Assembly (NCBI RefSeq): GCF_001540865.1
Contig: NC_033637.1
Coordinates: forward strand, 6,047,676 to 6,111,675
Length of the DNA stretch: 64,000 nt
Direction: 5' to 3'
DNA from: Ananas comosus
Taxonomy: Eukaryota > Streptophyta > Magnoliopsida > Poales > Bromeliaceae
Below, piece by piece: positions 1 through 64,000 of this stretch. Every line of letters starts with the position of its first letter. The first letter of the stretch is position 1. The translations under genes were made by a program, and so were the position numbers. The notes under the pieces were generated by a model that was not told the DNA's origin, did not search any database, and saw only the letters and a list, made by a program, of their open reading frames with translations.

Positions 1-433
1 TTAAATAGATCTCAATACCAAACTGAGCCTTAGTCTACAAACAAAAGAGCGTTGGAGGACTACAAATCTCCATACAAAAGTTTTAATCCTCCCCTCTTTT
101 TAAAAAATTAATTTTGGGTATTTTTATTTTTAAAAATAAAGTAACAAGACTTTAGGAAGAAAAGATGCTAGTTGAAGGATGGGTTCTAAGATATTTTATA
201 ACCCCATTTAGGTTGTAGGGTGCATTGCTCGATAAAAAAAATATATATTATTTTATTTATGAAAAACTAATGCGTGGATTATATCTTTCTCAGCAAATTT
301 AAAATGGGTTCAAATTTATGAAAAAAAAAAATTAAAATTAATTTCTTTATGATATGTATAAAAACTGGCCTACGGTATCAAATTAGAGGTTTTCTAGTAA
401 GACGTTATTGTTGGAGCGTTTACTAATAAAACT

Positions 434-437
<4 letters not shown>
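1..437. other. AT-rich intergenic DNA
   Basis: No gene, long ORF or recognisable element is visible. The stretch is AT-rich with homopolymer A/T runs and ends in a TA microsatellite. Confidence 0.5.

Positions 438-482
<45 letters not shown>
438..482. repeat. (TA)n microsatellite
   Basis: Roughly 22 uninterrupted TA dinucleotides directly before a SINE insertion. Confidence 0.9.
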
Positions 483-487
<5 letters not shown>

Positions 488-493
488 GGTATA

Positions 494-648
494 GTTTTTT
501 TTTTGAGAGATAGGTAGCATTTTATCTGCTTTGTTTATTTAATTTAGAAATAAACTTAGTTAGAAATGTGAATCAACTAGAATTCGAATTTGGGACCTCA
601 AGTGTCAATCATCAAGTCTTTTGCCACTTGCGCTAGGGACGGTCGATG
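494..648 (-). mobile_element. tRNA-related SINE, copy 1
   Basis: Full-length copy of the window's SINE family in reverse orientation. It shows as a poly-T start, the complement of the conserved 3' tail, a degenerate RNA polymerase III B box (GTTCGAATT-like, on the minus strand) and the family 5' end complementary to GACGGTCG. An 8-bp TAGGTATA flanks both sides (486-493 and 649-656) as target-site duplication. The tail stem-loop is mutated in this copy. Confidence 0.8.
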
Positions 649-879
649 TAGGTATAAATCTTACACCACACTTATCTAAGTGTTTTTATTCTTTATTTGT
701 CTTATCAATTTTTTTTGACTAAAAAAAATTTAGGCCAATTTGCATAAAAAATCCACTAGTTTTGGGCTTTTGCAAAATCTAGCCACCATTTTCATTTTTG
801 CAGATTCGGTCCGCTTTTTCAAAAAGATGACCAAACTACCCCTTTTTCAAAATGCATAAGAAGTATATGCATTAATTGT

Positions 880-2330
880 CTTGAAAAATACAGCTGACAA
901 GTTATTATTACAGTTATCTTTTTCTTAAAAAATGAAATTCTCATTAACATACAAATAAAAAACTTGGCCAAAACTTCAAATAATAAAAGTAAAAAAGAAA
1001 GAATGGAAAACATCTTAAATGGTGCAATATCATTCTAATTTGTACAATATTTCTTTCAAATAGCGTAATATTTGTGTAAACAGTATAATGTTTGCACAAT
1101 TTATATAATGTTGCATAATTTTTTATAATAAATTACGAATAATATAGTATACTACGCGCAAATAATATAACATATTAAAATATACTATAAAAATCATATA
1201 TTATATGTATAAACGGTGAATATTTTATACTATTTGTACAAATATTTACACCATTTGCATAGATATTGCACTATTATGAGAAAATGTTGCACCATTTAGA
1301 TATTATGTTGCACTCTTTCTTTTTAAAAATTAAAATATATTGTATATTAAATAAAGTGTTAAATGTCTTGAAAATGACAACTGTTAAGTCATAATTACAT
1401 GTACCTTTCACGAGAGACGAGAATTCTCATTTAATTAAGATAAAATAAAAAAATAAAATATCATTAATACAATGAAAGAGTGCAACATAGTCTCAAATAG
1501 TGCAACATTCTCTTCCAAATAGTACAATATTTATGTAAATAGTGCAATACATGCATCGTTAATATACATATTGCATGATTTTTATACAAAATTATGAATA
1601 ATATAATATATTACGAAAAAATAACACGAAAATAATATAACATATTACAATATACTATAAAAATCATGCATTTTATGTATAAACGGTAAATATTTTGTAC
1701 TATTTGTATAAATATTTACACCATTTATATAAATATTGCACTATTATGAGATAATGTTGCACCATTTAGATGTTATGTTGCATTCTTTCTTTTTAAAAAT
1801 TAAAGTGTATTGTATATTGAATAAAGTGTTAAATTTCTTGAAAATGACAGCTGCTAAGTTATAATTACATGTACTTTTCTCGAGAGACGAGAATCCTCAT
1901 TTAATTAAGATAAAATAAAAAATAAAATATCATTAATACAATGAAAAGAGTGCAACATTCTTTTAAAGAGTGTAACATAGTCTCAAATAGTGCAATATTC
2001 TCTTCCAAATAATGCAATATTTATATAAATAGTGCAAGATATGCATCGTTAATACACATATTGAATGATTTTTATACAAAATTACGAATAATATAATATA
2101 TTACGTGGAAATAATACGAAAATAATATAACATATACAAAATACTATAAAAATCATACATTATATTATGAACGGTACATATTTTGCACTATTTGTATAAA
2201 TATTAATACTATTTGTATATATATTGTACTATTATGAGAGAATGTTGCACCATTTAGATGATATGTTATACTCTTTCTTTTTAAAAATTAAAGTGCTTAT
2301 CTATTAAATAAAGAGTGCAATTTCTTGGAA
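880..2330. repeat. Left arm of the MULE: ~480-bp tandem units
   Basis: A block reading CTTGAAAATGACA followed by a GAGACGAGAATTCTCAT-like segment recurs near 880, 1367, 1839 and 2324, giving a period of about 480 bp. Each unit is sprinkled with short GTGCAACATT-type motifs about 30 bp apart. The units are diverged and non-coding. Confidence 0.7.
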
Positions 2331-2338
2331 ATAACAAC

Positions 2339-3226
2339 CATAGTTAGTTAATTCGGATTCGGCAAAAATTCGGTACGGGTATAATTCGGATAAAATTCGT
2401 CTTCTAATTTTTAAATTTGTTGAAAAATACGGTTAAAAAACGGATTCGGTAATTATTCGGATACGTGATTTATATGGATATTATACGTTTACCAATTAAA
2501 AATTCGGGATTAAAAATTCGATTATTAAATTAAATTTTTTTCTCTCAAGATTTATACTATTAGTATAAATACTCATTTTTTTAAGAATATAAAAATAAAG
2601 AACTATAAAATTAAACTAATTAAGTAAAAAAAATAATAAACTATATTATACTTATAAATAAAATATTATATAATAATATTTTTATATAAAAATAAAATAT
2701 TATATATAATAAATAAATAAATAAATAAATAAATATAATGAGAGACCTCTTTCTCCTGCGGTCCACGAGGCCCGCGCATGAACAAAGCTTCCCAAACGCC
2801 GCGATTTCCCCCTTTTCCTTTCCGCGGACGGCGAGTCGGCGACTCGATTTTTTCTCCAAATTTTCTCCAAAATTTATAAAATAGCTTTTCCAAACAAAAT
2901 TTTATGGACAATCAAACATGGGAAAAACAATTTTCAACCGAAATTTTTTTTTCGGAGGGGTTTTACCTGGATCCAAACACTCGCGAGTTCTGCCTTCTGC
3001 GACGAGAGCGGCGGAGGAGGACGTCGGCGATGAGAGCGACGACGATGCTATCCGTTTTTTTGGGCGAATGATTCGCGAATCGCGAATGATTCGCGGATAA
3101 TTATTTTTGTCGAAAAAAACGCGTTTTTTTTTGAATTTTTCGAAAAAATACGTATACAGGCGTTTTATTCGGTTATTCAAAAATTCGTGAATAATTCGCG
3201 AATTATTCGCGAATTTACTAACTAGG
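2339..3226. mobile_element. hAT-like non-autonomous element nested in the MULE
   Basis: Left terminus CATAGTTAGTTAATTCGG at 2339; right terminus ...CTAACTAGG at 3226. The ends are inverted copies allowing mismatches. A perfect 8-bp duplication ATAACAAC (2331-2338 and 3227-3234) interrupts the MULE subunit whose uninterrupted form is visible near 1367 and 1839. The interior is rich in ATTCGCGAAT-type palindromic motifs and has a GC-richer core at about 2740-3100. No transposase is seen. A shorter relative lies at 44257-44569. Confidence 0.8.
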
Positions 3227-3234
3227 ATAACAAC

Positions 3235-5500
3235 TGCTAAGTCATAATTACATGTACCTTTCTAGAGACGAGAATGCTCATTTAAGACAAAATACAAAAA
3301 GTAAAGTATTGTTAATAAGATGAAAGGGTGCAATATTCTCTCAAATAGTGCAACATCCTCTCAAATGGTGCAACATTAGAGAGAATGTTGCACTATTTCA
3401 TTCTAATGTTGCAATCTTTCATTGTATTAATGATAATTTATTTTTTATTTTATCTTAATTAAATGAGGATTCTCGTCTTTCGAGAAAGGTACATGTAATT
3501 ATGACTTAGCAAGTTGTCATTTTCAAGAAATTTAACACTTTATTTAATATACAATATATTTTAATTTTTAAAAAGAAAGAGTGCAACATAACATCTAAAT
3601 GGTGCAACATTATCTCATAATAGTGCAACATTTATGCAAATGGTATAAATATTTGTACAAATAGTGCAAAATATTCTCCGTTTATACATATAATGCATGA
3701 TTTTTATAGTATATTGTAATATGCTATATTATTTGCGCGTAGTATACTATATTATTCGTAATTTAGTATAAAAATTGTGCAATATTATATAAATTGTGCA
3801 AAAATTGCACTGTTTATACAAATATTACACTATTTGAAAGAAATATTGCACAATTTGAAACGATGTTGCACTATTTAGATGTTATGTTGCACTCTTTCTT
3901 TTTAAAAATTAAAGTGTATTGTATATTAAATAAAGTGTTAAATTTTTTGAAAATGACAGCTGTTAAGTCATAATTATATGTACTTTTACTCAAAGACGAG
4001 AATTCTCATTTAATTAAGATAAAATAAAAAATAAAGTATCATTAATACAATTAAAAATTACAATATTAAAATGAAATAGTGCAACATTCTCTCTAATGTT
4101 GCACCATTTAAGAGGATGTTACACTATTTGAGAGAATGTTGCACTCTTTCATCTTATTAACAATACTTTACTTTTTTTATTTTGTCTTAAATGAGTATTC
4201 TCGTCTCTCAAGAAAGGTACATTCAATTATGACTTAACAGTTGTCATTTTCAAGAAATTGCACACTTTATTTAATAGATAAGCACTTTAATTTTTAAAAA
4301 GAAAGAATGCAACATACCATCTAAATGATGCAACATTCTCTCATAATAATATAATATATATACAAATGGTGTAAATATTTATACAAATAGTGCAAAATAT
4401 GCACCGTTTATAATATAATGTATGATTTTTATAGTATTTTGTGATATGTTATATTATTTTTATATTATTTTCATATTATTTTCACGTAATATATTATATT
4501 ATTCGTAATTTTGTATAAAAATCATTCAATATGTGTATTAACGATGCATATATTGCACTATATATATAAATATTGCACTATTTAGAAGAGAATATTGTAC
4601 TATTTGAAACTATGTTGCACTCTCTTATTGTATTAATGATACTTTATTTTTTATTTTATCTTAATTAAATGAGAATTCTCGTCTTTGAGTAAAAGTACAT
4701 ATAATTATGACTTAACAGCTGTCATTTTCAAAAAATTTAACACTTTATTTAATATACAATACACTTTAATTTTTTTAAAAAAAGAGTGCAACATAACATC
4801 TAAATGGTTTAACATTATCTCATAATAGTGCAACATTTATACAAATGGTGTAAATATTTGTACAAATAGTGCAAAATATTTACTGTTTATATATATAATG
4901 CATGATTTTTATAATATATTGTAATATGTTATATTATTTTCATATTATTTTCACGTAATATATTATATTATTCATAATTTTATATAAAAATCATGCAATA
5001 TGTGTTTTAACGATGCATATATTGCACTATTTGGAAAAGAATGTTGCACTATTTGAGATTATGTTGCACTCTTTAATAGGATGTTATACTCTTTCACTGT
5101 ATTAATTATNAGCCCGCGGGTTACCCAACCCACCCGTTTGCCAGGTCTAAGTATACTATATTATTCGTAATTTAGTATAAAAAATTATGCAATATTATAT
5201 AAATTGTGCAAACATTGCATTGTTTACACAAATATTATACTATTTGGAAGAAATATTGCACAATTTGAAACGATGTTGCACCATTTAAGGTGTATTCCAT
5301 TCTTTCTTTTTTACTTTTATTATTTGATGTTTTTTATTTCTATGTTAATAAGAATTTCATTTTTCAAGAAAAAGATAACTGTAACAATAATTTGTTAGTT
5401 GTATTTTTCAAGACAATTAATGCATGTATTTTTTATTCATTTTGAAAGAGGGGTACTTTGGTCATCTTTTTGAAAAAGTAGACTGAATCTACAAAAACAA
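3235..5500. repeat. Right arm of the MULE: inverted and direct subrepeats
   Basis: The same subrepeat as in the left arm appears in inverted orientation near 3500, 4210, 4690 and 5350 and in direct orientation near 3945, making local palindromes, for example around 3370-3410. An N at 5110 is followed by about 40 bases of unrelated GC-rich sequence. Confidence 0.65.
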
Positions 5501-5639
5501 AAAATGTTGTCTGATTTTGTAAAAGCCCAAAACTAAAGAATTTTTTATGCAAATTGGCCAAAAATTTATATAGATTTTCTGAACGCTAAAATAATGAAGA
5601 TGTAAAATTTGTACAACATTTCCATTTTCCATTCGTATA

Positions 5640-6000
5640 TTCAATACGGTGCATGAGGCATATACATACACCGGGTGCAGGAAACAGTTCCTCACACCTC
5701 TCACGTGCTCGGACAGCATCCCCTCTCACGTGCTCCCCACTTTTCCCTACCTCGTGGCGCATTACTACGACGCGGAGAAACATGAAGCCTTTTCTGACGA
5801 ACATAATCCCAGTGGCTAATCGTGCCTCGAGATCCGGATATTCAACCAATAAACGCCACGTTGTTCGCAAAACTCTTCAACTTCTACGTCGACACAACAT
5901 TTCGTTTTTCCTCTCCCCCACCCCGTATTCTAGAACCTCTCCTATAAAACGCTTTAATTGAGCAGGAAAAAAAAATAGCAAAAAAATAAAAGAAAAAAGA
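5640..6000 (+). promoter_or_regulatory. Promoter of the G3BP-like gene
   Basis: Base composition jumps to GC-rich just after the MULE. Two G-boxes CACGTG lie in repeated CTCTCACGTGCTC contexts at 5702-5707 and 5727-5732, a CCAAT box at 5846-5850 and a TATAAAA box at 5943-5949. Transcription likely begins 25-35 bp after the TATA box, leaving a 5' UTR of about 300 nt. The MULE ends only about 400 bp upstream of the TATA box. G-box function is inferred from motif only. Confidence 0.6.
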
Positions 6001-6088
6001 GGAAGAAGGAGACAACTTCGCCTTCGCACTCTCTCTTTCTCTCTCTACCCCCCTCTCAGATCCGGAGCTCCAAAACCCTAACGAGCTC

Positions 6089-6119
<31 letters not shown>
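6089..6119 (+). repeat. (GAA)n microsatellite in the 5' UTR
   Basis: An imperfect GAA/GAG run lies within the inferred 5' leader of the G3BP-like gene, about 155 nt before the start codon. Confidence 0.8.
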
Positions 6120-6273
6120 GAGACCGATTCCCCCCGATCCCTCCTCGATCGAGCTCCCGAGATCGCCTCCGATCGATCCGCCGATCACCTCTCCCCGAGT
6201 TCGCCTTCGATCGCTTCGATCCGAGAGCTCTCGATCCGTTTCCGAGCCCCTCCGCGCGGTTCCTCGATCGGAA

Positions 6274-7730
6274 ATGGCGACTCCGCAATCGGCCCCCTCC
6301 GGATCGGCTCCCCCTGCGCAAGTGGTAAGTAACAATGGATCCCCCTGAATCTCCATCGGATCGCGCTTCGTCGGATCTCTTCGTGCTGTTTCCCCCATTG
6401 ATTTCGGCGTTTTTGTGCTAGGTGGGCAATGCGTTCGTTCCGCAGTACTATCACATCCTGCACCAGTCGCCGGATCTGGTGTATCGCTTTTACCAGGAGA
6501 GTAGCAAGCTCGGGCGCCCCGGATCTCACGGCGATATGATCTCGGTCACCACGCTCGATGTGAGATCACGTAGATCTTCTATTCACTTCGTTTTCTTTGC
6601 TCAGGTGATGGTTTTGATTGAGTGGTTCTCGGGGAACAGGCGATCAATGAGAAGATACTCTCGATGGACTTCCTCCGAGCCGAGATTAAGACGGTGGATG
6701 CTCAGCAATCGCTAGGGGGCGGAGTGATAGTGCTTGTGACAGGGCATCTTACTGGGAAGGACAATGTGAAGAGGGACTTCACACAGTCCTTCTTCCTCGC
6801 CCCCCAGGAAAAGGGATTCTTTGTCCTGAATGATATATTCTGCTATGTCCCAGAGGCTGGCGAGGGCGAGGGCAAGGGCGAGCGGGCAGAGGAGGCGGAG
6901 GGATTGGCGAATGGCACTGGTGATCCTCTTCCGTCGCAGCAGGGTATGTTTCAGGAGCATCTGAAGGCTTGATTTAGTTCCTGTTTAGTTGTTCTGGATC
7001 TTCTGTTACGAGTGCTGTTGGAATAGAGCTTTTCGAAGAAGCCTGAATAAATTTTCCAAATGAAAATCCTCCTGAAAATTTTGCACTTGAGGTAAAAGCG
7101 GAAGCTTCAACCTGGAGATTCTGCTTTGGCGTCCCAAAAGCTCATTTCTGCTGTAGATCTTTTTGCATTTTATTAACTACTTATTGAGTAGTGAAGTTGT
7201 TCCAACATCTGCAGGACGTGCTAAGTAGTAGGAATTTGAAAGTATTCTTGACGTTTACTATTTGAAAGTATTCTTGACGTTTACTCTGTTATTTTGCTAC
7301 AGATTCAATTCCACAAGAGGAGCAGCACCTTCAGGATCAACCAGTGGCACCACCGGAAGAGGAGGCTGAAGAAGAGAATGAGGAGGAAGTTTATGATCCA
7401 TCAGACAACGAGGCGGAACCTGTTGTAGAGGAGGAAGCACCAGTTGCTGAGGTCATTGATGAACCTCCCAACAGTTCACAGGCAGTTGTCGCTGATTCAA
7501 GTGCTGCTCCACATGATGAGGCGCCGAAAAAATCGTATGCTTCAATTGTAGGTGTTCTTAAGTACTCTTCTTTAATCATGCCTGAACTGGAATTATATGA
7601 TAAGCTCCAATATTGATGCTAAAGTTGTTATAATGCCTAGACAGACATAGGCGGTCATACCCTTGAAGGCCTAGGTGATATGCCTAGGTAGAGAGGAGGC
7701 GACCTATTGATAACATATATTTTAGACACT

Positions 7731-7818
<88 letters not shown>

Positions 7819-8358
7819 GAGCTGGAATACTATCGGTAACAAACCGGCTCCGTTGCCATCCATTTGTTTTCAATGATGGAGTCTTCGAATCGACGATCGG
7901 CACCGTTGAATATGATCTATACCACTTAAATTATCTAGAAATCAAATTTCATGCTTTTCCAATATTATTCTCTTGTCCATCAAGTGGGCGTAAAAATGAA
8001 AAGCTGAAAATGAATATCTTCTAAAAAGTGATGATAGAAATTTTATAATCAAGATCGAGAGTATAGATCTTGTTCTAAATAGTTTAAAGAGTTTTCTAAC
8101 CAAAATTCAATTAATTTGGATAGTTTTACACCGTTAAACGTGAAAACACCTCATATCTACCATTAAAATTACAAATTTTGAAACCCTTTGATTATTAGGT
8201 CAATGATATCGAAAAGATTTGAAATTTGGTTTCTAAATACTTCAAGTGGTATAGATCATATTCAACGGTGCCGATCGTCAATTCAAAGGCTCCATCATTG
8301 AAAACAAATGGGTGGCAACGGAGCCGGTTTGCTACCGATAGTATTCCAGCTCAACTGT

Positions 8359-8397
<39 letters not shown>

Positions 8398-8901
8398 AGG
8401 ACTGCTGTGCTCTCAGCTCCTGAGCCGTTTTCGATGATGGAATTTCCGAATCGACGATCGGCTCCGTTAGACTTGATCTAGCGTATTTGAAGTTTCTAGA
8501 AAATAATTTTTGCGATTTTTCGATATCATTTACCTAGCAATCGAAAGGATTCAAAATCAATAATTTTTAACGGCTGAAAATAAAAATCCTATAAAAAGTG
8601 GTGATATAGCACTAAAATTTTCGATTAGAAATATTGATCTTGTTGTAGATAGTATAAAGAATTTTGTATCAAAATTTCATCTGATTTGAATACTTCTACA
8701 CTGTTAAACTTGAAAACGGAAGATATCAACCATTAAAAAATATTGATTTTGAATCCTTTCGATCACTAGGTAAATGATATCAAAAAATCGCAAAAATTAT
8801 TTTCTAGAAACTTCAAATACCCTAGATCAAGTCTAACGGAGCCGATCGTCGATTCGAAAATTCCATCATCGAAAACGGCTCAGGAGAGTACAGCAGCCCT
8901 G

Positions 8902-8955
<54 letters not shown>

Positions 8956-11900
8956 TGGAGTATGATTACTAGAGATCAACATATTATCATAAAGAAAATA
9001 AAATGACAAGAAGTTAGAACTAGAATTAGCTAAAGTGTGACTAATATAACTATCAATATCCCAATAGGAAAAGAGAAGAGTCGGGCCACGGATGGCCTTG
9101 TATACGTCGTACAAAATTTCATGCAATATTAGTTATGGCTGGAGACATAGTGCAAGAGTTATAACTCATATACTGACGAAAGTACACATTATAATATGCA
9201 GTTATGTTTTTCTTTCCATTTTTCATATGTGTTAGTTCTACGCCAAGTAATAGGTTACGTACTTATTTGATTATGATATTATGCATATTTATGTAGCCTA
9301 CCTTAAGTATACAATATTATATATATATAAAAGATCATTATAGCAAGGATATATGAGATCAAACTCAAATAACTTATTCTTGTGCAGAAGTATTTAAATA
9401 AATGTTCAAAGAAGTAATGCATGGCAAAATGTTGAGCGTAATACTTTTAATAGAAGTTTGGATTCGTTGTAAATTGTATAGAACTGCTGTTGGCAGTAGG
9501 GGAAGGCAATTGAACAGTGTGAACGTCAAAGGACCTATGCCGGACTGCCTAGGCAACTGTGCAGCTTCCTGTGAAACTATGATGGATGTTGATAGTTAAT
9601 TGCATAGGCCACTTTGGAGTTCTGTGCAGTAGGTTCTTTTGCCAGATTTATGTGATTCTAGGCTTCCCTAAATGTGTTTAATAGTTCTCTAGTTATGACC
9701 CTGCTTATCTGTTTATCCAAATTGAAACATCTTAGAAAAGATGGAAATTATGGAAAGTCGCGTTAGATATGCATATGTATGCCAGCAGCACTGAAATGTT
9801 TTCTCAGAATCTGATTTCAAACATAAAAACACGACATTGTCTTATCTTCATATATTTTCTGTTTTGTGCTCTCAAATTGAAATAATTTTTGCAAATTGAG
9901 ATTAAGAGTTTCACAGTTTGTTGACAACTACTTGGATGGCTATGCCCATTATATATATGGAAAAATATTTATCTGAATGTTTCTTTTTGTGGAGTCCATT
10001 TATTAGGATGTAATTTTATCGGAATTGTTAGAAAAACCTAATAGGACATGTGCTCTGACTCTTGAAGGCCTTGGCAAAATGCCTAGGAAGCGAGACAGGC
10101 ACCTACAAGTAAGTTAATTCAGAAACCCATTCTATATTTATATATTAAAACTACGAAATAGAATTTCTATTGATAGGCGTATTATCATGAAGCAAATAAA
10201 ACGGAAAACTTCAAAAACCCCCCCTGTGGTTTCGTGCTTTCTCACTTTAGTACCCTGTGGTTTAAAGTGTATCAATTTACCCCCTTGTGGTTTCGTTTTT
10301 ATCTTTTCGATAGCTTTTTCGTTAATATTTTATTAAATTATATACAAAAAATTTCAGATACTCATTTAGATTTATCGAATATTCACTTTAGTACCCTTTA
10401 ATTTTAACTTTGTCATTGATTTAAGAAAAAAAAAATAATGAAATTGATAATAAAAAGAGAAAAACGAAACCACAGGGGGGCAAATTGATACATTTTAAAC
10501 CACAGGGTACTAAAGTGAGAAACTGCGAAACCACATGAGCGTTTTTTGAAGTTTTCCCTAAATAAAATGATGATAAAAGTAAAACAATAATTAGCAAAAG
10601 TACGAATAATACAAACTAGAAATAAGCAATGCTATCAACAATTGCTACTTAACCTCATACAAGATCATCATATGGTATTAAATTATAGTTCAAAGCATTT
10701 AAACTTACATGTCAACAGGAGTATTATAAATAATACCCAATCATGCTTGTTTTCTCTTTTGATATGTATCAATTCTACCTCAAGTGATAGCCTATTTATT
10801 CACTAGATTAGTATGTTTCCCAGCTTCTCTAAATGCGCTTAATGATATATTTCCAATTATGAACCCACTACTCTCTTTAGCTGGAGTTAAAAATTCTAGT
10901 TAAGATTGCAAGAATGGAAAAGTCAGTTTAAATATGCATTTATACGCCATCTGCAACGAAATCTTTCACCAAAATCTGATTGCGAACATAAGAACTATAC
11001 TTACTGATTGTCTTATCTAAGCATATTTTCGCTGTTATGTTTCAAAATTGTAATCTTTGTAATCGAGCTATTGTAGTTTTCATAGTATTTCGAGGGCTGC
11101 TAGGATGGCTATGCCCAATGGTATTTAAAGGGCAGATTGTCATGCTTTTATGCCCCAAGACCTTACCAGCAGTGAATGCATACATAATGATGTATTTTTT
11201 ACAAACCGGTCTTGCAGACAACAACTTTGGTGTAAATTCATGCTTATATAGCTTTTTATTTTTTGGCACATCTCACAAGTTTGCGTGGGTCACTTGTATA
11301 GTTATATGGCAACAGCGACGGGAAGGGTACAATATATTTGGTGTGGACAGTCATTTTGTAGAATTAGAGAGAGCTAAAATCAGTGTATGCTAGTCTTCTG
11401 GTTACATACTACTTCAACTTAGAAATGTACATGCACAATTTGTTTAGTCAGAGCATACATATCTTACATGTTGAGGGTTCTTATGTACTTTAACTGGTGT
11501 AGGTGAAAGTCATGAAAGATAATGCTGCTCCGTTATCAGTTCAGACACATGTGCCAGCTAGGGCAGCACCAGTAAAATCAGACAGACAGGCTGTCCCTGC
11601 TCCTGCCCCAGCTCCTGCTGCAATCCCAGATATACCCATTGCTAGTTCTTCCACCGAGAGCAGCAATGTTCAAGAGCCAGAAGGTGCTAATGATAAGGCT
11701 TTAGAGTAAAACTCATGGATAGTCCCTCTGCTAGCCTGATTTTGTTTTGTCTCCTCGAACTTTTTAGTTAAATACCTTAGCCTCTGAATCTTATTGGGCA
11801 ATGCCATCCCTCACTGTCAAAAAAGTCAAAGTTATCCAGGAGACCATCGTACCCTCTTTTTAAAATGACATCCTTGTTTCAGCATAGTTGAAACAGGGTT

Positions 11901-14673
11901 AAAAAGGTCATTTTAATAAGAAATGTCACTTTTTGTCATATTATTTTGCACTTATTAGTGGAATTGTAATATGGAAAGTTTAGTGATTTGATGTTTAAGT
12001 TAAAAGTTCGTGGAGTATCAAAATATTGGGATTGTACAGGAACTATAAATCATTTTACGTCGGAAATTATGATAAGTAAGGTTGTCATTTGGGTTTACTA
12101 CCTGTATGTGCTTTTGCTCTTACTCATCTGCTTCTTTTCAGCTGATGGCTACTCAATATATGTAAGGAGTTTGCCATTAACTGCTACACCTGCACAACTC
12201 GAGGAGGAGTTTAAGAGGTTTGGTGCTATCAAGCCTGGTGGTATTCAAGTTAGAAGCAACAAGGTTTGCATCCACATGCTTCCAAATTAGATTTCCAAAA
12301 CTTGATATGAAATTATGCATCGTATAATTTACTGGAGTTCCACATGGATGCAGCTACAAGGGTTTTGTTTTGGATTTGTGGAGTTTGAGGAGGCTAGCGC
12401 TGTCCAAAGTGCAATAGAGGTAAACATGAGTATTCCGCTTGTACATTCATTGCTGTGGTTCCATGCTATTGAAAATAGCAAAACTTTAAGGTTAGCTAGA
12501 AGTAATTGGCAAACATGTGTGTACTCAGCATTTTTGCTTCTTTCCTCCAATGTGAATTTAGGGACAGAATAAGCTTTCTTACTGAATTAACTTTGTGTGT
12601 TTTTATTAATGAAAGCTCTCATTAGCTATTTATGGCTTGTAATTAATTCTATTAATGTAAAATTGCATTTTAGGTACAAGTTCATCCTTCCAAATATTGC
12701 TATTTGTCTTTTCCATATTCAACAGCCCTAGGTTGCAGCTCTTCTTCAGACTACCTTCCTCACGTCATCCCATGAATTATGTGTGCCTGTGACCAACAAC
12801 CAGAGCACCATCCAATCATGCTTGTTTCTTTTTCATTTGGACTTTCTTACTAGGCAACTTCTTTTCTTGTTTTCCTCTTTCAAGATCTATTTTCTTAAAT
12901 GATATGACGAAGCAGTTTTCTCTCTGATTATTCTCATATTAGGTGAGTGTTTTGAAGTTGCTTTATGAACTCCCTTGCAATTAGACTCCCTTGACTCCAT
13001 TTTACTGGTCTTAGCCACTTTCTTTATGCAGTTAGGCCATGTAGTAGGGTACATAGTGACTTGTGTATCATCATATTTGGACTATTATTAGCAATTCACC
13101 AGCGCCAAGAATTAGAGCCCCTGTTTAGACCAGTCTCAGCCCTTAGGATAACTGACTTAATTGGCTATCCTAGGATAAATGACTCGGTTAGCTATCTAAT
13201 CAAGTGATAATGAATTAGCTGATCTTTGGAATGAGACCAGATGTTGAAATTCGACCTAGTCAATTAGCTTTGTAGCTCCAGAATTTCTTCTGAAATGAGA
13301 GCAAATGCTATTTCCTTCTTGGAACCTTAAGCTGTCTTTCAAATGTTGTGAACTTAACGCAATCACATGTTCCCCAACTTGTCGTTTATAAGGGCTGACC
13401 GAGATCCTCTATAAGATGATTAGCAAGCCTAGGAGAGAGTTATACCTGATATCCTGTGGTTAGTGAAAGTGCTAGTGCGGCCCGCTCTACCTGATATCCT
13501 GTGGTTAGTGCTGGTACTAGTCATAGCAGGTCACACTAATGTTGGAGGGCAACACTTGCTGCTTGCTCCAACATTATATTGTTGGGTTTGAATGAGGATG
13601 AATCCCCCAAACACAATGCTCCAACATAGTATTTGGTGTTTGCAAGAGAACAAGTCCTCCGAACACAATAATAAGAATACCCCTGGTTAAAAAAATGGCG
13701 AGCCACACTAGCGTTGGAGCGCAACATTTATTTTGCCTGCTGCTCCAACATGATATTACTGTGTTTGCACGAGGATGAATCTCCCAAACGCAACGCTCCA
13801 ACATATATATAGTGTTGGCATGGCAACAAGTCCTCCAAACACAATAATAAGAACACCCCACGCATTAACACTGTGGAAGCAGGCCAATCAGGCCCTAAAG
13901 TTGGATTGTTGGTTAAGGTTGGCGAAAACAACTTCATAGGGTGGTTGCTTGATTTTTCATGATTCGCATGTTGCTTTCGTACTTTCCAGTGACATGATGA
14001 GCTTGTTTCATTATTTCAGGCTTCTCCTATTACGATAGGTGGTCGCCAGGCTTTTGTTGAAGAAAAGAGGGCCACTGGTTCACGAGGCAAGTTCTACACA
14101 GATTTTTACCTAACTACTGTATCATCATTAGGAACTCTTGATAATTTTGTCATCGAACTTATTTCATTTGAAGTCAATATTATAGGTCACTAGCTTGCAT
14201 AAACTGGAATCCTCTTTGAATTACAGCCTTAAACTGACACATGTTGTTACCACAGGATGACATGAATGAGACTTGCCATTACATAATTAAAACTCCAAAA
14301 TTGCTGCATAAGTTGCCATTTATAGACACATTTTGCTTTGAGCAATAGACAATTAGGAATTGCTTCTTACTAATTCCTCTTCCAGGATAATAAACTCAAA
14401 ATTCCCTTTTCTGCAGTTGGCAACCGAGGAAGGTTTGCACCGGGCAGAGGTGGTTCCAGTTTCCGGAACGATGGGATGAGGGGGCGTGGTAACTATGGTG
14501 GTGGAAGAGGCTATGGTAGGGGAGATTACAACAACCGGCCTGATTTTGGGAGCAGAGGGGGCGGCAGGGGAGGGTATTCGAATCGGGGGGGTGATGTTGG
14601 ATATCAGAGGGTTGATCATGGTGGTCGTGGTAACCGATCCAGTCCATCACCTCCAAATGCTCCCTCCAAATAA
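6274..14673 (+). CDS. G3BP-like NTF2/RRM RNA-binding protein, nine coding exons
   Basis: Coding exons: 6274-6324, 6422-6559, 6640-6943, 7303-7547, 11503-11683, 12142-12263, 12354-12419, 14020-14086 and 14417-14673. They join to 1431 nt (476 aa plus stop) with every phase matching. Residues about 18-135 form an NTF2-like domain (starts VGNAFVPQYY, ends near IFCYVPE). A Glu-rich linker follows (about 170-220), then one RRM at about 310-388 with RNP2 IYVRSL and RNP1 GFCFGFVEF, then an RGG/Gly-rich tail from about 393. This order is that of plant Ras-GAP SH3-binding (G3BP) proteins, which act in the cytoplasm in mRNA binding and stress granules. Intron 8 appears to use a GC donor. The exon 5 donor is the weak point: 11684 keeps frame, whereas the stronger-looking GTAAAA donor at 11706 would put a stop just after the junction. 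Confidence 0.92.
7737..8397. mobile_element. Foldback MITE bounded by CT/TA and AG microsatellites (intron 4)
   Basis: Two long inverted arms: the left begins near 7811 with GTTGAGCTGGAATACTATCG, the right ends near 8363 with its complement. The outer edges are a (CT)n(TA)n tract on the left and an (AG)n tract on the right, so the microsatellites extend the hairpin. It is non-coding and sits in the large fourth intron. It shares the TTGAGCT terminus with the element at 24888-25073. Confidence 0.75.
8396..8902. mobile_element. Second foldback MITE, adjoining the first (intron 4)
   Basis: The left end GCAGGACTGCTGTGCTCTC matches the complement of the right end GAGAGTACAGCAGCCCTGC, and the inverted arms continue for over 200 bp through the CGATCGGCTCCGTT segment. 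It is preceded by (GA)n and followed by (TA)n (8903-8951). Internal motifs such as ATCGACGATCGGC also occur in the neighbouring element, so the two are probably one superfamily. Confidence 0.75.
8903..8951. repeat. (TA)n microsatellite in intron 4
   Basis: About 24 TA dinucleotides immediately after the foldback element. Confidence 0.9.
8952..10193. other. Rest of intron 4, no element recognised
   Basis: Ordinary AT-rich intron sequence. A short open frame (9402-9599) has no recognisable domain. Confidence 0.4.
10202..10559. mobile_element. Foldback MITE in intron 4 of the G3BP-like gene
   Basis: Inverted arms: GGAAAACTTCAAAAA... at 10203 and its complement ending at 10558, with internal CCTGTGGTTT / AAACCACAGG blocks also mirrored. 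AAATAAAA flanks both sides (10194-10201 and 10560-10567), consistent with an 8-bp target duplication, though in low-complexity sequence. A diverged relative is at 26180-26607. Confidence 0.75.
13534..13877. repeat. Two tandem ~172-bp repeats in intron 7
   Basis: The segment beginning CACTAATGTTGGAG at 13534 recurs at 13706 as CACTAGCGTTGGAG; both contain GCTCCAACAT, AACAAGTCCTCC and AACACAATAATAAGAA in order. Copies are about 80 percent alike by eye. Each unit also holds complementary GTTGGAG/CTCCAAC segments able to form hairpins. No function is apparent. Confidence 0.75.
14087..14092 (+). other. Probable GC-type (GC-AG) 5' splice site, intron 8
   Basis: Exon 8 reads ...TCA CGA G followed by GCAAGT, an excellent match to the non-canonical GC donor consensus AG|GCAAGT. 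Joining the single G to exon 9 (TTGGCAACC at 14417) restores Ser-Arg-Val-Gly-Asn, whereas the nearest GT donor breaks the frame. GC-AG introns are an established minor class of plant introns. Confidence 0.7.
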
Positions 14674-15895
14674 AAACCAGAAGCAGATTTGCAACTCTCA
14701 GGTTTTATTTTTCTGGTCCTCAGATTACCCTGGATTGAATGCATTGAAGAGTTAATATCCCTCAATTGTCTGGTTTTTCCTAATTAATTGCGAGGTTCCT
14801 GTTTTTCTTCACCCACTATTTTTGGAACATGATACAACTGGTTATTACTGATTCTGTAGAATATAAGTTTTAGCCGAATATATAGCCAACGTTCCTTGGG
14901 ACTTTTCTTATGTAGCTGATGTTCCTAAACTTAGGCATTTAATAGGGTGTCTAATGTTGTGAGAGAGGATTGGTGTAGCAACTATTTTTTTTTTTTTTTT
15001 AACCATTCTTTTCTTTCCACTGTTTCTTTGAATAGACGGTTGAATTGTAATCTGATTTGGGATTTTCTTCAGATAATAAGTTGATATTAATTACTAATAA
15101 ATTGTTTTCCTTGCTGATCTGCAAAATCATAACTTAGCTGCCACTAGGAATTAAACTCCAGAAGAAGGTTTTTTTGGGTTTTCTCCCCCTTTTCACCTTG
15201 CTTTCTTTTAACTTCAGTTTTATTATTTCACAATATGTAGGCTTTTCAAGTATATTTTTGATTTTGATGCTTTGGTAATCTTCTTACAGGCACCACCTGT
15301 CAACTGTTTTGAGCTTATTCTGTTGACATTGGTATGTTATTGCAAGGTGCACTTTCTAGCTATGCCGTTATGTGATGTAGCTACTTGCTACTTGCTACTT
15401 AATAGGTCTCTTTTCTCAATTAAGCTTACAATTATATAGCCGGTTTTGATAGTACATCCAGCCCATCTGTCTCTTTTCTCTTGCAGTTTAGATAATTAAA
15501 TTTAAGGATTGAGGAATAGGGTGAACCTATCTTCATGCCAGTTTACGTGATGAACGATGAATGTGACCGTCTCTCATTGGGGACAATCTCTATGAAATGT
15601 TTGTCCCAAGTAAAGCTCAATGATAGAAAACTTGCTAAACCAACACAACCAATAATGTCCCGACACGTAGCATATATTCCCGCATACAAAGAACTATATA
15701 TAACGCTCTTGTGCGGATAACCCTGATCAATTGTGATACACGTTGTGTTTGGCATAGTTTCATAGTTTGGGAATCAAACACGTTAAAAGGATTAAATTAT
15801 AATTATAATGCGCATATATCCTTTTCCTTTTTCTTATTTTTAATTCAACCGTCATAGGTCATTGCAGTTAGGTCTCAACGTACGTACTAGGCAAA
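14674..15895. other. 3' UTR and intergenic DNA after the G3BP-like gene
   Basis: T-rich sequence follows the stop codon and probably holds the 3' UTR. A poly-T tract lies near 14983-15000 and AATAAA-like hexamers occur around 15098. No further coding exon could be joined. Confidence 0.4.
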
Positions 15896-16045
15896 TTAGC
15901 TAAACTCGACGGAATAGACCATGTTGATGACTCCAACATTTCCATCTGCTCGAATACATGCATCGCGGTCATATATAGTCTGGCTTAACTCTTCTTTATC
16001 AATCTCGGTACCATCTGAAAAGCTTACTTTGGTAGGACATTCCAC
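15896..16045 (-). pseudogene. Orphan terminal-exon-like segment, unidentified
   Basis: On the minus strand, a 49-codon open frame with a normal-looking residue mix runs from just after a TCAG acceptor (at 16046-16049) to a TAA at 15896-15898. It starts VECPTKVSFSDGTE and ends GVINMVYSVEFS. No start codon or upstream partner exon was found in the flanking 2 kb, so it may be a captured or decayed last exon. I do not recognise the family. Confidence 0.25.
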
Positions 16046-17029
16046 CTGACGCTAAGATATCGGATGTTTCAAAAGAGACATGGTAATTAAGCATCGTGAG
16101 CAAGGTTGAGGGTGATATCCAGTGAGCATAGAGGATGGATTTGCGGGTGGTGAGTTGGGCATTGATGTAATGAGTTGGGCTTGATGTGATGGGCGTTCGT
16201 ACGGAAGAAACAAGTAATTAGGGGTCAAAGTGAAAAAAAAAAAAAATAGTTAAGGCCGTGGACCAATAGTGCAATAAATTAAAGACTAAGGATCTAATTA
16301 AAAAGAGAGAAATGATCGATGGGAACCAAAATAAAAGATAGGATGTCGGAATAAGTTATGCGATGATAGGAATGATCTTGGCGTTTATTACTCGGTAGGA
16401 TACTATGTAATTTATCTTATTTTCAAAAAATAACTTGAATGCGGAATATATTGTTCTATTTTAGACAGTTGACCACCCGGCGCACTAGCTAGCCTTCACT
16501 TCTAATAAAAATAATTCTCACACTAAATAAAAATATCACTAGATAACTCATAATTTTTCTAGATATCTAAACAAAGCATTTGAATATTTTGTATTAAAAA
16601 AAGGAGAAAATGACTAGATTGGAGTGGAAATATTTGGCTTTTGGATAGTGATTCTGTATGATGCATATATCCAAAAGTAAATGTATGTATGTGTGGCATT
16701 GCTCCAAGATAAATATATACTATCTATACGCTCAAAAGTGCGTGTAATTAGTACCCACCATGCATACAAAAGTTTATACATTTTTTAGAGATTTCGAAAA
16801 TTAACTATAAAATGATTGATAAGACTGGTGTGGAGATACACATCATGGGAGGGATAAATGTAAGATTTTTATTCATTGTTTGAATGTACATAGTGATAAC
16901 ATTAATCGGTAGCTCTTTGTCAGTGATTTAGAAAAATTTCAGTTCAACCCTAGTCTTTGGTCTAACATTACTAGCTAAAATGGGGTGTTAAAAAGGTATC
17001 ATTCTAGTACCCTCTGTAGAAGAGGAAGG
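16046..17029. other. Intergenic DNA, no element recognised
   Basis: AT-rich, without convincing ORFs or inverted repeats. Confidence 0.4.
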
Positions 17030-17275
17030 GTTATGCAACTGCTTCAATCAAAATCTTCAAAACTGTCGGTGAAAATCAGAAGGCCATTGACAACTTTTGG
17101 ATTCACTTTGTATTTATGTGAGCAATTTTATGAGTGTATTTAATGTATAATTGTTTATAAATAGAGGGGTACGTCGTTGGGGCCAAGGTAGAGAGTAGAG
17201 AGAGTATATTTGTAATTTTTAAATTTTGCAGAATCGCTACTCTTATTTTCTTTTCTTGCACTTGGTCTTCGACGG
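17030..17275 (+). mobile_element. Copia-like LTR remnant
   Basis: Contains a TATAAATAGAGGGG promoter-like box near 17158 and the segment GGATTCACTTTGTATTTATG, both matched in order in a second remnant at about 43960-44215. Boundaries and target duplications were not found. Its TATA box lies about 500 bp upstream of NINJA gene A and could contribute to that gene's transcription, which is speculative. Confidence 0.4.
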
Positions 17276-17531
17276 TGAATATGTCCCGACTAATAAGATC
17301 GAGAAAGGCTTGCTTATTTTCGAGTAAAAACACACGCACTGCACGGCCTTTAGCCAGCAAAATTATTAAACCCATTACATTTTACTCCAAAGGTGTAAAA
17401 CTTGTCATATACACTCACTTTTTGAATGCAAATATTGTAACATTAATTAGTAGCTCTTACTCTCCAAGAGGTGTAACACTTGCCCCCAACGTACTCTCTG
17501 ACCTGTATGTTCCGTTTCAGTACCAAGGCTT

Positions 17532-17541
17532 ACACGTGTCA
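17532..17541 (+). promoter_or_regulatory. G-box/ABRE-like element upstream of NINJA gene A
   Basis: ACACGTGTCA lies about 140 bp before the chosen start codon. The core CACGTGTC is shared with the islands upstream of copies B and D. AFP/NINJA-family genes are commonly ABA-responsive; regulation here is inferred. Confidence 0.45.
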
Positions 17542-17675
17542 CCACTTAGGTTGGCTTTAACCTCTACTACCCTTTGTCACCCTTTTGGGCTTAAAACTCT
17601 CTCAAACTCCTCCTCTACAAGGAATCCACTCTCTTTCTCCTTCTCTTTATGTTCCCTTACTCCTCCTTACTCCCA

Positions 17676-18979
17676 ATGGCCCCAAACCCTACAGAAACAG
17701 AGCTCCCAAATCAAAGCTTTGAGCAACATGTTGAAGCCCTAGACCTCACCCTGGGCCTCTCTCTCCCCCAAAGACCACCCACTTATGATAATGTTCTTGG
17801 CATGCACTGTTCCAACCCTAACCCTAACCCTAACCCTGACCCTAACCCTAACTTGACGTCGTCTGATCCGCTAGTCGCGCCATGGCCATTGCTTGTTCCG
17901 AATAACGATCCCTACAGCACTACCCGATGCTTGCGAAATCCAAACGCTTACGTGATGATGCCTTGCTGGGTTGCACCGGATCGCGGTGCAATGTTCGCAG
18001 CACAGATGCAGCATGTCAATGGTAATGAGAATGCAGGAACTGGTGACTTAGCTCGAGCTCCTACAGCAGTGGGTCCATTTCATGGGGGCAGTAGCAGTAG
18101 AGGATCCTCGTGCGTTCGCGAGGAAAGAAAACGTTGTGAGATTCCAGGTACGTCGTTGTACGTACATGGCAAAATAACATAGAGCCTGTTTGGTTCTGCT
18201 GTAGGATATAGTATTGTTATTTGATTACGTACTATTTTTTGTTTATTAATTAAGTATAATCTTACTATCTAAAAATACCTCCAAATAACTTCCTCCTGCA
18301 GCAGAATTGGATCAAATTAATTTAAGTTTAATTTCTGGCGCTACAACTACATATATTGTGATATGGAAACAAAAATTTTTAGCGATATATGAAGCATATA
18401 TAATTTCGTCGTTAAAACAAATAATGAGCCACTGATTTTAGTGTCTTTGTACAATGTCATTAGCGACGGAGTAACTTTGTTGCTAAAATGTGGTCACTAT
18501 TAGTTTTGTACGAGGGGATTTTTTTTAAAAAAATTTACTTCTCATTAATGAAACCCGATCTTCTGGAATTTCTGAAAGCAGGGGCCTTTTCGGGCGATAC
18601 CGTCGAGCACACACTGAGCAACATTCCTTCTAGCTCTGCGCTTCGTCCCCGCAGAATTGCTGAGCCGGTTCCGAGCATAACCAATGGATCGGTCTCAGGA
18701 GTAGAGCTCACTAATGGCGCTACAATGAGGAGGCTTGTGGACTTATCAAGAACACAGCAGATTCTGCTTGTGACATGCTCAAGTAATAGTGAACGTCCCT
18801 TCAATGGAGAGGCTATGATCACAGTTGGTTTACTCTACAAATACACCAGCAGAGACGAAGTTAGAATTTCATGTGCGTGCCATGGGAGCTCCTTCTCACC
18901 AGAGGAGTTTGCGAGGCATGCTGGGTGCACTGATACTTCGCAAGCATTAAGAGAGATTGTAGTTCATGTCCCTTTGTAG
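17676..18979 (+). CDS. NINJA/AFP-family transcriptional repressor adaptor (copy A)
   Basis: Two exons, 17676-18147 and 18582-18979 (GT-AG, phase 1), encode 289 aa. The start is the Met that aligns with the starts of copies B and D; an in-frame ATG at 17649 would add 9 residues. Residues 22-30 are LDLTLGLSL, a textbook EAR motif that in this family recruits TOPLESS co-repressors. Residues 47-59 are an Asn-Pro run encoded by telomere-like CCCTAA repeats. Residues about 217-289 form the conserved C-terminal domain (GLLYKYTSRDEVRISCACHG, then SFSPEEF and HAG) that binds JAZ or ABI5-type partners. Known members act in the nucleus in jasmonate or ABA signalling; which one this resembles cannot be decided here. 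The protein is shorter than typical members, with a weakly conserved middle. Confidence 0.82.
17816..17855 (+). repeat. Telomere-like CCCTAA repeat inside coding sequence
   Basis: About six CCCTAA/CCCTGA units encode the Asn-Pro stretch of NINJA gene A. Shorter versions persist at 36895-36930 (intron of copy B) and 38702-38725 (pseudogene C), so the tract predates the duplications. Confidence 0.8.
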
Positions 18980-19149
18980 AAGATTAACTTAATAACATGT
19001 ACTTCGATCTTTTCATGTTGCATGTAATAATATCGTGGGGATTCGAACTTAGGATATTTCCCTCTTGATATGATGTGAAATTAAACCAGTATCAGAAATC
19101 CTAAAAAATTTTATTCTTTGTTTCTTATAGAAGATTAGCTGTACAATAT
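18980..19149. other. 3' flank of NINJA gene A
   Basis: AT-rich; probably contains the 3' UTR. No clear polyadenylation signal was chosen. Confidence 0.35.
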
Positions 19150-19516
19150 TGTTAGACGTGCTTCGAAATTTGGTTATTAATTTTGTTTTTGTGATTGACA
19201 GCTTCGCAGTACGACAAATTTGAAAAATAATTTGTGAAGGAAAAAATGAATAGCTGTGGTGGGTACGTAGCCCAAGCTCGTTTTGGAATTTTCTTTTTCT
19301 TTTACTCTATACGCAATAAAATGAACTGTAATAAAAAGAAATTTTATACTTTCTTTTTTCGTAGTAAAGTTCTCTTCTTCTTTGCATGTTGTTTTGTTCT
19401 GTACAAAAAGTTTTCCACGTAAATCCTTCTATTTCATGTTTTATTTTTTTACTGTTTTTGTGGTTTGTCTACTATGAGATCGGCTTTTGTCGTTTCTATT
19501 TGTGTGCTCGTCGTAA
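19150..19516 (+). mobile_element. Solo LTR, copia-like
   Basis: Starts TGTTAGACGTGCTTCG. It shares GTGAAGGAAAA, AGTAAAGTTCTC and CACGTAAATC in order with the solo LTR at 43240-43645. AATAT at 19145-19149 and 19517-19521 is a candidate 5-bp target duplication, but the 3' CA terminus has decayed. No internal retrotransposon sequence adjoins. Confidence 0.55.
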
Positions 19517-19594
19517 AATATATTGAAGAACAATTTAAACTCTGAAGAGAATATTGCACCGAATTGAATTAGATACAAGATAATTAAACTGAAC

Positions 19595-19992
19595 CTAAGT
19601 GTCACGGATACTGACACGGAACACGAGACACGACACGACTTGGACACCGCGACTTAGCAACTTTCAAAAAATTAGAACACAGACACATCATGAAAATTGC
19701 GAATAAAATATAATATTATTAATATAATAATATATTTTTATTATGTATAAAATATTAATTTTGGTAAAATATTATTATATTTTCCGTACGAATAAAAGTT
19801 AATAAAATTTTCATTGATATTTTATATATTTAAGAAAAAAAATTCTCCTTCATACATAATTTATTTATATTGTCAAAAAAAAATTATATGCATTCATTAA
19901 AAAGCTAAAATATTTATCATCTTACATTATATATGTATAAAAAAGTAAAATATAAATAAATAAATAAATAAATAAATATATATATATATATN

Positions 19993-20090
<98 letters not shown>

Positions 20091-20184
20091 TGTATGCACT
20101 ATGAATCGGCATTAAATGAGCATCCAAGGAGTCTCCACATCGGACACGTCTGACACGGACACACACGCGTCCGACACGGACATG
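19595..20184. mobile_element. Possible DNA transposon with GACACGGACAC-type ends
   Basis: The left part (19600-19655) and right part (20120-20184) carry inverted clusters of GACAC/GTGTC motifs, a style seen at ends of some plant DNA transposons. The interior is AT-rich with a long (TA)n tract. Exact termini were not resolved, and the solo LTR that follows is inserted at the right end. Confidence 0.3.
19973..20086. repeat. Long (TA)n microsatellite with assembly N
   Basis: About 110 bp of TA repeats broken by an N at 19992; the true length is unknown. Confidence 0.9.
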
Positions 20185-20189
20185 TGAGG

Positions 20190-22075
20190 TGTCGCACCTC
20201 GGATTACACGTTTCCCCGGTCACTCCAACAGACCTGCCGTATACATAGAAATTTTTACTGTATACGAAGCGATAGCTGTACCTGTAAATAAATCCAAGTT
20301 ACAATCACAAGGTAAAGAGCTGCTAAATAAAAAAGTAATATATAATCTCGAGTACCCAGACAACAATCATATGTACATAAACCCCAAAATTACATGTGGA
20401 AGGTACTCCTCTAACACTGCAGTAAGACTGGAAGGGATCTAGCACGCAACTCCCTTTCCACGATCTAAGTAGCAACAGCAGCAGCCGCGGACGAAAGCTC
20501 TGGAAAAAGAGGTCAACAACTGGGTGTGAGAACTACTGTAAAAAGAAGTAGTCCTCCGTGGGCACCGCTACCGGCCTTAACGGCTCACCCATTAAGTTTA
20601 TAGAAAGTATGCATAAGGATAGTAAAGGAAACTGGAACAACTCTATAGCTACATGCCACTATACTATCTCTAACCACTACCCTGTAGATAAAGAAATGCA
20701 CTCTCTGACTCAATCTCACTAGGAACTGTGAACGCACCCGTCTTGCCTATCGAAACTACACCAACCACTACCACGCTGGGTTGTTGGTGGAGAGTAAGTC
20801 CAATCCGGACACTACGACATCAACGCGAACGCACAAAGCCCGACTCCGAAGTGGCACTCGTGGGCGCTACCTAACCGAGTATGCAAGCGTATCTCTACCG
20901 AGCTCAATCTGCAGGCTCTCGCAGGCTACAATCAAAGAAAAAGGGTTTATCTAGTCTAACAATCAAAGCTCACGTGCCACCGGCACAATCTGATCCAAAT
21001 ACAAAAATCTCGGTCCACCGTCAACTGCGACAGCAGTACCCGACAATCCGGAACAATCTACACACTACTGTAAAATAAGTTCGGCATTCCAGCATGAGCG
21101 TAAACTCACCTTACAGTAATCTGGGTATCTATCGCATATAAGCAGCGGCGATACAAACGAACTACAGCTCCTAAAGTTAAATCTAGTAATTTTTAGAAAA
21201 TGACAGTGTAGGATCTATAGTTTTCTTCTAAATCAATTCCAGATCCAACATGTATAAACAAAGTGACTAGCTTAACTCCATATTCAGATTCTATAGCATA
21301 ACCTATAATATTCATGAATTCGAGTACTAGCACGATAAACCAAACCAACCATAGCACATGTTGACGTCGATAAAACTTAGAAGGAAATTCGACGATTTCA
21401 GTAAACGTCAACCCACCTCGAAAAGCCCGTCCAACCACGGCAAGAAGTCGACAGAAGGAAAAACCACGCGCTCACCCGGCCTCCCAACGACGTAACCGCG
21501 ACGCATGCACGCTCGAACGGTCGTCCGGATCGATGTCGACAACCTCCTGAGTGCGATCCACGACCTCGACAACGCACGATGTCTCTAACTAGAGAGAGAG
21601 AGGAAGTAGCAACCCAATAGCTCACTCTCTGCCTCTCTACACATATAAAGCAGTGGGGATAAGGTTGGGGTTATCGACAACTCAAATGACCAAAAGGCCC
21701 CTCACTTACTCAAAATCTCAGCTGGAGTACCGGTATCAGATTTCGTTCCCGGTACTCGGCCTCTCAGCCCGCAAGGTCGCACACAGGTACCGGTACCGGC
21801 CCGATGCTATACCGGTACTCAGCATCATTTGGCGCAACCCGAGAGCATATTATCCAGAATTTACACTGGGGTATCAGTACTCTACTGCACGGTACCGGTA
21901 CTCAATACTGAAAATCTGCACTTTGCAGGTTCCAATGTTAAATTCTGCTCTCGCGTCGCACTGAGTCAATTTTGCGTCTATTTCGTGCCAAAACGATTTC
22001 GACTTGTCCCGACACTCTCCAGATGTGTTGATAAGCCTCAAATACTGAAATCTCACGACCAACCAAAACACTACA
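20190..22075 (-). mobile_element. Solo LTR, large LTR family 1, minus orientation
   Basis: On the minus strand the LTR starts TGTAGTGTTTTGG (22075) and ends in GCGACA (20190). A perfect 5-bp duplication TGAGG flanks it (20185-20189 and 22076-22080). Its U5 half matches 29612-32037 over many blocks, e.g. CGCTTCGTATACAG and ACACATCTGGAGAGTGTCG. A distinctive cluster of GGTACCGG-type motifs occupies 21728-21905. No primer-binding site, gag or pol adjoins, so the copy was reduced by LTR-LTR recombination. Confidence 0.85.
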
Positions 22076-22272
22076 TGAGGCTTACAAAAGTGTCTGTGAT
22101 ACATAGACATGAACAAAAGGTATATACTATTGTCATTAAAAGACCGATAAAAAATCAATGCAATACCACTAAATAAATCAATAGTATATACAAATAAACT
22201 ATTTTATTATTGATCTATAACCAGCCTGTGTAAGTCGCCTGCTTGGCATGGCAATGATAAATATAACACTAA

Positions 22273-23239
22273 GGGTGCGTTTGGTTCGAGTTATCCTGGC
22301 AGGATTACAGGTAATTCTGCTAGGATTACTGTGTTTGATTCATTCGCTATATAATTTAGTCGTTAATGTAGCATTACAAATCAAGCAGAATTATATCGAA
22401 AATATTAACGAGGGGGGTGTCGTGTATCTTGTATTACTGAAAACCGGTAATACTATATATTATGTAAAATGACAATTTTACCCTCTAACTCTGGAAACCT
22501 TTTCAATACATTTTTTTTAAAAAAATGTAATTTAAAATTTTGACTTGTCAGCTTTTAATTTTTAATTTTTAATTTTTACATTTAAATTTTTAAATTTAAA
22601 TTTTAAACTTCAAATTTAAATTTTAAATTTTAAATTTTAAAATTTAAAATTTAAATTTAAATTAAAATTTTAGATTTTAAATTATAAGTTTTAAATTTTA
22701 AATTTTAAATTTTAAATTNCTTTTAAATTTGGAATTTTAATTTTCAAAAATTTTCAAATTTTTAAAATTTAAATTTTTAAACATCAAATTTCAAATTTCA
22801 AATTACTTTAAATTTTAATTTTAAATTTTAAATTTTAAAATTCAAATTTTTATTTTAAATTCTAAATTTTAAATTTATATTTTAAATTCTAAATTTTAAA
22901 TTTATATTTTAATTTTTTATTTTATATATATTTATATTTAAATTTTAGATTTTAAATTTAGAAATTTCATATTTTATATTTTAAATTAAAATATTAAATT
23001 TATATTTTTGTTAAAATTTAAAATTTAAAATTTAAAATTCAAAATATTTAAAATAAAATTTGGTAAAAAAATATTATTTGTAAACGATAAAATTTATTTT
23101 ACAAAATATGGTTAAGGGCAATTTTGGAATAGACTATACTTTATTGTCTAGATTATTAAATTTTATTGATAAAATCAAACATTGTAACACTATAAACACT
23201 GCAATACAACATTATATTACTATATTAAATCAAACGCAT
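22273..23239. mobile_element. Tourist-like (PIF/Harbinger) element
   Basis: Left end GGGTGCGTTTGGTTCGAG and right end CAAACGCAT form the typical GTTTGG terminal inverted repeat, flanked by TAA on both sides (22270-22272 and 23240-23242). The interior is almost pure AAATTT-type low-complexity DNA with an N at 22719. No transposase. Confidence 0.7.
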
Positions 23240-23242
23240 TAA

Positions 23243-24384
23243 TGCAGCATCAGTAGTAATCCCATTTAGAAATCCACGATATAAATCTATTTCTTTATAC
23301 AAACAAAAGATCAAATAGTATTAATGAGTAAAGGTTTAAATTGCGGTGGAACTTTAATTCTCTAAAAACTTTGTTAAATATAAAAATATAAAAGCATCGT
23401 TCTCTATCGATCGTTTTATATAATTTAACATGCATCAAAGTAGAAGGTCCTGATCGTACACGAAGTTTCTCGTTGAAGCAATTGAAAGATTAATTGACGG
23501 AAGGTTCCGGTTGGAGCGATGCTATAAATTACCACGAACTTGTTGTTCAAGTAACAAAGTTATTTTTTTTAAAAAAAACTTTAGATGACAAATTACAATC
23601 GATCCAAAGTTCCATCATTCTATTTTTCACTCATTTGGCCCACACTGTTTTTGTTGACCTGGTTGTGTTCTAATGCATCTGGTAAAAATGCATGTATTTA
23701 TGGAGATCGACCATGCACCTCAGTTATAGGCCATTTCGAAAACGAAACAGCCCTTTAACTTTTAATTTTTCAAAATTAAAAAATTTTAGTCAAATAGACT
23801 AATTAAAAATTATAGTTAAATTCATTTATGAATTGCCAAATTTGTTGGTTTTAATAGCAAATAAAGGGAGAATATTAATGGTTTTTATATAACTATAGAG
23901 CAATTAATGTTTTTCAATACCAAAAAATGGAAACGGGCTACTTCGACCGTGACCTTGTTTATAAAATAGTTTGGTTCAATCCTTTGAACTGAATAAGCTA
24001 AAAAATTATTTTGAACCGTACAAACTAAAAGTTCAACCATCGAAATGATGAACCAGTCTAACTGTAATTAATTAAACTGGATGAATTTTTTTGATCAAAT
24101 CATATTAAAATCTAATAAATTAAAATCAACTCAGTTGATTTTATTTTTTATATGTTACCACAAATTAGTCTAACAAAATGAAAAACTTGAAAGCATATCT
24201 ATTAAATTTGTTCTATAAATTATGATTGTTTTATAATTACGTATAATACTGAATAGTAGTATCTATATTTTTTTTATATAATAAATTAAAAATAGTAATT
24301 AAATATATATGATATCATGTTGATGTTATTGATTTTTGATTGAATAATATTTTTAGGTGGATGTTGGACCCAATTTTTAAAATA
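23243..24384. other. Intergenic DNA, no element recognised
   Basis: AT-rich without long ORFs; nothing supportable was seen. Confidence 0.4.
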
Positions 24385-24867
24385 GGGTTAATTGCATACC
24401 TCCCTATAAACATATTGAATATCAGATATATGTATCCTTACAAAGTTCAGCTTTTCATATTTATTCCTACAAAAGTCCTAATATTTTCAAATATATTTCT
24501 ACTGTTAAGATCCGTTAGAAAAATATAGTTAACCATAAGCAAAATACTTAATCCTGATTAGTGAATAAGATAAATTGACCATTTTAGGTACTCTTTTTTA
24601 TATTATTTGTGATGGTAGAAAGGAAGCAAATAGCCGTTAAAATTTTTTGGGAGGATAGAATTTTGGAGGGACATATTTGTGATAGTAAAAATATCATTTC
24701 ACTTATTTTATTATGTTAAAAATAAATCATGATCTAACGCACGGTAACAAATTAGAAAGAAAAATATAAATATTATTAAATTTTTATAGAAATAAATAAA
24801 AAAAGTTAACCTTTATAGAAATGTATTTACGATTCGATATATTTACATAGACCTTTATGAAAATAAT
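24385..24867. mobile_element. MULE-type MITE, family GGGTTAATT, copy 1
   Basis: Terminus GGGTTAATTGCATACCTCCC at 24385, with a diverged inverted counterpart ending at 24867. Flanks TTTAAAATA and TTTAATATA agree at 8 of 9 positions, fitting a 9-bp Mutator-type duplication. The interior includes AAGATCCGTTAGAAAAATA, shared with 32627-33122. Confidence 0.65.
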
Positions 24868-24887
24868 TTTAATATATATATATATAA

Positions 24888-25073
24888 TTGAGCTAGAATA
24901 CTCTCAAAAGCACCTTTCTAGCCCTTAGATCTACTACTTGATTACTAATAACTTTTGGATGATCAAACACTATTCCACATACCACCATCATCTCAACCCT
25001 ATATTTCTCCATCCAATAACTAAAAACTCAAAAGTATCAACCCCTTGGTGTTTTTGAGAGTATTCTAGCTCAA
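24888..25073. mobile_element. Small microsatellite-bounded foldback MITE
   Basis: Starts TTGAGCTAGAATACTCTCA after a (TA)n tract and ends with the exact complement before a (CT)n/(TA)n tract. The terminus is shared with the intron-4 element at 7811. Confidence 0.75.
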
Positions 25074-25104
25074 CTCTCTCTCTATATATTATATATATAT
25101 ATAT

Positions 25105-25777
25105 TTTTTGAGAGATAGGTAGCATGCTACCCGCTTCCACTACAACAAAAACGGTCTATAACAACATTTTTAAATGTCGGTACAGGTCAAAAAAAGTGCT
25201 GTTGGCTAAATTACCGACACTTTTAAAAAGTGTTGCTATATGTGGGGTTGCTAGGTATATAGTGGCAGTTAAAGAGTGTCGCTATAACATAAAAAGAGTG
25301 CTGTTAATTTACCAACACTTATTTAAGCATTTAGCAACCGCTGGAACTCTACCTCGTTGGATGCGGTGGCGGAGGAGGACGAGAGGAAGAGGAAGGGATC
25401 TTCTTCTAGGATTTCAGTTGATTGAGTGAGGGGAGACGGGGAAATGGTAATCGATTTTTCTTTTCTTTTTCTTTTCTGTTTGTAATCGGGCCGAATAGGC
25501 TGGGTGGGGTGGGTTGAGTAGAATAACCTTTTATTTTTGGTTGGATTGGACTTTATATTTAGGCATTAGTAGATTTTTTTAAAATTTTGACATAAATGGA
25601 ACACTTGCACAAAAGTGTCCTAAACATGTGTTCCTATAATCTAATTATGTTGTAATGTTCGTTTATTTTATTTAGAAATAAAATTTGCTGGAAATGTAAA
25701 TCAACTAGGATTTGAATTTAAGTATCAGGTACCAACCATCAAGCTCTTTACCAATTGCTCTAGAAACAGCCGGTTAT
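25105..25777 (-). mobile_element. SINE copy 2, split by a CACTA MITE
   Basis: The SINE 3' part (complement) is at 25105-25137 and the remainder at 25658-25777. The interruption is a CACTA MITE with its own 3-bp duplication. Removing the MITE and one TTC restores the family consensus CCCGCTTCGTTTATTTT seen in intact copies. Confidence 0.85.
25138..25657. mobile_element. CACTA-type MITE nested in a SINE, copy 1
   Basis: 520 bp. Left end CACTACAACAAAAACGG and right end TTATGTTGTAATG form the CACTA terminal inverted repeat, flanked by a perfect 3-bp duplication TTC (25135-25137 and 25658-25660). Short inverted AAGTGTTGC-type motifs lie inside. Non-coding; needs an autonomous En/Spm-type partner. 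Confidence 0.9.
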
Positions 25778-25805
25778 ATATTATATATTGTTAAAAAACA
25801 CTACA

Positions 25806-26125
25806 ACACTCACGTAACGCACGTTGCATGAGAGTCTCATCCTCGTAGGTGTCAGCGTAGACGTACAACGTGGCGCCAAAACTCCAGAGACGCAGCCACG
25901 CAGGCTCCTTTAACCACCACGCGCCTCCTCACGTTGCCAAAAGCACATCTTACCGTCCGTCGTGAGGGCCCCGAAAATGAACGGCCGACGAAAGCCTCGT
26001 CTCATCAGACGCCAACCAAAATCTTGACACGTGTCTCGTATGACGCGATGTTCACGCTCCTCGAGGACAGATGACCTAACCTGGCTGCTGCTGACGTGGC
26101 GACATCCGATGCATATAAAACGGCG
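25806..26125 (+). promoter_or_regulatory. GC-rich promoter-like island with ABRE palindrome, block B part 1
   Basis: An abrupt GC-rich island in AT-rich DNA, with CAACGTGG, GACACGTGTC (26026-26035), TGACGTGG and a TATAAAA box (26114-26120). No ORF follows; transposons do. It aligns loosely with 49540-49650, upstream of NINJA copy D: GACACGYGTC, CGATGT, TCGAGGACA and ACGTGGC occur in the same order. Best read as a displaced promoter fragment; inference. Confidence 0.45.
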
Positions 26126-26179
26126 TTACATGCACCGATTAGAATATATATTATAATATATAGGAGGAAAAAAAGTCAA

Positions 26180-26607
26180 AAAAAAAAAACTTCAAATATA
26201 TCCACCCTATAGTTTCCTATTTTTTTTTTTATTTTAATATCCTATAATTTAAATTGTATCAATTTTAGTAATCCGTGATTTTATTTTTTTTTATTATTAC
26301 GTTCACTAATTTTTTTTTATTAAATCCGTCACAAAGTTAAAACTAAAATGTATTAAAATAAATATTCGATAAACCTAGATGTGTATAAAGTTTTTTGCAT
26401 ATAATAATTTAACAAAATGTTAACAGAGGAGCCAACGAAAAGAAAAAAAATAAAATCACATGGTACTGTATTGATATATATACTTAAATTACATGGCACT
26501 GTATTGACATACTTAAATCACTTGGCACTGTATTGATATACTTAAATCACATAGTATTTAAAGTGAAAAAATGCGAAACTATAGAAATGATATTTGAGGT
26601 TTGTCCA
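26180..26607. mobile_element. Diverged foldback MITE
   Basis: Inverted arms AAACTTCAAATAT...CTATAGTTTC and GAAACTATAG...ATTTGAGGTTT, matching the layout of 10202-10559. The right half carries three degenerate repeats of GGYACTGTATTGATATACTT. Confidence 0.55.
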
Positions 26608-26948
26608 AAAAAAAAGAGTCTGGAATGTGAAAATAACACTACTTTGTTTGTGCTCCTAATCAATCAAATTAATTATGCTCCTATAATTTACGCATTGCAT
26701 TATGATCATTTTTTTAATTTTTTTTTACCTTTCTCTGGAAAGAAAAAAATTTTAATTGGCTCAAGATATGAATTATATGGTGCACGTGCTATATAGAAGA
26801 CCATCTTAAATATTAGAAAAATGTGAAGCCTACAACTAAAAAAATCAAAAAAAGATTGTAGAATTATCCTGGTGTGGAGACTTTCCTTCCTCAACTTTGT
26901 ATAACATTTTTTGAATTTTAGTACTAAAAAAAGAGAATTATATTATTA

Positions 26949-27100
26949 TTATTATTTTGAGAGATAGGTAGCACGCTACCCGTTTCGTTTATTTTATTTA
27001 CAAATAAATTTAGCTGGAAATGTGAATCAACTAGGATTCGAATTTGGGTCTCGGGTACCAACCACCAAACCCTTTGCCACTTGCTGTAGGGACGGTCGGT
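26949..27100 (-). mobile_element. SINE copy 3
   Basis: Full-length, reverse orientation, with the intact tail stem-loop GGTAGCACGCTACC. A perfect 15-bp duplication AGAATTATATTATTA flanks it (26934-26948 and 27101-27115). Confidence 0.9.
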
Positions 27101-27180
27101 AGAATTATATTATTAGTGTAGAAACTTTGTAAGGTTAAAACCAAAAGTGGTTCCTCATGTAGTTAGAATTGGAATTATTA

Positions 27181-27788
27181 AGACCCAGTTTGGTTTGGAA
27201 AAAAAGCGCAAAATTAAAGTTATTCCCGCTATTCCGTAGAACGGAACATTGTTTGGCCGGAATATAATATCGCTATCGAACCTCGCTATTCCCGATTATT
27301 CCAGAATTGGTTGGGATTCATTATTCCGCTCTTTTGATGAAATAGTATTATTCTAAGATTTAATTAATTTTAAGTTTTATTAATTTTATAAATTAAATTA
27401 AAGTAATAGACATGATATATTATATATTATAATAAATTGTTTTTATTATTATAAAATTATTAATTGTACTATATCAATATGTATTATTTGTGCTTAAATA
27501 TTATAATAAATTATACTTAAATATTATAAATAAATTATTTTTAAAATTATTTTTGTCATAAATTATTTTTATTAAGTCATATTTTATATTAAATGCAACC
27601 ATCACTATTTTTCATTATTCTTTGCTATTTTATAAAATTAACCAAACGTAATTTGAATTATTCTTGAGAGTAACAACATGCAAACCAAACATAATTTTGT
27701 TTTTAATTCCTAACTATTCAGAATCGCAAGCTATTTTAGAATAAAAAAGTTTATCTCAATGTTCGTTATTTTCGTACCAAACGGATCA
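27181..27788. mobile_element. Tourist-like element, degenerate
   Basis: Termini AGACCCAGTTTGGTTTGG and the complement of ...CCAAACGGATCA are imperfect inverted repeats; TTA/TTT flanks. The interior is AT-rich and non-coding. Confidence 0.5.
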
Positions 27789-27998
27789 TTTTAGAGATCA
27801 GGGGACCATGACCCTTCTAGGTTATGAAAAATTACATGTAATTTTTTTTTTTTCTTTTTTAGGTACAAAATTATAGAATTTATCTAAAACATGTAGAATT
27901 TTTAGTTGACTATCCAATATTTTAAAATTTTGATTTTACCGTGCAACCTTTTAATTTGTTTGAGGTTTTGAGTAAAAATATATTTTATCCTCTTCTTT

Positions 27999-28516
27999 CA
28001 CTACAACAAAAACGGTCTATAGCGACACTTTTAAATATCGGTATAGGTCAAAAAAGTGCCACTGGCTAAATTACCGACACTTTTAAAAAGTGTTGCTATA
28101 TGTGGGGTCGCAAGGTATATAGCGACAGTTAAAGAGTGTTGCTATAACCTAAAAAAGTACTGCTAATTTAGCAACACCTATTCAAGCATCTAGCAACCGT
28201 TGAAACTCTATCTCGTTGGCTGCGGTGGCGGAGGAGAACGAGAGGGAATGGCCCTTCGTCTAGGATTTCAGTAGATTGAGTGAGGGGAGAATGGGAGATG
28301 ACAATCGATTTTTCCCTTTTTTTTTTTTCCTTTCTGTTTAGAATCGGACCAAATGGGCTGGGTTGGGTGGGTTGAGTATAGTAACATTTTATTTTTTATT
28401 GGATTCAGCTTTATATTTAGGGATTAGTAGATGTTTTTTAAAATTTTGACATAAATGGGACACTTAGAGAAAAGTGTTCCCAACATGTGTCCCTATAACC
28501 TAATTTTGTTGTAGTG
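27999..28516. mobile_element. CACTA-type MITE, copy 2
   Basis: 518 bp, about 85-90 percent like 25138-25657. Ends CACTACAACAAAAACGG and TTTTGTTGTAGTG. The 3-bp flanks are TTT/TTA. The uninterrupted duplicate of the target region at about 28679-28720 reads TCTTCTCTACTAATCAGCCG, an empty site giving CTA as the likely original target. Confidence 0.8.
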
Positions 28517-28741
28517 TTACTAAAAAGCCGTAGGATCATTCTTTCTCTTAGATACAAATTTACAGAACTTACCTAAACTATAGAACATTTTGTTTTGAGT
28601 TGACTATCTAATATTTTAAATTTTTAATTTTACTGTACAACCATTTAATTTGTTCGAGGTTTTGAGTAAAAATATATTTCATCCTCTTCTCTACTAATCA
28701 GCCGTAGGACCATTCTTTCTTTTTAGATACAAACTTACAGT

Positions 28742-28846
28742 ACTTATCTAAACTATGGAGCATTTTGAGTTTACTACCTAACTTTTTAAAATTNACTTAT
28801 CTAAACTATGGAGCATTTTGAGTTTACTACCTAACTTTTTAAAATT
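28742..28846. other. Assembly join: identical 52-bp sequence on both sides of an N
   Basis: 28742-28793 is repeated base for base at 28795-28846 with a single N (28794) between, as expected from two contig ends that overlap but were not merged. Treat the duplication as artefact. Confidence 0.85.
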
Positions 28847-29058
28847 TTGATTTTACTATCTAATATTTCAATTTGTTTGATTTAAGTCGGTCAATGACAC
28901 TTTGACTTCAAAATTTAAGCTAATTCTTTTGACAAATTTGTAGTTATGAAAATTGCATAGGTGTAGTTAATATACTTTATGTAATTTTTGTAATTATAAA
29001 TTCATTAAAGTGCAATTATCTTAAATTTTAAAGTCAAAAATATCATTAATTGATTCAA

Positions 29059-29214
29059 TTTTTTTTTTTTGAGAGATAGGTAGCACGCTACCTACTTCAT
29101 TTATTTTATTTAGAAATAAACTTAGCTGAAAATGTAAATCAACTAGGATTCAAACTTGGGTCTCGGGTACCAACCATTAAGCCCTTTTGCCACTTGCGTT
29201 AGGACGGTCGGTGT
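29059..29214 (-). mobile_element. SINE copy 4
   Basis: Reverse orientation with stem-loop GTAGCACGCTAC. Flanks AATTGATTCAA (29048-29058) and AACTGATTCAA (29215-29225) agree at 10 of 11 positions. Inserted in the MITE cluster. Confidence 0.85.
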
Positions 29215-29398
29215 AACTGATTCAAATTAAACACATTAAAAGATTGGGCAACAAAATTAAAATTTTAAAACATTATATTGCCAATGTAAATTAATCAATT
29301 TATATGGTTCATATAAGTTCTGTACGTTTTTACCTTAGTTTTATAATACAAAAATGTATAGGCACCCCAGCTCCCTCAACTGTATGCTATTTTTATAG

Positions 29399-29611
29399 GT
29401 ACCCTTTGGTTCGAGAATAAGTTATTTTTTTTTTATTCTTAGAATAGGTATAACTAGGTAGGAATTAGTTTAATTATGTGTTTGGACGAGAATCAAGATA
29501 TTGAGAGAAATCATAAAAATTCTGTTTGGGTGATTGGATTGAAATTGTAAGAGTATGAGTAATTATGATTAAAATTAAAAATAATTTATTTTAATAATAA
29601 TTATCTAAGTA
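29399..29611. mobile_element. Truncated Tourist-like left end
   Basis: Starts near GGTACCCTTTGGTTCGAG, the typical left terminus; the following solo LTR (29612) interrupts it. The matching right half was not confidently found beyond 32042. Confidence 0.35.
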
Positions 29612-32037
29612 TGTAGTGTTCCAAAGCTTTGGATAGGATTAGCTTCAGTGTTAGTGACTAGTCGACACATCTGGAGAGTGTCGGACTGAGTCGGAGTCGT
29701 TTCTGTGCGAAATGGATGCAGAAATGGACTCGGCGCATTTAAATAAGCAAAACTGGAGTTTTGCCAGATTCGGGCGCTCAGAACAGGTTTTGGGTCGCCC
29801 AGAAGTTGAGTGCAGTTTTGATCAGAACTGGAAGCCAATTCGGGTCCATGTTTCGGGCGCCCGAAAGTGAGTCCGAAAATGTCACATCGTGAGTATCGTT
29901 TGCGCTGACACATGGCTGGTGGTAGGTGAGGTCCGCCGGAGCCGTTTACGGGCGCAGCACACCGTGGGCGGAGGAATCGAAGGGAAACATTTGTGCAGGC
30001 TGGAAGTTCTGGGCGCCCAGAACTAGGTTTAGGGTGCCCAGATCTCGGATTTTCTGCAGGGACATTATATTTCAGCAATTATTTCTTAGGGTTTTCTGAC
30101 CACTCTAGCACCCTATAAATACCTGGTATACGCCCCTTTGCTGCTCTTTTCCTCCCTTCTTCACAGAGAAGTTGATTTTAGCATCTTAAACCCTCGAATT
30201 GGCACAAATTGCATCAAACTTCCATTAATTCAGCTTGGTAGGTGCTGATCCTGCAGTTTTCCAGAGACGACCTTCGGTGTTTCGGCTCGTGTGCGACGTA
30301 GGAAGGTCGGATCGTGGTGAAACTTGGTTTCCTGGATTCTAGACTTCTAGAGGAATCCAAGAAGCCCAGAATTGCAAATTTTGGTTGAGGTTAGCTTGGT
30401 CGAAATGAGGTTTTTCTGGACTGACGTTGACTCTGAGCTAGAAATGAGATTTTTGAGCTTTTCTTGATGCGATCTTTGGAAGCAGGGGAAGTTTGGACCT
30501 TAGCCTGATATCTTTGTGTAGTCCACTGGATTTGAGACCAAACTCACTAGATTTGGATGTAATTAGGTGAGTTTTGAGATTGAGATTGAACTAAATTAGC
30601 TTAAGTACTGAAATTAGTGTAAATTGAAGGTTTTTGTGATTTTTGATGTTCAATCTTAGATTGTGGACACTTGCGGGCAGAGAGCAGGTGTGGCTATTTC
30701 CGACGGGGTGTTCCGCAGCTGCAAGTTCTCTTTGCTGCCAGGATTTTCTTTTTAGGTGGGTTTCATCGGGTTTACTCATAAGTAGAGATTAGTAAACATG
30801 TATAGTTTCCGATTATTTATACTTTGTACTAGCTTAAATTCATTGAGTAGCATATTGGCTGAAATCTGAATTTGAAGCATGTTTTAGAATCTAGTTAAAC
30901 TATACATGTTGGACTTGAAAATTGAATTAGGAGAAAACCGGCGATTTGGACCCGTCATTTGATTCTACTACTTGATTAGCTTTAGGAGCCGTGTTTCAAT
31001 GATATCAGCGCAGTATTGGCGCGGTGAATACCTGGGGTAGTTTAGAATGCAATTACGCTCGTGCTGGGATGCCGAGCTTATTTTTTCAGTAGAGTCTAGG
31101 CTGTTCGGGTTGTCGGGTGCCGTCGGGGTGGACGGTGGACCCAGATTCCTGTTTTTGGTATCAGATTATGCTGAGGGCACGTGGGTTCGATTTCTAGATC
31201 TGTTTTGACCCTAATTTCTTGACTTTGGCTTATTAGAGCCTGATTGAACTCGACAGAGATACGCTGCATACTCAGTTGGGTAGCTCCCACGAGTGCCACT
31301 CCGGAGGCGGGCGCTGTGCTTTTGCGTTGGTGTCGTTCGTGCAGGTTGGACTTGCTCTCCACGGACTTGTTGTGTGGAGGTAGCTGGTTAGTTGCAATCG
31401 GGCGGAACGGGTGTGTTCACAGTCTCAGGGACGGGTGTGATTACAGTCCCTATTCGAGATTGGGTCTGAGTTGACACTGTTCTACAGTTGGTTAGTTTAG
31501 AGCATGATAGTATAGAGGCAGATAGCTGTAGATATGTTCCAGCTTTCCTTACTATTTCTTGCTTATCCCTGTAGACTTAGTGGGTGGACCGATGAGTTGA
31601 GGGCGGTACCGACTGAGGACTACTTCTTTTTGTAGTAGTTCTCACGCTCAGTTTGTTTCCACTGTTTTGCAGAGCCTTCGTCTTCGGCTGCTGCTGTCGT
31701 TGATTTTGATTGTGGCAAGGGTATCGCGAGTTAGAGCCCTTCCAGTCGAGCTGCTGAGCTAGTGGAGAACTGCTGCAGGTAGTGTAGTTTTGGTTTATAC
31801 ATACAGATGTTGTACTCTCGCCAGTGCGAGTACTTTTGTATCTTGAATCTTATGTATGTATAGAACCATAATTTATATATGTATTTTGTTCTTTTCTCCT
31901 AGCTGCTCTATACTACTGTTTATAGTATTGTAAGATTATAGGTACTTTTACTTTTCGCTTCGTATACAGAGGAAATACCTCTGTATACGGTTGGTCTGTT
32001 AGCGAGCCCAGAGAAACGAGTAATCCGGGGCGTGACA
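29612..32037 (+). mobile_element. Solo LTR, large LTR family 1, plus orientation
   Basis: 2426 bp, begins TGTAGTGTTCC and ends GGCGTGACA. A perfect 5-bp duplication AAGTA flanks it (29607-29611 and 32038-32042). TATAAAT at 30114-30120 is the likely LTR promoter. It matches the minus-orientation copy at 20190-22075. Its U3 holds five GGGCGCCC(A/G)-type motifs at 29775-30050 where the other copy has GGTACCGG motifs. No internal region adjoins. Confidence 0.88.
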
Positions 32038-32042
32038 AAGTA

Positions 32043-32395
32043 TTAATAAAATGATATTTTAATAAGTTAATAAATAAATTAATGAAAATTACTATATGAG
32101 ACAATGAAAATGACGCTAATTAGTAAATAACTATAAAAAAACTCAATATGTTAATATTTAATTAATTATTTAATTATTTATATTTTTATTTAATATATTA
32201 ATTAGATAAATTAAAATATTAATTATTTAAATAGATATTAGTTAATGATTAAATAAGCATATCAAATGGCTACTATTTAATTAGATAATCAATTATAAAT
32301 TATAAATAAATTATTATTTAAATACTTATTAGTTGAATAAATTAAATAATTAATTACTTAATTATTAGAAAGTTTAATTGCCCCTTGAACTGGAT
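32043..32395. other. AT-rich low-complexity DNA
   Basis: TTAATTA/AATAAATTA-type sequence; no gene or element resolved. Confidence 0.45.
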
Positions 32396-32626
32396 AAAAA
32401 TTTTATGGACATAGTCCCAAAAGTAAATTGTTTGGGGGATTGTGTGGATATACGCCACATGGCGAATGACATCCATCCCAACCGTCCAGAAAATTTTTTT
32501 TAAAATTTAATTTTAATTCAGTAAAAATAATATTTTTATTGAACAGTTGGAATGGATGCAATTCGCAATATTCCCACCACCGGGACAATCCCCAAACAAT
32601 TTAGTTGGCCATGCTCATAAAATTTT
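32396..32626. mobile_element. Short foldback MITE
   Basis: The left arm AAAATTTTATGGACATAG...TTGTTTGGGGGATTGT is mirrored by ACAATCCCCAAACAA...CATGCTCATAAAATTTT. It abuts the next MITE, whose target duplication lies in its right end. Confidence 0.6.
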
Positions 32627-33122
32627 GGGTTAATTACATACAACTGTCTGTAAGCATATCAAATCGCAAATATATTATAACAAAGTTCAATTTTTCATAT
32701 TTATCCTTATAAAAATTCTAACATTTTTAAATATACTCGCGCTGTTAAGATCCGTTAGAAAAATACAGTTAACTATAAATAAAACACTTAATCCTAATTA
32801 GTACATGAGATAAATTGATCTTTTTACCCTTCTTGTATTATTTGTGATGGTAGAAAGGAAAAAGATGGCAGTTAGAAATTTTTGTGAGGATATTTTTGTA
32901 TAATTCTAACAGTTGGGGCTTTTTGAAATACATATTTATTATGACGAAAATATTATTCACTTATCTTCTGTTGAAAGTAAATAGTATTCTAACCGTAACA
33001 AATTAAAGCAATAAATATAAATATCATTAAATTTTTTGAGAAATAAATATAAAAAGTTAAATTTTGTGTAGGAATAAAATTGCTCTTCAATATGTTTACA
33101 GGGAGATGTATGAAATAAAATC
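32627..33122. mobile_element. MULE-type MITE, family GGGTTAATT, copy 2
   Basis: 496 bp. Left end GGGTTAATTACATAC, right end the complement of GATTTTATTTCATACATC, with a perfect 9-bp duplication TAAAATTTT (32618-32626 and 33123-33131). Confidence 0.85.
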
Positions 33123-33144
33123 TAAAATTTTTTTCTTTTAAGAT

Positions 33145-33275
33145 TCTCCATTAAGTGGACACGTGTCAACTTGTCACTCGTGATGAGTGAGATAACTTGC
33201 TGTGTTACTGTAAACAGCAGATCCGTACAACGCTTCAGAAGCGCGAACGCGAACAGCTTGCGTAGTTGGACTTTT
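33145..33275 (+). promoter_or_regulatory. ABRE-bearing promoter-like fragment, block B part 2
   Basis: GACACGTGTC at 33158-33167 is followed by TTGCTGTGTTACTGTAAACA, CAGCAGATCC and CTTCAGAAGC, in the same order as 49712-49800 upstream of copy D. It lies 3 kb upstream of NINJA copy B, separated from it by MITEs. Confidence 0.5.
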
Positions 33276-33383
33276 TTATAAAATAACCCTCTAAAATGTT
33301 AGTATTTGCAAAATAACCCTCCTAATACACGTGTTTGCTATTTGGGCAGTAATAACTAGGAAAAAGAAGAGAGAGAAATGGCA

Positions 33384-33750
33384 AGGGTGCTTTGGTTGAT
33401 CGTAAAATATTATCGAAAATTATTTTTTAATTTTATTTTTTTTTGTCTTTGTTTAGTCGTAATTCTTTTTTAAAAATATTATTTTTATAAGTTCGAGAAA
33501 AATGATGTTTTTAGTTTCGAGTTTCCGTTTTCTATTTATTTTCGGCCGAAAACAAAAACTCAAGCTGCTATAAATTTTTTCGTTCATTTTTTCACACAAA
33601 ATTAAATAAATATTTTTTTTTTCTTTCAACCAAACAAATATTGGTTTTCTATAAACCAAACATTACGAAACCTAAACTTTTTTTTTCCACCAAATATTTT
33701 TTCATGAAAAATTATTTTTCACCCTTTTACATACACCAAACACTTCCTAA
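33384..33750. mobile_element. Possible Tourist-like element
   Basis: AGGGTGCTTTGGTTGATCG at the left and the complement of AGGAAGTGTTTGGTGTATG at the right form a weak inverted repeat around T-rich, non-coding DNA. Confidence 0.35.
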
Positions 33751-34146
33751 GCATACAATATGAATTTCCTTTTCCCCATTATAATTTTTAATTTAAAGGT
33801 TAAAATACTAATTATACAATTTTTAAAACTTTTTTCTTTTAGATTTTAGCAAAACAAAAGACTAGCTGAAAAAAAAAAAATCTGCCAAAAGTGGGAATCA
33901 ACAGTAAGAACCTGGTGTGGAAGTACATATGATACACCGAACCACTAATAAAGTATGAAAGAGGTCTCGAAATCAAAATCTAATTCATACGTACGTACAA
34001 TATGCATGTGTGCTACGATACTTAAAGTGCATATAGTTTCAAAAAATTATAAATTTTGGATACTAATTTTCTACAAATCAACAAATGTTTCTCTCTCTAC
34101 TGTTGATTTTTGTGACTCTTTGATGCCTAAGTAATAGCTTTTTAAA

Positions 34147-34301
34147 GGGTAAATTGCACTGGTAGTTCCTAAACTTCGAGTCAAAATTAATTTCACTTTA
34201 ATTCATCCTCAAACTTTTGATTTCTTGAACTCTAATGAAGTTTTCAATTTTGTTGCTAAATTTTCAAAATTGTTCCATTTAAATCCCCTCCGGATGCATG
34301 G

Positions 34302-34363
<62 letters not shown>

Positions 34364-34605
34364 CGGCTATGGACCTATGGTGCTTGTAAAAGCACAAAGC
34401 ACTTGGTGCTTGTGAGTTTTTTACCGTTAGATCTATACCTTTGATCATTTTCATCCGTTAGATTATACTATTCAACCAACCACCCACTCAACCCTAGGGG
34501 GCCCACATCATCCTAACCACATATTTCTTAATCTAAGAGCCAAAAACTTACAAGTACCAATGACTTGGTACTTTTAAAAGTATAGGAGCTCAATTTTTAT
34601 ATATA

Positions 34606-34652
<47 letters not shown>

Positions 34653-34998
34653 NCTATTTCATTTGTATATATATTTGTATACCATGAATTCATTGTTTCT
34701 TCACCTATCTAATTCTTTCAGCTCAGAGATTCAATTTTTACATAAAGGAAAAAAAAAATATAATTCATTGGATGCTAGAATTGAAATATAAAAGAAAAAA
34801 TTAATCAATAAATGCATAATACATAAATATACAGATACACTGGATATAAACAATAATTTCCCTTCTAATAGAATATATAAGGACTAAAGTAAAGCTCTTT
34901 TAAGAGTTTAGAAACAGTTAATTAATGTGGTAATTGAAACTTCGAGGGCTAAAATAAAACTTGGCTGAAAGTTCGACAACTAGCAATGCAATTTTCCG
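34147..34998. mobile_element. MULE-like MITE with nested foldback element
   Basis: Ends GGGTAAATTGCACTGGTAG and the complement of GCTAGC/GCAATTTTCCG are inverted, with strong TTCCTAAACTTCGAG / CGAACTTTC similarity. Flanks CTTTTTAAA and GTTTTTCAA agree at 7 of 9. A microsatellite-bounded element is inserted inside. Confidence 0.55.
34306..34652. mobile_element. Microsatellite-bounded foldback MITE, copy 4
   Basis: (TA)n(GA)n at 34306-34360 on the left and (CT)n(TA)n at 34608-34652 on the right bracket mirrored arms: GGTGCTTGTAAAAGCAC... and ...GGTACTTTTAAAAGTA, then GGAGCTCAA. An N at 34653 follows. Confidence 0.65.
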
Positions 34999-35221
34999 GT
35001 TTTTCAATATTCATGATTAATTTTTTATATAGAGAGTCATTAAACCATATTTATAAGATTTGATTTTGATTTTAAGATATTAATCATATAACCTTAGGTA
35101 AAGTGAGTATTAGAGCATAGATCTACACCATATATATGCAGGCATATGAGTAATGCTCAATATCGTATAGAACAAATCAAGAAGTAGTAGTAAGAGAATA
35201 GAATCAGCTTCTTTCTATATA

Positions 35222-35520
35222 TAGGTGTAAATCTTATACTCTAGATTTTGTATGGCTAGGATGTCGGATTGTTGGGCTACCATTAAGCTCAAAAGTTTGA
35301 GCTAATAGAAATACGCAACCAATTCATTTAAAACGTATAGATATAGTACCCACGGGTTTCGATTGTGATTCTGCCTAACCAACTTTAAGCGCTTCGAACA
35401 TGACTTAATCCTACTTGGCCTCCTGCCATTTCGAACATGACTTGGGCCAACCTGGCCTTTCGCTATAGGGTAAGATGATAGTCTCTTTAAACCAACATAG
35501 GACTCATTCACTGTCTTATT
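35222..35520. repeat. Interspersed repeat shared with 60430-60720
   Basis: The two regions share GAGCT..TAGAAATACGCAACCAATTC, CACGGGT(T)TCGATTG, CTCCGCCTAACCAGCTT-like and TGCCATTTCGAA blocks in order. No coding potential or termini resolved; probably an LTR-element remnant. Confidence 0.5.
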
Positions 35521-35574
35521 TTTAAAAAAGTTTAACTAAAAATCTAAAAAAAATTTCTGTACACTAATATCTAG

Positions 35575-35905
35575 GGTGCAACATGTACACCCCTATACAT
35601 GGTGTATGGATAGCATTTTTTCCATACATACGAACAATGCTGCTTGTACATCGAGATATATAGGTATAAATCTTACACTCGAGACTTTATGTGGTTAGGA
35701 CTTATCCACAATCTTATTATTATTATTATTATGTTTTAACAAAAAATTTAAAAGAATTTTCTAAACCCTATTATCCAGGGTGTAAGATGTACACCTATAT
35801 GGGTTGTATGGTTAGGCATTTTTCCATACATATGCTTCCTATATATGTAGGCAAGGAAAATACTTCTTGTACACCAAAAAAAGAGGGTATAGATCTTATA
35901 TTCTA
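35575..35905. repeat. Diverged ~200-bp direct duplication
   Basis: GTGCAACATGTACACCCC...CATTTTTTCCATACATA near 35577 recurs as GTGTAAGATGTACACCTA...CATTTTTCCATACATA near 35779, each followed by TATAGATCTTA/TATAAATCTTA blocks. Confidence 0.55.
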
Positions 35906-36187
35906 AGGTTGATAAAAATTCAATTAGTTTTTTATAAAAATAAAAAAAATTGATGTGACAAGTAGAGTATAAATAACCTTGGGATGAAGTGAAACTAAGA
36001 TGTAAACTCCACTTTGGGGTGTACTGATAGTATTGCTCGTTAGGCAATAATTTACTTCACACTTCCTCCTCTTCTTCTTCCTATTCATCCTCTATCCAGA
36101 ACACTCACTCCAATTCCCTTCTCCAGCCATTCTGATCTGTGAAAATTAATTATGTTTCTGAAAAAAATCCTTTCTTTCCTCTGCTTC

Positions 36188-37543
36188 ATGGCTCGAAATC
36201 CTAGCATTCCAGAGTGTTCCAACCAGGCCCCTGAGATGGAGGAAGGTGTGGATTTTAGACTCACCCTAGTTCTCTTCCTTACTTAATTTGGGCCCGGTTA
36301 CAATGCATGCCCTTATTTAGCTTGTTATATTTATTTCTTCACTTCTAATTTTAATGGTTTGAGAAGAGTGAGGTTTACAACATTGATATTCTTTCTTTCA
36401 TGAGTGATTACCTCAAGAACATGACAAATTACTTCATAAAGGCTCCATGCTAACCATGCATCTCATATATATATTTGTTTATTTCATTACTAACTCTGTA
36501 ATGATCCTACAATCACAATCTAGTACTAAGTTGTATTGTAGTTTTTTTTTTAATTAAAGTTTATGCACACACAATTAGGATGGAGACTTTTCAAAGTAAT
36601 ATGTTAGTGCACCCTTCGCCCAATTTAGTGGGTGAAAATAGCAAGCATGAACCCGGAAATTGGGTACATGCTGCATTTGAACTGATCCTGTTCATCAGTG
36701 AGGTAGTACATATATCCTTGTTCATCATAATCTTTTTTTCGCCACTTTCAACCTAAATTGCACCATTACAGTATATAGCTTCTTCATCCAATGTTGAGTG
36801 TCTCTTCTGAAGTTGCATTAATTCCTTCTTGATCATGATCGATCGATCGTCAACGTAAAGCTAGCTAGCTAGTTGCTGTTCCTAATGGCAAACCCCAACC
36901 CTAATTAACCCAAACCCTAACCCTAACTTCCTTTTTCTTCCAACTTAATTACAAGAAGCATTTAGGAGAATTCACTCAAACTTTTCTTTCCAAGCTCTTC
37001 CCTTTATTGTTCTTTGAATCACATTTACCAATATTGTTTATATATCCTACATATATACAAGTAGCTACTGATTTTGTTCACTACGTAGTGCGATCTCAAT
37101 TTCTTTTCCTTTTGTTCTTCTCACAAAACTTGTGTATGCCTTATCAAAAAGGTCTATTGTTTGGCTATGCAGGAGAAACAAGCAGCAACCGGAACTCAAA
37201 CCGGGCCATGGATACTATTGATGAGCGAATTCCCAGAGAATTATCCCCTACTCCTACTACAGTTTTTCGGCCCAACCCGGTCCGAATTAGAACGCCCTTT
37301 ATCAGAACCCCGATTGGAGTGCAGCCGATTCTGCGTGTTACGGCCCACTGTGAGGGTTCAATCCCTGGATTATCTAGGAATGTAAATGGTTTACTATACA
37401 GGTACAATAATAGAGAGGATGTGACGATCGCATGCCTATGCCATGGCGTGTCCTTCTCGCCCGAGGGGTTTCTACTGCATGCGGGGCGCACTGATACTTC
37501 TAATGCTTTAGGAAAGATCATTGTACACAGCTGTGTCCCTTGA
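36188..37543 (+). CDS. NINJA-family short protein, EAR-less (copy B)
   Basis: Predicted exons 36188-36245 and 37173-37543 (142 aa). Exon 1 encodes MARNPSIPECSNQAPEMEE and ends GAAG|GT; exon 2 starts after CAG in the same phase as copies A and D. The C-terminal 65 or so residues form the NINJA C-terminal domain (GLLYRYNNREDVTIACLCHG, SFSPEGF, HAGRTDTSNALGKI). Reading on past the donor gives VDFRLTLVLFLT and then a stop, a decayed EAR region that looks intronic now. A CCCTAA tract at 36895-36930 in the intron corresponds to the coding Asn-Pro tract of copy A. If expressed, it could bind partners without recruiting TOPLESS, acting as a microprotein-like competitor; that role is inference. Transcript evidence is needed for the exon 1 donor. 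Confidence 0.6.
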
Positions 37544-38299
37544 TGATGTTCTGAGGGGATATGTAATGGCTTGGTTTAGTTTTTCTTTTTAGCCTTAGTT
37601 TATGCTGCATTGGTTGGATGTAATATATACATTAAAATAAAATGAATCTGCACTTGTTCATCTTATGCCCATTTCTTCTTCTTAAATCACATATGCTTTG
37701 AGCTGATAATTCAAATCAGTGAGAAAAAAGGAACACTAATACTAACAGGTTGCAACATGTAAAGGTCATTAGATAGAGGATTTTCAAGAGTATTTAAACC
37801 AAAATTAATACAAGACTTGTTTTCCACATAATTTGAACAGATCTATTGTCAAAGGTTTCTATCGCCCACGAAAAAGGTATTTGACAAAAAAAGTAATTGT
37901 TCGCAAAGAAGCTACTGAGAAAAACTACACGTAAGTTAGAACTCTTTAATTTACTGATCAGTATGATGAATGACAAGTATGCATGCATGTATTGGGAGAG
38001 AGTACTTCATCACCCAAAGATCACAAGATGGTCACATAATTCCTGAAATCTAAACTGAGTTCTCTATCACTTAATCCTTAACAAATCCATCTGGGAGGAA
38101 CAATGTATTAAACTAGACAACCACTTTATATAAACCTTCACATTATATACTCTTAGGATCAACACCGAAAGGTAATTTTCACTTAGTTATCAGGCCGAAG
38201 AGTCGATTGAGCAAACCTTGTGTTAGGTTAGATTTGGATTAGTACGTTGTATCCCATCGGTTGTTGGATTGAGAGTGGATTTTGATCCATTATTATAAC
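37544..38299. other. Intergenic DNA after copy B
   Basis: Probable 3' UTR of copy B, then AT-rich sequence with no recognisable element. Confidence 0.4.
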
Positions 38300-38448
38300 C
38301 GATTGTCCCTAGAGCAAGTGGCAAAGGGCTTGGTGGTTGGTACCCGAGACCCAAGTTCGAATCTTAGTTGATTTACATTTCTAGCTAAGTTTATTTTTAA
38401 ATGAAATAAACGAAACGGGTAGCGTGCTATCTATCTCTCAAAAAAAAA
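38300..38448 (+). mobile_element. SINE copy 5
   Basis: Plus-strand copy: CGATTGTCCCTAGAGCAAGT at the start, B box GTTCGAATC, tail ACGGGTAGCGTGCTATC and poly-A. Target duplications not clear. Confidence 0.8.
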
Positions 38449-38604
38449 TATTTTGCCACCATAAACCTCGAAACTCCAATCAAATTTTGTGGCTTATGCA
38501 TGCAGTATTCTGATCACCCTTACCATTACCCTTATGCTAGTGTGCACCCAGAATTGGTGGAATGCAGCAAGAGATCAAGAAGAGCACTTCAGATATGATA
38601 AGCA

Positions 38605-38937
38605 TTGTCTGTTATAGTTGACAATCAAAGATCAGTACTTCCTGATCATCAACCTAAATTTAGTCTCTACTCCTTACCAAGAGGTGATACCATGAATTCC
38701 CTACCAAACCCTAACCCTAACATAATCACTTTTTTTGTTATCTTCCAACTTATTAGCTGGAAGCCATGGAGCCCTTTGACGGAATTTTTATCAGTTTTTC
38801 GGGGTTACTATGCAAGTACTCGAATAGAGACGAAGTTACAATCGCACGCCTGTGGCGTGTCGTTCTCGCAAATCGGTTTCTGTTGCATACAGTGCGATGA
38901 TAATACTACAAATGCTTCAAATAAGGTTACTTAATTT
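38605..38937 (+). pseudogene. NINJA-family pseudogene (copy C)
   Basis: Contains the CCCTAACCCTAAC tract (38702-38725, still readable as Asn-Pro repeats) and a decayed C-terminal domain from 38811. One frame reads GLLCKYSNRDEVTIARLWR; about 20 codons in, the family sequence continues in another frame as GVSFSQIGF, showing a frameshift. Key Cys and His positions are altered. No intact exon 1 was found upstream. Confidence 0.7.
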
Positions 38938-39589
38938 GCACGTAGATGTTCCCAGATCGATGATAGTTCCTAGAGGAATACATATGTATATATATGTAAT
39001 GTCTTTTACGGTTTAGCTTTAAATTCTTTTTTTCTTTAATTATTTGTGTGCTAAGCTTTCAGTGAATTCGCACAGGTTTTCTTACTCTATATATAGGATG
39101 ACTCAGATCCAAATTAATGAAACCTGAACCCCATGGGTTTTTATTGGATTTAGATCGAGATTATACGTGTATCTTTTTATCTTTTATTGACATGTATATA
39201 TGTATACGGTCTATTTATTTGTTAATTAGATAGGAATCAGACCCAGTAAATACGAAGTGAATATTAAGATGATTCTTCTTACCCATCTGATGAAAGCTAG
39301 CTCGTATTAGGATTGCTAATCTTCATCACTTAATTGCTTTGATCCGATGACAATTGCATGTTTACTATTAATTAACATTAATGTTCCTGATTTCTCCCTC
39401 ATTTGAGTTATTATCTCAAAAAATACATGATTTAAGAAGAGAAAATATGTGCATAACTAGTGCAGATCCATTGAAATCCTTTTAACCAGTTTATAGCATC
39501 CAACAGCACAAGCATAAGAGAAAACAGAACAAAAAAAAAAAAAAAAAACCAACCCTTTACATGTAAATTCCAATGCATGCATATATATA
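38938..39589. other. Intergenic DNA between copies C and E
   Basis: AT-rich; no gene seen. Confidence 0.4.
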
Positions 39590-39770
39590 TATATACATGC
39601 ATAATGATCTTTCTCGAAATATTTTAAGATATTATTGAACCCAGCATGCAATAGAAACCCCTCCAGCAAGGAACGAAACCCCACGGCATAGGCGTGCAAT
39701 TTTAACATCCTCTCCACTAGTGTATCTCTATACTTACGTACTCGACTGATCAGCTAAATTGATAAAATGT
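39590..39770 (-). pseudogene. Inverted NINJA C-terminal-domain fragment (copy E)
   Basis: On the minus strand GTGGAGAGGATGTTAAAATT matches the copy B segment encoding REDVTIA, then reads LHAYAVGFRSLLEGFLLHAG against CLCHGVSFSPEGFLLHAG, and ends near a sequence like GKIIV. The catalytically irrelevant but conserved Cys-His pair is lost. No upstream exon; oriented opposite to A-D. Confidence 0.7.
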
Positions 39771-40296
39771 CATTAAATCAAATCTTCACAGTTTGTTGCA
39801 ACACGTAAAATTAGCTGCACTCCTAAGAGGGCTTCAGTAAACGGCGTTCCATTCGCATGGGCAATGCATTATATGTTATGATCTCCATTATCGCCCAACT
39901 GAACACGATATTCGAATTCATATTCGAACCCTAGCTAAACTCAAATTCAATTGTCACTGGTTTACAATTCAAATCCCTAATTCATATTGGACGTTGAGCT
40001 CTTATGAAATGTTTAAGTTAAATCTTGTCTAGTCATAATCCAGTAGCTAGCTAGTATTCTAAATCAATTCACTGCCACAAACCTATAGTTTCAACCAGTA
40101 CTAACTCTTCAAACCATGCACTTGTCGTCCCCTTCTTGGTGCTCATCAATTCCAAGTTTTTAGGGCATTAGATCATAAGGAAATAGGCGTGGATACAGAG
40201 GGAAAATTAGCAAACATATAGACTAAGAACTTTAGCTTTCTTTGATTCGTAACTACAGTGATTTTGTTATGATAATAAATTGCATGTTAACTATAA
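39771..40296. other. Intergenic DNA
   Basis: No gene or element resolved. Confidence 0.4.
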
Positions 40297-40563
40297 GGTA
40301 AAAATATACAGAACTTATCCGAATCACGTACTTTTGGAGTTGACTGTCCAACCTTTAGAATTTTGATTTTACTATTCAATCTTTCAATTTGTTTGATTTA
40401 AGTCTATCAATGACATTTTGTCAAATTTTGAGGTCAATGTGTCATTGATTAATTTAAATCAAACAATTAATGAAAGGTACGTAGGATAATAAAATTAAAA
40501 TTTTAAAAGATTAAGTAGTTGACTCAAAATAGTTCATAATTTAGGTATGTTCTGTTTGTTACC
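40297..40563. mobile_element. MULE-type MITE, family GGTAAAAATA
   Basis: 267-bp foldback element. Ends GGTAAAAATATACAGAACTT and the complement of GGTAACAAACAGAACATACC. The 9-bp flanks TAACTATAA (40288-40296) and TAACTGTAA (40564-40572) agree at 8 of 9. Related debris lies at 27850-29340 and 47640-47790. Confidence 0.75.
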
Positions 40564-41538
40564 TAACTGTAATAGTGATTCTTAAAGTTCAAGATATTTC
40601 GTTGGAAAAGATCACATCTTTCAGGAATTATAGCCTTTCAATTAGAGAAGAAAACATAGCATAATCACCAAATAATTAGGTGAGATAAGTAATACACCTT
40701 TTCTAAAAGTTAAAAAAGTTTATTCTGGAATTGTACACTTGCTCCAAATAACCTTTTAATTAAATATTTCATTTGAGTTGGAAATCTTTTTTTTTTTTCA
40801 TAACCATAATATTGCTTGCTAGAGGAAATGATGACAAAATGCTTTCCTTTAGTGAACTAATACTATAAAATCTCAATTATGGTTCCGAAAATCTCTTTGT
40901 AAAAAGAAGCTAGCATTAGTTTGAACTTTTGACAGTTTGGATTGTTAAAAGTCCAGCTTAAAAGCTCAAGAACAAAAGTGAAATAACTCAATCAGAAGTT
41001 CTAGATTATCTAGTCCTGCAATTAACTTTTTTTAGAAAGAATACCTATTTTTTCAAAAAAGATTTCACTATGACATATGTATGTAGGAAATTTAATTCAA
41101 TAAATCAAGCTTATCTATAAGAAAACAAAGTCAACAAGACATGAAAGCATCGAATTTGATACAATTAAGAAAAATCACACATTTAAGAGCAAAAAATTTG
41201 TGAATAACACTCTTTTCTAATGTATTGTATAATCGTAAATAAAATAAAATTTGCACGATGTGAGATCCAACAAAAGAAAATGTTTAATTAGCAGAAGGCA
41301 ATATAAACAAAAGAAAATTGCAATCTTACCTTACAAATTAAGGGCATATGAAACTCTTTTTGCTCAACATGGTAGCTAGGTCTACGCAGAAGTAGCTGTT
41401 AGCGTTGCAAATCTCTTATTTCTTTCTAAGCCAAACTCGATCAAATGTCTCTTCAACAGCAATTATCACCATGAGCAATTATATGTTATTAAATCTCTAT
41501 AGATTTAATGCTAGAAATTTTCTTAAGGAAATAGTACC
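40564..41538. other. Intergenic DNA
   Basis: AT-rich; no ORF or inverted repeat that I can support. Confidence 0.4.
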
Positions 41539-42060
41539 TTAAAATTCTCGATCTTGAGGTACCCTGTAGGAATATTGATCAACACTGGCAACATCTCTTG
41601 CATTCAACCTATGAAGAAAGGCAAGTAAAGAAACAGGAAAGAAAGAATGGTTGCAAATAGACATATGGTAAATGTTTCTACTATAATTTGTCGACTTTTG
41701 ACCGAACCGCGTTCCTCTTGTGCACTCTAGGGGCCGGAAATGGTCCCAAATGGTCAAATATCTAACACTATATGTCAGCATTACATTGTCGTTATCGCAA
41801 AACCACGCATTTTTTGTGTCTCTTGCATAACTGCCTTTGTTACATTTTAGCTTGTACCTTAGGGTTTGGTTACTCGCGGACACGCCTCACCTCTTCAAGA
41901 TAGAGAGATGCCTCTAACTTCCCTTCGAGTAGAATGAATCTAAACTTTATAGAGTTCTCCTTTAGTTTAGTTGGTGATGTAAATTGCATGTCAAGAACAA
42001 AATCAATGGTTTATGTAACAACCTAGCTCACTAATAGTAGTAACTTATTAGGCACAAACC
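41539..42060. other. Possible LTR-retrotransposon fragment
   Basis: GC-richer patch with a 114-codon minus-strand open frame that resembles no protein family, followed by TGTAACAACCTAGCTCACTA at 42014, a common style of plant LTR start. No matching end or target duplication found. Confidence 0.25.
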
Positions 42061-42199
42061 AAGGTTGTAGACCATTTTCCAAAATTGCACATATATTTAA
42101 AATTTTATCTATTCTTAGAGAAGTTATTCACCATTAGAGTAGAAATTAAAAGTAGTATATTATAAATCGAACTAGCTAGAGAAAATTGCGATTTTGAAA

Positions 42200-42930
42200 T
42201 TTAAAATATTAATTATATGTGTGGTTGGTTCAAAACTTTAATTTATAATTAAACTCCAATTTTTAATTTGAATTATAAATTTAAATAAAAAATTATATTT
42301 ATATTTATATTTATATTCTAAATGAGATTTTTTTTTGCTGAATTTAAATTCAAATTTGAGTTTGTTTTGATTTCATAAAATTTTTTAATTATTTAATTAA
42401 ACCTACATAACTTTAATTAAAAAATAAACTTAATTTTAAATTTTTATCACAAATGTTGAGTTCAAATTGTATGTTTAGCTTTTGAATTCAAATTTGAGTT
42501 TTGATTTAGAATTCGAACAACTTCTAGTGATTTAATTAAAACTAAATGAACTTAAATTAGAAGGTAGACTTATATTTAATTAAATTTTGATCTCAAATGA
42601 CCAATTCAAATTATATGTTTAAAGTCTTAAATTCAAAATTCGAGTTTAATTTTCAAAGTTAAGGGACTTTTGATGATTTAATCAAAGCAAAATAAGTTTA
42701 TAATAAAGTATTAAATTCAAATTTAAATTTTAAGATCAAATATTGAATTAAGATTATATGCTTAACTATTGAATTCCAATTTAAAGTTATATTGAAGTTT
42801 TAAATTTAACATATAACGAATTTAAGTGTGAATTTAATCTTGCATTAAAAGATTATTTAGTTATTTTATTTAAAATTGAGTTTTATTTAAATTATATTTT
42901 AATTAAAATTAAATTTTAAATTAAAAAAAT
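42200..42930. repeat. Degenerate ~140-bp AT-rich tandem repeat
   Basis: A TTGAATTCAAATTTGAGTTT-type block recurs near 42346, 42485, 42630 and 42771, each followed by GATTTAATTAAA and later ATCTCAAAT-like motifs. Four degenerate units, non-coding. Confidence 0.55.
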
Positions 42931-43239
42931 TGAGATCACTTGAGGGTAATTAGGAAATCGAAAAACATTTCACGTTACCTGCATTCAGAAATGTGCATGA
43001 GATATCCATCCTCTCTCTTGTTATTGAGATTACTCTTTTTTAAGAAAACCTTATTCCTTCCTAATGAAGTATTCCTAACCAGATTACTGAGTAGATAAAT
43101 TACCCAAATGATGATATATATATATAGAATTTCCAGAAATACCGATAAGATAGCACGAAATAAAACGTAAAGTATAGACTTGGGAAGCTTTGTTCCATGC
43201 ATATTGAACGAGAAGTCACCACGTGGCGATGTTTCAATT

Positions 43240-43645
43240 TGTTAGATGTGACTTGAAATTGATAATCGACTCAAGTTCGGATTTTCGACTCGCCGACAGT
43301 TTCGTGATACGACTAAATTGAAAAATAAAATTGTGAAGGAAAAATAAATGTCTGTGGTGGGTAGCGGAGGGCTCGGGCCGATAGGCGGTACGGATCGGAT
43401 CCAAAATCCGTTAAGAGTTTTCTTTTTCGTTTTTGCCCTAGAGGCGTGAAATTGTGATTGGTTGTACTATCTGAACATTGTATTCCTTTTTTCGTTTTGA
43501 TAGTGAAGTTCTCTCATCCTTCACCCGTGGTTTTTTCCTACAAAAGGGTTTTTCACGTAAATCTGTGTGTTTTCTTTTGTTTCTGCTGGTGGTTTGTTTA
43601 TTTTGTGTTCGCCTTTTCGTTTCCGTTTGTGCGTTTGTCATAACA
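43240..43645 (+). mobile_element. Solo LTR, copia-like
   Basis: Begins TGTTAGATGTGACTTG and ends GTCATAACA. Flanks CAATT (43235-43239) and TAATT (43646-43650) agree at 4 of 5. Matches 19150-19516 in order (GTGAAGGAAAA, AGTGAAGTTCTC, TTCACGTAAATC). No internal sequence adjoins. Confidence 0.65.
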
Positions 43646-43696
43646 TAATTAACTAATCTTGATAATAAATACTAAGGAGATATTAAGTTGGTAATT

Positions 43697-44215
43697 GTCA
43701 TGACCTGAACCCCTCTATTCAGGTCGTGACCGCCGCACTTCCATACAATTTAAATAAGAAATTTAAACGTGATTCCTATAAAATACAAGGTTTTGGAAAG
43801 ATAATAATATCCTAACACTTCAAAGGTAAATCAGAGTAGCGCACACAAAATCTATTAAGTATGCAACAACAAAATAGGCAGCAGTACTGAGAGAGAGCCA
43901 ATCGATCAGAAGAGGCAATGTTCAAGAAACTTCCGTAGGAGATGAAGCATTTCACAACTACATGATTTAAAGCCTCAAGAAACTATCATGTGACAATCCA
44001 AAGGTCTTGGGCAATCCTTGGGTTCACTTTGTATTAATGTACGCAGTTTTCTTTGTATCCTAATGGGCATGCATGCAGAATATATATATATATATATATC
44101 TTAGAGCCTACGGATAGAGGGATGGCTTTGGCCAAAAGATGGAGAGATGCACATGTAATTTCTATTTTTTAAGTAATAGAAGTGCTTAGTTTTTTTCGCG
44201 AAACCTCTATCTCTC
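43697..44215. mobile_element. LTR fragments
   Basis: 43697 begins TGTCATGACCTGAACCCC with a nearby complement TTCAGGTCGTGAC, typical of an inverted LTR end. 43960-44215 matches the copia-like remnant at 17030-17275. Borders not resolved. Confidence 0.35.
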
Positions 44216-44256
44216 TCTTTTCTCTCTTTTGCATTTTAATGTAGGGCACAAATTAC

Positions 44257-44569
44257 CATAGTTAGTTAATTCGGATTCGGCAAAAATTCGGTACGGATAT
44301 AATACGCACAAAATTCATTTTTTAATTTTTAAATTCGTTGAAAAATTCGGCTTAAAAAACGGATTCGGTATAAAATATAAAATATAAGATAATTTATATT
44401 TAAAAATAAAAATTATAAGTTTTTTATTCATATTTTTAATAATTCGCGAATAATTCGGCTGGTTCAAAAATTCGCGAATAATTCTCTTTCTTTGGGAAAA
44501 ATTTGTAAACGGACCGTTTAATTCAGATTTTCAATAATTCGCGAATAATTCACGAATTAACTAACTAGG
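44257..44569. mobile_element. hAT-like MITE, relative of 2339-3226
   Basis: 313 bp. Ends CATAGTTAGTTAATTCG and CGAATTAACTAACTAGG are inverted at 16 of 17 positions. Flanks CAAATTAC (44249-44256) and CGAATTAC (44570-44577) agree at 7 of 8. The first 40 bases and last 60 bases match the longer copy. Confidence 0.8.
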
Positions 44570-44708
44570 CGAATTACAAAGAACTAAAGGCTAACAAAGC
44601 TTCTAAAATTAGTAGCTACTATTAGAAAGCTGTAGATGCTGGTAATGGAAACAAGAAGATTAGAAATAACGGTCTTTGATCTAGGAAGAAGGACCTTTGT
44701 TGTAGGCA

Positions 44709-44724
44709 ACTTTTCACACTATTT
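44709..44724. repeat. Left target-site duplication of the LINE
   Basis: ACTTTTCACACTATTT, identical to 46871-46886. Confidence 0.92.
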
Positions 44725-46870
44725 CTAAGGTCCTCGCCAATCGGCTAGAATTGATCATGAATGATCTAATATCCCCTTCCCAATCTGCTTTCTTGAAGGG
44801 GAGGAACATAACCGACGCATACGCAGCAGCCTCTATACTATTAGGATGGGGTTGCAAAAAAGCTATAGAGGGGGTCGGTGTGAAGGTGGACTTTGAGAAG
44901 GCTTTCGATAGAATCTACTGGCCTTTTTTGTTTAGTATCCTTGATTGGTGGGGATTCGATAAAAAATGGTGTGGATGGATCAACTTATGCGTGTGCCATG
45001 CAAAAGTAGCTGTCTTGGTTAACGGCGAGGCAACCAATTGGATTAAAACGAGGAGAGGCGTGCGACAGGGGGACCCTCTCTCTCCCTTTCTCTTCTTGCT
45101 GGTGGCAGAATGTCTCGCACGGATGACTAACGAGGCAATCGTTAACAACCTTATAAAAGGCCTGGGACCCTCCGACGACAGCAGAATTGCCCTTATTCAA
45201 TTTGCTGACGACACACTTTTCTTCTGCGAGGCCAAGAAACGATGCATGAGAAATCTGAAGTTCATGTGGCACCTCTTTGAATGGGCTTCCGGAATGAAGA
45301 TCAACAGGGAAAAGTCGGAACTCTATTATACGGGGCAGATCGAAGGAAAAGCGACAAGATTAGCTAACCTTCTGGCGTGCAAAGTTGGTAGCCTCCCTAC
45401 CAAGTACCTTGGTCTGCCCCTCTCGCCCAGACCCCCGTCTAAGACGGACTGGACAAGGATTATTCACAAAATTCATTGTAAAATTGACGGTTGGCAAGCC
45501 AAACTCCTATCTAGGGGATGTAGACTTACTTTGGTGAACTCTGTTCTAATCAACCTACCCCTGTACTACCTGTCGGTCTTCAAGGCGCCTAAGTGGGTGA
45601 TCAAGCGCATTAAGTCGCTTCGCAGAGACTTCTTTGGAATGGCAAAAGTAACTTACCAGGTAAGGGATGCCTGATAGCTTGGAGGAGTGTATGTAGGAGT
45701 AAGAAGGAAGGGGGGCTAGGCATCTTGGACCTAGCTATCATGAACCAAGCCCTACTTACCAAGTGGTGGTGGAAGTTCCATACGGCGCCCCAGCTGCAAT
45801 GGAACAAGATCATTCGCGCCCTACACTATCGCAGAAGAATACCCATGAAGGAGGGTAGATCCTTTAGGCCTCTCTCAAACTGGGGGAAGGGAGTCCTCAG
45901 TCTTAACGAAATCTTCAAATGGGGAGTGTACCACGAAGTGGGTAACGGGAGTTCTCTTGAGTTTTGGTCGGATCGATGGTGTGGGGAGACAACGTTAGAT
46001 CTAGCATTCCCTGAAGCCTACACAACGACGGTTCACAAAAATCTCAAAGTCAAAGATTGTTGGGGGAGTGATGGTTGGAACTGGAGCAAAATCCTCGGAG
46101 GCGATTTCGTTAACATGTCTGGACTGGGCCCTCACTTCCCCGCCCTACGGGATAGATTGGCCGGTTTCAAACTTGAGCAGAGACCTGATAAGACCTTTTG
46201 GAGATGGACCCCCGACGGATGTTTTACGATGAAATCGACTTACGCAGCCCTGAGCGACGGGGGTTTAAGGGATATCAGAGTTAGCACGATCTGGTGACTC
46301 CCAATACCACTAAAAGTGAAGGTGTTCTGTTGGCTTGTCCTTAAGAGAAGGATCCCTACATTAGAAAACCTGATAAAGAGCGGATGGACTGGGGATGCAT
46401 ACTGTGTGTTGTGTGGGACCGAAGAGGAAACCGTAGACCACTTGTTCTCACGTTGCGTATTCACGAAATTCCTTATACTGAAGGCCGTAGAGGAAGTCCA
46501 CTCTGTTGATTTTGCCACCGACGTCACCTCGGCCTGGGACAGGTGGTCGAGCAAATTTGGGCACAGCCAACGTGCACCAGGCTACTAGTTCTTGCAGCTT
46601 GCTGGTGGGTCATTTGGGAGTTAAGGAATGGGGTGATCTTTCGAAACGTCACACCGGACCCCCTATTAGCTGTTCAGAAGTTGATTCGTTTAACGAAGCA
46701 CTGGGAATTGCTCCTCCCTGCTAATCGAGCTGCTCGTCCCTGCTATTAGATTTTTTTTTTTCCTCTCTCTCTCTCTCTCGCGGCCTCGGTTGCTTCATCA
46801 CTGTAGCCTAATTCAATTCCTCTATGAATGAAGCGGGTAGCGTGCTACCTTTTTCTCAAAAAAAAAAAAA
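44725..46870 (+). mobile_element. 5'-truncated L1-type LINE with poly-A and 16-bp target duplications
   Basis: The element begins abruptly inside the reverse-transcriptase domain and runs through the RT remainder, a zinc-finger-like C-terminal region, a CT-rich 3' UTR, the tail GCGGGTAGCGTGCTACCT and a poly-A ending about 46870. The exact 16-bp duplication ACTTTTCACACTATTT flanks it. These are the marks of target-primed reverse transcription that stopped early. The last 35 bp before the poly-A match the SINE family tail. Confidence 0.92.
44730..46748 (+). pseudogene. Decayed LINE reverse transcriptase (partial ORF2)
   Basis: Reads KVLANRLE, then SPSQSAFLKGRNI, VDFEKAFDRI, RRGVRQGDPLSPFLF and FADDTLFF (the catalytic YADD-type box as FADD, normal for plant L1), then the connection region up to about 45660. 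There a frameshift breaks the reading before GCLIAWRSVCRSKKEGGLGI. A TGA at 46294-46296 interrupts the next part, which contains FCWLVLKRRIPT and a CxxC...H...C zinc-knuckle-like CVLCGTEEETVDHLFSRC. A second frameshift lies near 46545, before WVIWELRNGVIF. With no 5' end and three lesions it cannot encode a working enzyme. Confidence 0.9.
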
Positions 46871-46886
46871 ACTTTTCACACTATTT
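46871..46886. repeat. Right target-site duplication of the LINE
   Basis: ACTTTTCACACTATTT, identical to 44709-44724. Confidence 0.92.
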
Positions 46887-48958
46887 ATAGAAGTTTAGCC
46901 AATCTTTACTTAACCTGTGGTTTTTGGACGGTTCACTTCGTGGGGAGAGCTTTGTCCACATCTTTTTCAACTACGAAATCACTCCTTGTCTCCTAATTAA
47001 CCGTTGCTGCCCAAAATCCGTTTGTCTTTGGGCTGTATTTCCTACGTGTTATTTTTCTATTTGACCACGTGGGCCGAGCCGACATGCCAGTTGGCATCAT
47101 ACTTTCTTGTGCCAACACCTTGTAGACTCATTTTGATGACACAACCTCTATATATAATAACAATATGCACCCATTTTTATTAGTTTATTTAGGGTATCTG
47201 AAGTCTTTAGAAACTGGTTTTTCTTGCTTTTGGAAATTATTTTTGCTACGTACATCAGAAATCCACAAATGAACAATTTAAATCTAACAGCTTGCTAAAA
47301 GTGAAAAATACAGCTATAAAATTTTGAGATCAAGGATATTAATTGATCTTGATCTAGATAGTTAAAATAACTTTTGCACCTTTAAAATTAACAACACATG
47401 CCTAATGCTAGCTCTTGAAATTATCAATTTTGAGATGCATCGTTACTGGTAAGTACTATTGAAAAACAACAAAATAGAATGCTTAAAAACTTCAAAATAA
47501 CTTATATTAAATTTATGTCAATCATTAAATTAGCTAGATATCCAGTAATCAAAAATAAATCTATAGTTAAAAGCTTTCCTATCATAGAAATTAACTGAAT
47601 TCACATGCTTGTACTAATTTCCGCTATGTAGCCATGAACCATTGCTCAAACTTCAAGCATAAAAATATATAGAATTTATCTGGACTATGAAATATTTCGT
47701 AACGACTACCTAACACTAAAAACTTTGATAATTTAACATGATATTTCATCTTGTTTGATTTGAGTTTTTTACTCTCTTCTCTTATTAAAGAATGTAGTTA
47801 TATGTTGTTTACTTTAACGGACTTGATTACGATATCTCGCATTACTAGAGTTCATGCTGGTGTGTTGATTGTCATAAATTAATTGTTTAGTTGATATATT
47901 TAGACCTTTAAGCTTTGGGTTCTAGATTGGATTCTGGTGAAACTTTATATAGAAAATAGTTAAAAAAAAAATATTTTGCTCATATAAAAAATTGTTCAGC
48001 AATTTACTTAAGCCAATATAGTAAAGTTTTATTGATTTTCTTTGGTTGCCATATATAATTAATGCTCGTTAATTATACTAATTATATTATCTTTATCGTG
48101 AATTACATCGATCATCAATTTATTGAAAATGTTTCATTTCAGTAAATACAATGTCTAAATTACTTTTCTCAAAAAAACAATGTCTAAATTACACTTCAAA
48201 TATGAGAGTATATATAATAGCTTGGTCCTCAAACTTTTATAATAATTGCCGGGCCAAACTTTCTAAATTATTGCTATCAAATCACAAACTTGAATTCCCA
48301 TATGTCATTGATGTGGCAATGATGTGGAATTTTTGGCATTCCCATGTCATCAACAACATGCAGCACTGCCATATCATTTCCCTATCAGCGAAATATCATA
48401 TTTAGCTAACTAACTTATACAGCAAAATTTGATTGCAACAATAAAAATGTTCAATCCATAATTTATAACAAATTAAATGAAAAAAAAATGTACAAAGACC
48501 TCCTGAGCTTTAGCACATTTGTAAACTTGTGCTTTAACTTTTAGTTTCGATAGTTAATCTGATTAAATTTTATCAAATAATTCAATGGATCCTCTTCTTG
48601 ATCGAAGTTACTAATTACGCAGCTAATTTCATCACTTGTACTGCATATATATAATCTCGTAAAGCTTTAAAACACACACATTAAAAAGAACTAGATAGAA
48701 AAACACAAAAAAAACATATTTATTTTGTTCTAATATGTACACAAAAAATTAATAAAATTATAATAGATTCACTCAATTTTTCAATCATAATTCATAATTA
48801 TCACAATCAGAAGAATTTTTTTTTTTTTTTTAATATATGAAGTTATTTAAAAGTACGTGCAAGGCATGTGATTAAACAACTATTCAATTAGCAAAAACAA
48901 TTGAGAAGGAGAGCATATTAACCATTTAATAAAGTTTACAAAATGTAATTTATTAAAA
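46887..48958. other. Intergenic DNA with one MITE scrap
   Basis: A GC-richer patch at 46900-47120 contains CCACGTGGG (near 47064) but no ORF. 47640-47790 resembles one arm of the 40297 MITE family. The rest is AT-rich with nothing supportable. Confidence 0.4.
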
Positions 48959-49450
48959 GGGGCAATTACTTATATACTCTGAAAAAATTTCTGACTTTCT
49001 GATTTACTCTTCTTAAAAGGTTAATATTGAAAATACCTTTTTTACGTTCCAACCTATTTTAAATATATCTCTAGAGTTAAAATCTGTTAATGAATTCTGT
49101 TATCTCTTTAAAATTACTATTTTGCCCTTTCAAAATATACCCTTCTACCATTATTGACTTTTTTTATTTGTCCTTAAGTTAGGAGCATAAAAAATATTTT
49201 ACTTTTTGATTATTTCAAATATACCCTTTTACTATCAACAATATTTCTTATTTGCCCTTAAGATAAGGACAAAAGTGACATTTTAATTTTTTAATTATGA
49301 TAGATATTTAACTTACGTTTAATCCAAATTAACTTAACGGGTAGAAACTATAGAGATATTTTAGAATAACGGAGTAATATATAAAGAGTATATTAAAAAA
49401 AAAAATAGAGATAAATAAGATATTTTTGACCGGTGTATAGGCAATTATCT
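48959..49450. mobile_element. MULE-type MITE, family GGGGCAATT, copy 1
   Basis: 492 bp. Left end GGGGCAATTACTTATATACTC, right end the complement of AGATAATTGCCTATACACC. A perfect 9-bp duplication TTATTAAAA flanks it (48950-48958 and 49451-49459). It supplies the empty site for the nested element at 53719. Confidence 0.88.
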
Positions 49451-49534
49451 TTATTAAAATTAAAAATTTGGACATCTTTTTACAGTGAAAAGCTAAAGTT
49501 ACAAGAAGAAAAAAAATTCAACAGTGAGGAGCAA

Positions 49535-49880
49535 ATTTGAGAGGTCCCACGTCATCGTCAACTACCAACCATATCCCGACACGCGTCAGTTGGTGGCGAT
49601 GTCGTAACGCTTTTCGAGGACACATGCCCTGCCGCGGCGGCAAACGTGGCTCGACCCGACCGCATGCAGAAGCTCGAGTCTCGAGAAAATCGTGAACGCC
49701 CGAGCCCGCGTGACACGTGTCTGTTTTCTACTGGCGGACGGAGATGAATTGCTGTGTCATCCACAAACAGCAGATCCCGGCGGTTTCAGAAGCTCGGACG
49801 AGCAACGTCACATGCATGCTACTGCTTTTCTGATAGTAAGTGGGCCCGGTACGGCAACGGACGGATTCCGTGTAGATTTT
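49535..49880 (+). promoter_or_regulatory. ABRE-rich GC island upstream of NINJA copy D
   Basis: GC-rich island with CCACGTCA, GACACGCGTC (49578-49587), AACGTGG and GACACGTGTC (49712-49721). It combines in one block the motifs found separately at 25806-26125 and 33145-33275. It lies 1.9 kb upstream of copy D, with SINE and Tourist-like insertions between. ABA responsiveness is inferred from ABRE cores only. Confidence 0.5.
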
Positions 49881-49889
49881 CAAAATTTC

Positions 49890-50495
49890 TGAAATAGTGA
49901 AATCCAATCCGACGCTAAACTCAAAATCTGTGGATTTTAAAAATTTATATTCAAATCTGAATCAGATCAAAAATTTGAAGTCTGAACCCGGATCCGAATC
50001 CGAAAATCCGAACCGAAATACTTTTTTCTTTTTTCAGTATTTTAAAATATATTATATTAAATTTAAATTTCTAAAATACAAATTCAAATATAATATCAAA
50101 TTTTAATATATCGACCGTCCCTAGAGCAAGTGGCAAAGGACTTGGTGGTTGGTACCCAAGACTTAAGTTCGAATCCTAGTTGATTCACATTTTCAGTTAA
50201 GTTTATTTCTAAATGAAATAAACGAAGCGGGTAGCGTGCTACCTATCTCTCAAAAAAAAAAAAATCAAATTTTAATATATATATATAAAATGTAACATAA
50301 ATTCGGATTCGTATCGAGTTCGGATTCGGATCGGGTACAGTCAAAATCCATATCCGAATTCATATCTATCGGATTTTTGTTTTTGATATTCATATCCGAA
50401 ATCATATTCGTTTAGTATCGAATAAATCCGTTTTGTTTGGATTCGGGTTCAAATAAAATTTCAGGTATATGTATCCATTGAGACATCCCTAAACT
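49890..50495. mobile_element. Probable hAT-derived element hosting a SINE
   Basis: Inverted runs of ATCCGAATCCG / CGGATTCGGAT at 49960-50020 and 50295-50450, with a right end resembling TAGGGATGTCTCAATGG read on the minus strand, a common hAT terminus style. The left end was not resolved. Confidence 0.4.
50112..50264 (+). mobile_element. SINE copy 6, intact with perfect target duplication
   Basis: 153 bp: CGACCGTCCCTAGAGCAAG start, B box GTTCGAATCC, tail GAAGCGGGTAGCGTGCTACC then ATCTCTC and poly-A. The perfect 16-bp duplication TCAAATTTTAATATAT (50096-50111 and 50265-50280) suggests a young insertion. Best reference copy of the family. Confidence 0.93.
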
Positions 50496-50504
50496 GGACC
50501 TCTA

Positions 50505-51320
50505 GCCGTGTTTGGTTTGCCTATTTTTCACTCTGGAATCGGAATCGAAATGGATGAATCCATTTTTTGTGTTTGGTATACGGAATTTCCATTCCGATTC
50601 CAATTTTCGGTGAATGGGAATTCACGCGATTACCCCTTTTCCCAATCCGGCCTAGGAGCCTAGGCTAGATTGGAAATTAAATCCGAATGGAATGGATTTG
50701 TTCGGATTAAATTTAACTTTTTTAAGCTTTTTTTTAATTTTAAAAAAAGTTTAAGTTTGAAAATTATATTTATAAATATAAATTTAATTTGAACTTAAAT
50801 TAAGAATTAAAATTTAATCAAGCATTTCGAATCAAATTTATAAATTTGAATTTAAAATTAAATTTAATTTAAAATCTAAAGTTTTATTCAAATTTTATTT
50901 AAAATTTAAATTAAATTTATAGATTCAAATTGAAATTTAAATTATAATTTTAAATTTGAATTTATACAAATCAAAATTTAATTTTATATTTTAAATTATC
51001 CATTCAATTTCAAAATTTATTTTTTATAAAAAAATATTCAAAATTTTGACATCATTTTAAAATTTTGAACTATATTTTTAATATTTAATTTTCAGTTTGA
51101 ATTTAAACTAATATATTATAAAAATTAAATTGATATATTAATTTGATTACGTTTCTAATATTTATCTGAATCAAACACCGACAATTGAAATAATCCATTC
51201 CAATTCTGATTTAGATTGCGAATCAAACAAAATAATGTAATGAATCATTTAGATTCTGTTTAAAACTTATTGTCATTTCGATTCTGATACCGATTCCGAC
51301 TTCAAACTAAATACACCCAG
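50505..51320. mobile_element. Tourist-like element
   Basis: GCCGTGTTTGGTTTGCC at the left and the complement of GGGTGTATTTAGTTTGAAG at the right, with internal mirrored GGAATCGGAATCG / CGATTCTGATACCGATTCC blocks. Non-coding AT-rich core. Confidence 0.55.
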
Positions 51321-51370
51321 GTGTTGTGGTGTTTGTGGCTTTTTTTGAGCAAATAGTAGCATTAATTTAA

Positions 51371-51565
51371 CTGATCGTTGCTAGTGCAAGTGGCAAAAGA
51401 TTTAGTGGTTGGTACCCGAGGTATTGCAAAGGACTTGGTGGTTGGTACCCGAGGTCTTAAGTTCAAATCCTAGTTGATTCACATTTCTAGCTAAGTTTAT
51501 GTTTAAATAAAATAAACAAAACGGTTAGCATACTACCTATCTATCTCAAAAAAAAAAAAAAAAAA
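51371..51565 (+). mobile_element. SINE copy 7 with internal duplication
   Basis: The segment GGTGGTTGGTACCCGAGGT is present twice (near 51405 and 51437), giving an extra ~32 bp around the A-box region. Poly-A tail of about 18 A. Confidence 0.8.
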
Positions 51566-51756
51566 CATTAGTCACTATTTTGGGCCTCGAGCCATACTAT
51601 AAAGGGGCCAACGTTTTCTTCCCCCTGTTGTGTTACAAATTAAACGTACCATTAATTTTTCTCTTCTCCTTCTCTATGTATCTTCTTTAATTAAGAGCAT
51701 TATATATATATACATCTATATATTAAACTCTTTTGTTAATTTTCTCCATATTGTTC

Positions 51757-51824
51757 ATGGAGCCAAGCGACAATGTTTCAGAGTTATCCAAAGAGACCTC
51801 TGAGAATGAGGAAGGTTTAGAGCT

Positions 51825-51874
<50 letters not shown>

Positions 51875-53108
51875 GATCTAAGCTAGGGTTCAATAACAAG
51901 CATCTATACATTTTGTGCACTGCCTCCACTTCTTTATTAAAGAGTTAGGCTGTTTAGATTGAAATGTGTGATGAGATGCAGAAAAGATGATCAGATGACG
52001 TGTACATGTACGTGCAAGAATATATATATGTTCAGATATACGTACGTACCGGGTGCAGACAAATAATTTTTTCATCAATGCAATAATTTTTTCATCAATA
52101 TTGAAATATGTGATGAGATGCGGAAAAGATGAGGTGATCGTGTACGTGTACGTGCAAGAATATATATATGTTCAGATATACGTACGTTCCGGGTGCATGC
52201 AGGCAATAATTTTTTTATCAATGCTAGCTTCGCTTTTTATTTCTATGAATTTGTGTTTTGTAGGTGGGGTACTTAGTTGCACCATTGTGTGTATCTTAAT
52301 TTCGTAACAAATTAGTGCGCGCTTTAACCATGTGTAGTGGATTATTTTTGTTGGTGAAAAATATCATTAGTATAGAAATCCAAAAATCCCTTAGGTTGTT
52401 GCAATTTATTAATTAATTATAAGACCAATTTTGAATCGTTAATTTTCCCAATCTGACACTCATCATGCACGTAAGTAACCAATCTGAGAGTAATTCTGAT
52501 ATGTTTTCTACTAAATTGATCTTTCGGATAACGCATTTTATCAGTGACGTGATAGAGATCTCTAGTCATGCATAATGAATATGCATTATATATATCTTCA
52601 ATTTTGCATACATCCCTAATTAACCCTCACCTTAATTACTTTTCATTTTCCTATTTCTATCCAATCTATTACTGTTCAAATATTTTTAGTTCAGAAGATG
52701 TATTACATTCTCTCATCTTTTCTGCTGTTACTAGCATCTTAGAAGCTCATTATATATCAAAACTACTCATGTTCTTCTCATGAAAATGAAGAATAACTCA
52801 TGCATGGTCTTAATATGTATCTTTTTCTTGTCGAAACCGCAGAAGAAACTAGCGAAAGCTCCAACGAAAGAACTACACTGCCGAAACCGCGTGCAATGCC
52901 GGTTTTTCGCGTGACAACAAGCTGTGAAACAGCAAGAGGAAGGGTCACAAAAGCTGGGTTGCTCTACAAGTACACTAGCATACATGAAGTTAGAATAGCA
53001 TGTCTTTGCCATGGAGCATCCTTCTCACCAGAGGGTTTTATTGCGCATGCTGGCTGGAGAGACACCTCAAATGTATTGAGAAAGATTATTGTTAATCATG
53101 CCCCATAA
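51757..53108 (+). CDS. NINJA-family short protein, EAR-less (copy D)
   Basis: Predicted exons 51757-51814 and 52843-53108 (107 aa). Exon 1 is 58 nt, the same length and phase as in copy B, ending GAAG|GT. Exon 2 follows a CAG acceptor and encodes a full NINJA C-terminal domain: GLLYKYTSIHEVRIACLCHG, ASFSPEGF, HAGWRDTSNVLRKII. Both Cys and the His of the CxCHG box are present. Reading past the donor gives GLELLSLSFSLSLSLSL..., where a CT microsatellite has taken over the EAR position; that frame stops at 51946-51948 without an obvious in-phase donor. Predicted role: partner-binding protein lacking the usual co-repressor motif, or, if exon 1 is retained differently, one with an LxLxL-rich tail. 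Only transcripts can decide. Confidence 0.6.
51829..51871 (+). repeat. (CT)n microsatellite at the former EAR motif
   Basis: CT repeats with one interruption; in the frame of exon 1 it reads Leu-Ser repeats. Confidence 0.85.
51957..52222. repeat. ~140-bp tandem duplication in the intron of copy D
   Basis: GAAATGTGTGATGAGATGC (near 51961) recurs as GAAATATGTGATGAGATGC (near 52103). Both are followed by GTACGTGCAAGAATATATAT, TTCAGATATACGTACG, CCGGGTGCA and AATAATTTTTTCATCAATG. Confidence 0.8.
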
Positions 53109-53391
53109 ATATATAAGAAGGTGGTGAGGTGGTATTTATGTTTTTCGTGGGGCATGGGTTTCTTTATTTCAATTAGTTTCTTTGTTTCTCTCTTTGCGTG
53201 TGACATTCATGCAAATTGTCCGATGTAATAGTGGTTGTGAAAGTGTTTTAGGTTGTGTTTGGATATCTGAATAAGTTATACAATGACAACTTATTCTGTT
53301 TAATAATTTTCTAGTATGCTTGTAAGTAAATAGTTTAGTTTTTGCTTCTTCAAAATTTTGCTATCAATTATTTCATAAGATAATTAACATA

Positions 53392-53543
53392 GAGCAAGTG
53401 GCAAAGAACTTGGTGATTTGTACCCGGGACCCAAGTTCGAATACTAGTTGATTCACATTTTCAGTTAAGTTTATTTTATTTAAGTTTATTTTTAAATGAA
53501 ATAAACGAAGCAGGTAGCATACTACCTTTCTCTCAAAAAAAAA
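53392..53543 (+). mobile_element. SINE copy 8
   Basis: Slightly 5'-truncated (begins AGAGCAAGTGGCAAAG), with a short TTTATTTAAGTTTATTT duplication and tail GCAGGTAGCATACTACC plus poly-A. It lies about 280 bp after the stop of copy D. Confidence 0.8.
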
Positions 53544-53604
53544 AATTTTTTTTTTCTTATTCCGAAAAAAATGACTTGAAGTCCAAATATAATATTTCAT
53601 ATTA

Positions 53605-54159
53605 GGGGCAATTGTTTATATATCCTGAAAAGTTTTCGACTTCCCAATTTACCCTTGTTAGAAGGCTTATATTAAAAATACCCTTTCTACATTCCAACCT
53701 ATTTCTAATATACTTCTAGGCCATGTTTGATTGGGGAACAAGGGTGGGGATATGGGGTTATCCCCCCATTGTTCCCCAAACACTATTTTTAAGGGTGGGA
53801 ACTAGCTATTCCCACCCTTAACTAGGATAATCCGTTAAGAGTGGGAATAGCTAGTTCCCACCCTTAAGTGGAATAGGGGTGGGAACAAGTAATTCCCACC
53901 CCTATTTTTTTTAAGGGGAACAAATTTTAATTTTAATTTTAGTTTTAAAAATTTATAATTGGTAATTTCAAAATTCAAGTTTATAGTTTTAAATTTTAAT
54001 ATTTTTTAATATAAATTTGATATTTATATTTTAAAATTAAATTTGATCTTAATTTTAAATTTTAAAATTAAAATTAAAAATTAAAATTTTATTTTAATTT
54101 TTGAATTATAAAAAAAAAGTATTTTTAGGATCACCCTGCTTGTTCCACCATGAAGAGAG

Positions 54160-54197
<38 letters not shown>

Positions 54198-55121
54198 ATT
54201 TTTAATTTATTATAAAATTTAAATTATTAAATTCAAAATTAAAATTTATAATTTAAAATTACAAAATTAAAATTTAAATTTTAATTGTTTAATTTAAAAT
54301 TTAAAATTTTGATATTTTAATTTTTATATTTAGATTTGATATGTTATTTTTAAATTAAAATTTCATCTTAAATTTAATGTTCAAACTTTAAAAAATCTCA
54401 TTTTTTAAAATTGTAAATTTGAGATTTTAAAATTTAAAATTTTAATTTTAATTTTTAAATTAAAAGTTTATATTTTAAATTTTAAAATATAAATATAAAA
54501 TATAAAATTTTAAATTCTAATATAAAGAAAAAGATAATATCATTATTTTTTATTTTTAACTACCAACTTTAGTTCTTATCCCATCTTACCTAACCAAAAG
54601 CTATTTTTCTTATTCCCAGTAATAACTCAATTTTCATCTAAACGCAAAATTGATCTAATCCTCGCTTATACCTCAATTTATATCTATCCGCGGAATACCT
54701 ACTTTTTGCTTATCCCCGAACCAAACGTTACCTAGAGTTAAAATCTGTTAATGAACTATGTTATCTCTGTAAAATTACTATTTTGCCCTTTCAATATACT
54801 CTTCCACCATCACCGATTTTCTTATTTGCCCTTAAAGTCAGGGGCACAAAAAGTATTTTGATTTTTGATTTTCCAATATACCCCTCTACCGTCACCAATA
54901 TTTCTTATTTGCCCTTAAGTTAAAGCAAAATTGGTATTTTAATTTTTTTAAACTGTGGTAGATATTTAACTCACGTTTAACCCAAGTTAATTTAACAGAA
55001 GATAACTGCAGAGGAATTTTGCAATAACGGTGGAACATATGAGGGGTATTTTAGAAAGAAAAAAATATAGGGGTAAATCAAATATTTTAAAATGTATGAG
55101 GGGTATATAGGCAATTATCCC
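53605..55121. mobile_element. MULE-type MITE, family GGGGCAATT, copy 2, with nested element
   Basis: Ends GGGGCAATTGTTTATATATC and the complement of GGGATAATTGCCTATATACC. Flanks TTCATATTA (53596-53604) and TTCATGTTA (55122-55130) agree at 8 of 9. Without the nested ~1 kb insert it is about 500 bp, like 48959-49450. Confidence 0.82.
53719..54731. mobile_element. Tourist-like element nested in the MULE MITE
   Basis: Left GGCCATGTTTGATTGGGG, right the complement of GGTAACGTTTGGTTCGGG. The target is TA or CTA: CTA at 53716-53718 and TA/CTA at 54732-54734. The uninterrupted paralogue near 49070 reads ATCTCTAGAGTTAAAATC, exactly the joined flanks. The interior contains GGGTGGGAA / TTCCCACCC inverted blocks and a (GA)n tract. 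Confidence 0.8.
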
Positions 55122-55130
55122 TTCATGTTA

Positions 55131-56952
55131 AATATTTGATCACACCTTTTATCAGTCAATTAAGTTCACAAATTTCTTAAGTAAAGCGAGTGAATATATT
55201 GAACAAAATAGATTAATTAACTTGCAAACTAAGTTTATTAACTTTATGACCATTTTGTTCTACGAATTCAGGTATTAGGGGAATGAGGTAAGGATATGTA
55301 TGGATGGTCTCTGTGCCATCCGTATATGGCAATTTAATATTAACCTCCGATCATTTCGAAAATTAGACATTTATAACAGATAACATTTAATCATGTTTGA
55401 TGTAAATGAAAATTAGTGAATTTTTTACAATAGATTAATAAAGCAGTCATTTTAATAAAAAAAGTCGCCTTTTTTTGTGAGGATTTTGGACTAAAAATTC
55501 AGTAGAAAAATACAGAGACCAAGTCACTAAATTAGGATAGTACATGGATTACTCATAAATTTCGCCCTATAATTTATATAAGAGGTGTAAGATATAATTA
55601 TGTTGCTCTATTTGGAAATGAATGCATGCGTCTTTTTTAAATATTGTGTAATGAAGCTTCAAGACCTTGATGCAAATTTCATGAGATACATTTGAACCAA
55701 ATCCAAAGAAAATTAATTTATGCTTAACTAGGAACTATATTTTATTGCAGTTTAATTAATAAATAATTAGGGATCATGTATTCAATTAATAAATAATTAG
55801 GGATCATGTATTCGGTCTCTAACAAAAATTTCTCAACTTCATTTTATAATTGGAACTGAGTAATGAACAATGCAACACATATATCTATTTTTGGACGTAC
55901 AAATATTACAGTATTCTCGTCCAAGGACTAATTTTTTTATGCTAGTTTTGTCATTCCTTTAAAATGAGATTTTTTTTGTTTCTTTTTTTCTTTCACGGAC
56001 TTTAAAATGATTTCAAAAATCTTATAATATGGGTTCTAAATATTTTAATGGTAAGGATTGTCAACTCATAAGTATAAAAGCCTTCATACAGTTAAGTAAT
56101 TCTATATATTATACTACTTATTTTTGTATATACTTGCATTTATTTGGAACTCCAACTGTTATTCTTTTAGGAGAACGGTCATATCAAGTTGTTTATGGTG
56201 AGAGAAATTCCAAATCAAGGGTCAGCACTATTAAAGTTGATATAAAATATTTAAAGTGTTTAGAAATCAAATTTTATAATTTTTAATAATTATTTACTTA
56301 ATGATCAAAAAATTGCGAAATTGATAGTTTTTTATGGCCTATAGAAGTCGTTTACTCGTTTAACGATGGGAAGCAATGCAAACTACTTGAATGTTTGATA
56401 GAATGTTTTTTACTTTTTAAATAATATTTGATAACTCCCATCTTCAGTTGAGAAAGTCTAACCTCTATTTTCATAGAGTTATTTATTTTCAACTATTTAT
56501 TCTTCGGCTCTTTTGATCAATATGATAATGATTTTAAAAAGTTACAAAATTCGGATTCTAAATATGTCAAATGATCTAGATCAATTTAAACAATGCCTAT
56601 TATTAATTTGGAGTTAAAATCATTAGAAACGACCTGAAAGAACAAAGGCTTTTGTCCTTCTAAGAGGATAGTAGTTGGACTTTTTATTTAATATTTGCTA
56701 GTAAAAGCAGGCCTAAAGGATGCATGCATGATAGGCATTGGCTTAGAGCCGAGTTTGGCCCTGTTTGGAAAAAATATCTTGTTTGGCATATCTTTGTAAG
56801 TTACTTGAGACGTTTGTATATTTTGTAAATGAGTCCATGTAATCAAATGTCTAAAATTGAATACTATATTCAACCTTCAAATTATTTTTTAAAAGAAGAT
56901 AAATAATTACCTTATAGGTGAATATGTTATCCTATAAAATCATCACTATCAA
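55131..56952. other. Intergenic DNA
   Basis: AT-rich. A ~35-bp direct duplication (ATTAATAAATAATTAGGGAT, twice near 55750-55810) is the only clear structure; no gene seen. Confidence 0.4.
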
Positions 56953-59360
56953 TGTTGGCCTAGTGACCCTAATCTATTATTAAATTTTGATGATTCCAAA
57001 TAATATCGATTTGGATCTAAGATTTACCTTGAGTTTATATTCAGAGAACGCTCAAATTGGAAAGAACTCAAGGAGACCAAGTGCAAAAGAGAAGAGCTTC
57101 AAGTTTATTGAAGTTATTTATGCTTTCAAGGTAAAAAGATCCTCATTTAATCCATCTAAAATTTAAAGTTGTAATTTATTTCATTTATATTCAGGGCATG
57201 TTTGGTTCATTTATTTTAGACTTTGGAATCGGAATGGAATTCATTGATTCCGATAGTTGCCGTTTGTTTTATAGAAATCGGATTCCGATTCCCATTCCAC
57301 TCTGGAATGGAAATGGCCAAATCTATTTATGATTTAATCTGGCTTTGAATTCTGGATTGGCTCATTCCAAAGTAAACTATTCAAAATCCTCTTTCATCAA
57401 CACCAACCTCCCCTCCTTCATCACTTTCCTCTCTCTTAATCAAAACTCTCTCTCAAAAATTTTAAATTTTCATTCCGATTTTCATTCCAATAATGAACCA
57501 AACATTTTTGGATGATTTGTTTTTTAATTTTCCATTTCAAAGCAATCCAATTTCATTTTCCATTCCTATTCCAATCATGAACTAAACAGGCCCTTAGAAT
57601 TGAGAAAATTTGAGCTAAACTAAAAATATTGACTTTCTACAGCACGCATGGACCAAGATGGTACATGACCTCAATATAAGCTAAAAGAAGATGCCAAAAA
57701 CCTATTTATCGACATCCAAAGGTATCAAAACTCTTCAAAATCAAATTTCAGCAAAATACTATATTTCAAGCGCAAGTTCGAGCGCCCAGAAGTGTTTTGG
57801 GAGAATTCAAAAATGAGTTAAGATTCGGACTCTATATTGTAGGCGTCCTGACTACTTGAAGTGTATGCGGAAGTAGTTTTGAGCACCTAAAAGTTGTTTC
57901 GGATGCCCAAAAGTCTGAATTTGAATTTGAATTTAAAAGTAATGTGTTTAGCTCACTCTTTAGAAGAAGAAATGATGATTTCGACTGATTCGAATGCTCG
58001 AAAGTTATTCCAAGCACCCGAAATTCAAAAGGTTGTGTGTTAATTTTTTTGTGCAGAGCAAGATCACCATACTGGGTCCCCCGAAAGTGTAAGAAAATTT
58101 TTAAAATAATATATTTTGTTTATTGATTTTTAGTGAATGGATGTGATTCTTCGTGAAAGAATGCAATCCTTAGTGAATGGATGCAACTCTTAGTGAATGG
58201 ATGCAACCCTTAGTGAGTGGATGCAACTCTAATCAAAGGGTGTGACTCTTAGAGTGAAAGAATGTGACTTTTAGTGAAAGGATATAAGATGAAAAGACAC
58301 ATCTTTATAGTGTGCCTCTTCGTACATATGTCCGTTGGAATTAATTCTTAGATTCATTGAACTTGACTCATAAAACTAATTGGTAGTTATGATCAAATGA
58401 AAAGTCACAATTGAAGGGCCACTTCATGAAATATCTGTTCATGAATGGTCACTTCATGAAGCACCCGTTCGTGGTCTATATAAATCTACAACGTTGGTTG
58501 CAGAAAGAACATAGAAAAACAGTTGAAGAGTTTAAGTCTTCATTCACAATAATTCTATTCTTGTTTTCTTATTCTATTTCTTTTGACAACTTAATCGAGT
58601 GAGTGCTCAAAAGCTCAACTTCGTGTGTGCAAACGCAGTTGAGGTTTATGCTTCATTGTATCCTGGAAGGCTGTTCGTTGACTCGGTGCACACCAATTGT
58701 TAGAACAGTGGGGACGGATTAAGCCTTAAGGAAAGTGGCATTGCTACACGCCTTGAAGCCTTTTTCATCTTTCTATTTCATACCTTTATCACTATCTGTT
58801 CAAACATAAAGTTATTTTGGGTGCCCGAAATTATATTGAACTAGTTGGATAGAACTGTTGGTGTGAAATCATTACAGAAGCGAGAGCCTGGAAGTTGTTT
58901 CACACCCCCGAATTTGCATAAACACAGTAGTGGGGATATTTTGAATTATGGCTATAAATAGAGGTCTATGATGCTTTAATTGTAGCTTGTTGAGCTTGAA
59001 ATTATTGTAATTCAATACTCTTAGCTTTCTATTCTTTTTATGTTTGAGTAAACTTTACAATGAGAAAAATCTTGTAAAAGAGAGAAACAAGATTGTAATT
59101 ATTCTTGTGAAAAAGAAGAATAATTTTGTGTAAAGACTTAGTGTTTGTCCATAAAAGCAACTTCTGATAGAAATCCAATGTTCTCTAGTGTTGAGGAGTT
59201 GGCGGGAACATAGGCAAAAGGTTAAACCTCGAAGTAAATTGATCGTGTTCATTTCTGAGTTAGCATTTGTCTAGTACTTTACTCATTTCTCTTTGCTTGC
59301 AAATTTATTGGTTTGATTTTCATAGATTTTTACTTTAGAAACCTAATTCACCCCCACTCA
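56953..59360 (+). mobile_element. Solo LTR, large LTR family 2 (SIRE-like style)
   Basis: Begins TGTTGGCCTAGTGACC and ends CACCCCCACTCA. A perfect 5-bp duplication ATCAA flanks it (56948-56952 and 59361-59365). TATAAATA at 58953-58960 is the likely promoter. Near the start TTTTGATGATTCCAAATAA resembles SIRE-type copia LTRs; that assignment is tentative. A Tourist-like element is nested inside. No internal region adjoins. Confidence 0.82.
57194..57593. mobile_element. Tourist-like element nested in a solo LTR
   Basis: 400 bp. GGGCATGTTTGGTTCATTTA at the left and the complement of GGGCCTGTTTAGTTCATGAT at the right; 3-bp flanks TCA/TTA. Internal GGAATCGG / CCGATTCC blocks mirrored. Confidence 0.75.
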
Positions 59361-59365
59361 ATCAA

Positions 59366-59862
59366 AACCTTTCGAGCAGCAAAAATTAAACTCCTTCCTT
59401 ACAATCACATTAAAAAAATTTTGTATTGAATAAGTTATTTTTGGATAACTTGTTATGACTTCCAAAGAGAGCGTTCATGCCTAGCTAAATTGTTCTTGAA
59501 TACTTTTCAGATAAATCTCAGGCCAAAGCCTGTTAAATTGCTTTGGGTCGGCCTGGAGCTTGCGGTGCATAACCCAATGCAAAATCAGACCTGTTTCATT
59601 CATACTCCTAATTAAATTGTGTCATCACCATTGATAATAACAGACGTTAGAGATTTCAGATATGGAAAGCATTTGTTGTGTGAGAGCATGGAATTAACAC
59701 ATGTTATTATGGCTCTTTAATTTATAGTGTTCAGTTTCAAATAGTGTACACTGTATAAATATTATGATACCATACCCAGCATATGTTTTCAATTTACTTA
59801 AAATGATTATACCGTGTAGAGATTATACTGCATAGTAGATAAAAGTATGATCATATGTCTAA
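59366..59862. other. Intergenic DNA
   Basis: No gene or element resolved. Confidence 0.4.
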
Positions 59863-59872
59863 AAAGATGTGA

Positions 59873-59930
59873 TACTCCACTTCTCAAGGAGTCACCTATC
59901 CTAGAACTACTTTATTTCTAGCACGCTTAA
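59873..59930 (-). other. 5S-rRNA-like segment in the left LTR of the TRIM
   Basis: The complement resembles the 3' half of plant 5S rRNA (GGATGGGTGACC-type and AAGCGTGC-type blocks appear as GGATAGGTGACTC and AAGCGTGC). Too diverged and short to be a functional 5S gene. Confidence 0.75.
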
Positions 59931-60249
59931 TTATCTTAATCTCTTGGATCTAATCACCGTCCAAAATGATATAATCGGATTATGAGTTTTTAGCCCTATT
60001 ATATCTTATATATAGGACTACATATATAGGGTTTCACATTATTCCCTCTTTAAGTCTTGGCGTCGTCGTCAGGCTCAGACTCACAAGTATCAAGTGATAT
60101 GAGATATGTCTCGTTAGCCTTAACCGACTTTGTGGGGGAGCCACGTTCTACCCACGACATCAGTATGAGAGTCTCGCTTTCCCCGCTAGCTTAGTCGAGA
60201 CTCACTCACACTTCCGGCTGGAAATGGTCTCTAATATCAATTATAATGC

Positions 60250-60310
60250 TCCACTTCCCAGAGGATCACCCATCCTAAGGCTGTCGTAGTCTAAGCATGT
60301 ATAACTCTCT
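60250..60310 (-). other. 5S-rRNA-like segment in the right LTR of the TRIM
   Basis: The complement contains GGATGGGTGATCC and CTTAGACTACGAC, the second diverged copy of the 5S-derived sequence. Confidence 0.75.
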
Positions 60311-60429
60311 TAATCTCTTAGGCCTAGCACCGTCTAAAATGGTATAACCGGTTTAAGAGTTTTTAACCATATTATATCTTAGATATAGTATTATCTGAGG
60401 TCTCACAAAAGACATGCTATACTTTAAGT

Positions 60430-60790
60430 CAATTCCTTAAAATCAGATAAATTATTGTCGGATCATTAGCGCAACCATTAATCCCAAAAACTCGAGCTGT
60501 TAGAATACACAATCAATTCACTTAAAATGTGCAGACATAGCGCTCACGGGTCTCGATTGCGGCTCCGCCTAACCAGCTTCACGTCACTTCAAACATAACT
60601 CGGCCCAATCCAGTCTCCCACCATTTCGAAAGTAACTCAGTCCAAATTAACTAGCCTTCCGCCATTACGTCATAAGTGAAATATGTTATCACGATAAATA
60701 AGGGCCGCCAAGATCTTCGAAAAGTCTAAATCAAACTCCTAGCTTGATATCACCCCAAAATATAGAACAATGGATGTGCAACGCACGTAG
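60430..60790. repeat. Interspersed repeat shared with 35222-35520
   Basis: Same ordered blocks (ACACAATCAATTC, CACGGGTCTCGATTG, CTCCGCCTAACCAGCTTC, CCACCATTTCGAA). Immediately right of the TRIM. Nature unresolved. Confidence 0.5.
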
Positions 60791-61153
60791 AATACATAAA
60801 ACGGAGGAAAAAAAAAGAATAATTTTTATAAATGTTTATTTCAAATTCGTATTTTTTTATAATATGCCAGTTAAATGGCATAAAATACCTTAATAGCAAC
60901 ACTTTTTTTGATATGTTAGCAAGTATTATTCAATTTGGAAATATCATGTAAGAGATAAGAACCGTTCCATACACGTAATCTATGTTAACCACATATAGAA
61001 ATTGATTTATTTGAAAAATATAGATAATTTTTTGAATAAATTATGATTTGTGTGTTAGTATTTTTCTAATTCTTAAAAACCTATAAAAATTTTCTTTCAA
61101 TTTTCGTGATGCTATTGCTTAACCTCTTAATTTTTCTATGATTTTATTATTTG

Positions 61154-61945
61154 TGTTGGGTCAATTCGGCGTGGATAGCTGGCACGCCAAGTCTACGCAA
61201 GAGCCACAGTTTCGATATGCGCCGGGAGCATTAGGGGAAGTATGAACCGCGCTAGATCGAGGGGGTTACAGTAACCGCAAACGGTTGTAAGCGGTTCCGA
61301 TCGGCTCGAAATGGTCCGAAGAATTAGGAAGTCATGGCCGATCGTGGAAAAGGAGTAACTGATCAAAGGGCGACATATAAATAGGCCAATAACGCCATAA
61401 AAGAAGGAGGTCTTTGCCCCTGTGCACAAAAGACCGCTTTTATCTTCCACGCAATTTCCTACATTTTTTAGTAGTAGTTTACTTGTAATTTTACTGTTTG
61501 TTTTTCCTAGGAGTAGTTTTTAAGTTAGATCTTTAGAATCTGTCTGCTCCACGGGCATCACTCCGTTGTAAACTTCATATCCGCCTTTGTACTTCTCCCT
61601 CCAGTCAATCAATATAGAGGTATTCGGCTCCTCAAGCCGGCTAGTTTCTGTGTTATTTAGGCATTCGGCTCCTCGAGTCGATCAGTTTCAGTTTTCTTTA
61701 GTCGTTCGGCTCATCGGCCGACCTCAATCCTTGCTCAGTCAATACATTCGGCTCATACCAGCCTAGCCGATTCTACAGTAAAGGTTTTTGAACCCGGCTA
61801 GCTCGATCCCTCGCCAGCCGAATCGCTTGATCTGTCGAAGGGCGCAAACTTCAAGAGTCACTATCCGCAGCCGTTCCTCACCCCGACGCGCTCCTCGAGG
61901 AGGATCTTTGACCTGGTCAAGGATCGGGAAATTCGGCTACCAACA
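61154..61945 (+). mobile_element. Solo LTR, 792 bp
   Basis: Begins TGTTGGGTCAATTCGG and ends GGCTACCAACA, with the inverted TGTTG/CAACA terminus. A perfect 5-bp duplication ATTTG flanks it (61149-61153 and 61946-61950). TATAAATA at 61376-61383. The U5 half carries several TTCGGCTC(C/A)T motifs. No internal region adjoins. This GC-rich LTR contrasts with its AT-rich flanks. Confidence 0.9.
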
Positions 61946-61950
61946 ATTTG

Positions 61951-62639
61951 TATGTTAAATAGATATTCGATAGCACCGAACACTTGGTGCTATCGATAGT
62001 ACAATAACCAGCCTATATATATATTGCTTAAGTTATCATTAAATAACTTATTCTGACATTCAAATTTGGCTTAAAAAGCCTACTACTTTCAAAAAGGTAT
62101 AGTTATATTTCAGTCAGATATTAATCAATATTGAAATTAATAGGTTAATTTGATCAAAAACAAATAAAAATGAGCTCTAAGGTTAGACAAAATCAATGCG
62201 CCCAAAGTTAATAGTTAAAAGCATTAAACATACCAAGCTATGCAGAAGATAATTTAATGGGTAAAAAGCATGTGTACATATAAATTAACAAGTTATTAAT
62301 CTCCAATTAACTCTCATTTATTTAATCACGTACGTTAGCTACTCTTCACAGTGAATTAGCCAATAATACCGCCGTAAGATATGACAGAAAGCCTCTATTC
62401 GTGAGTAAGATTGTAAAGGAGGCCTCTTTCGGCCTTTAATTGTCAAAAGTAAAATAAAAAAATTATGACAGAATAAAAAGAGCATTGGCAGTGCTCGGCC
62501 TTTATTTAATATGAAAATTTTACTTTCATCTTTGTTATTTTCACTCTCCCCTTTAGCTCCCTCTAACCTCCCATCTCTCTTTGGCTTTGTCGTTCTATTT
62601 CCTTTTTTTTAACCTTCCCTCTGTTTTTTATCAAGGAAG
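61951..62639. other. Intergenic DNA
   Basis: No gene or element resolved. Confidence 0.4.
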
Positions 62640-62722
62640 CCTAAGCTGCTTCTATCTTGTACGCTTAGTTCATTTCTCTTATTGAATGAAGCAGGTAGCG
62701 TGCTATCTTTTTCTCAAAAAAA
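62640..62722 (+). mobile_element. LINE 3'-end fragment
   Basis: TTGAATGAAGCAGGTAGCGTGCTATCTTTTTCTC plus poly-A matches the end of the LINE at 44725-46870 (same TTTTTCTC variant, not the SINE ATCTCTC). The upstream TTCTATCTTGTACGCTTAG also fits a LINE 3' UTR. Very short 5'-truncated copy. Confidence 0.65.
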
Positions 62723-63279
62723 AGAAGAAGAAAATTTTACTCAATTTAGACGTAGAATCTAAGAAATTATATAATATTAATGTATAATAATATAATACTA
62801 GAAATTAACCTCTCTTCTGCAAACCAAATTATATATTGTTAAGGGAAGTTTCATTATATATAATTTTGCACTTTGACGGTAACTAAAATATTTCTACTAA
62901 TATTTTTTTTTTTTCGTACCACCCTTATCCTTGTCTCCACTGCTGGAGCTGCATGAAGGGGTGACGACTGTCTTGAACTTTATAAAATTACATCGGTATC
63001 TTCTTTTATGATTTCGACTTTCAAATGCGTAGTGTAGACGGTGATTCTTGCTTATGGTTCATCTTCGTTCACGATCTGCGAAAGAGAGGGATGCTTCGAG
63101 CTTATTCCCTTATCATTAAGATGGAGTTATTACAGAAAATTAGGATCGATTAGGATTAGACCGAGACTCCCGTATGTTATATATATTTATATAAAACCTA
63201 ATTTAATAATGTTAAATTACGTTCGTCCATCAAGAACGAATCCAGATGCATTTTAACCGTTGGATCGACTGTATCTTTA
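62723..63279. other. Intergenic DNA
   Basis: No supportable gene; a 71-codon open frame at 63041 has no recognisable domain. Confidence 0.35.
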
Positions 63280-63610
63280 TAAATCGCCTTGAATAAATCA
63301 TGTGGGCCACATCTAACATTCTTCCACTTGGCTTAATAATATATTTATTACCGATAGGCGATATAAAACTTTATTAGGTACCTACTAAATTATACTATCA
63401 AAATCTTCCACTCGACAAAAAAATTATAATACTTTAATCATAGCGGTTATATCCCAACAGATGGACACTCCCTTCCATATATTAAAACATGTATAACTTA
63501 ATCAAATACCTTTATGAGTTACAACTGTATGAACTTAAGTTCAACCCAGAATCTCACTTTAGTGCACAATAGTAATAAATATACAAAAGATAACTGTAGT
63601 ATACTAGTAT
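63280..63610. mobile_element. Possible copia retrotransposon fragment
   Basis: CATCTAACATTCTTCCACTTG and later TCTTCCACTCGAC resemble a phrase frequent in plant copia non-coding regions. No termini or coding sequence. Confidence 0.3.
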
Positions 63611-63636
63611 CCCTACACTTAGTATATATATATAAG

Positions 63637-63685
63637 TGTGTGTGTGAGGGTACGTGTGTGTGTGTGTGTGAGTGCACATGTGTGA
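63637..63685. repeat. (TG)n-rich microsatellite
   Basis: TGTGTGTGTG runs with GA interruptions. Confidence 0.8.
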
Positions 63686-63699
63686 GTATGTGTAATGCC

Positions 63700-64000
63700 A
63701 TGTGGCATCACCTCCCCCCCCCCTCTTTTATGCATGCAGGGAAGAGAGAGAGAGGAGTTTATCTCCTCTCTTCTCTCCTTTTCTCTTTCGTTCGGCCGTA
63801 CCAAGGAAGCACGCGAGGGACGCCGCCGCGGAGCCGATTTCGCCGTCGACGTCGCACCGCAGAGCCGTTCGAACCTACGGTTGCTGCCGTTGCATCGTGA
63901 GGAGGCCGGGCGAGCGTGGATCTTCGCCGTTCTTGACGTCGCGCCAGTGCTAGTCGCCGTCGAGGTGGGTGTTCCATAGAATTGCTTCCTAATTTCCAAG
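63700..64000. other. GC-rich segment at the window edge
   Basis: After a C8-10 run and a (GA)n tract, base composition becomes about 60 percent GC with CG-rich codon-like sequence open in several frames of both strands. It could be the 5' end of a gene to the right or an LTR; no start or splice site can be chosen. Confidence 0.3.

Follow-up and report, generated by a model that had tools for sequence, protein, structure and literature searches.

The window analysed here, a 64,000-nucleotide stretch of contig NC_033637.1 of Ananas comosus, carries five loci with a TDBD (the "domain C" of NINJA): a full-length gene, A, two shorter genes, B and E, and two decayed copies, C and D (Table 1). To judge from sequence, gene A belongs to the NINJA family and has two exons, whereas C and D are dead fragments of exon 2.

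Table 1. Features of the NINJA/AFP cluster, in window coordinates. Slashes mark splice boundaries.
Feature	Position	Strand	Description
Gene A exon 1	17676..18147	+	472 nt; phase 1 end; donor CAG/GTACGT at 18148; open frame, P0001 match
Gene A EAR-type motif LDLTLGLSL	17739..17765	+	read off the translation
Gene A exon 2 with TDBD	18582..18979	+	core 18827-18967; PF16135 30.1 bits; 8t2i_N 2.3e-06
Gene B predicted exon 1	36188..36245	+	58 nt, MARNPSIPECSNQAPEMEE; donor AAG/GTGTGG at 36246, phase 1
EAR-like remnant VDFRLTLVLFLT 3' of B donor	36246..36286	+	in frame with B ATG; stop at 36284
Gene B exon 2, intact TDBD	37173..37543	+	core 37388-37528; phase-1 acceptor TATGCAG/GA; PF16135 23.0 bits; 8t2i_N 1.2e-05; codon-position constraint
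Copy C, decayed	38644..39084	+	blastn: 38644-38764 resembles B predicted intron, 38781-39084 resembles B exon 2 and 3' region
Copy D, inverted, decayed exon 2 and 3' region	39286..39861	-	blastn: B 37277-37830 against 39861-39286, 65% identity
Gene E predicted exon 1	51757..51814	+	58 nt, MEPSDNVSELSKETSENEE; donor AAG/GTTTAG at 51815, phase 1
EAR-like stretch GLELLSLSFSLSL.. of E	51815..51943	+	grown into (TC)n microsatellite 51825-51871; read-through stop at 51946
Gene E exon 2, intact TDBD	52843..53108	+	core 52956-53096; phase-1 acceptor ACCGCAG/AA; PF16135 26.5 bits; 8t2i_N 1.9e-05

Domain content of the five loci

When the domain cores of A, B and E were used as tblastn queries against the whole window, the five TDBD segments located by the first-pass annotation were recovered as the top matches. 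Besides the core of A, those of B and E were found with the A query (2e-18 and 4e-19, respectively), and D (39727-39640, minus strand) and C (38799-38897) with the B query (1.4e-4 and 3.7e-4); beyond these loci, the best remaining rows for the three queries had E values of at least 0.42. The curated cut-off of the Pfam TDBD model PF16135 (23.6 bits) was exceeded by exon 2 of A and by E, B was slightly under it, and four tested pieces of C and D gave no Pfam match. In addition, A, B and E all match the PDB chain 8t2i_N ("AFP homolog 2"), which we take to be Arabidopsis NINJA, and the CxCHG...HAG residues are invariant across A, B, E and P0001, the Ninja-family protein of Ananas comosus var. bracteatus. 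In copy C the frame is broken and the Cys and His of CxCHG are lost; in copy D the frame is also broken and CLCHG has become RLCRG.

The tblastn, PF16135 and 8t2i_N matches rule out chance similarity for the short copies. They also bear out the earlier division into one full, two short and two dead copies, just as tblastn and PF16135 support the proposed NINJA family assignment, and tblastn, Pfam and blastn support a local duplication with inversion and decay. The motif signature described for all five loci is less uniform, as SFSPEGF is exact in B and E, reads SFSPEEF in A and is broken in C and D. Other searches were negative: Foldseek with the gene E model gave no match at E <= 0.001, Rfam nothing at gathering scores, and a plasmid collection no match to gene B, as expected; P0001, P0003 and P0004 matched no NCBIfam family. 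In the comparison of PDB entry 5yzv with gene B no single stretch passes alone, and a literature search combining ninja with sand domain and tify found nothing.

Joining the exons of gene A yields 289 aa with zero internal stops and 96% identity to P0001; a search with the full-length gene (E <= 0.01, 1335 candidates) returned two proteins only, P0001 and P0002 (55% coverage). Like NINJA/AFP ("Ninja-family") proteins, A combines a putative EAR-type motif, for which the consensus is LxLxL, with a TDBD, but it gave no match to the Pfam models for the EAR or the NINJA/AFP NLS. Its exon 1 matched none of the Pfam families, EAR included, although LDLTLGLSL is present, and the NINJA/AFP NLS model PF16136 matched neither the exons of A nor P0001; the outside protein P0005 likewise has no match to this model, whereas P0006 does. 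Gene A would be a full-length adaptor, with its N-terminal EAR-type motif serving TOPLESS and its C-terminal TDBD serving JAZ/TIFY proteins or NINJA partners.

Predicted first exons of genes B and E

Genes B and E are shorter than A, as previously described, but they are probably longer than the "short copies" of that description, because a first-exon candidate lies about 1 kb upstream of each. The idea that they are bare exon-2 copies without a start was superseded by a scan of the 2086 ATGs on both strands with the first 30 aa of A as the query. Self excluded, the ATGs at 36188 and 51757 score 40 and 37, respectively, and the next one 18; with 500 shuffled queries, a score of 37 at some other ATG was attained by two and a score of 40 by none. 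When the 58-nt exons are slid along the plus strand, B and E are each other's top non-self place (38/58), the second place is the start of A (31/58 for B, 32/58 for E) and the next place scores 30. In both genes, a phase-1 donor follows after exactly these 58 nt, immediately 5' of an EAR-like remnant. The intron lengths fit a conversion of exon into intron, as the intron of A (434 nt) plus its exon 1 past nucleotide 58 (414 nt) amounts to 848 nt, against 927 nt in B and 1028 nt in E.

Other comparisons weigh against the predicted first exons. DNA local alignment with the first 60 nt of A is not above shuffles in B (6/150) or E (35/150), nor are the two EAR remnants when aligned to each other (122/150). 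A segment of P0005 likewise beat 200/200 shuffles 5' of D in the flank test, so that a single result of this test is weak on its own.

The 58-nt exon is in a phase compatible with the TDBD exon in both genes. Of the 50 GTs that lie between ATG and acceptor in B, the donor at 36246 scores highest and is alone in keeping the frame open up to the stop in exon 2. In E, two of 64 GTs keep it open, at 51815 and 51944. Splicing the 58-nt exon to the TDBD exon would therefore give EAR-less, TDBD-only products of 142 aa (B) and 107 aa (E, from 51815, with the EAR-like stretch as intron). On a scale built from plant splice frequencies, the 51815 donor scores 1.06 and is weak (91.5th percentile of all plus-strand GTs, fourth-best in the region).

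With a probability of roughly 0.47, we favour the reading that this is an old NINJA/AFP cluster in which B and E each form a dedicated gene, of two exons, for an EAR-less, TDBD-only protein resembling LITTLE NINJA (LNJ). The 58-nt first exon would be spliced onto the TDBD exon from a donor directly before the old EAR motif, and the remainder of the ancestral first exon would have become intron and decayed. On this reading, B and E would be transcribed, the predicted splice sites would be used and the products would bind partners and have an effect. The EAR-less state holds for the gene models and for the only open-frame splice of B; E has an alternative that keeps the EAR.

This alternative is the basis of a different proposal, which we consider improbable, namely that E is spliced from 51944 (AGA/GTTAGG) to give 150 aa with an EAR-like LSLSL and the TDBD, and that B may hold an unrecognised middle exon. 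The 51944 junction is open and in frame, its predicted product, with the EAR-like stretch as exon, reads GLELLSLSFSLSLSL, and the introns of both genes have space for further exons. Against it, this donor scores -1.97 (66th percentile), well below that at 51815, B offers no open-frame donor besides 36246, and nothing else of A's exon 1 is detectable in either intron except for a CCCTAA-like tract in B.

It is comparably doubtful that B and E make their EAR-less TDBD proteins from internal starts, leaving the 58-nt exon unused, as is reported for the short Arabidopsis AFP1 mRNA. The protein database does contain unspliced frames that have ATGs upstream (P0003, 102 aa; P0004, 135 aa), and AFP1 forms such a product from an internal start site, according to the available text of PMC9252474. 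However, P0003 and P0004 may be mere translations of genomic contigs, and internal starts leave unexplained the matching ATG, the 58-nt length and the phases of donor and acceptor.

Age and constraint

Synonymous change is high (Ks of about 0.9 between A and E and 1.4 between A and B; B-E is not computable) and, consequently, a recent expansion is ruled out: the duplications are old. Differences between B and E are concentrated at third codon positions (6, 9 and 29 at the first, second and third), with a pN/pS of 0.21 (bootstrap 0.12-0.35), so the TDBD of both genes has been under constraint in the past, which could predate the loss of the EAR. At sites where A and E agree, gapped sites dropped, changes at codon positions 1 and 2 number 6/76 in B, 18/70 in C (p 0.006) and 15/72 in D (p 0.033); C and D are under less constraint than B. 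As for the expectation that the five segments cluster within the family, A, B and E do group against three outside members (75% bootstrap, with B and E together at only 64%) in a tree that comprises these sequences and leaves C and D aside.

These data bear on a further explanation, which we regard as unlikely yet worth weighing: B and E could be unexpressed relics of full-length NINJA genes whose exon 1 lost its function not long ago, and the short time since then would explain why the TDBD frames are still open. For instance, the EAR region of B still reads DFRLTLVL, which is well preserved for a putative intron, and exon 1 of B and E shows no codon-position bias (6, 7, 7). Likewise, the spliced B or E protein is absent among the matches listed in two protein searches (4 and at least 7994 candidates), for which the queries did not include the spliced B protein and in which the matches were the unspliced frames P0003 and P0004. 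By contrast, relics would require a coincidence to share a donor at exactly 58 nt, and the near-complete disappearance of the rest of A's exon 1 from both introns, together with the decay of the sister copies C and D while B retained its coding pattern, also speaks against them. When the 141-nt core was simulated under generic neutral evolution with 17% change per branch, a copy kept its frame open in 38-53% of runs without indels, but in 11-16% with 0.05 indels per substitution, in 3-5% with 0.1 and in 1-2% with 0.15.

Relation to known short NINJA-type proteins

If B and E are indeed dedicated genes for TDBD-only proteins, their products would join NINJA-type complexes but carry no TOPLESS into them, so that repression of the jasmonate response might be loosened. 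Binding to NINJA and perturbation of jasmonate signalling are proposed here by likeness to LNJ of Brachypodium and maize, which has domain C only and, in the available text of PMC7584889, is a NINJA-binding protein that makes dimers of NINJA weaker and changes JA signalling. The predicted B and E products share with LNJ their shortness, the TDBD without EAR and the kinship to full-length NINJA. Unlike LNJ, as portrayed in the same text, B and E are predicted to be separate genes adjoining a full-length relative, with a traceable candidate first exon and EAR remnant. Their products would also resemble the short AFP1 isoform, a C-domain-only product of the same family, the transcription of which, by contrast, begins inside a full-length gene and not at a dedicated one (PMC9252474, available text).

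The finding bears on whether LNJ-type microProteins occur naturally or are merely possible isoforms. In the accessible part of PMC7584889, the paper that named them, LNJ is described as possibly arising from a larger gene by splicing, its formation in Brachypodium is left open and the authors were unable to target the short isoform separately; some dicots have single-copy LNJ-like genes, the origin of which the authors could not readily trace. Should our reading be true, separate B and E genes would make it possible to knock out the microProtein cleanly and by itself. Because the change in front of the EAR can still be read, they would also show one route by which such genes originate. In pineapple, the available text of PMC10644199 reports that forced flowering changed the expression of two NINJA genes.

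A more elaborate scheme, which we hold to be very improbable, would make B and E split switches. Read-through from their ATGs gives 32 aa (B) and 63 aa (E), and both peptides contain an LxLxL stretch ahead of their stop. Spliced RNA would yield the TDBD-only protein that poisons NINJA complexes and intron-retained RNA, from the same ATG, an EAR-only peptide that could titrate TOPLESS, so that splicing would pick between opposite microProteins in a layout kept for very long.

Another possible start of B lies at 36886 (MANPNPN*), where the likeness to A consists of the CCCTAA-like tract. The 11-mer of this tract, AACCCTAACCC, occurs within the window only in exon 1 of A and 5' of B and C, and it could be left over from exon 1 of A or could represent a promoter telobox.

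Five NINJA-domain segments and their relations

In a tblastn search with the domain cores against the whole window, the five NINJA C-terminal-domain segments were found at the positions claimed by the first-pass annotation, the next rows elsewhere in the window having E values of at least 0.42. The Pfam TDBD model (PF16135) accepted exon 2 of the full-length gene A and the short copy E; the second short copy, B, fell 0.6 bits below the cut-off and the decayed copies C and D (the latter inverted) were unmatched, PF16135 being absent from the four C and D pieces tested. Each of A, B and E also matched the PDB entry 'AFP homolog 2'. In Ananas comosus var. bracteatus, a protein labelled 'Ninja-family protein' (P0001, one of two matches among 1335 candidates) shares 96% identity with the whole product of A. 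This identity points to a source in pineapple or a very near relative of it. The NINJA-domain cluster first described is thus confirmed, and holds rather more than was noted. In gene A, a NPNPNPNPDPNPN tract (17814-17854) is encoded by an in-frame telomere-like hexamer, AACCCT, and differs in length in P0001.

B, C and D are a single sub-cluster; B (37277-37830) is 65% identical to D (39861-39286), in inverted orientation, and C is similar to B across exon 2 plus part of the predicted intron. Among the paralogues A, B and E the divergence is old: Ks is 0.90 for A-E and 1.44 for A-B, and not computable for B-E, where pS reaches 0.79. In a protein tree of seven sequences (A, P0001, B, E and three outside family members; 200 bootstraps), A, P0001, B and E were split from the outside members with 75% bootstrap, and B and E grouped in 64%. 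This clustering is moderate because A is equally close to the outside member P0005 (33/48 identities) and to E (33/49).

At 52956-53096 and 37388-37528, the TDBD, with which NINJA binds JAZ, may resemble a SAND-type fold. SAND and Ski chains top both VIA-align lists and there are weak Pfam matches to SAND_ULT1 and c-SKI; in the paper library searched, no paper joined ninja, SAND domain and tify.

Candidate first exons without the EAR motif

When the first 35 residues of A were locally aligned with translated flanks, the scores 5′ of B and 5′ of E were above those of 200/200 shuffles, and no such signal was found 5′ of C or D (142/200 and 193/200 shuffles reaching the score). Caution is required, as one of these 12 tests put a P0005 stretch above 200/200 shuffles 5′ of D as well, without apparent meaning. 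When the first 30 residues of A were scored at every ATG of either strand (2086 in all), the highest places outside A itself were 36188 (score 40) and 51757 (37), the next score being 18; with shuffled queries, a score of 37 was reached at some other ATG in 2/500, one of 40 in 0/500. For the 58-nt stretches that begin there, the best non-self places on the + strand were each other's starts (38/58), then the start of A (31/58 for B, 32/58 for E), the next reaching 30 in both cases. Against these first exons, local alignment with the first 60 nt of A at the DNA level was not significant for B (6/150 shuffles reaching the score) or E (35/150), and differences by codon position in exon 1 (6, 7, 7) show no bias.

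In both copies, 19 codons and one base lead to an AAG|GT donor in phase 1 (36246 in B, 51815 in E), the exon-2 acceptors (37172/37173 and 52842/52843) are in phase 1, and so is the intron of A. Directly 3′ of the donor, in frame, B has an EAR-like VDFRLTLVLFLT followed by a stop, and E an EAR-like LELLSLSFSLSL expanded into a TC microsatellite; these remnants do not match each other as DNA (122/150 shuffles reach the score). The predicted spliced products, of 142 aa (B) and 107 aa (E), each contain the TDBD and lack the EAR.

Every GT between ATG and acceptor was tested as a donor for a frame that stays open as far as the stop codon of exon 2. In B, this was found only from 36246 (1/50), also the top-scoring donor. 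In E, it was found from 2/64, 51815 and 51944; the latter would retain the EAR-like stretch (150 aa) and scores -1.97 versus 1.06 for 51815, itself weak on a table of plant donor frequencies. The predicted introns (927 nt in B, 1028 nt in E) compare with the 848 nt that the intron of A (434 nt) and its exon 1 beyond base 58 (414 nt) add up to, as expected if the remainder of exon 1 had turned into intron. The protein searches also speak against the spliced models: with spliced E as query, the sole match out of 4 candidates was P0003, an unspliced frame, and the matches listed in an alignment search built from exon-2 pieces (7994 candidates) were P0004 and P0003, both unspliced.

Constraint and proposed function

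Over the 47-codon domain core, differences by codon position were 10, 9, 24 (A-B), 10, 8, 20 (A-E) and 6, 9, 29 (B-E), with pN/pS of 0.32, 0.38 and 0.21, respectively. At sites shared by A and E, changes in codon positions 1+2 numbered 6/76 in B, 15/72 in D (Fisher p 0.033 versus B) and 18/70 in C (p 0.006), gap sites (6 in D, 7 in C) being excluded; in a position-ratio test, p was 0.076 (D) and 0.035 (C). B was thus kept to its code while its sister copies decayed. E changes at A=B sites were 2, 3, 9 by position, and A changes at B=E sites 6, 3, 4. The constraint may date from before or after the loss of the EAR, and the common 58-nt layout argues that this loss preceded the B-E split.

According to PMC7584889, NINJA links JAZ repressors with TOPLESS, and LITTLE NINJA, a protein reduced to domain C, interacted in yeast with NINJA and not with JAZ. 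It also made NINJA dimers weaker, and jasmonate signalling changed on its overexpression. B and E are candidate LITTLE NINJA-type, EAR-less NINJA genes; from the gene models, we infer that their predicted proteins would act as LITTLE NINJA does.

Other features of the window

A dispersed element about 150 nt long carries a GTTCGAA box of tRNA type and has an A-rich end; it gave 12 blast rows in the window (query included) and is probably a SINE. We infer a LINE-like element from the reverse transcriptase, and the exons of an NTF2-domain gene and the RRM-like stretch probably belong to a single G3BP-like gene.

Coordinates of gene A and other features
Feature	Position	Detail
Gene A	17676-18147 + 18582-18979	289 aa, joined exons
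Dispersed ~150-nt element	50112-50264, 38305-38448, 26946-27098, 29059-29210, 53390-53545, 51426-51560, 495-645, 25658-25763 and shorter pieces	blast
Reverse transcriptase	44706-46297	PF00078, 101.8 bits over frame 44706-45674
Exons of NTF2-domain gene and RRM-like stretch	6622-6972 and 11970-12290	PF02136, 74.5 bits; PF00076, 17.6 bits, below cut-off

By self-blast, 719-5573 is a dense block of long self-matches, direct and inverted, of 65-91% identity.
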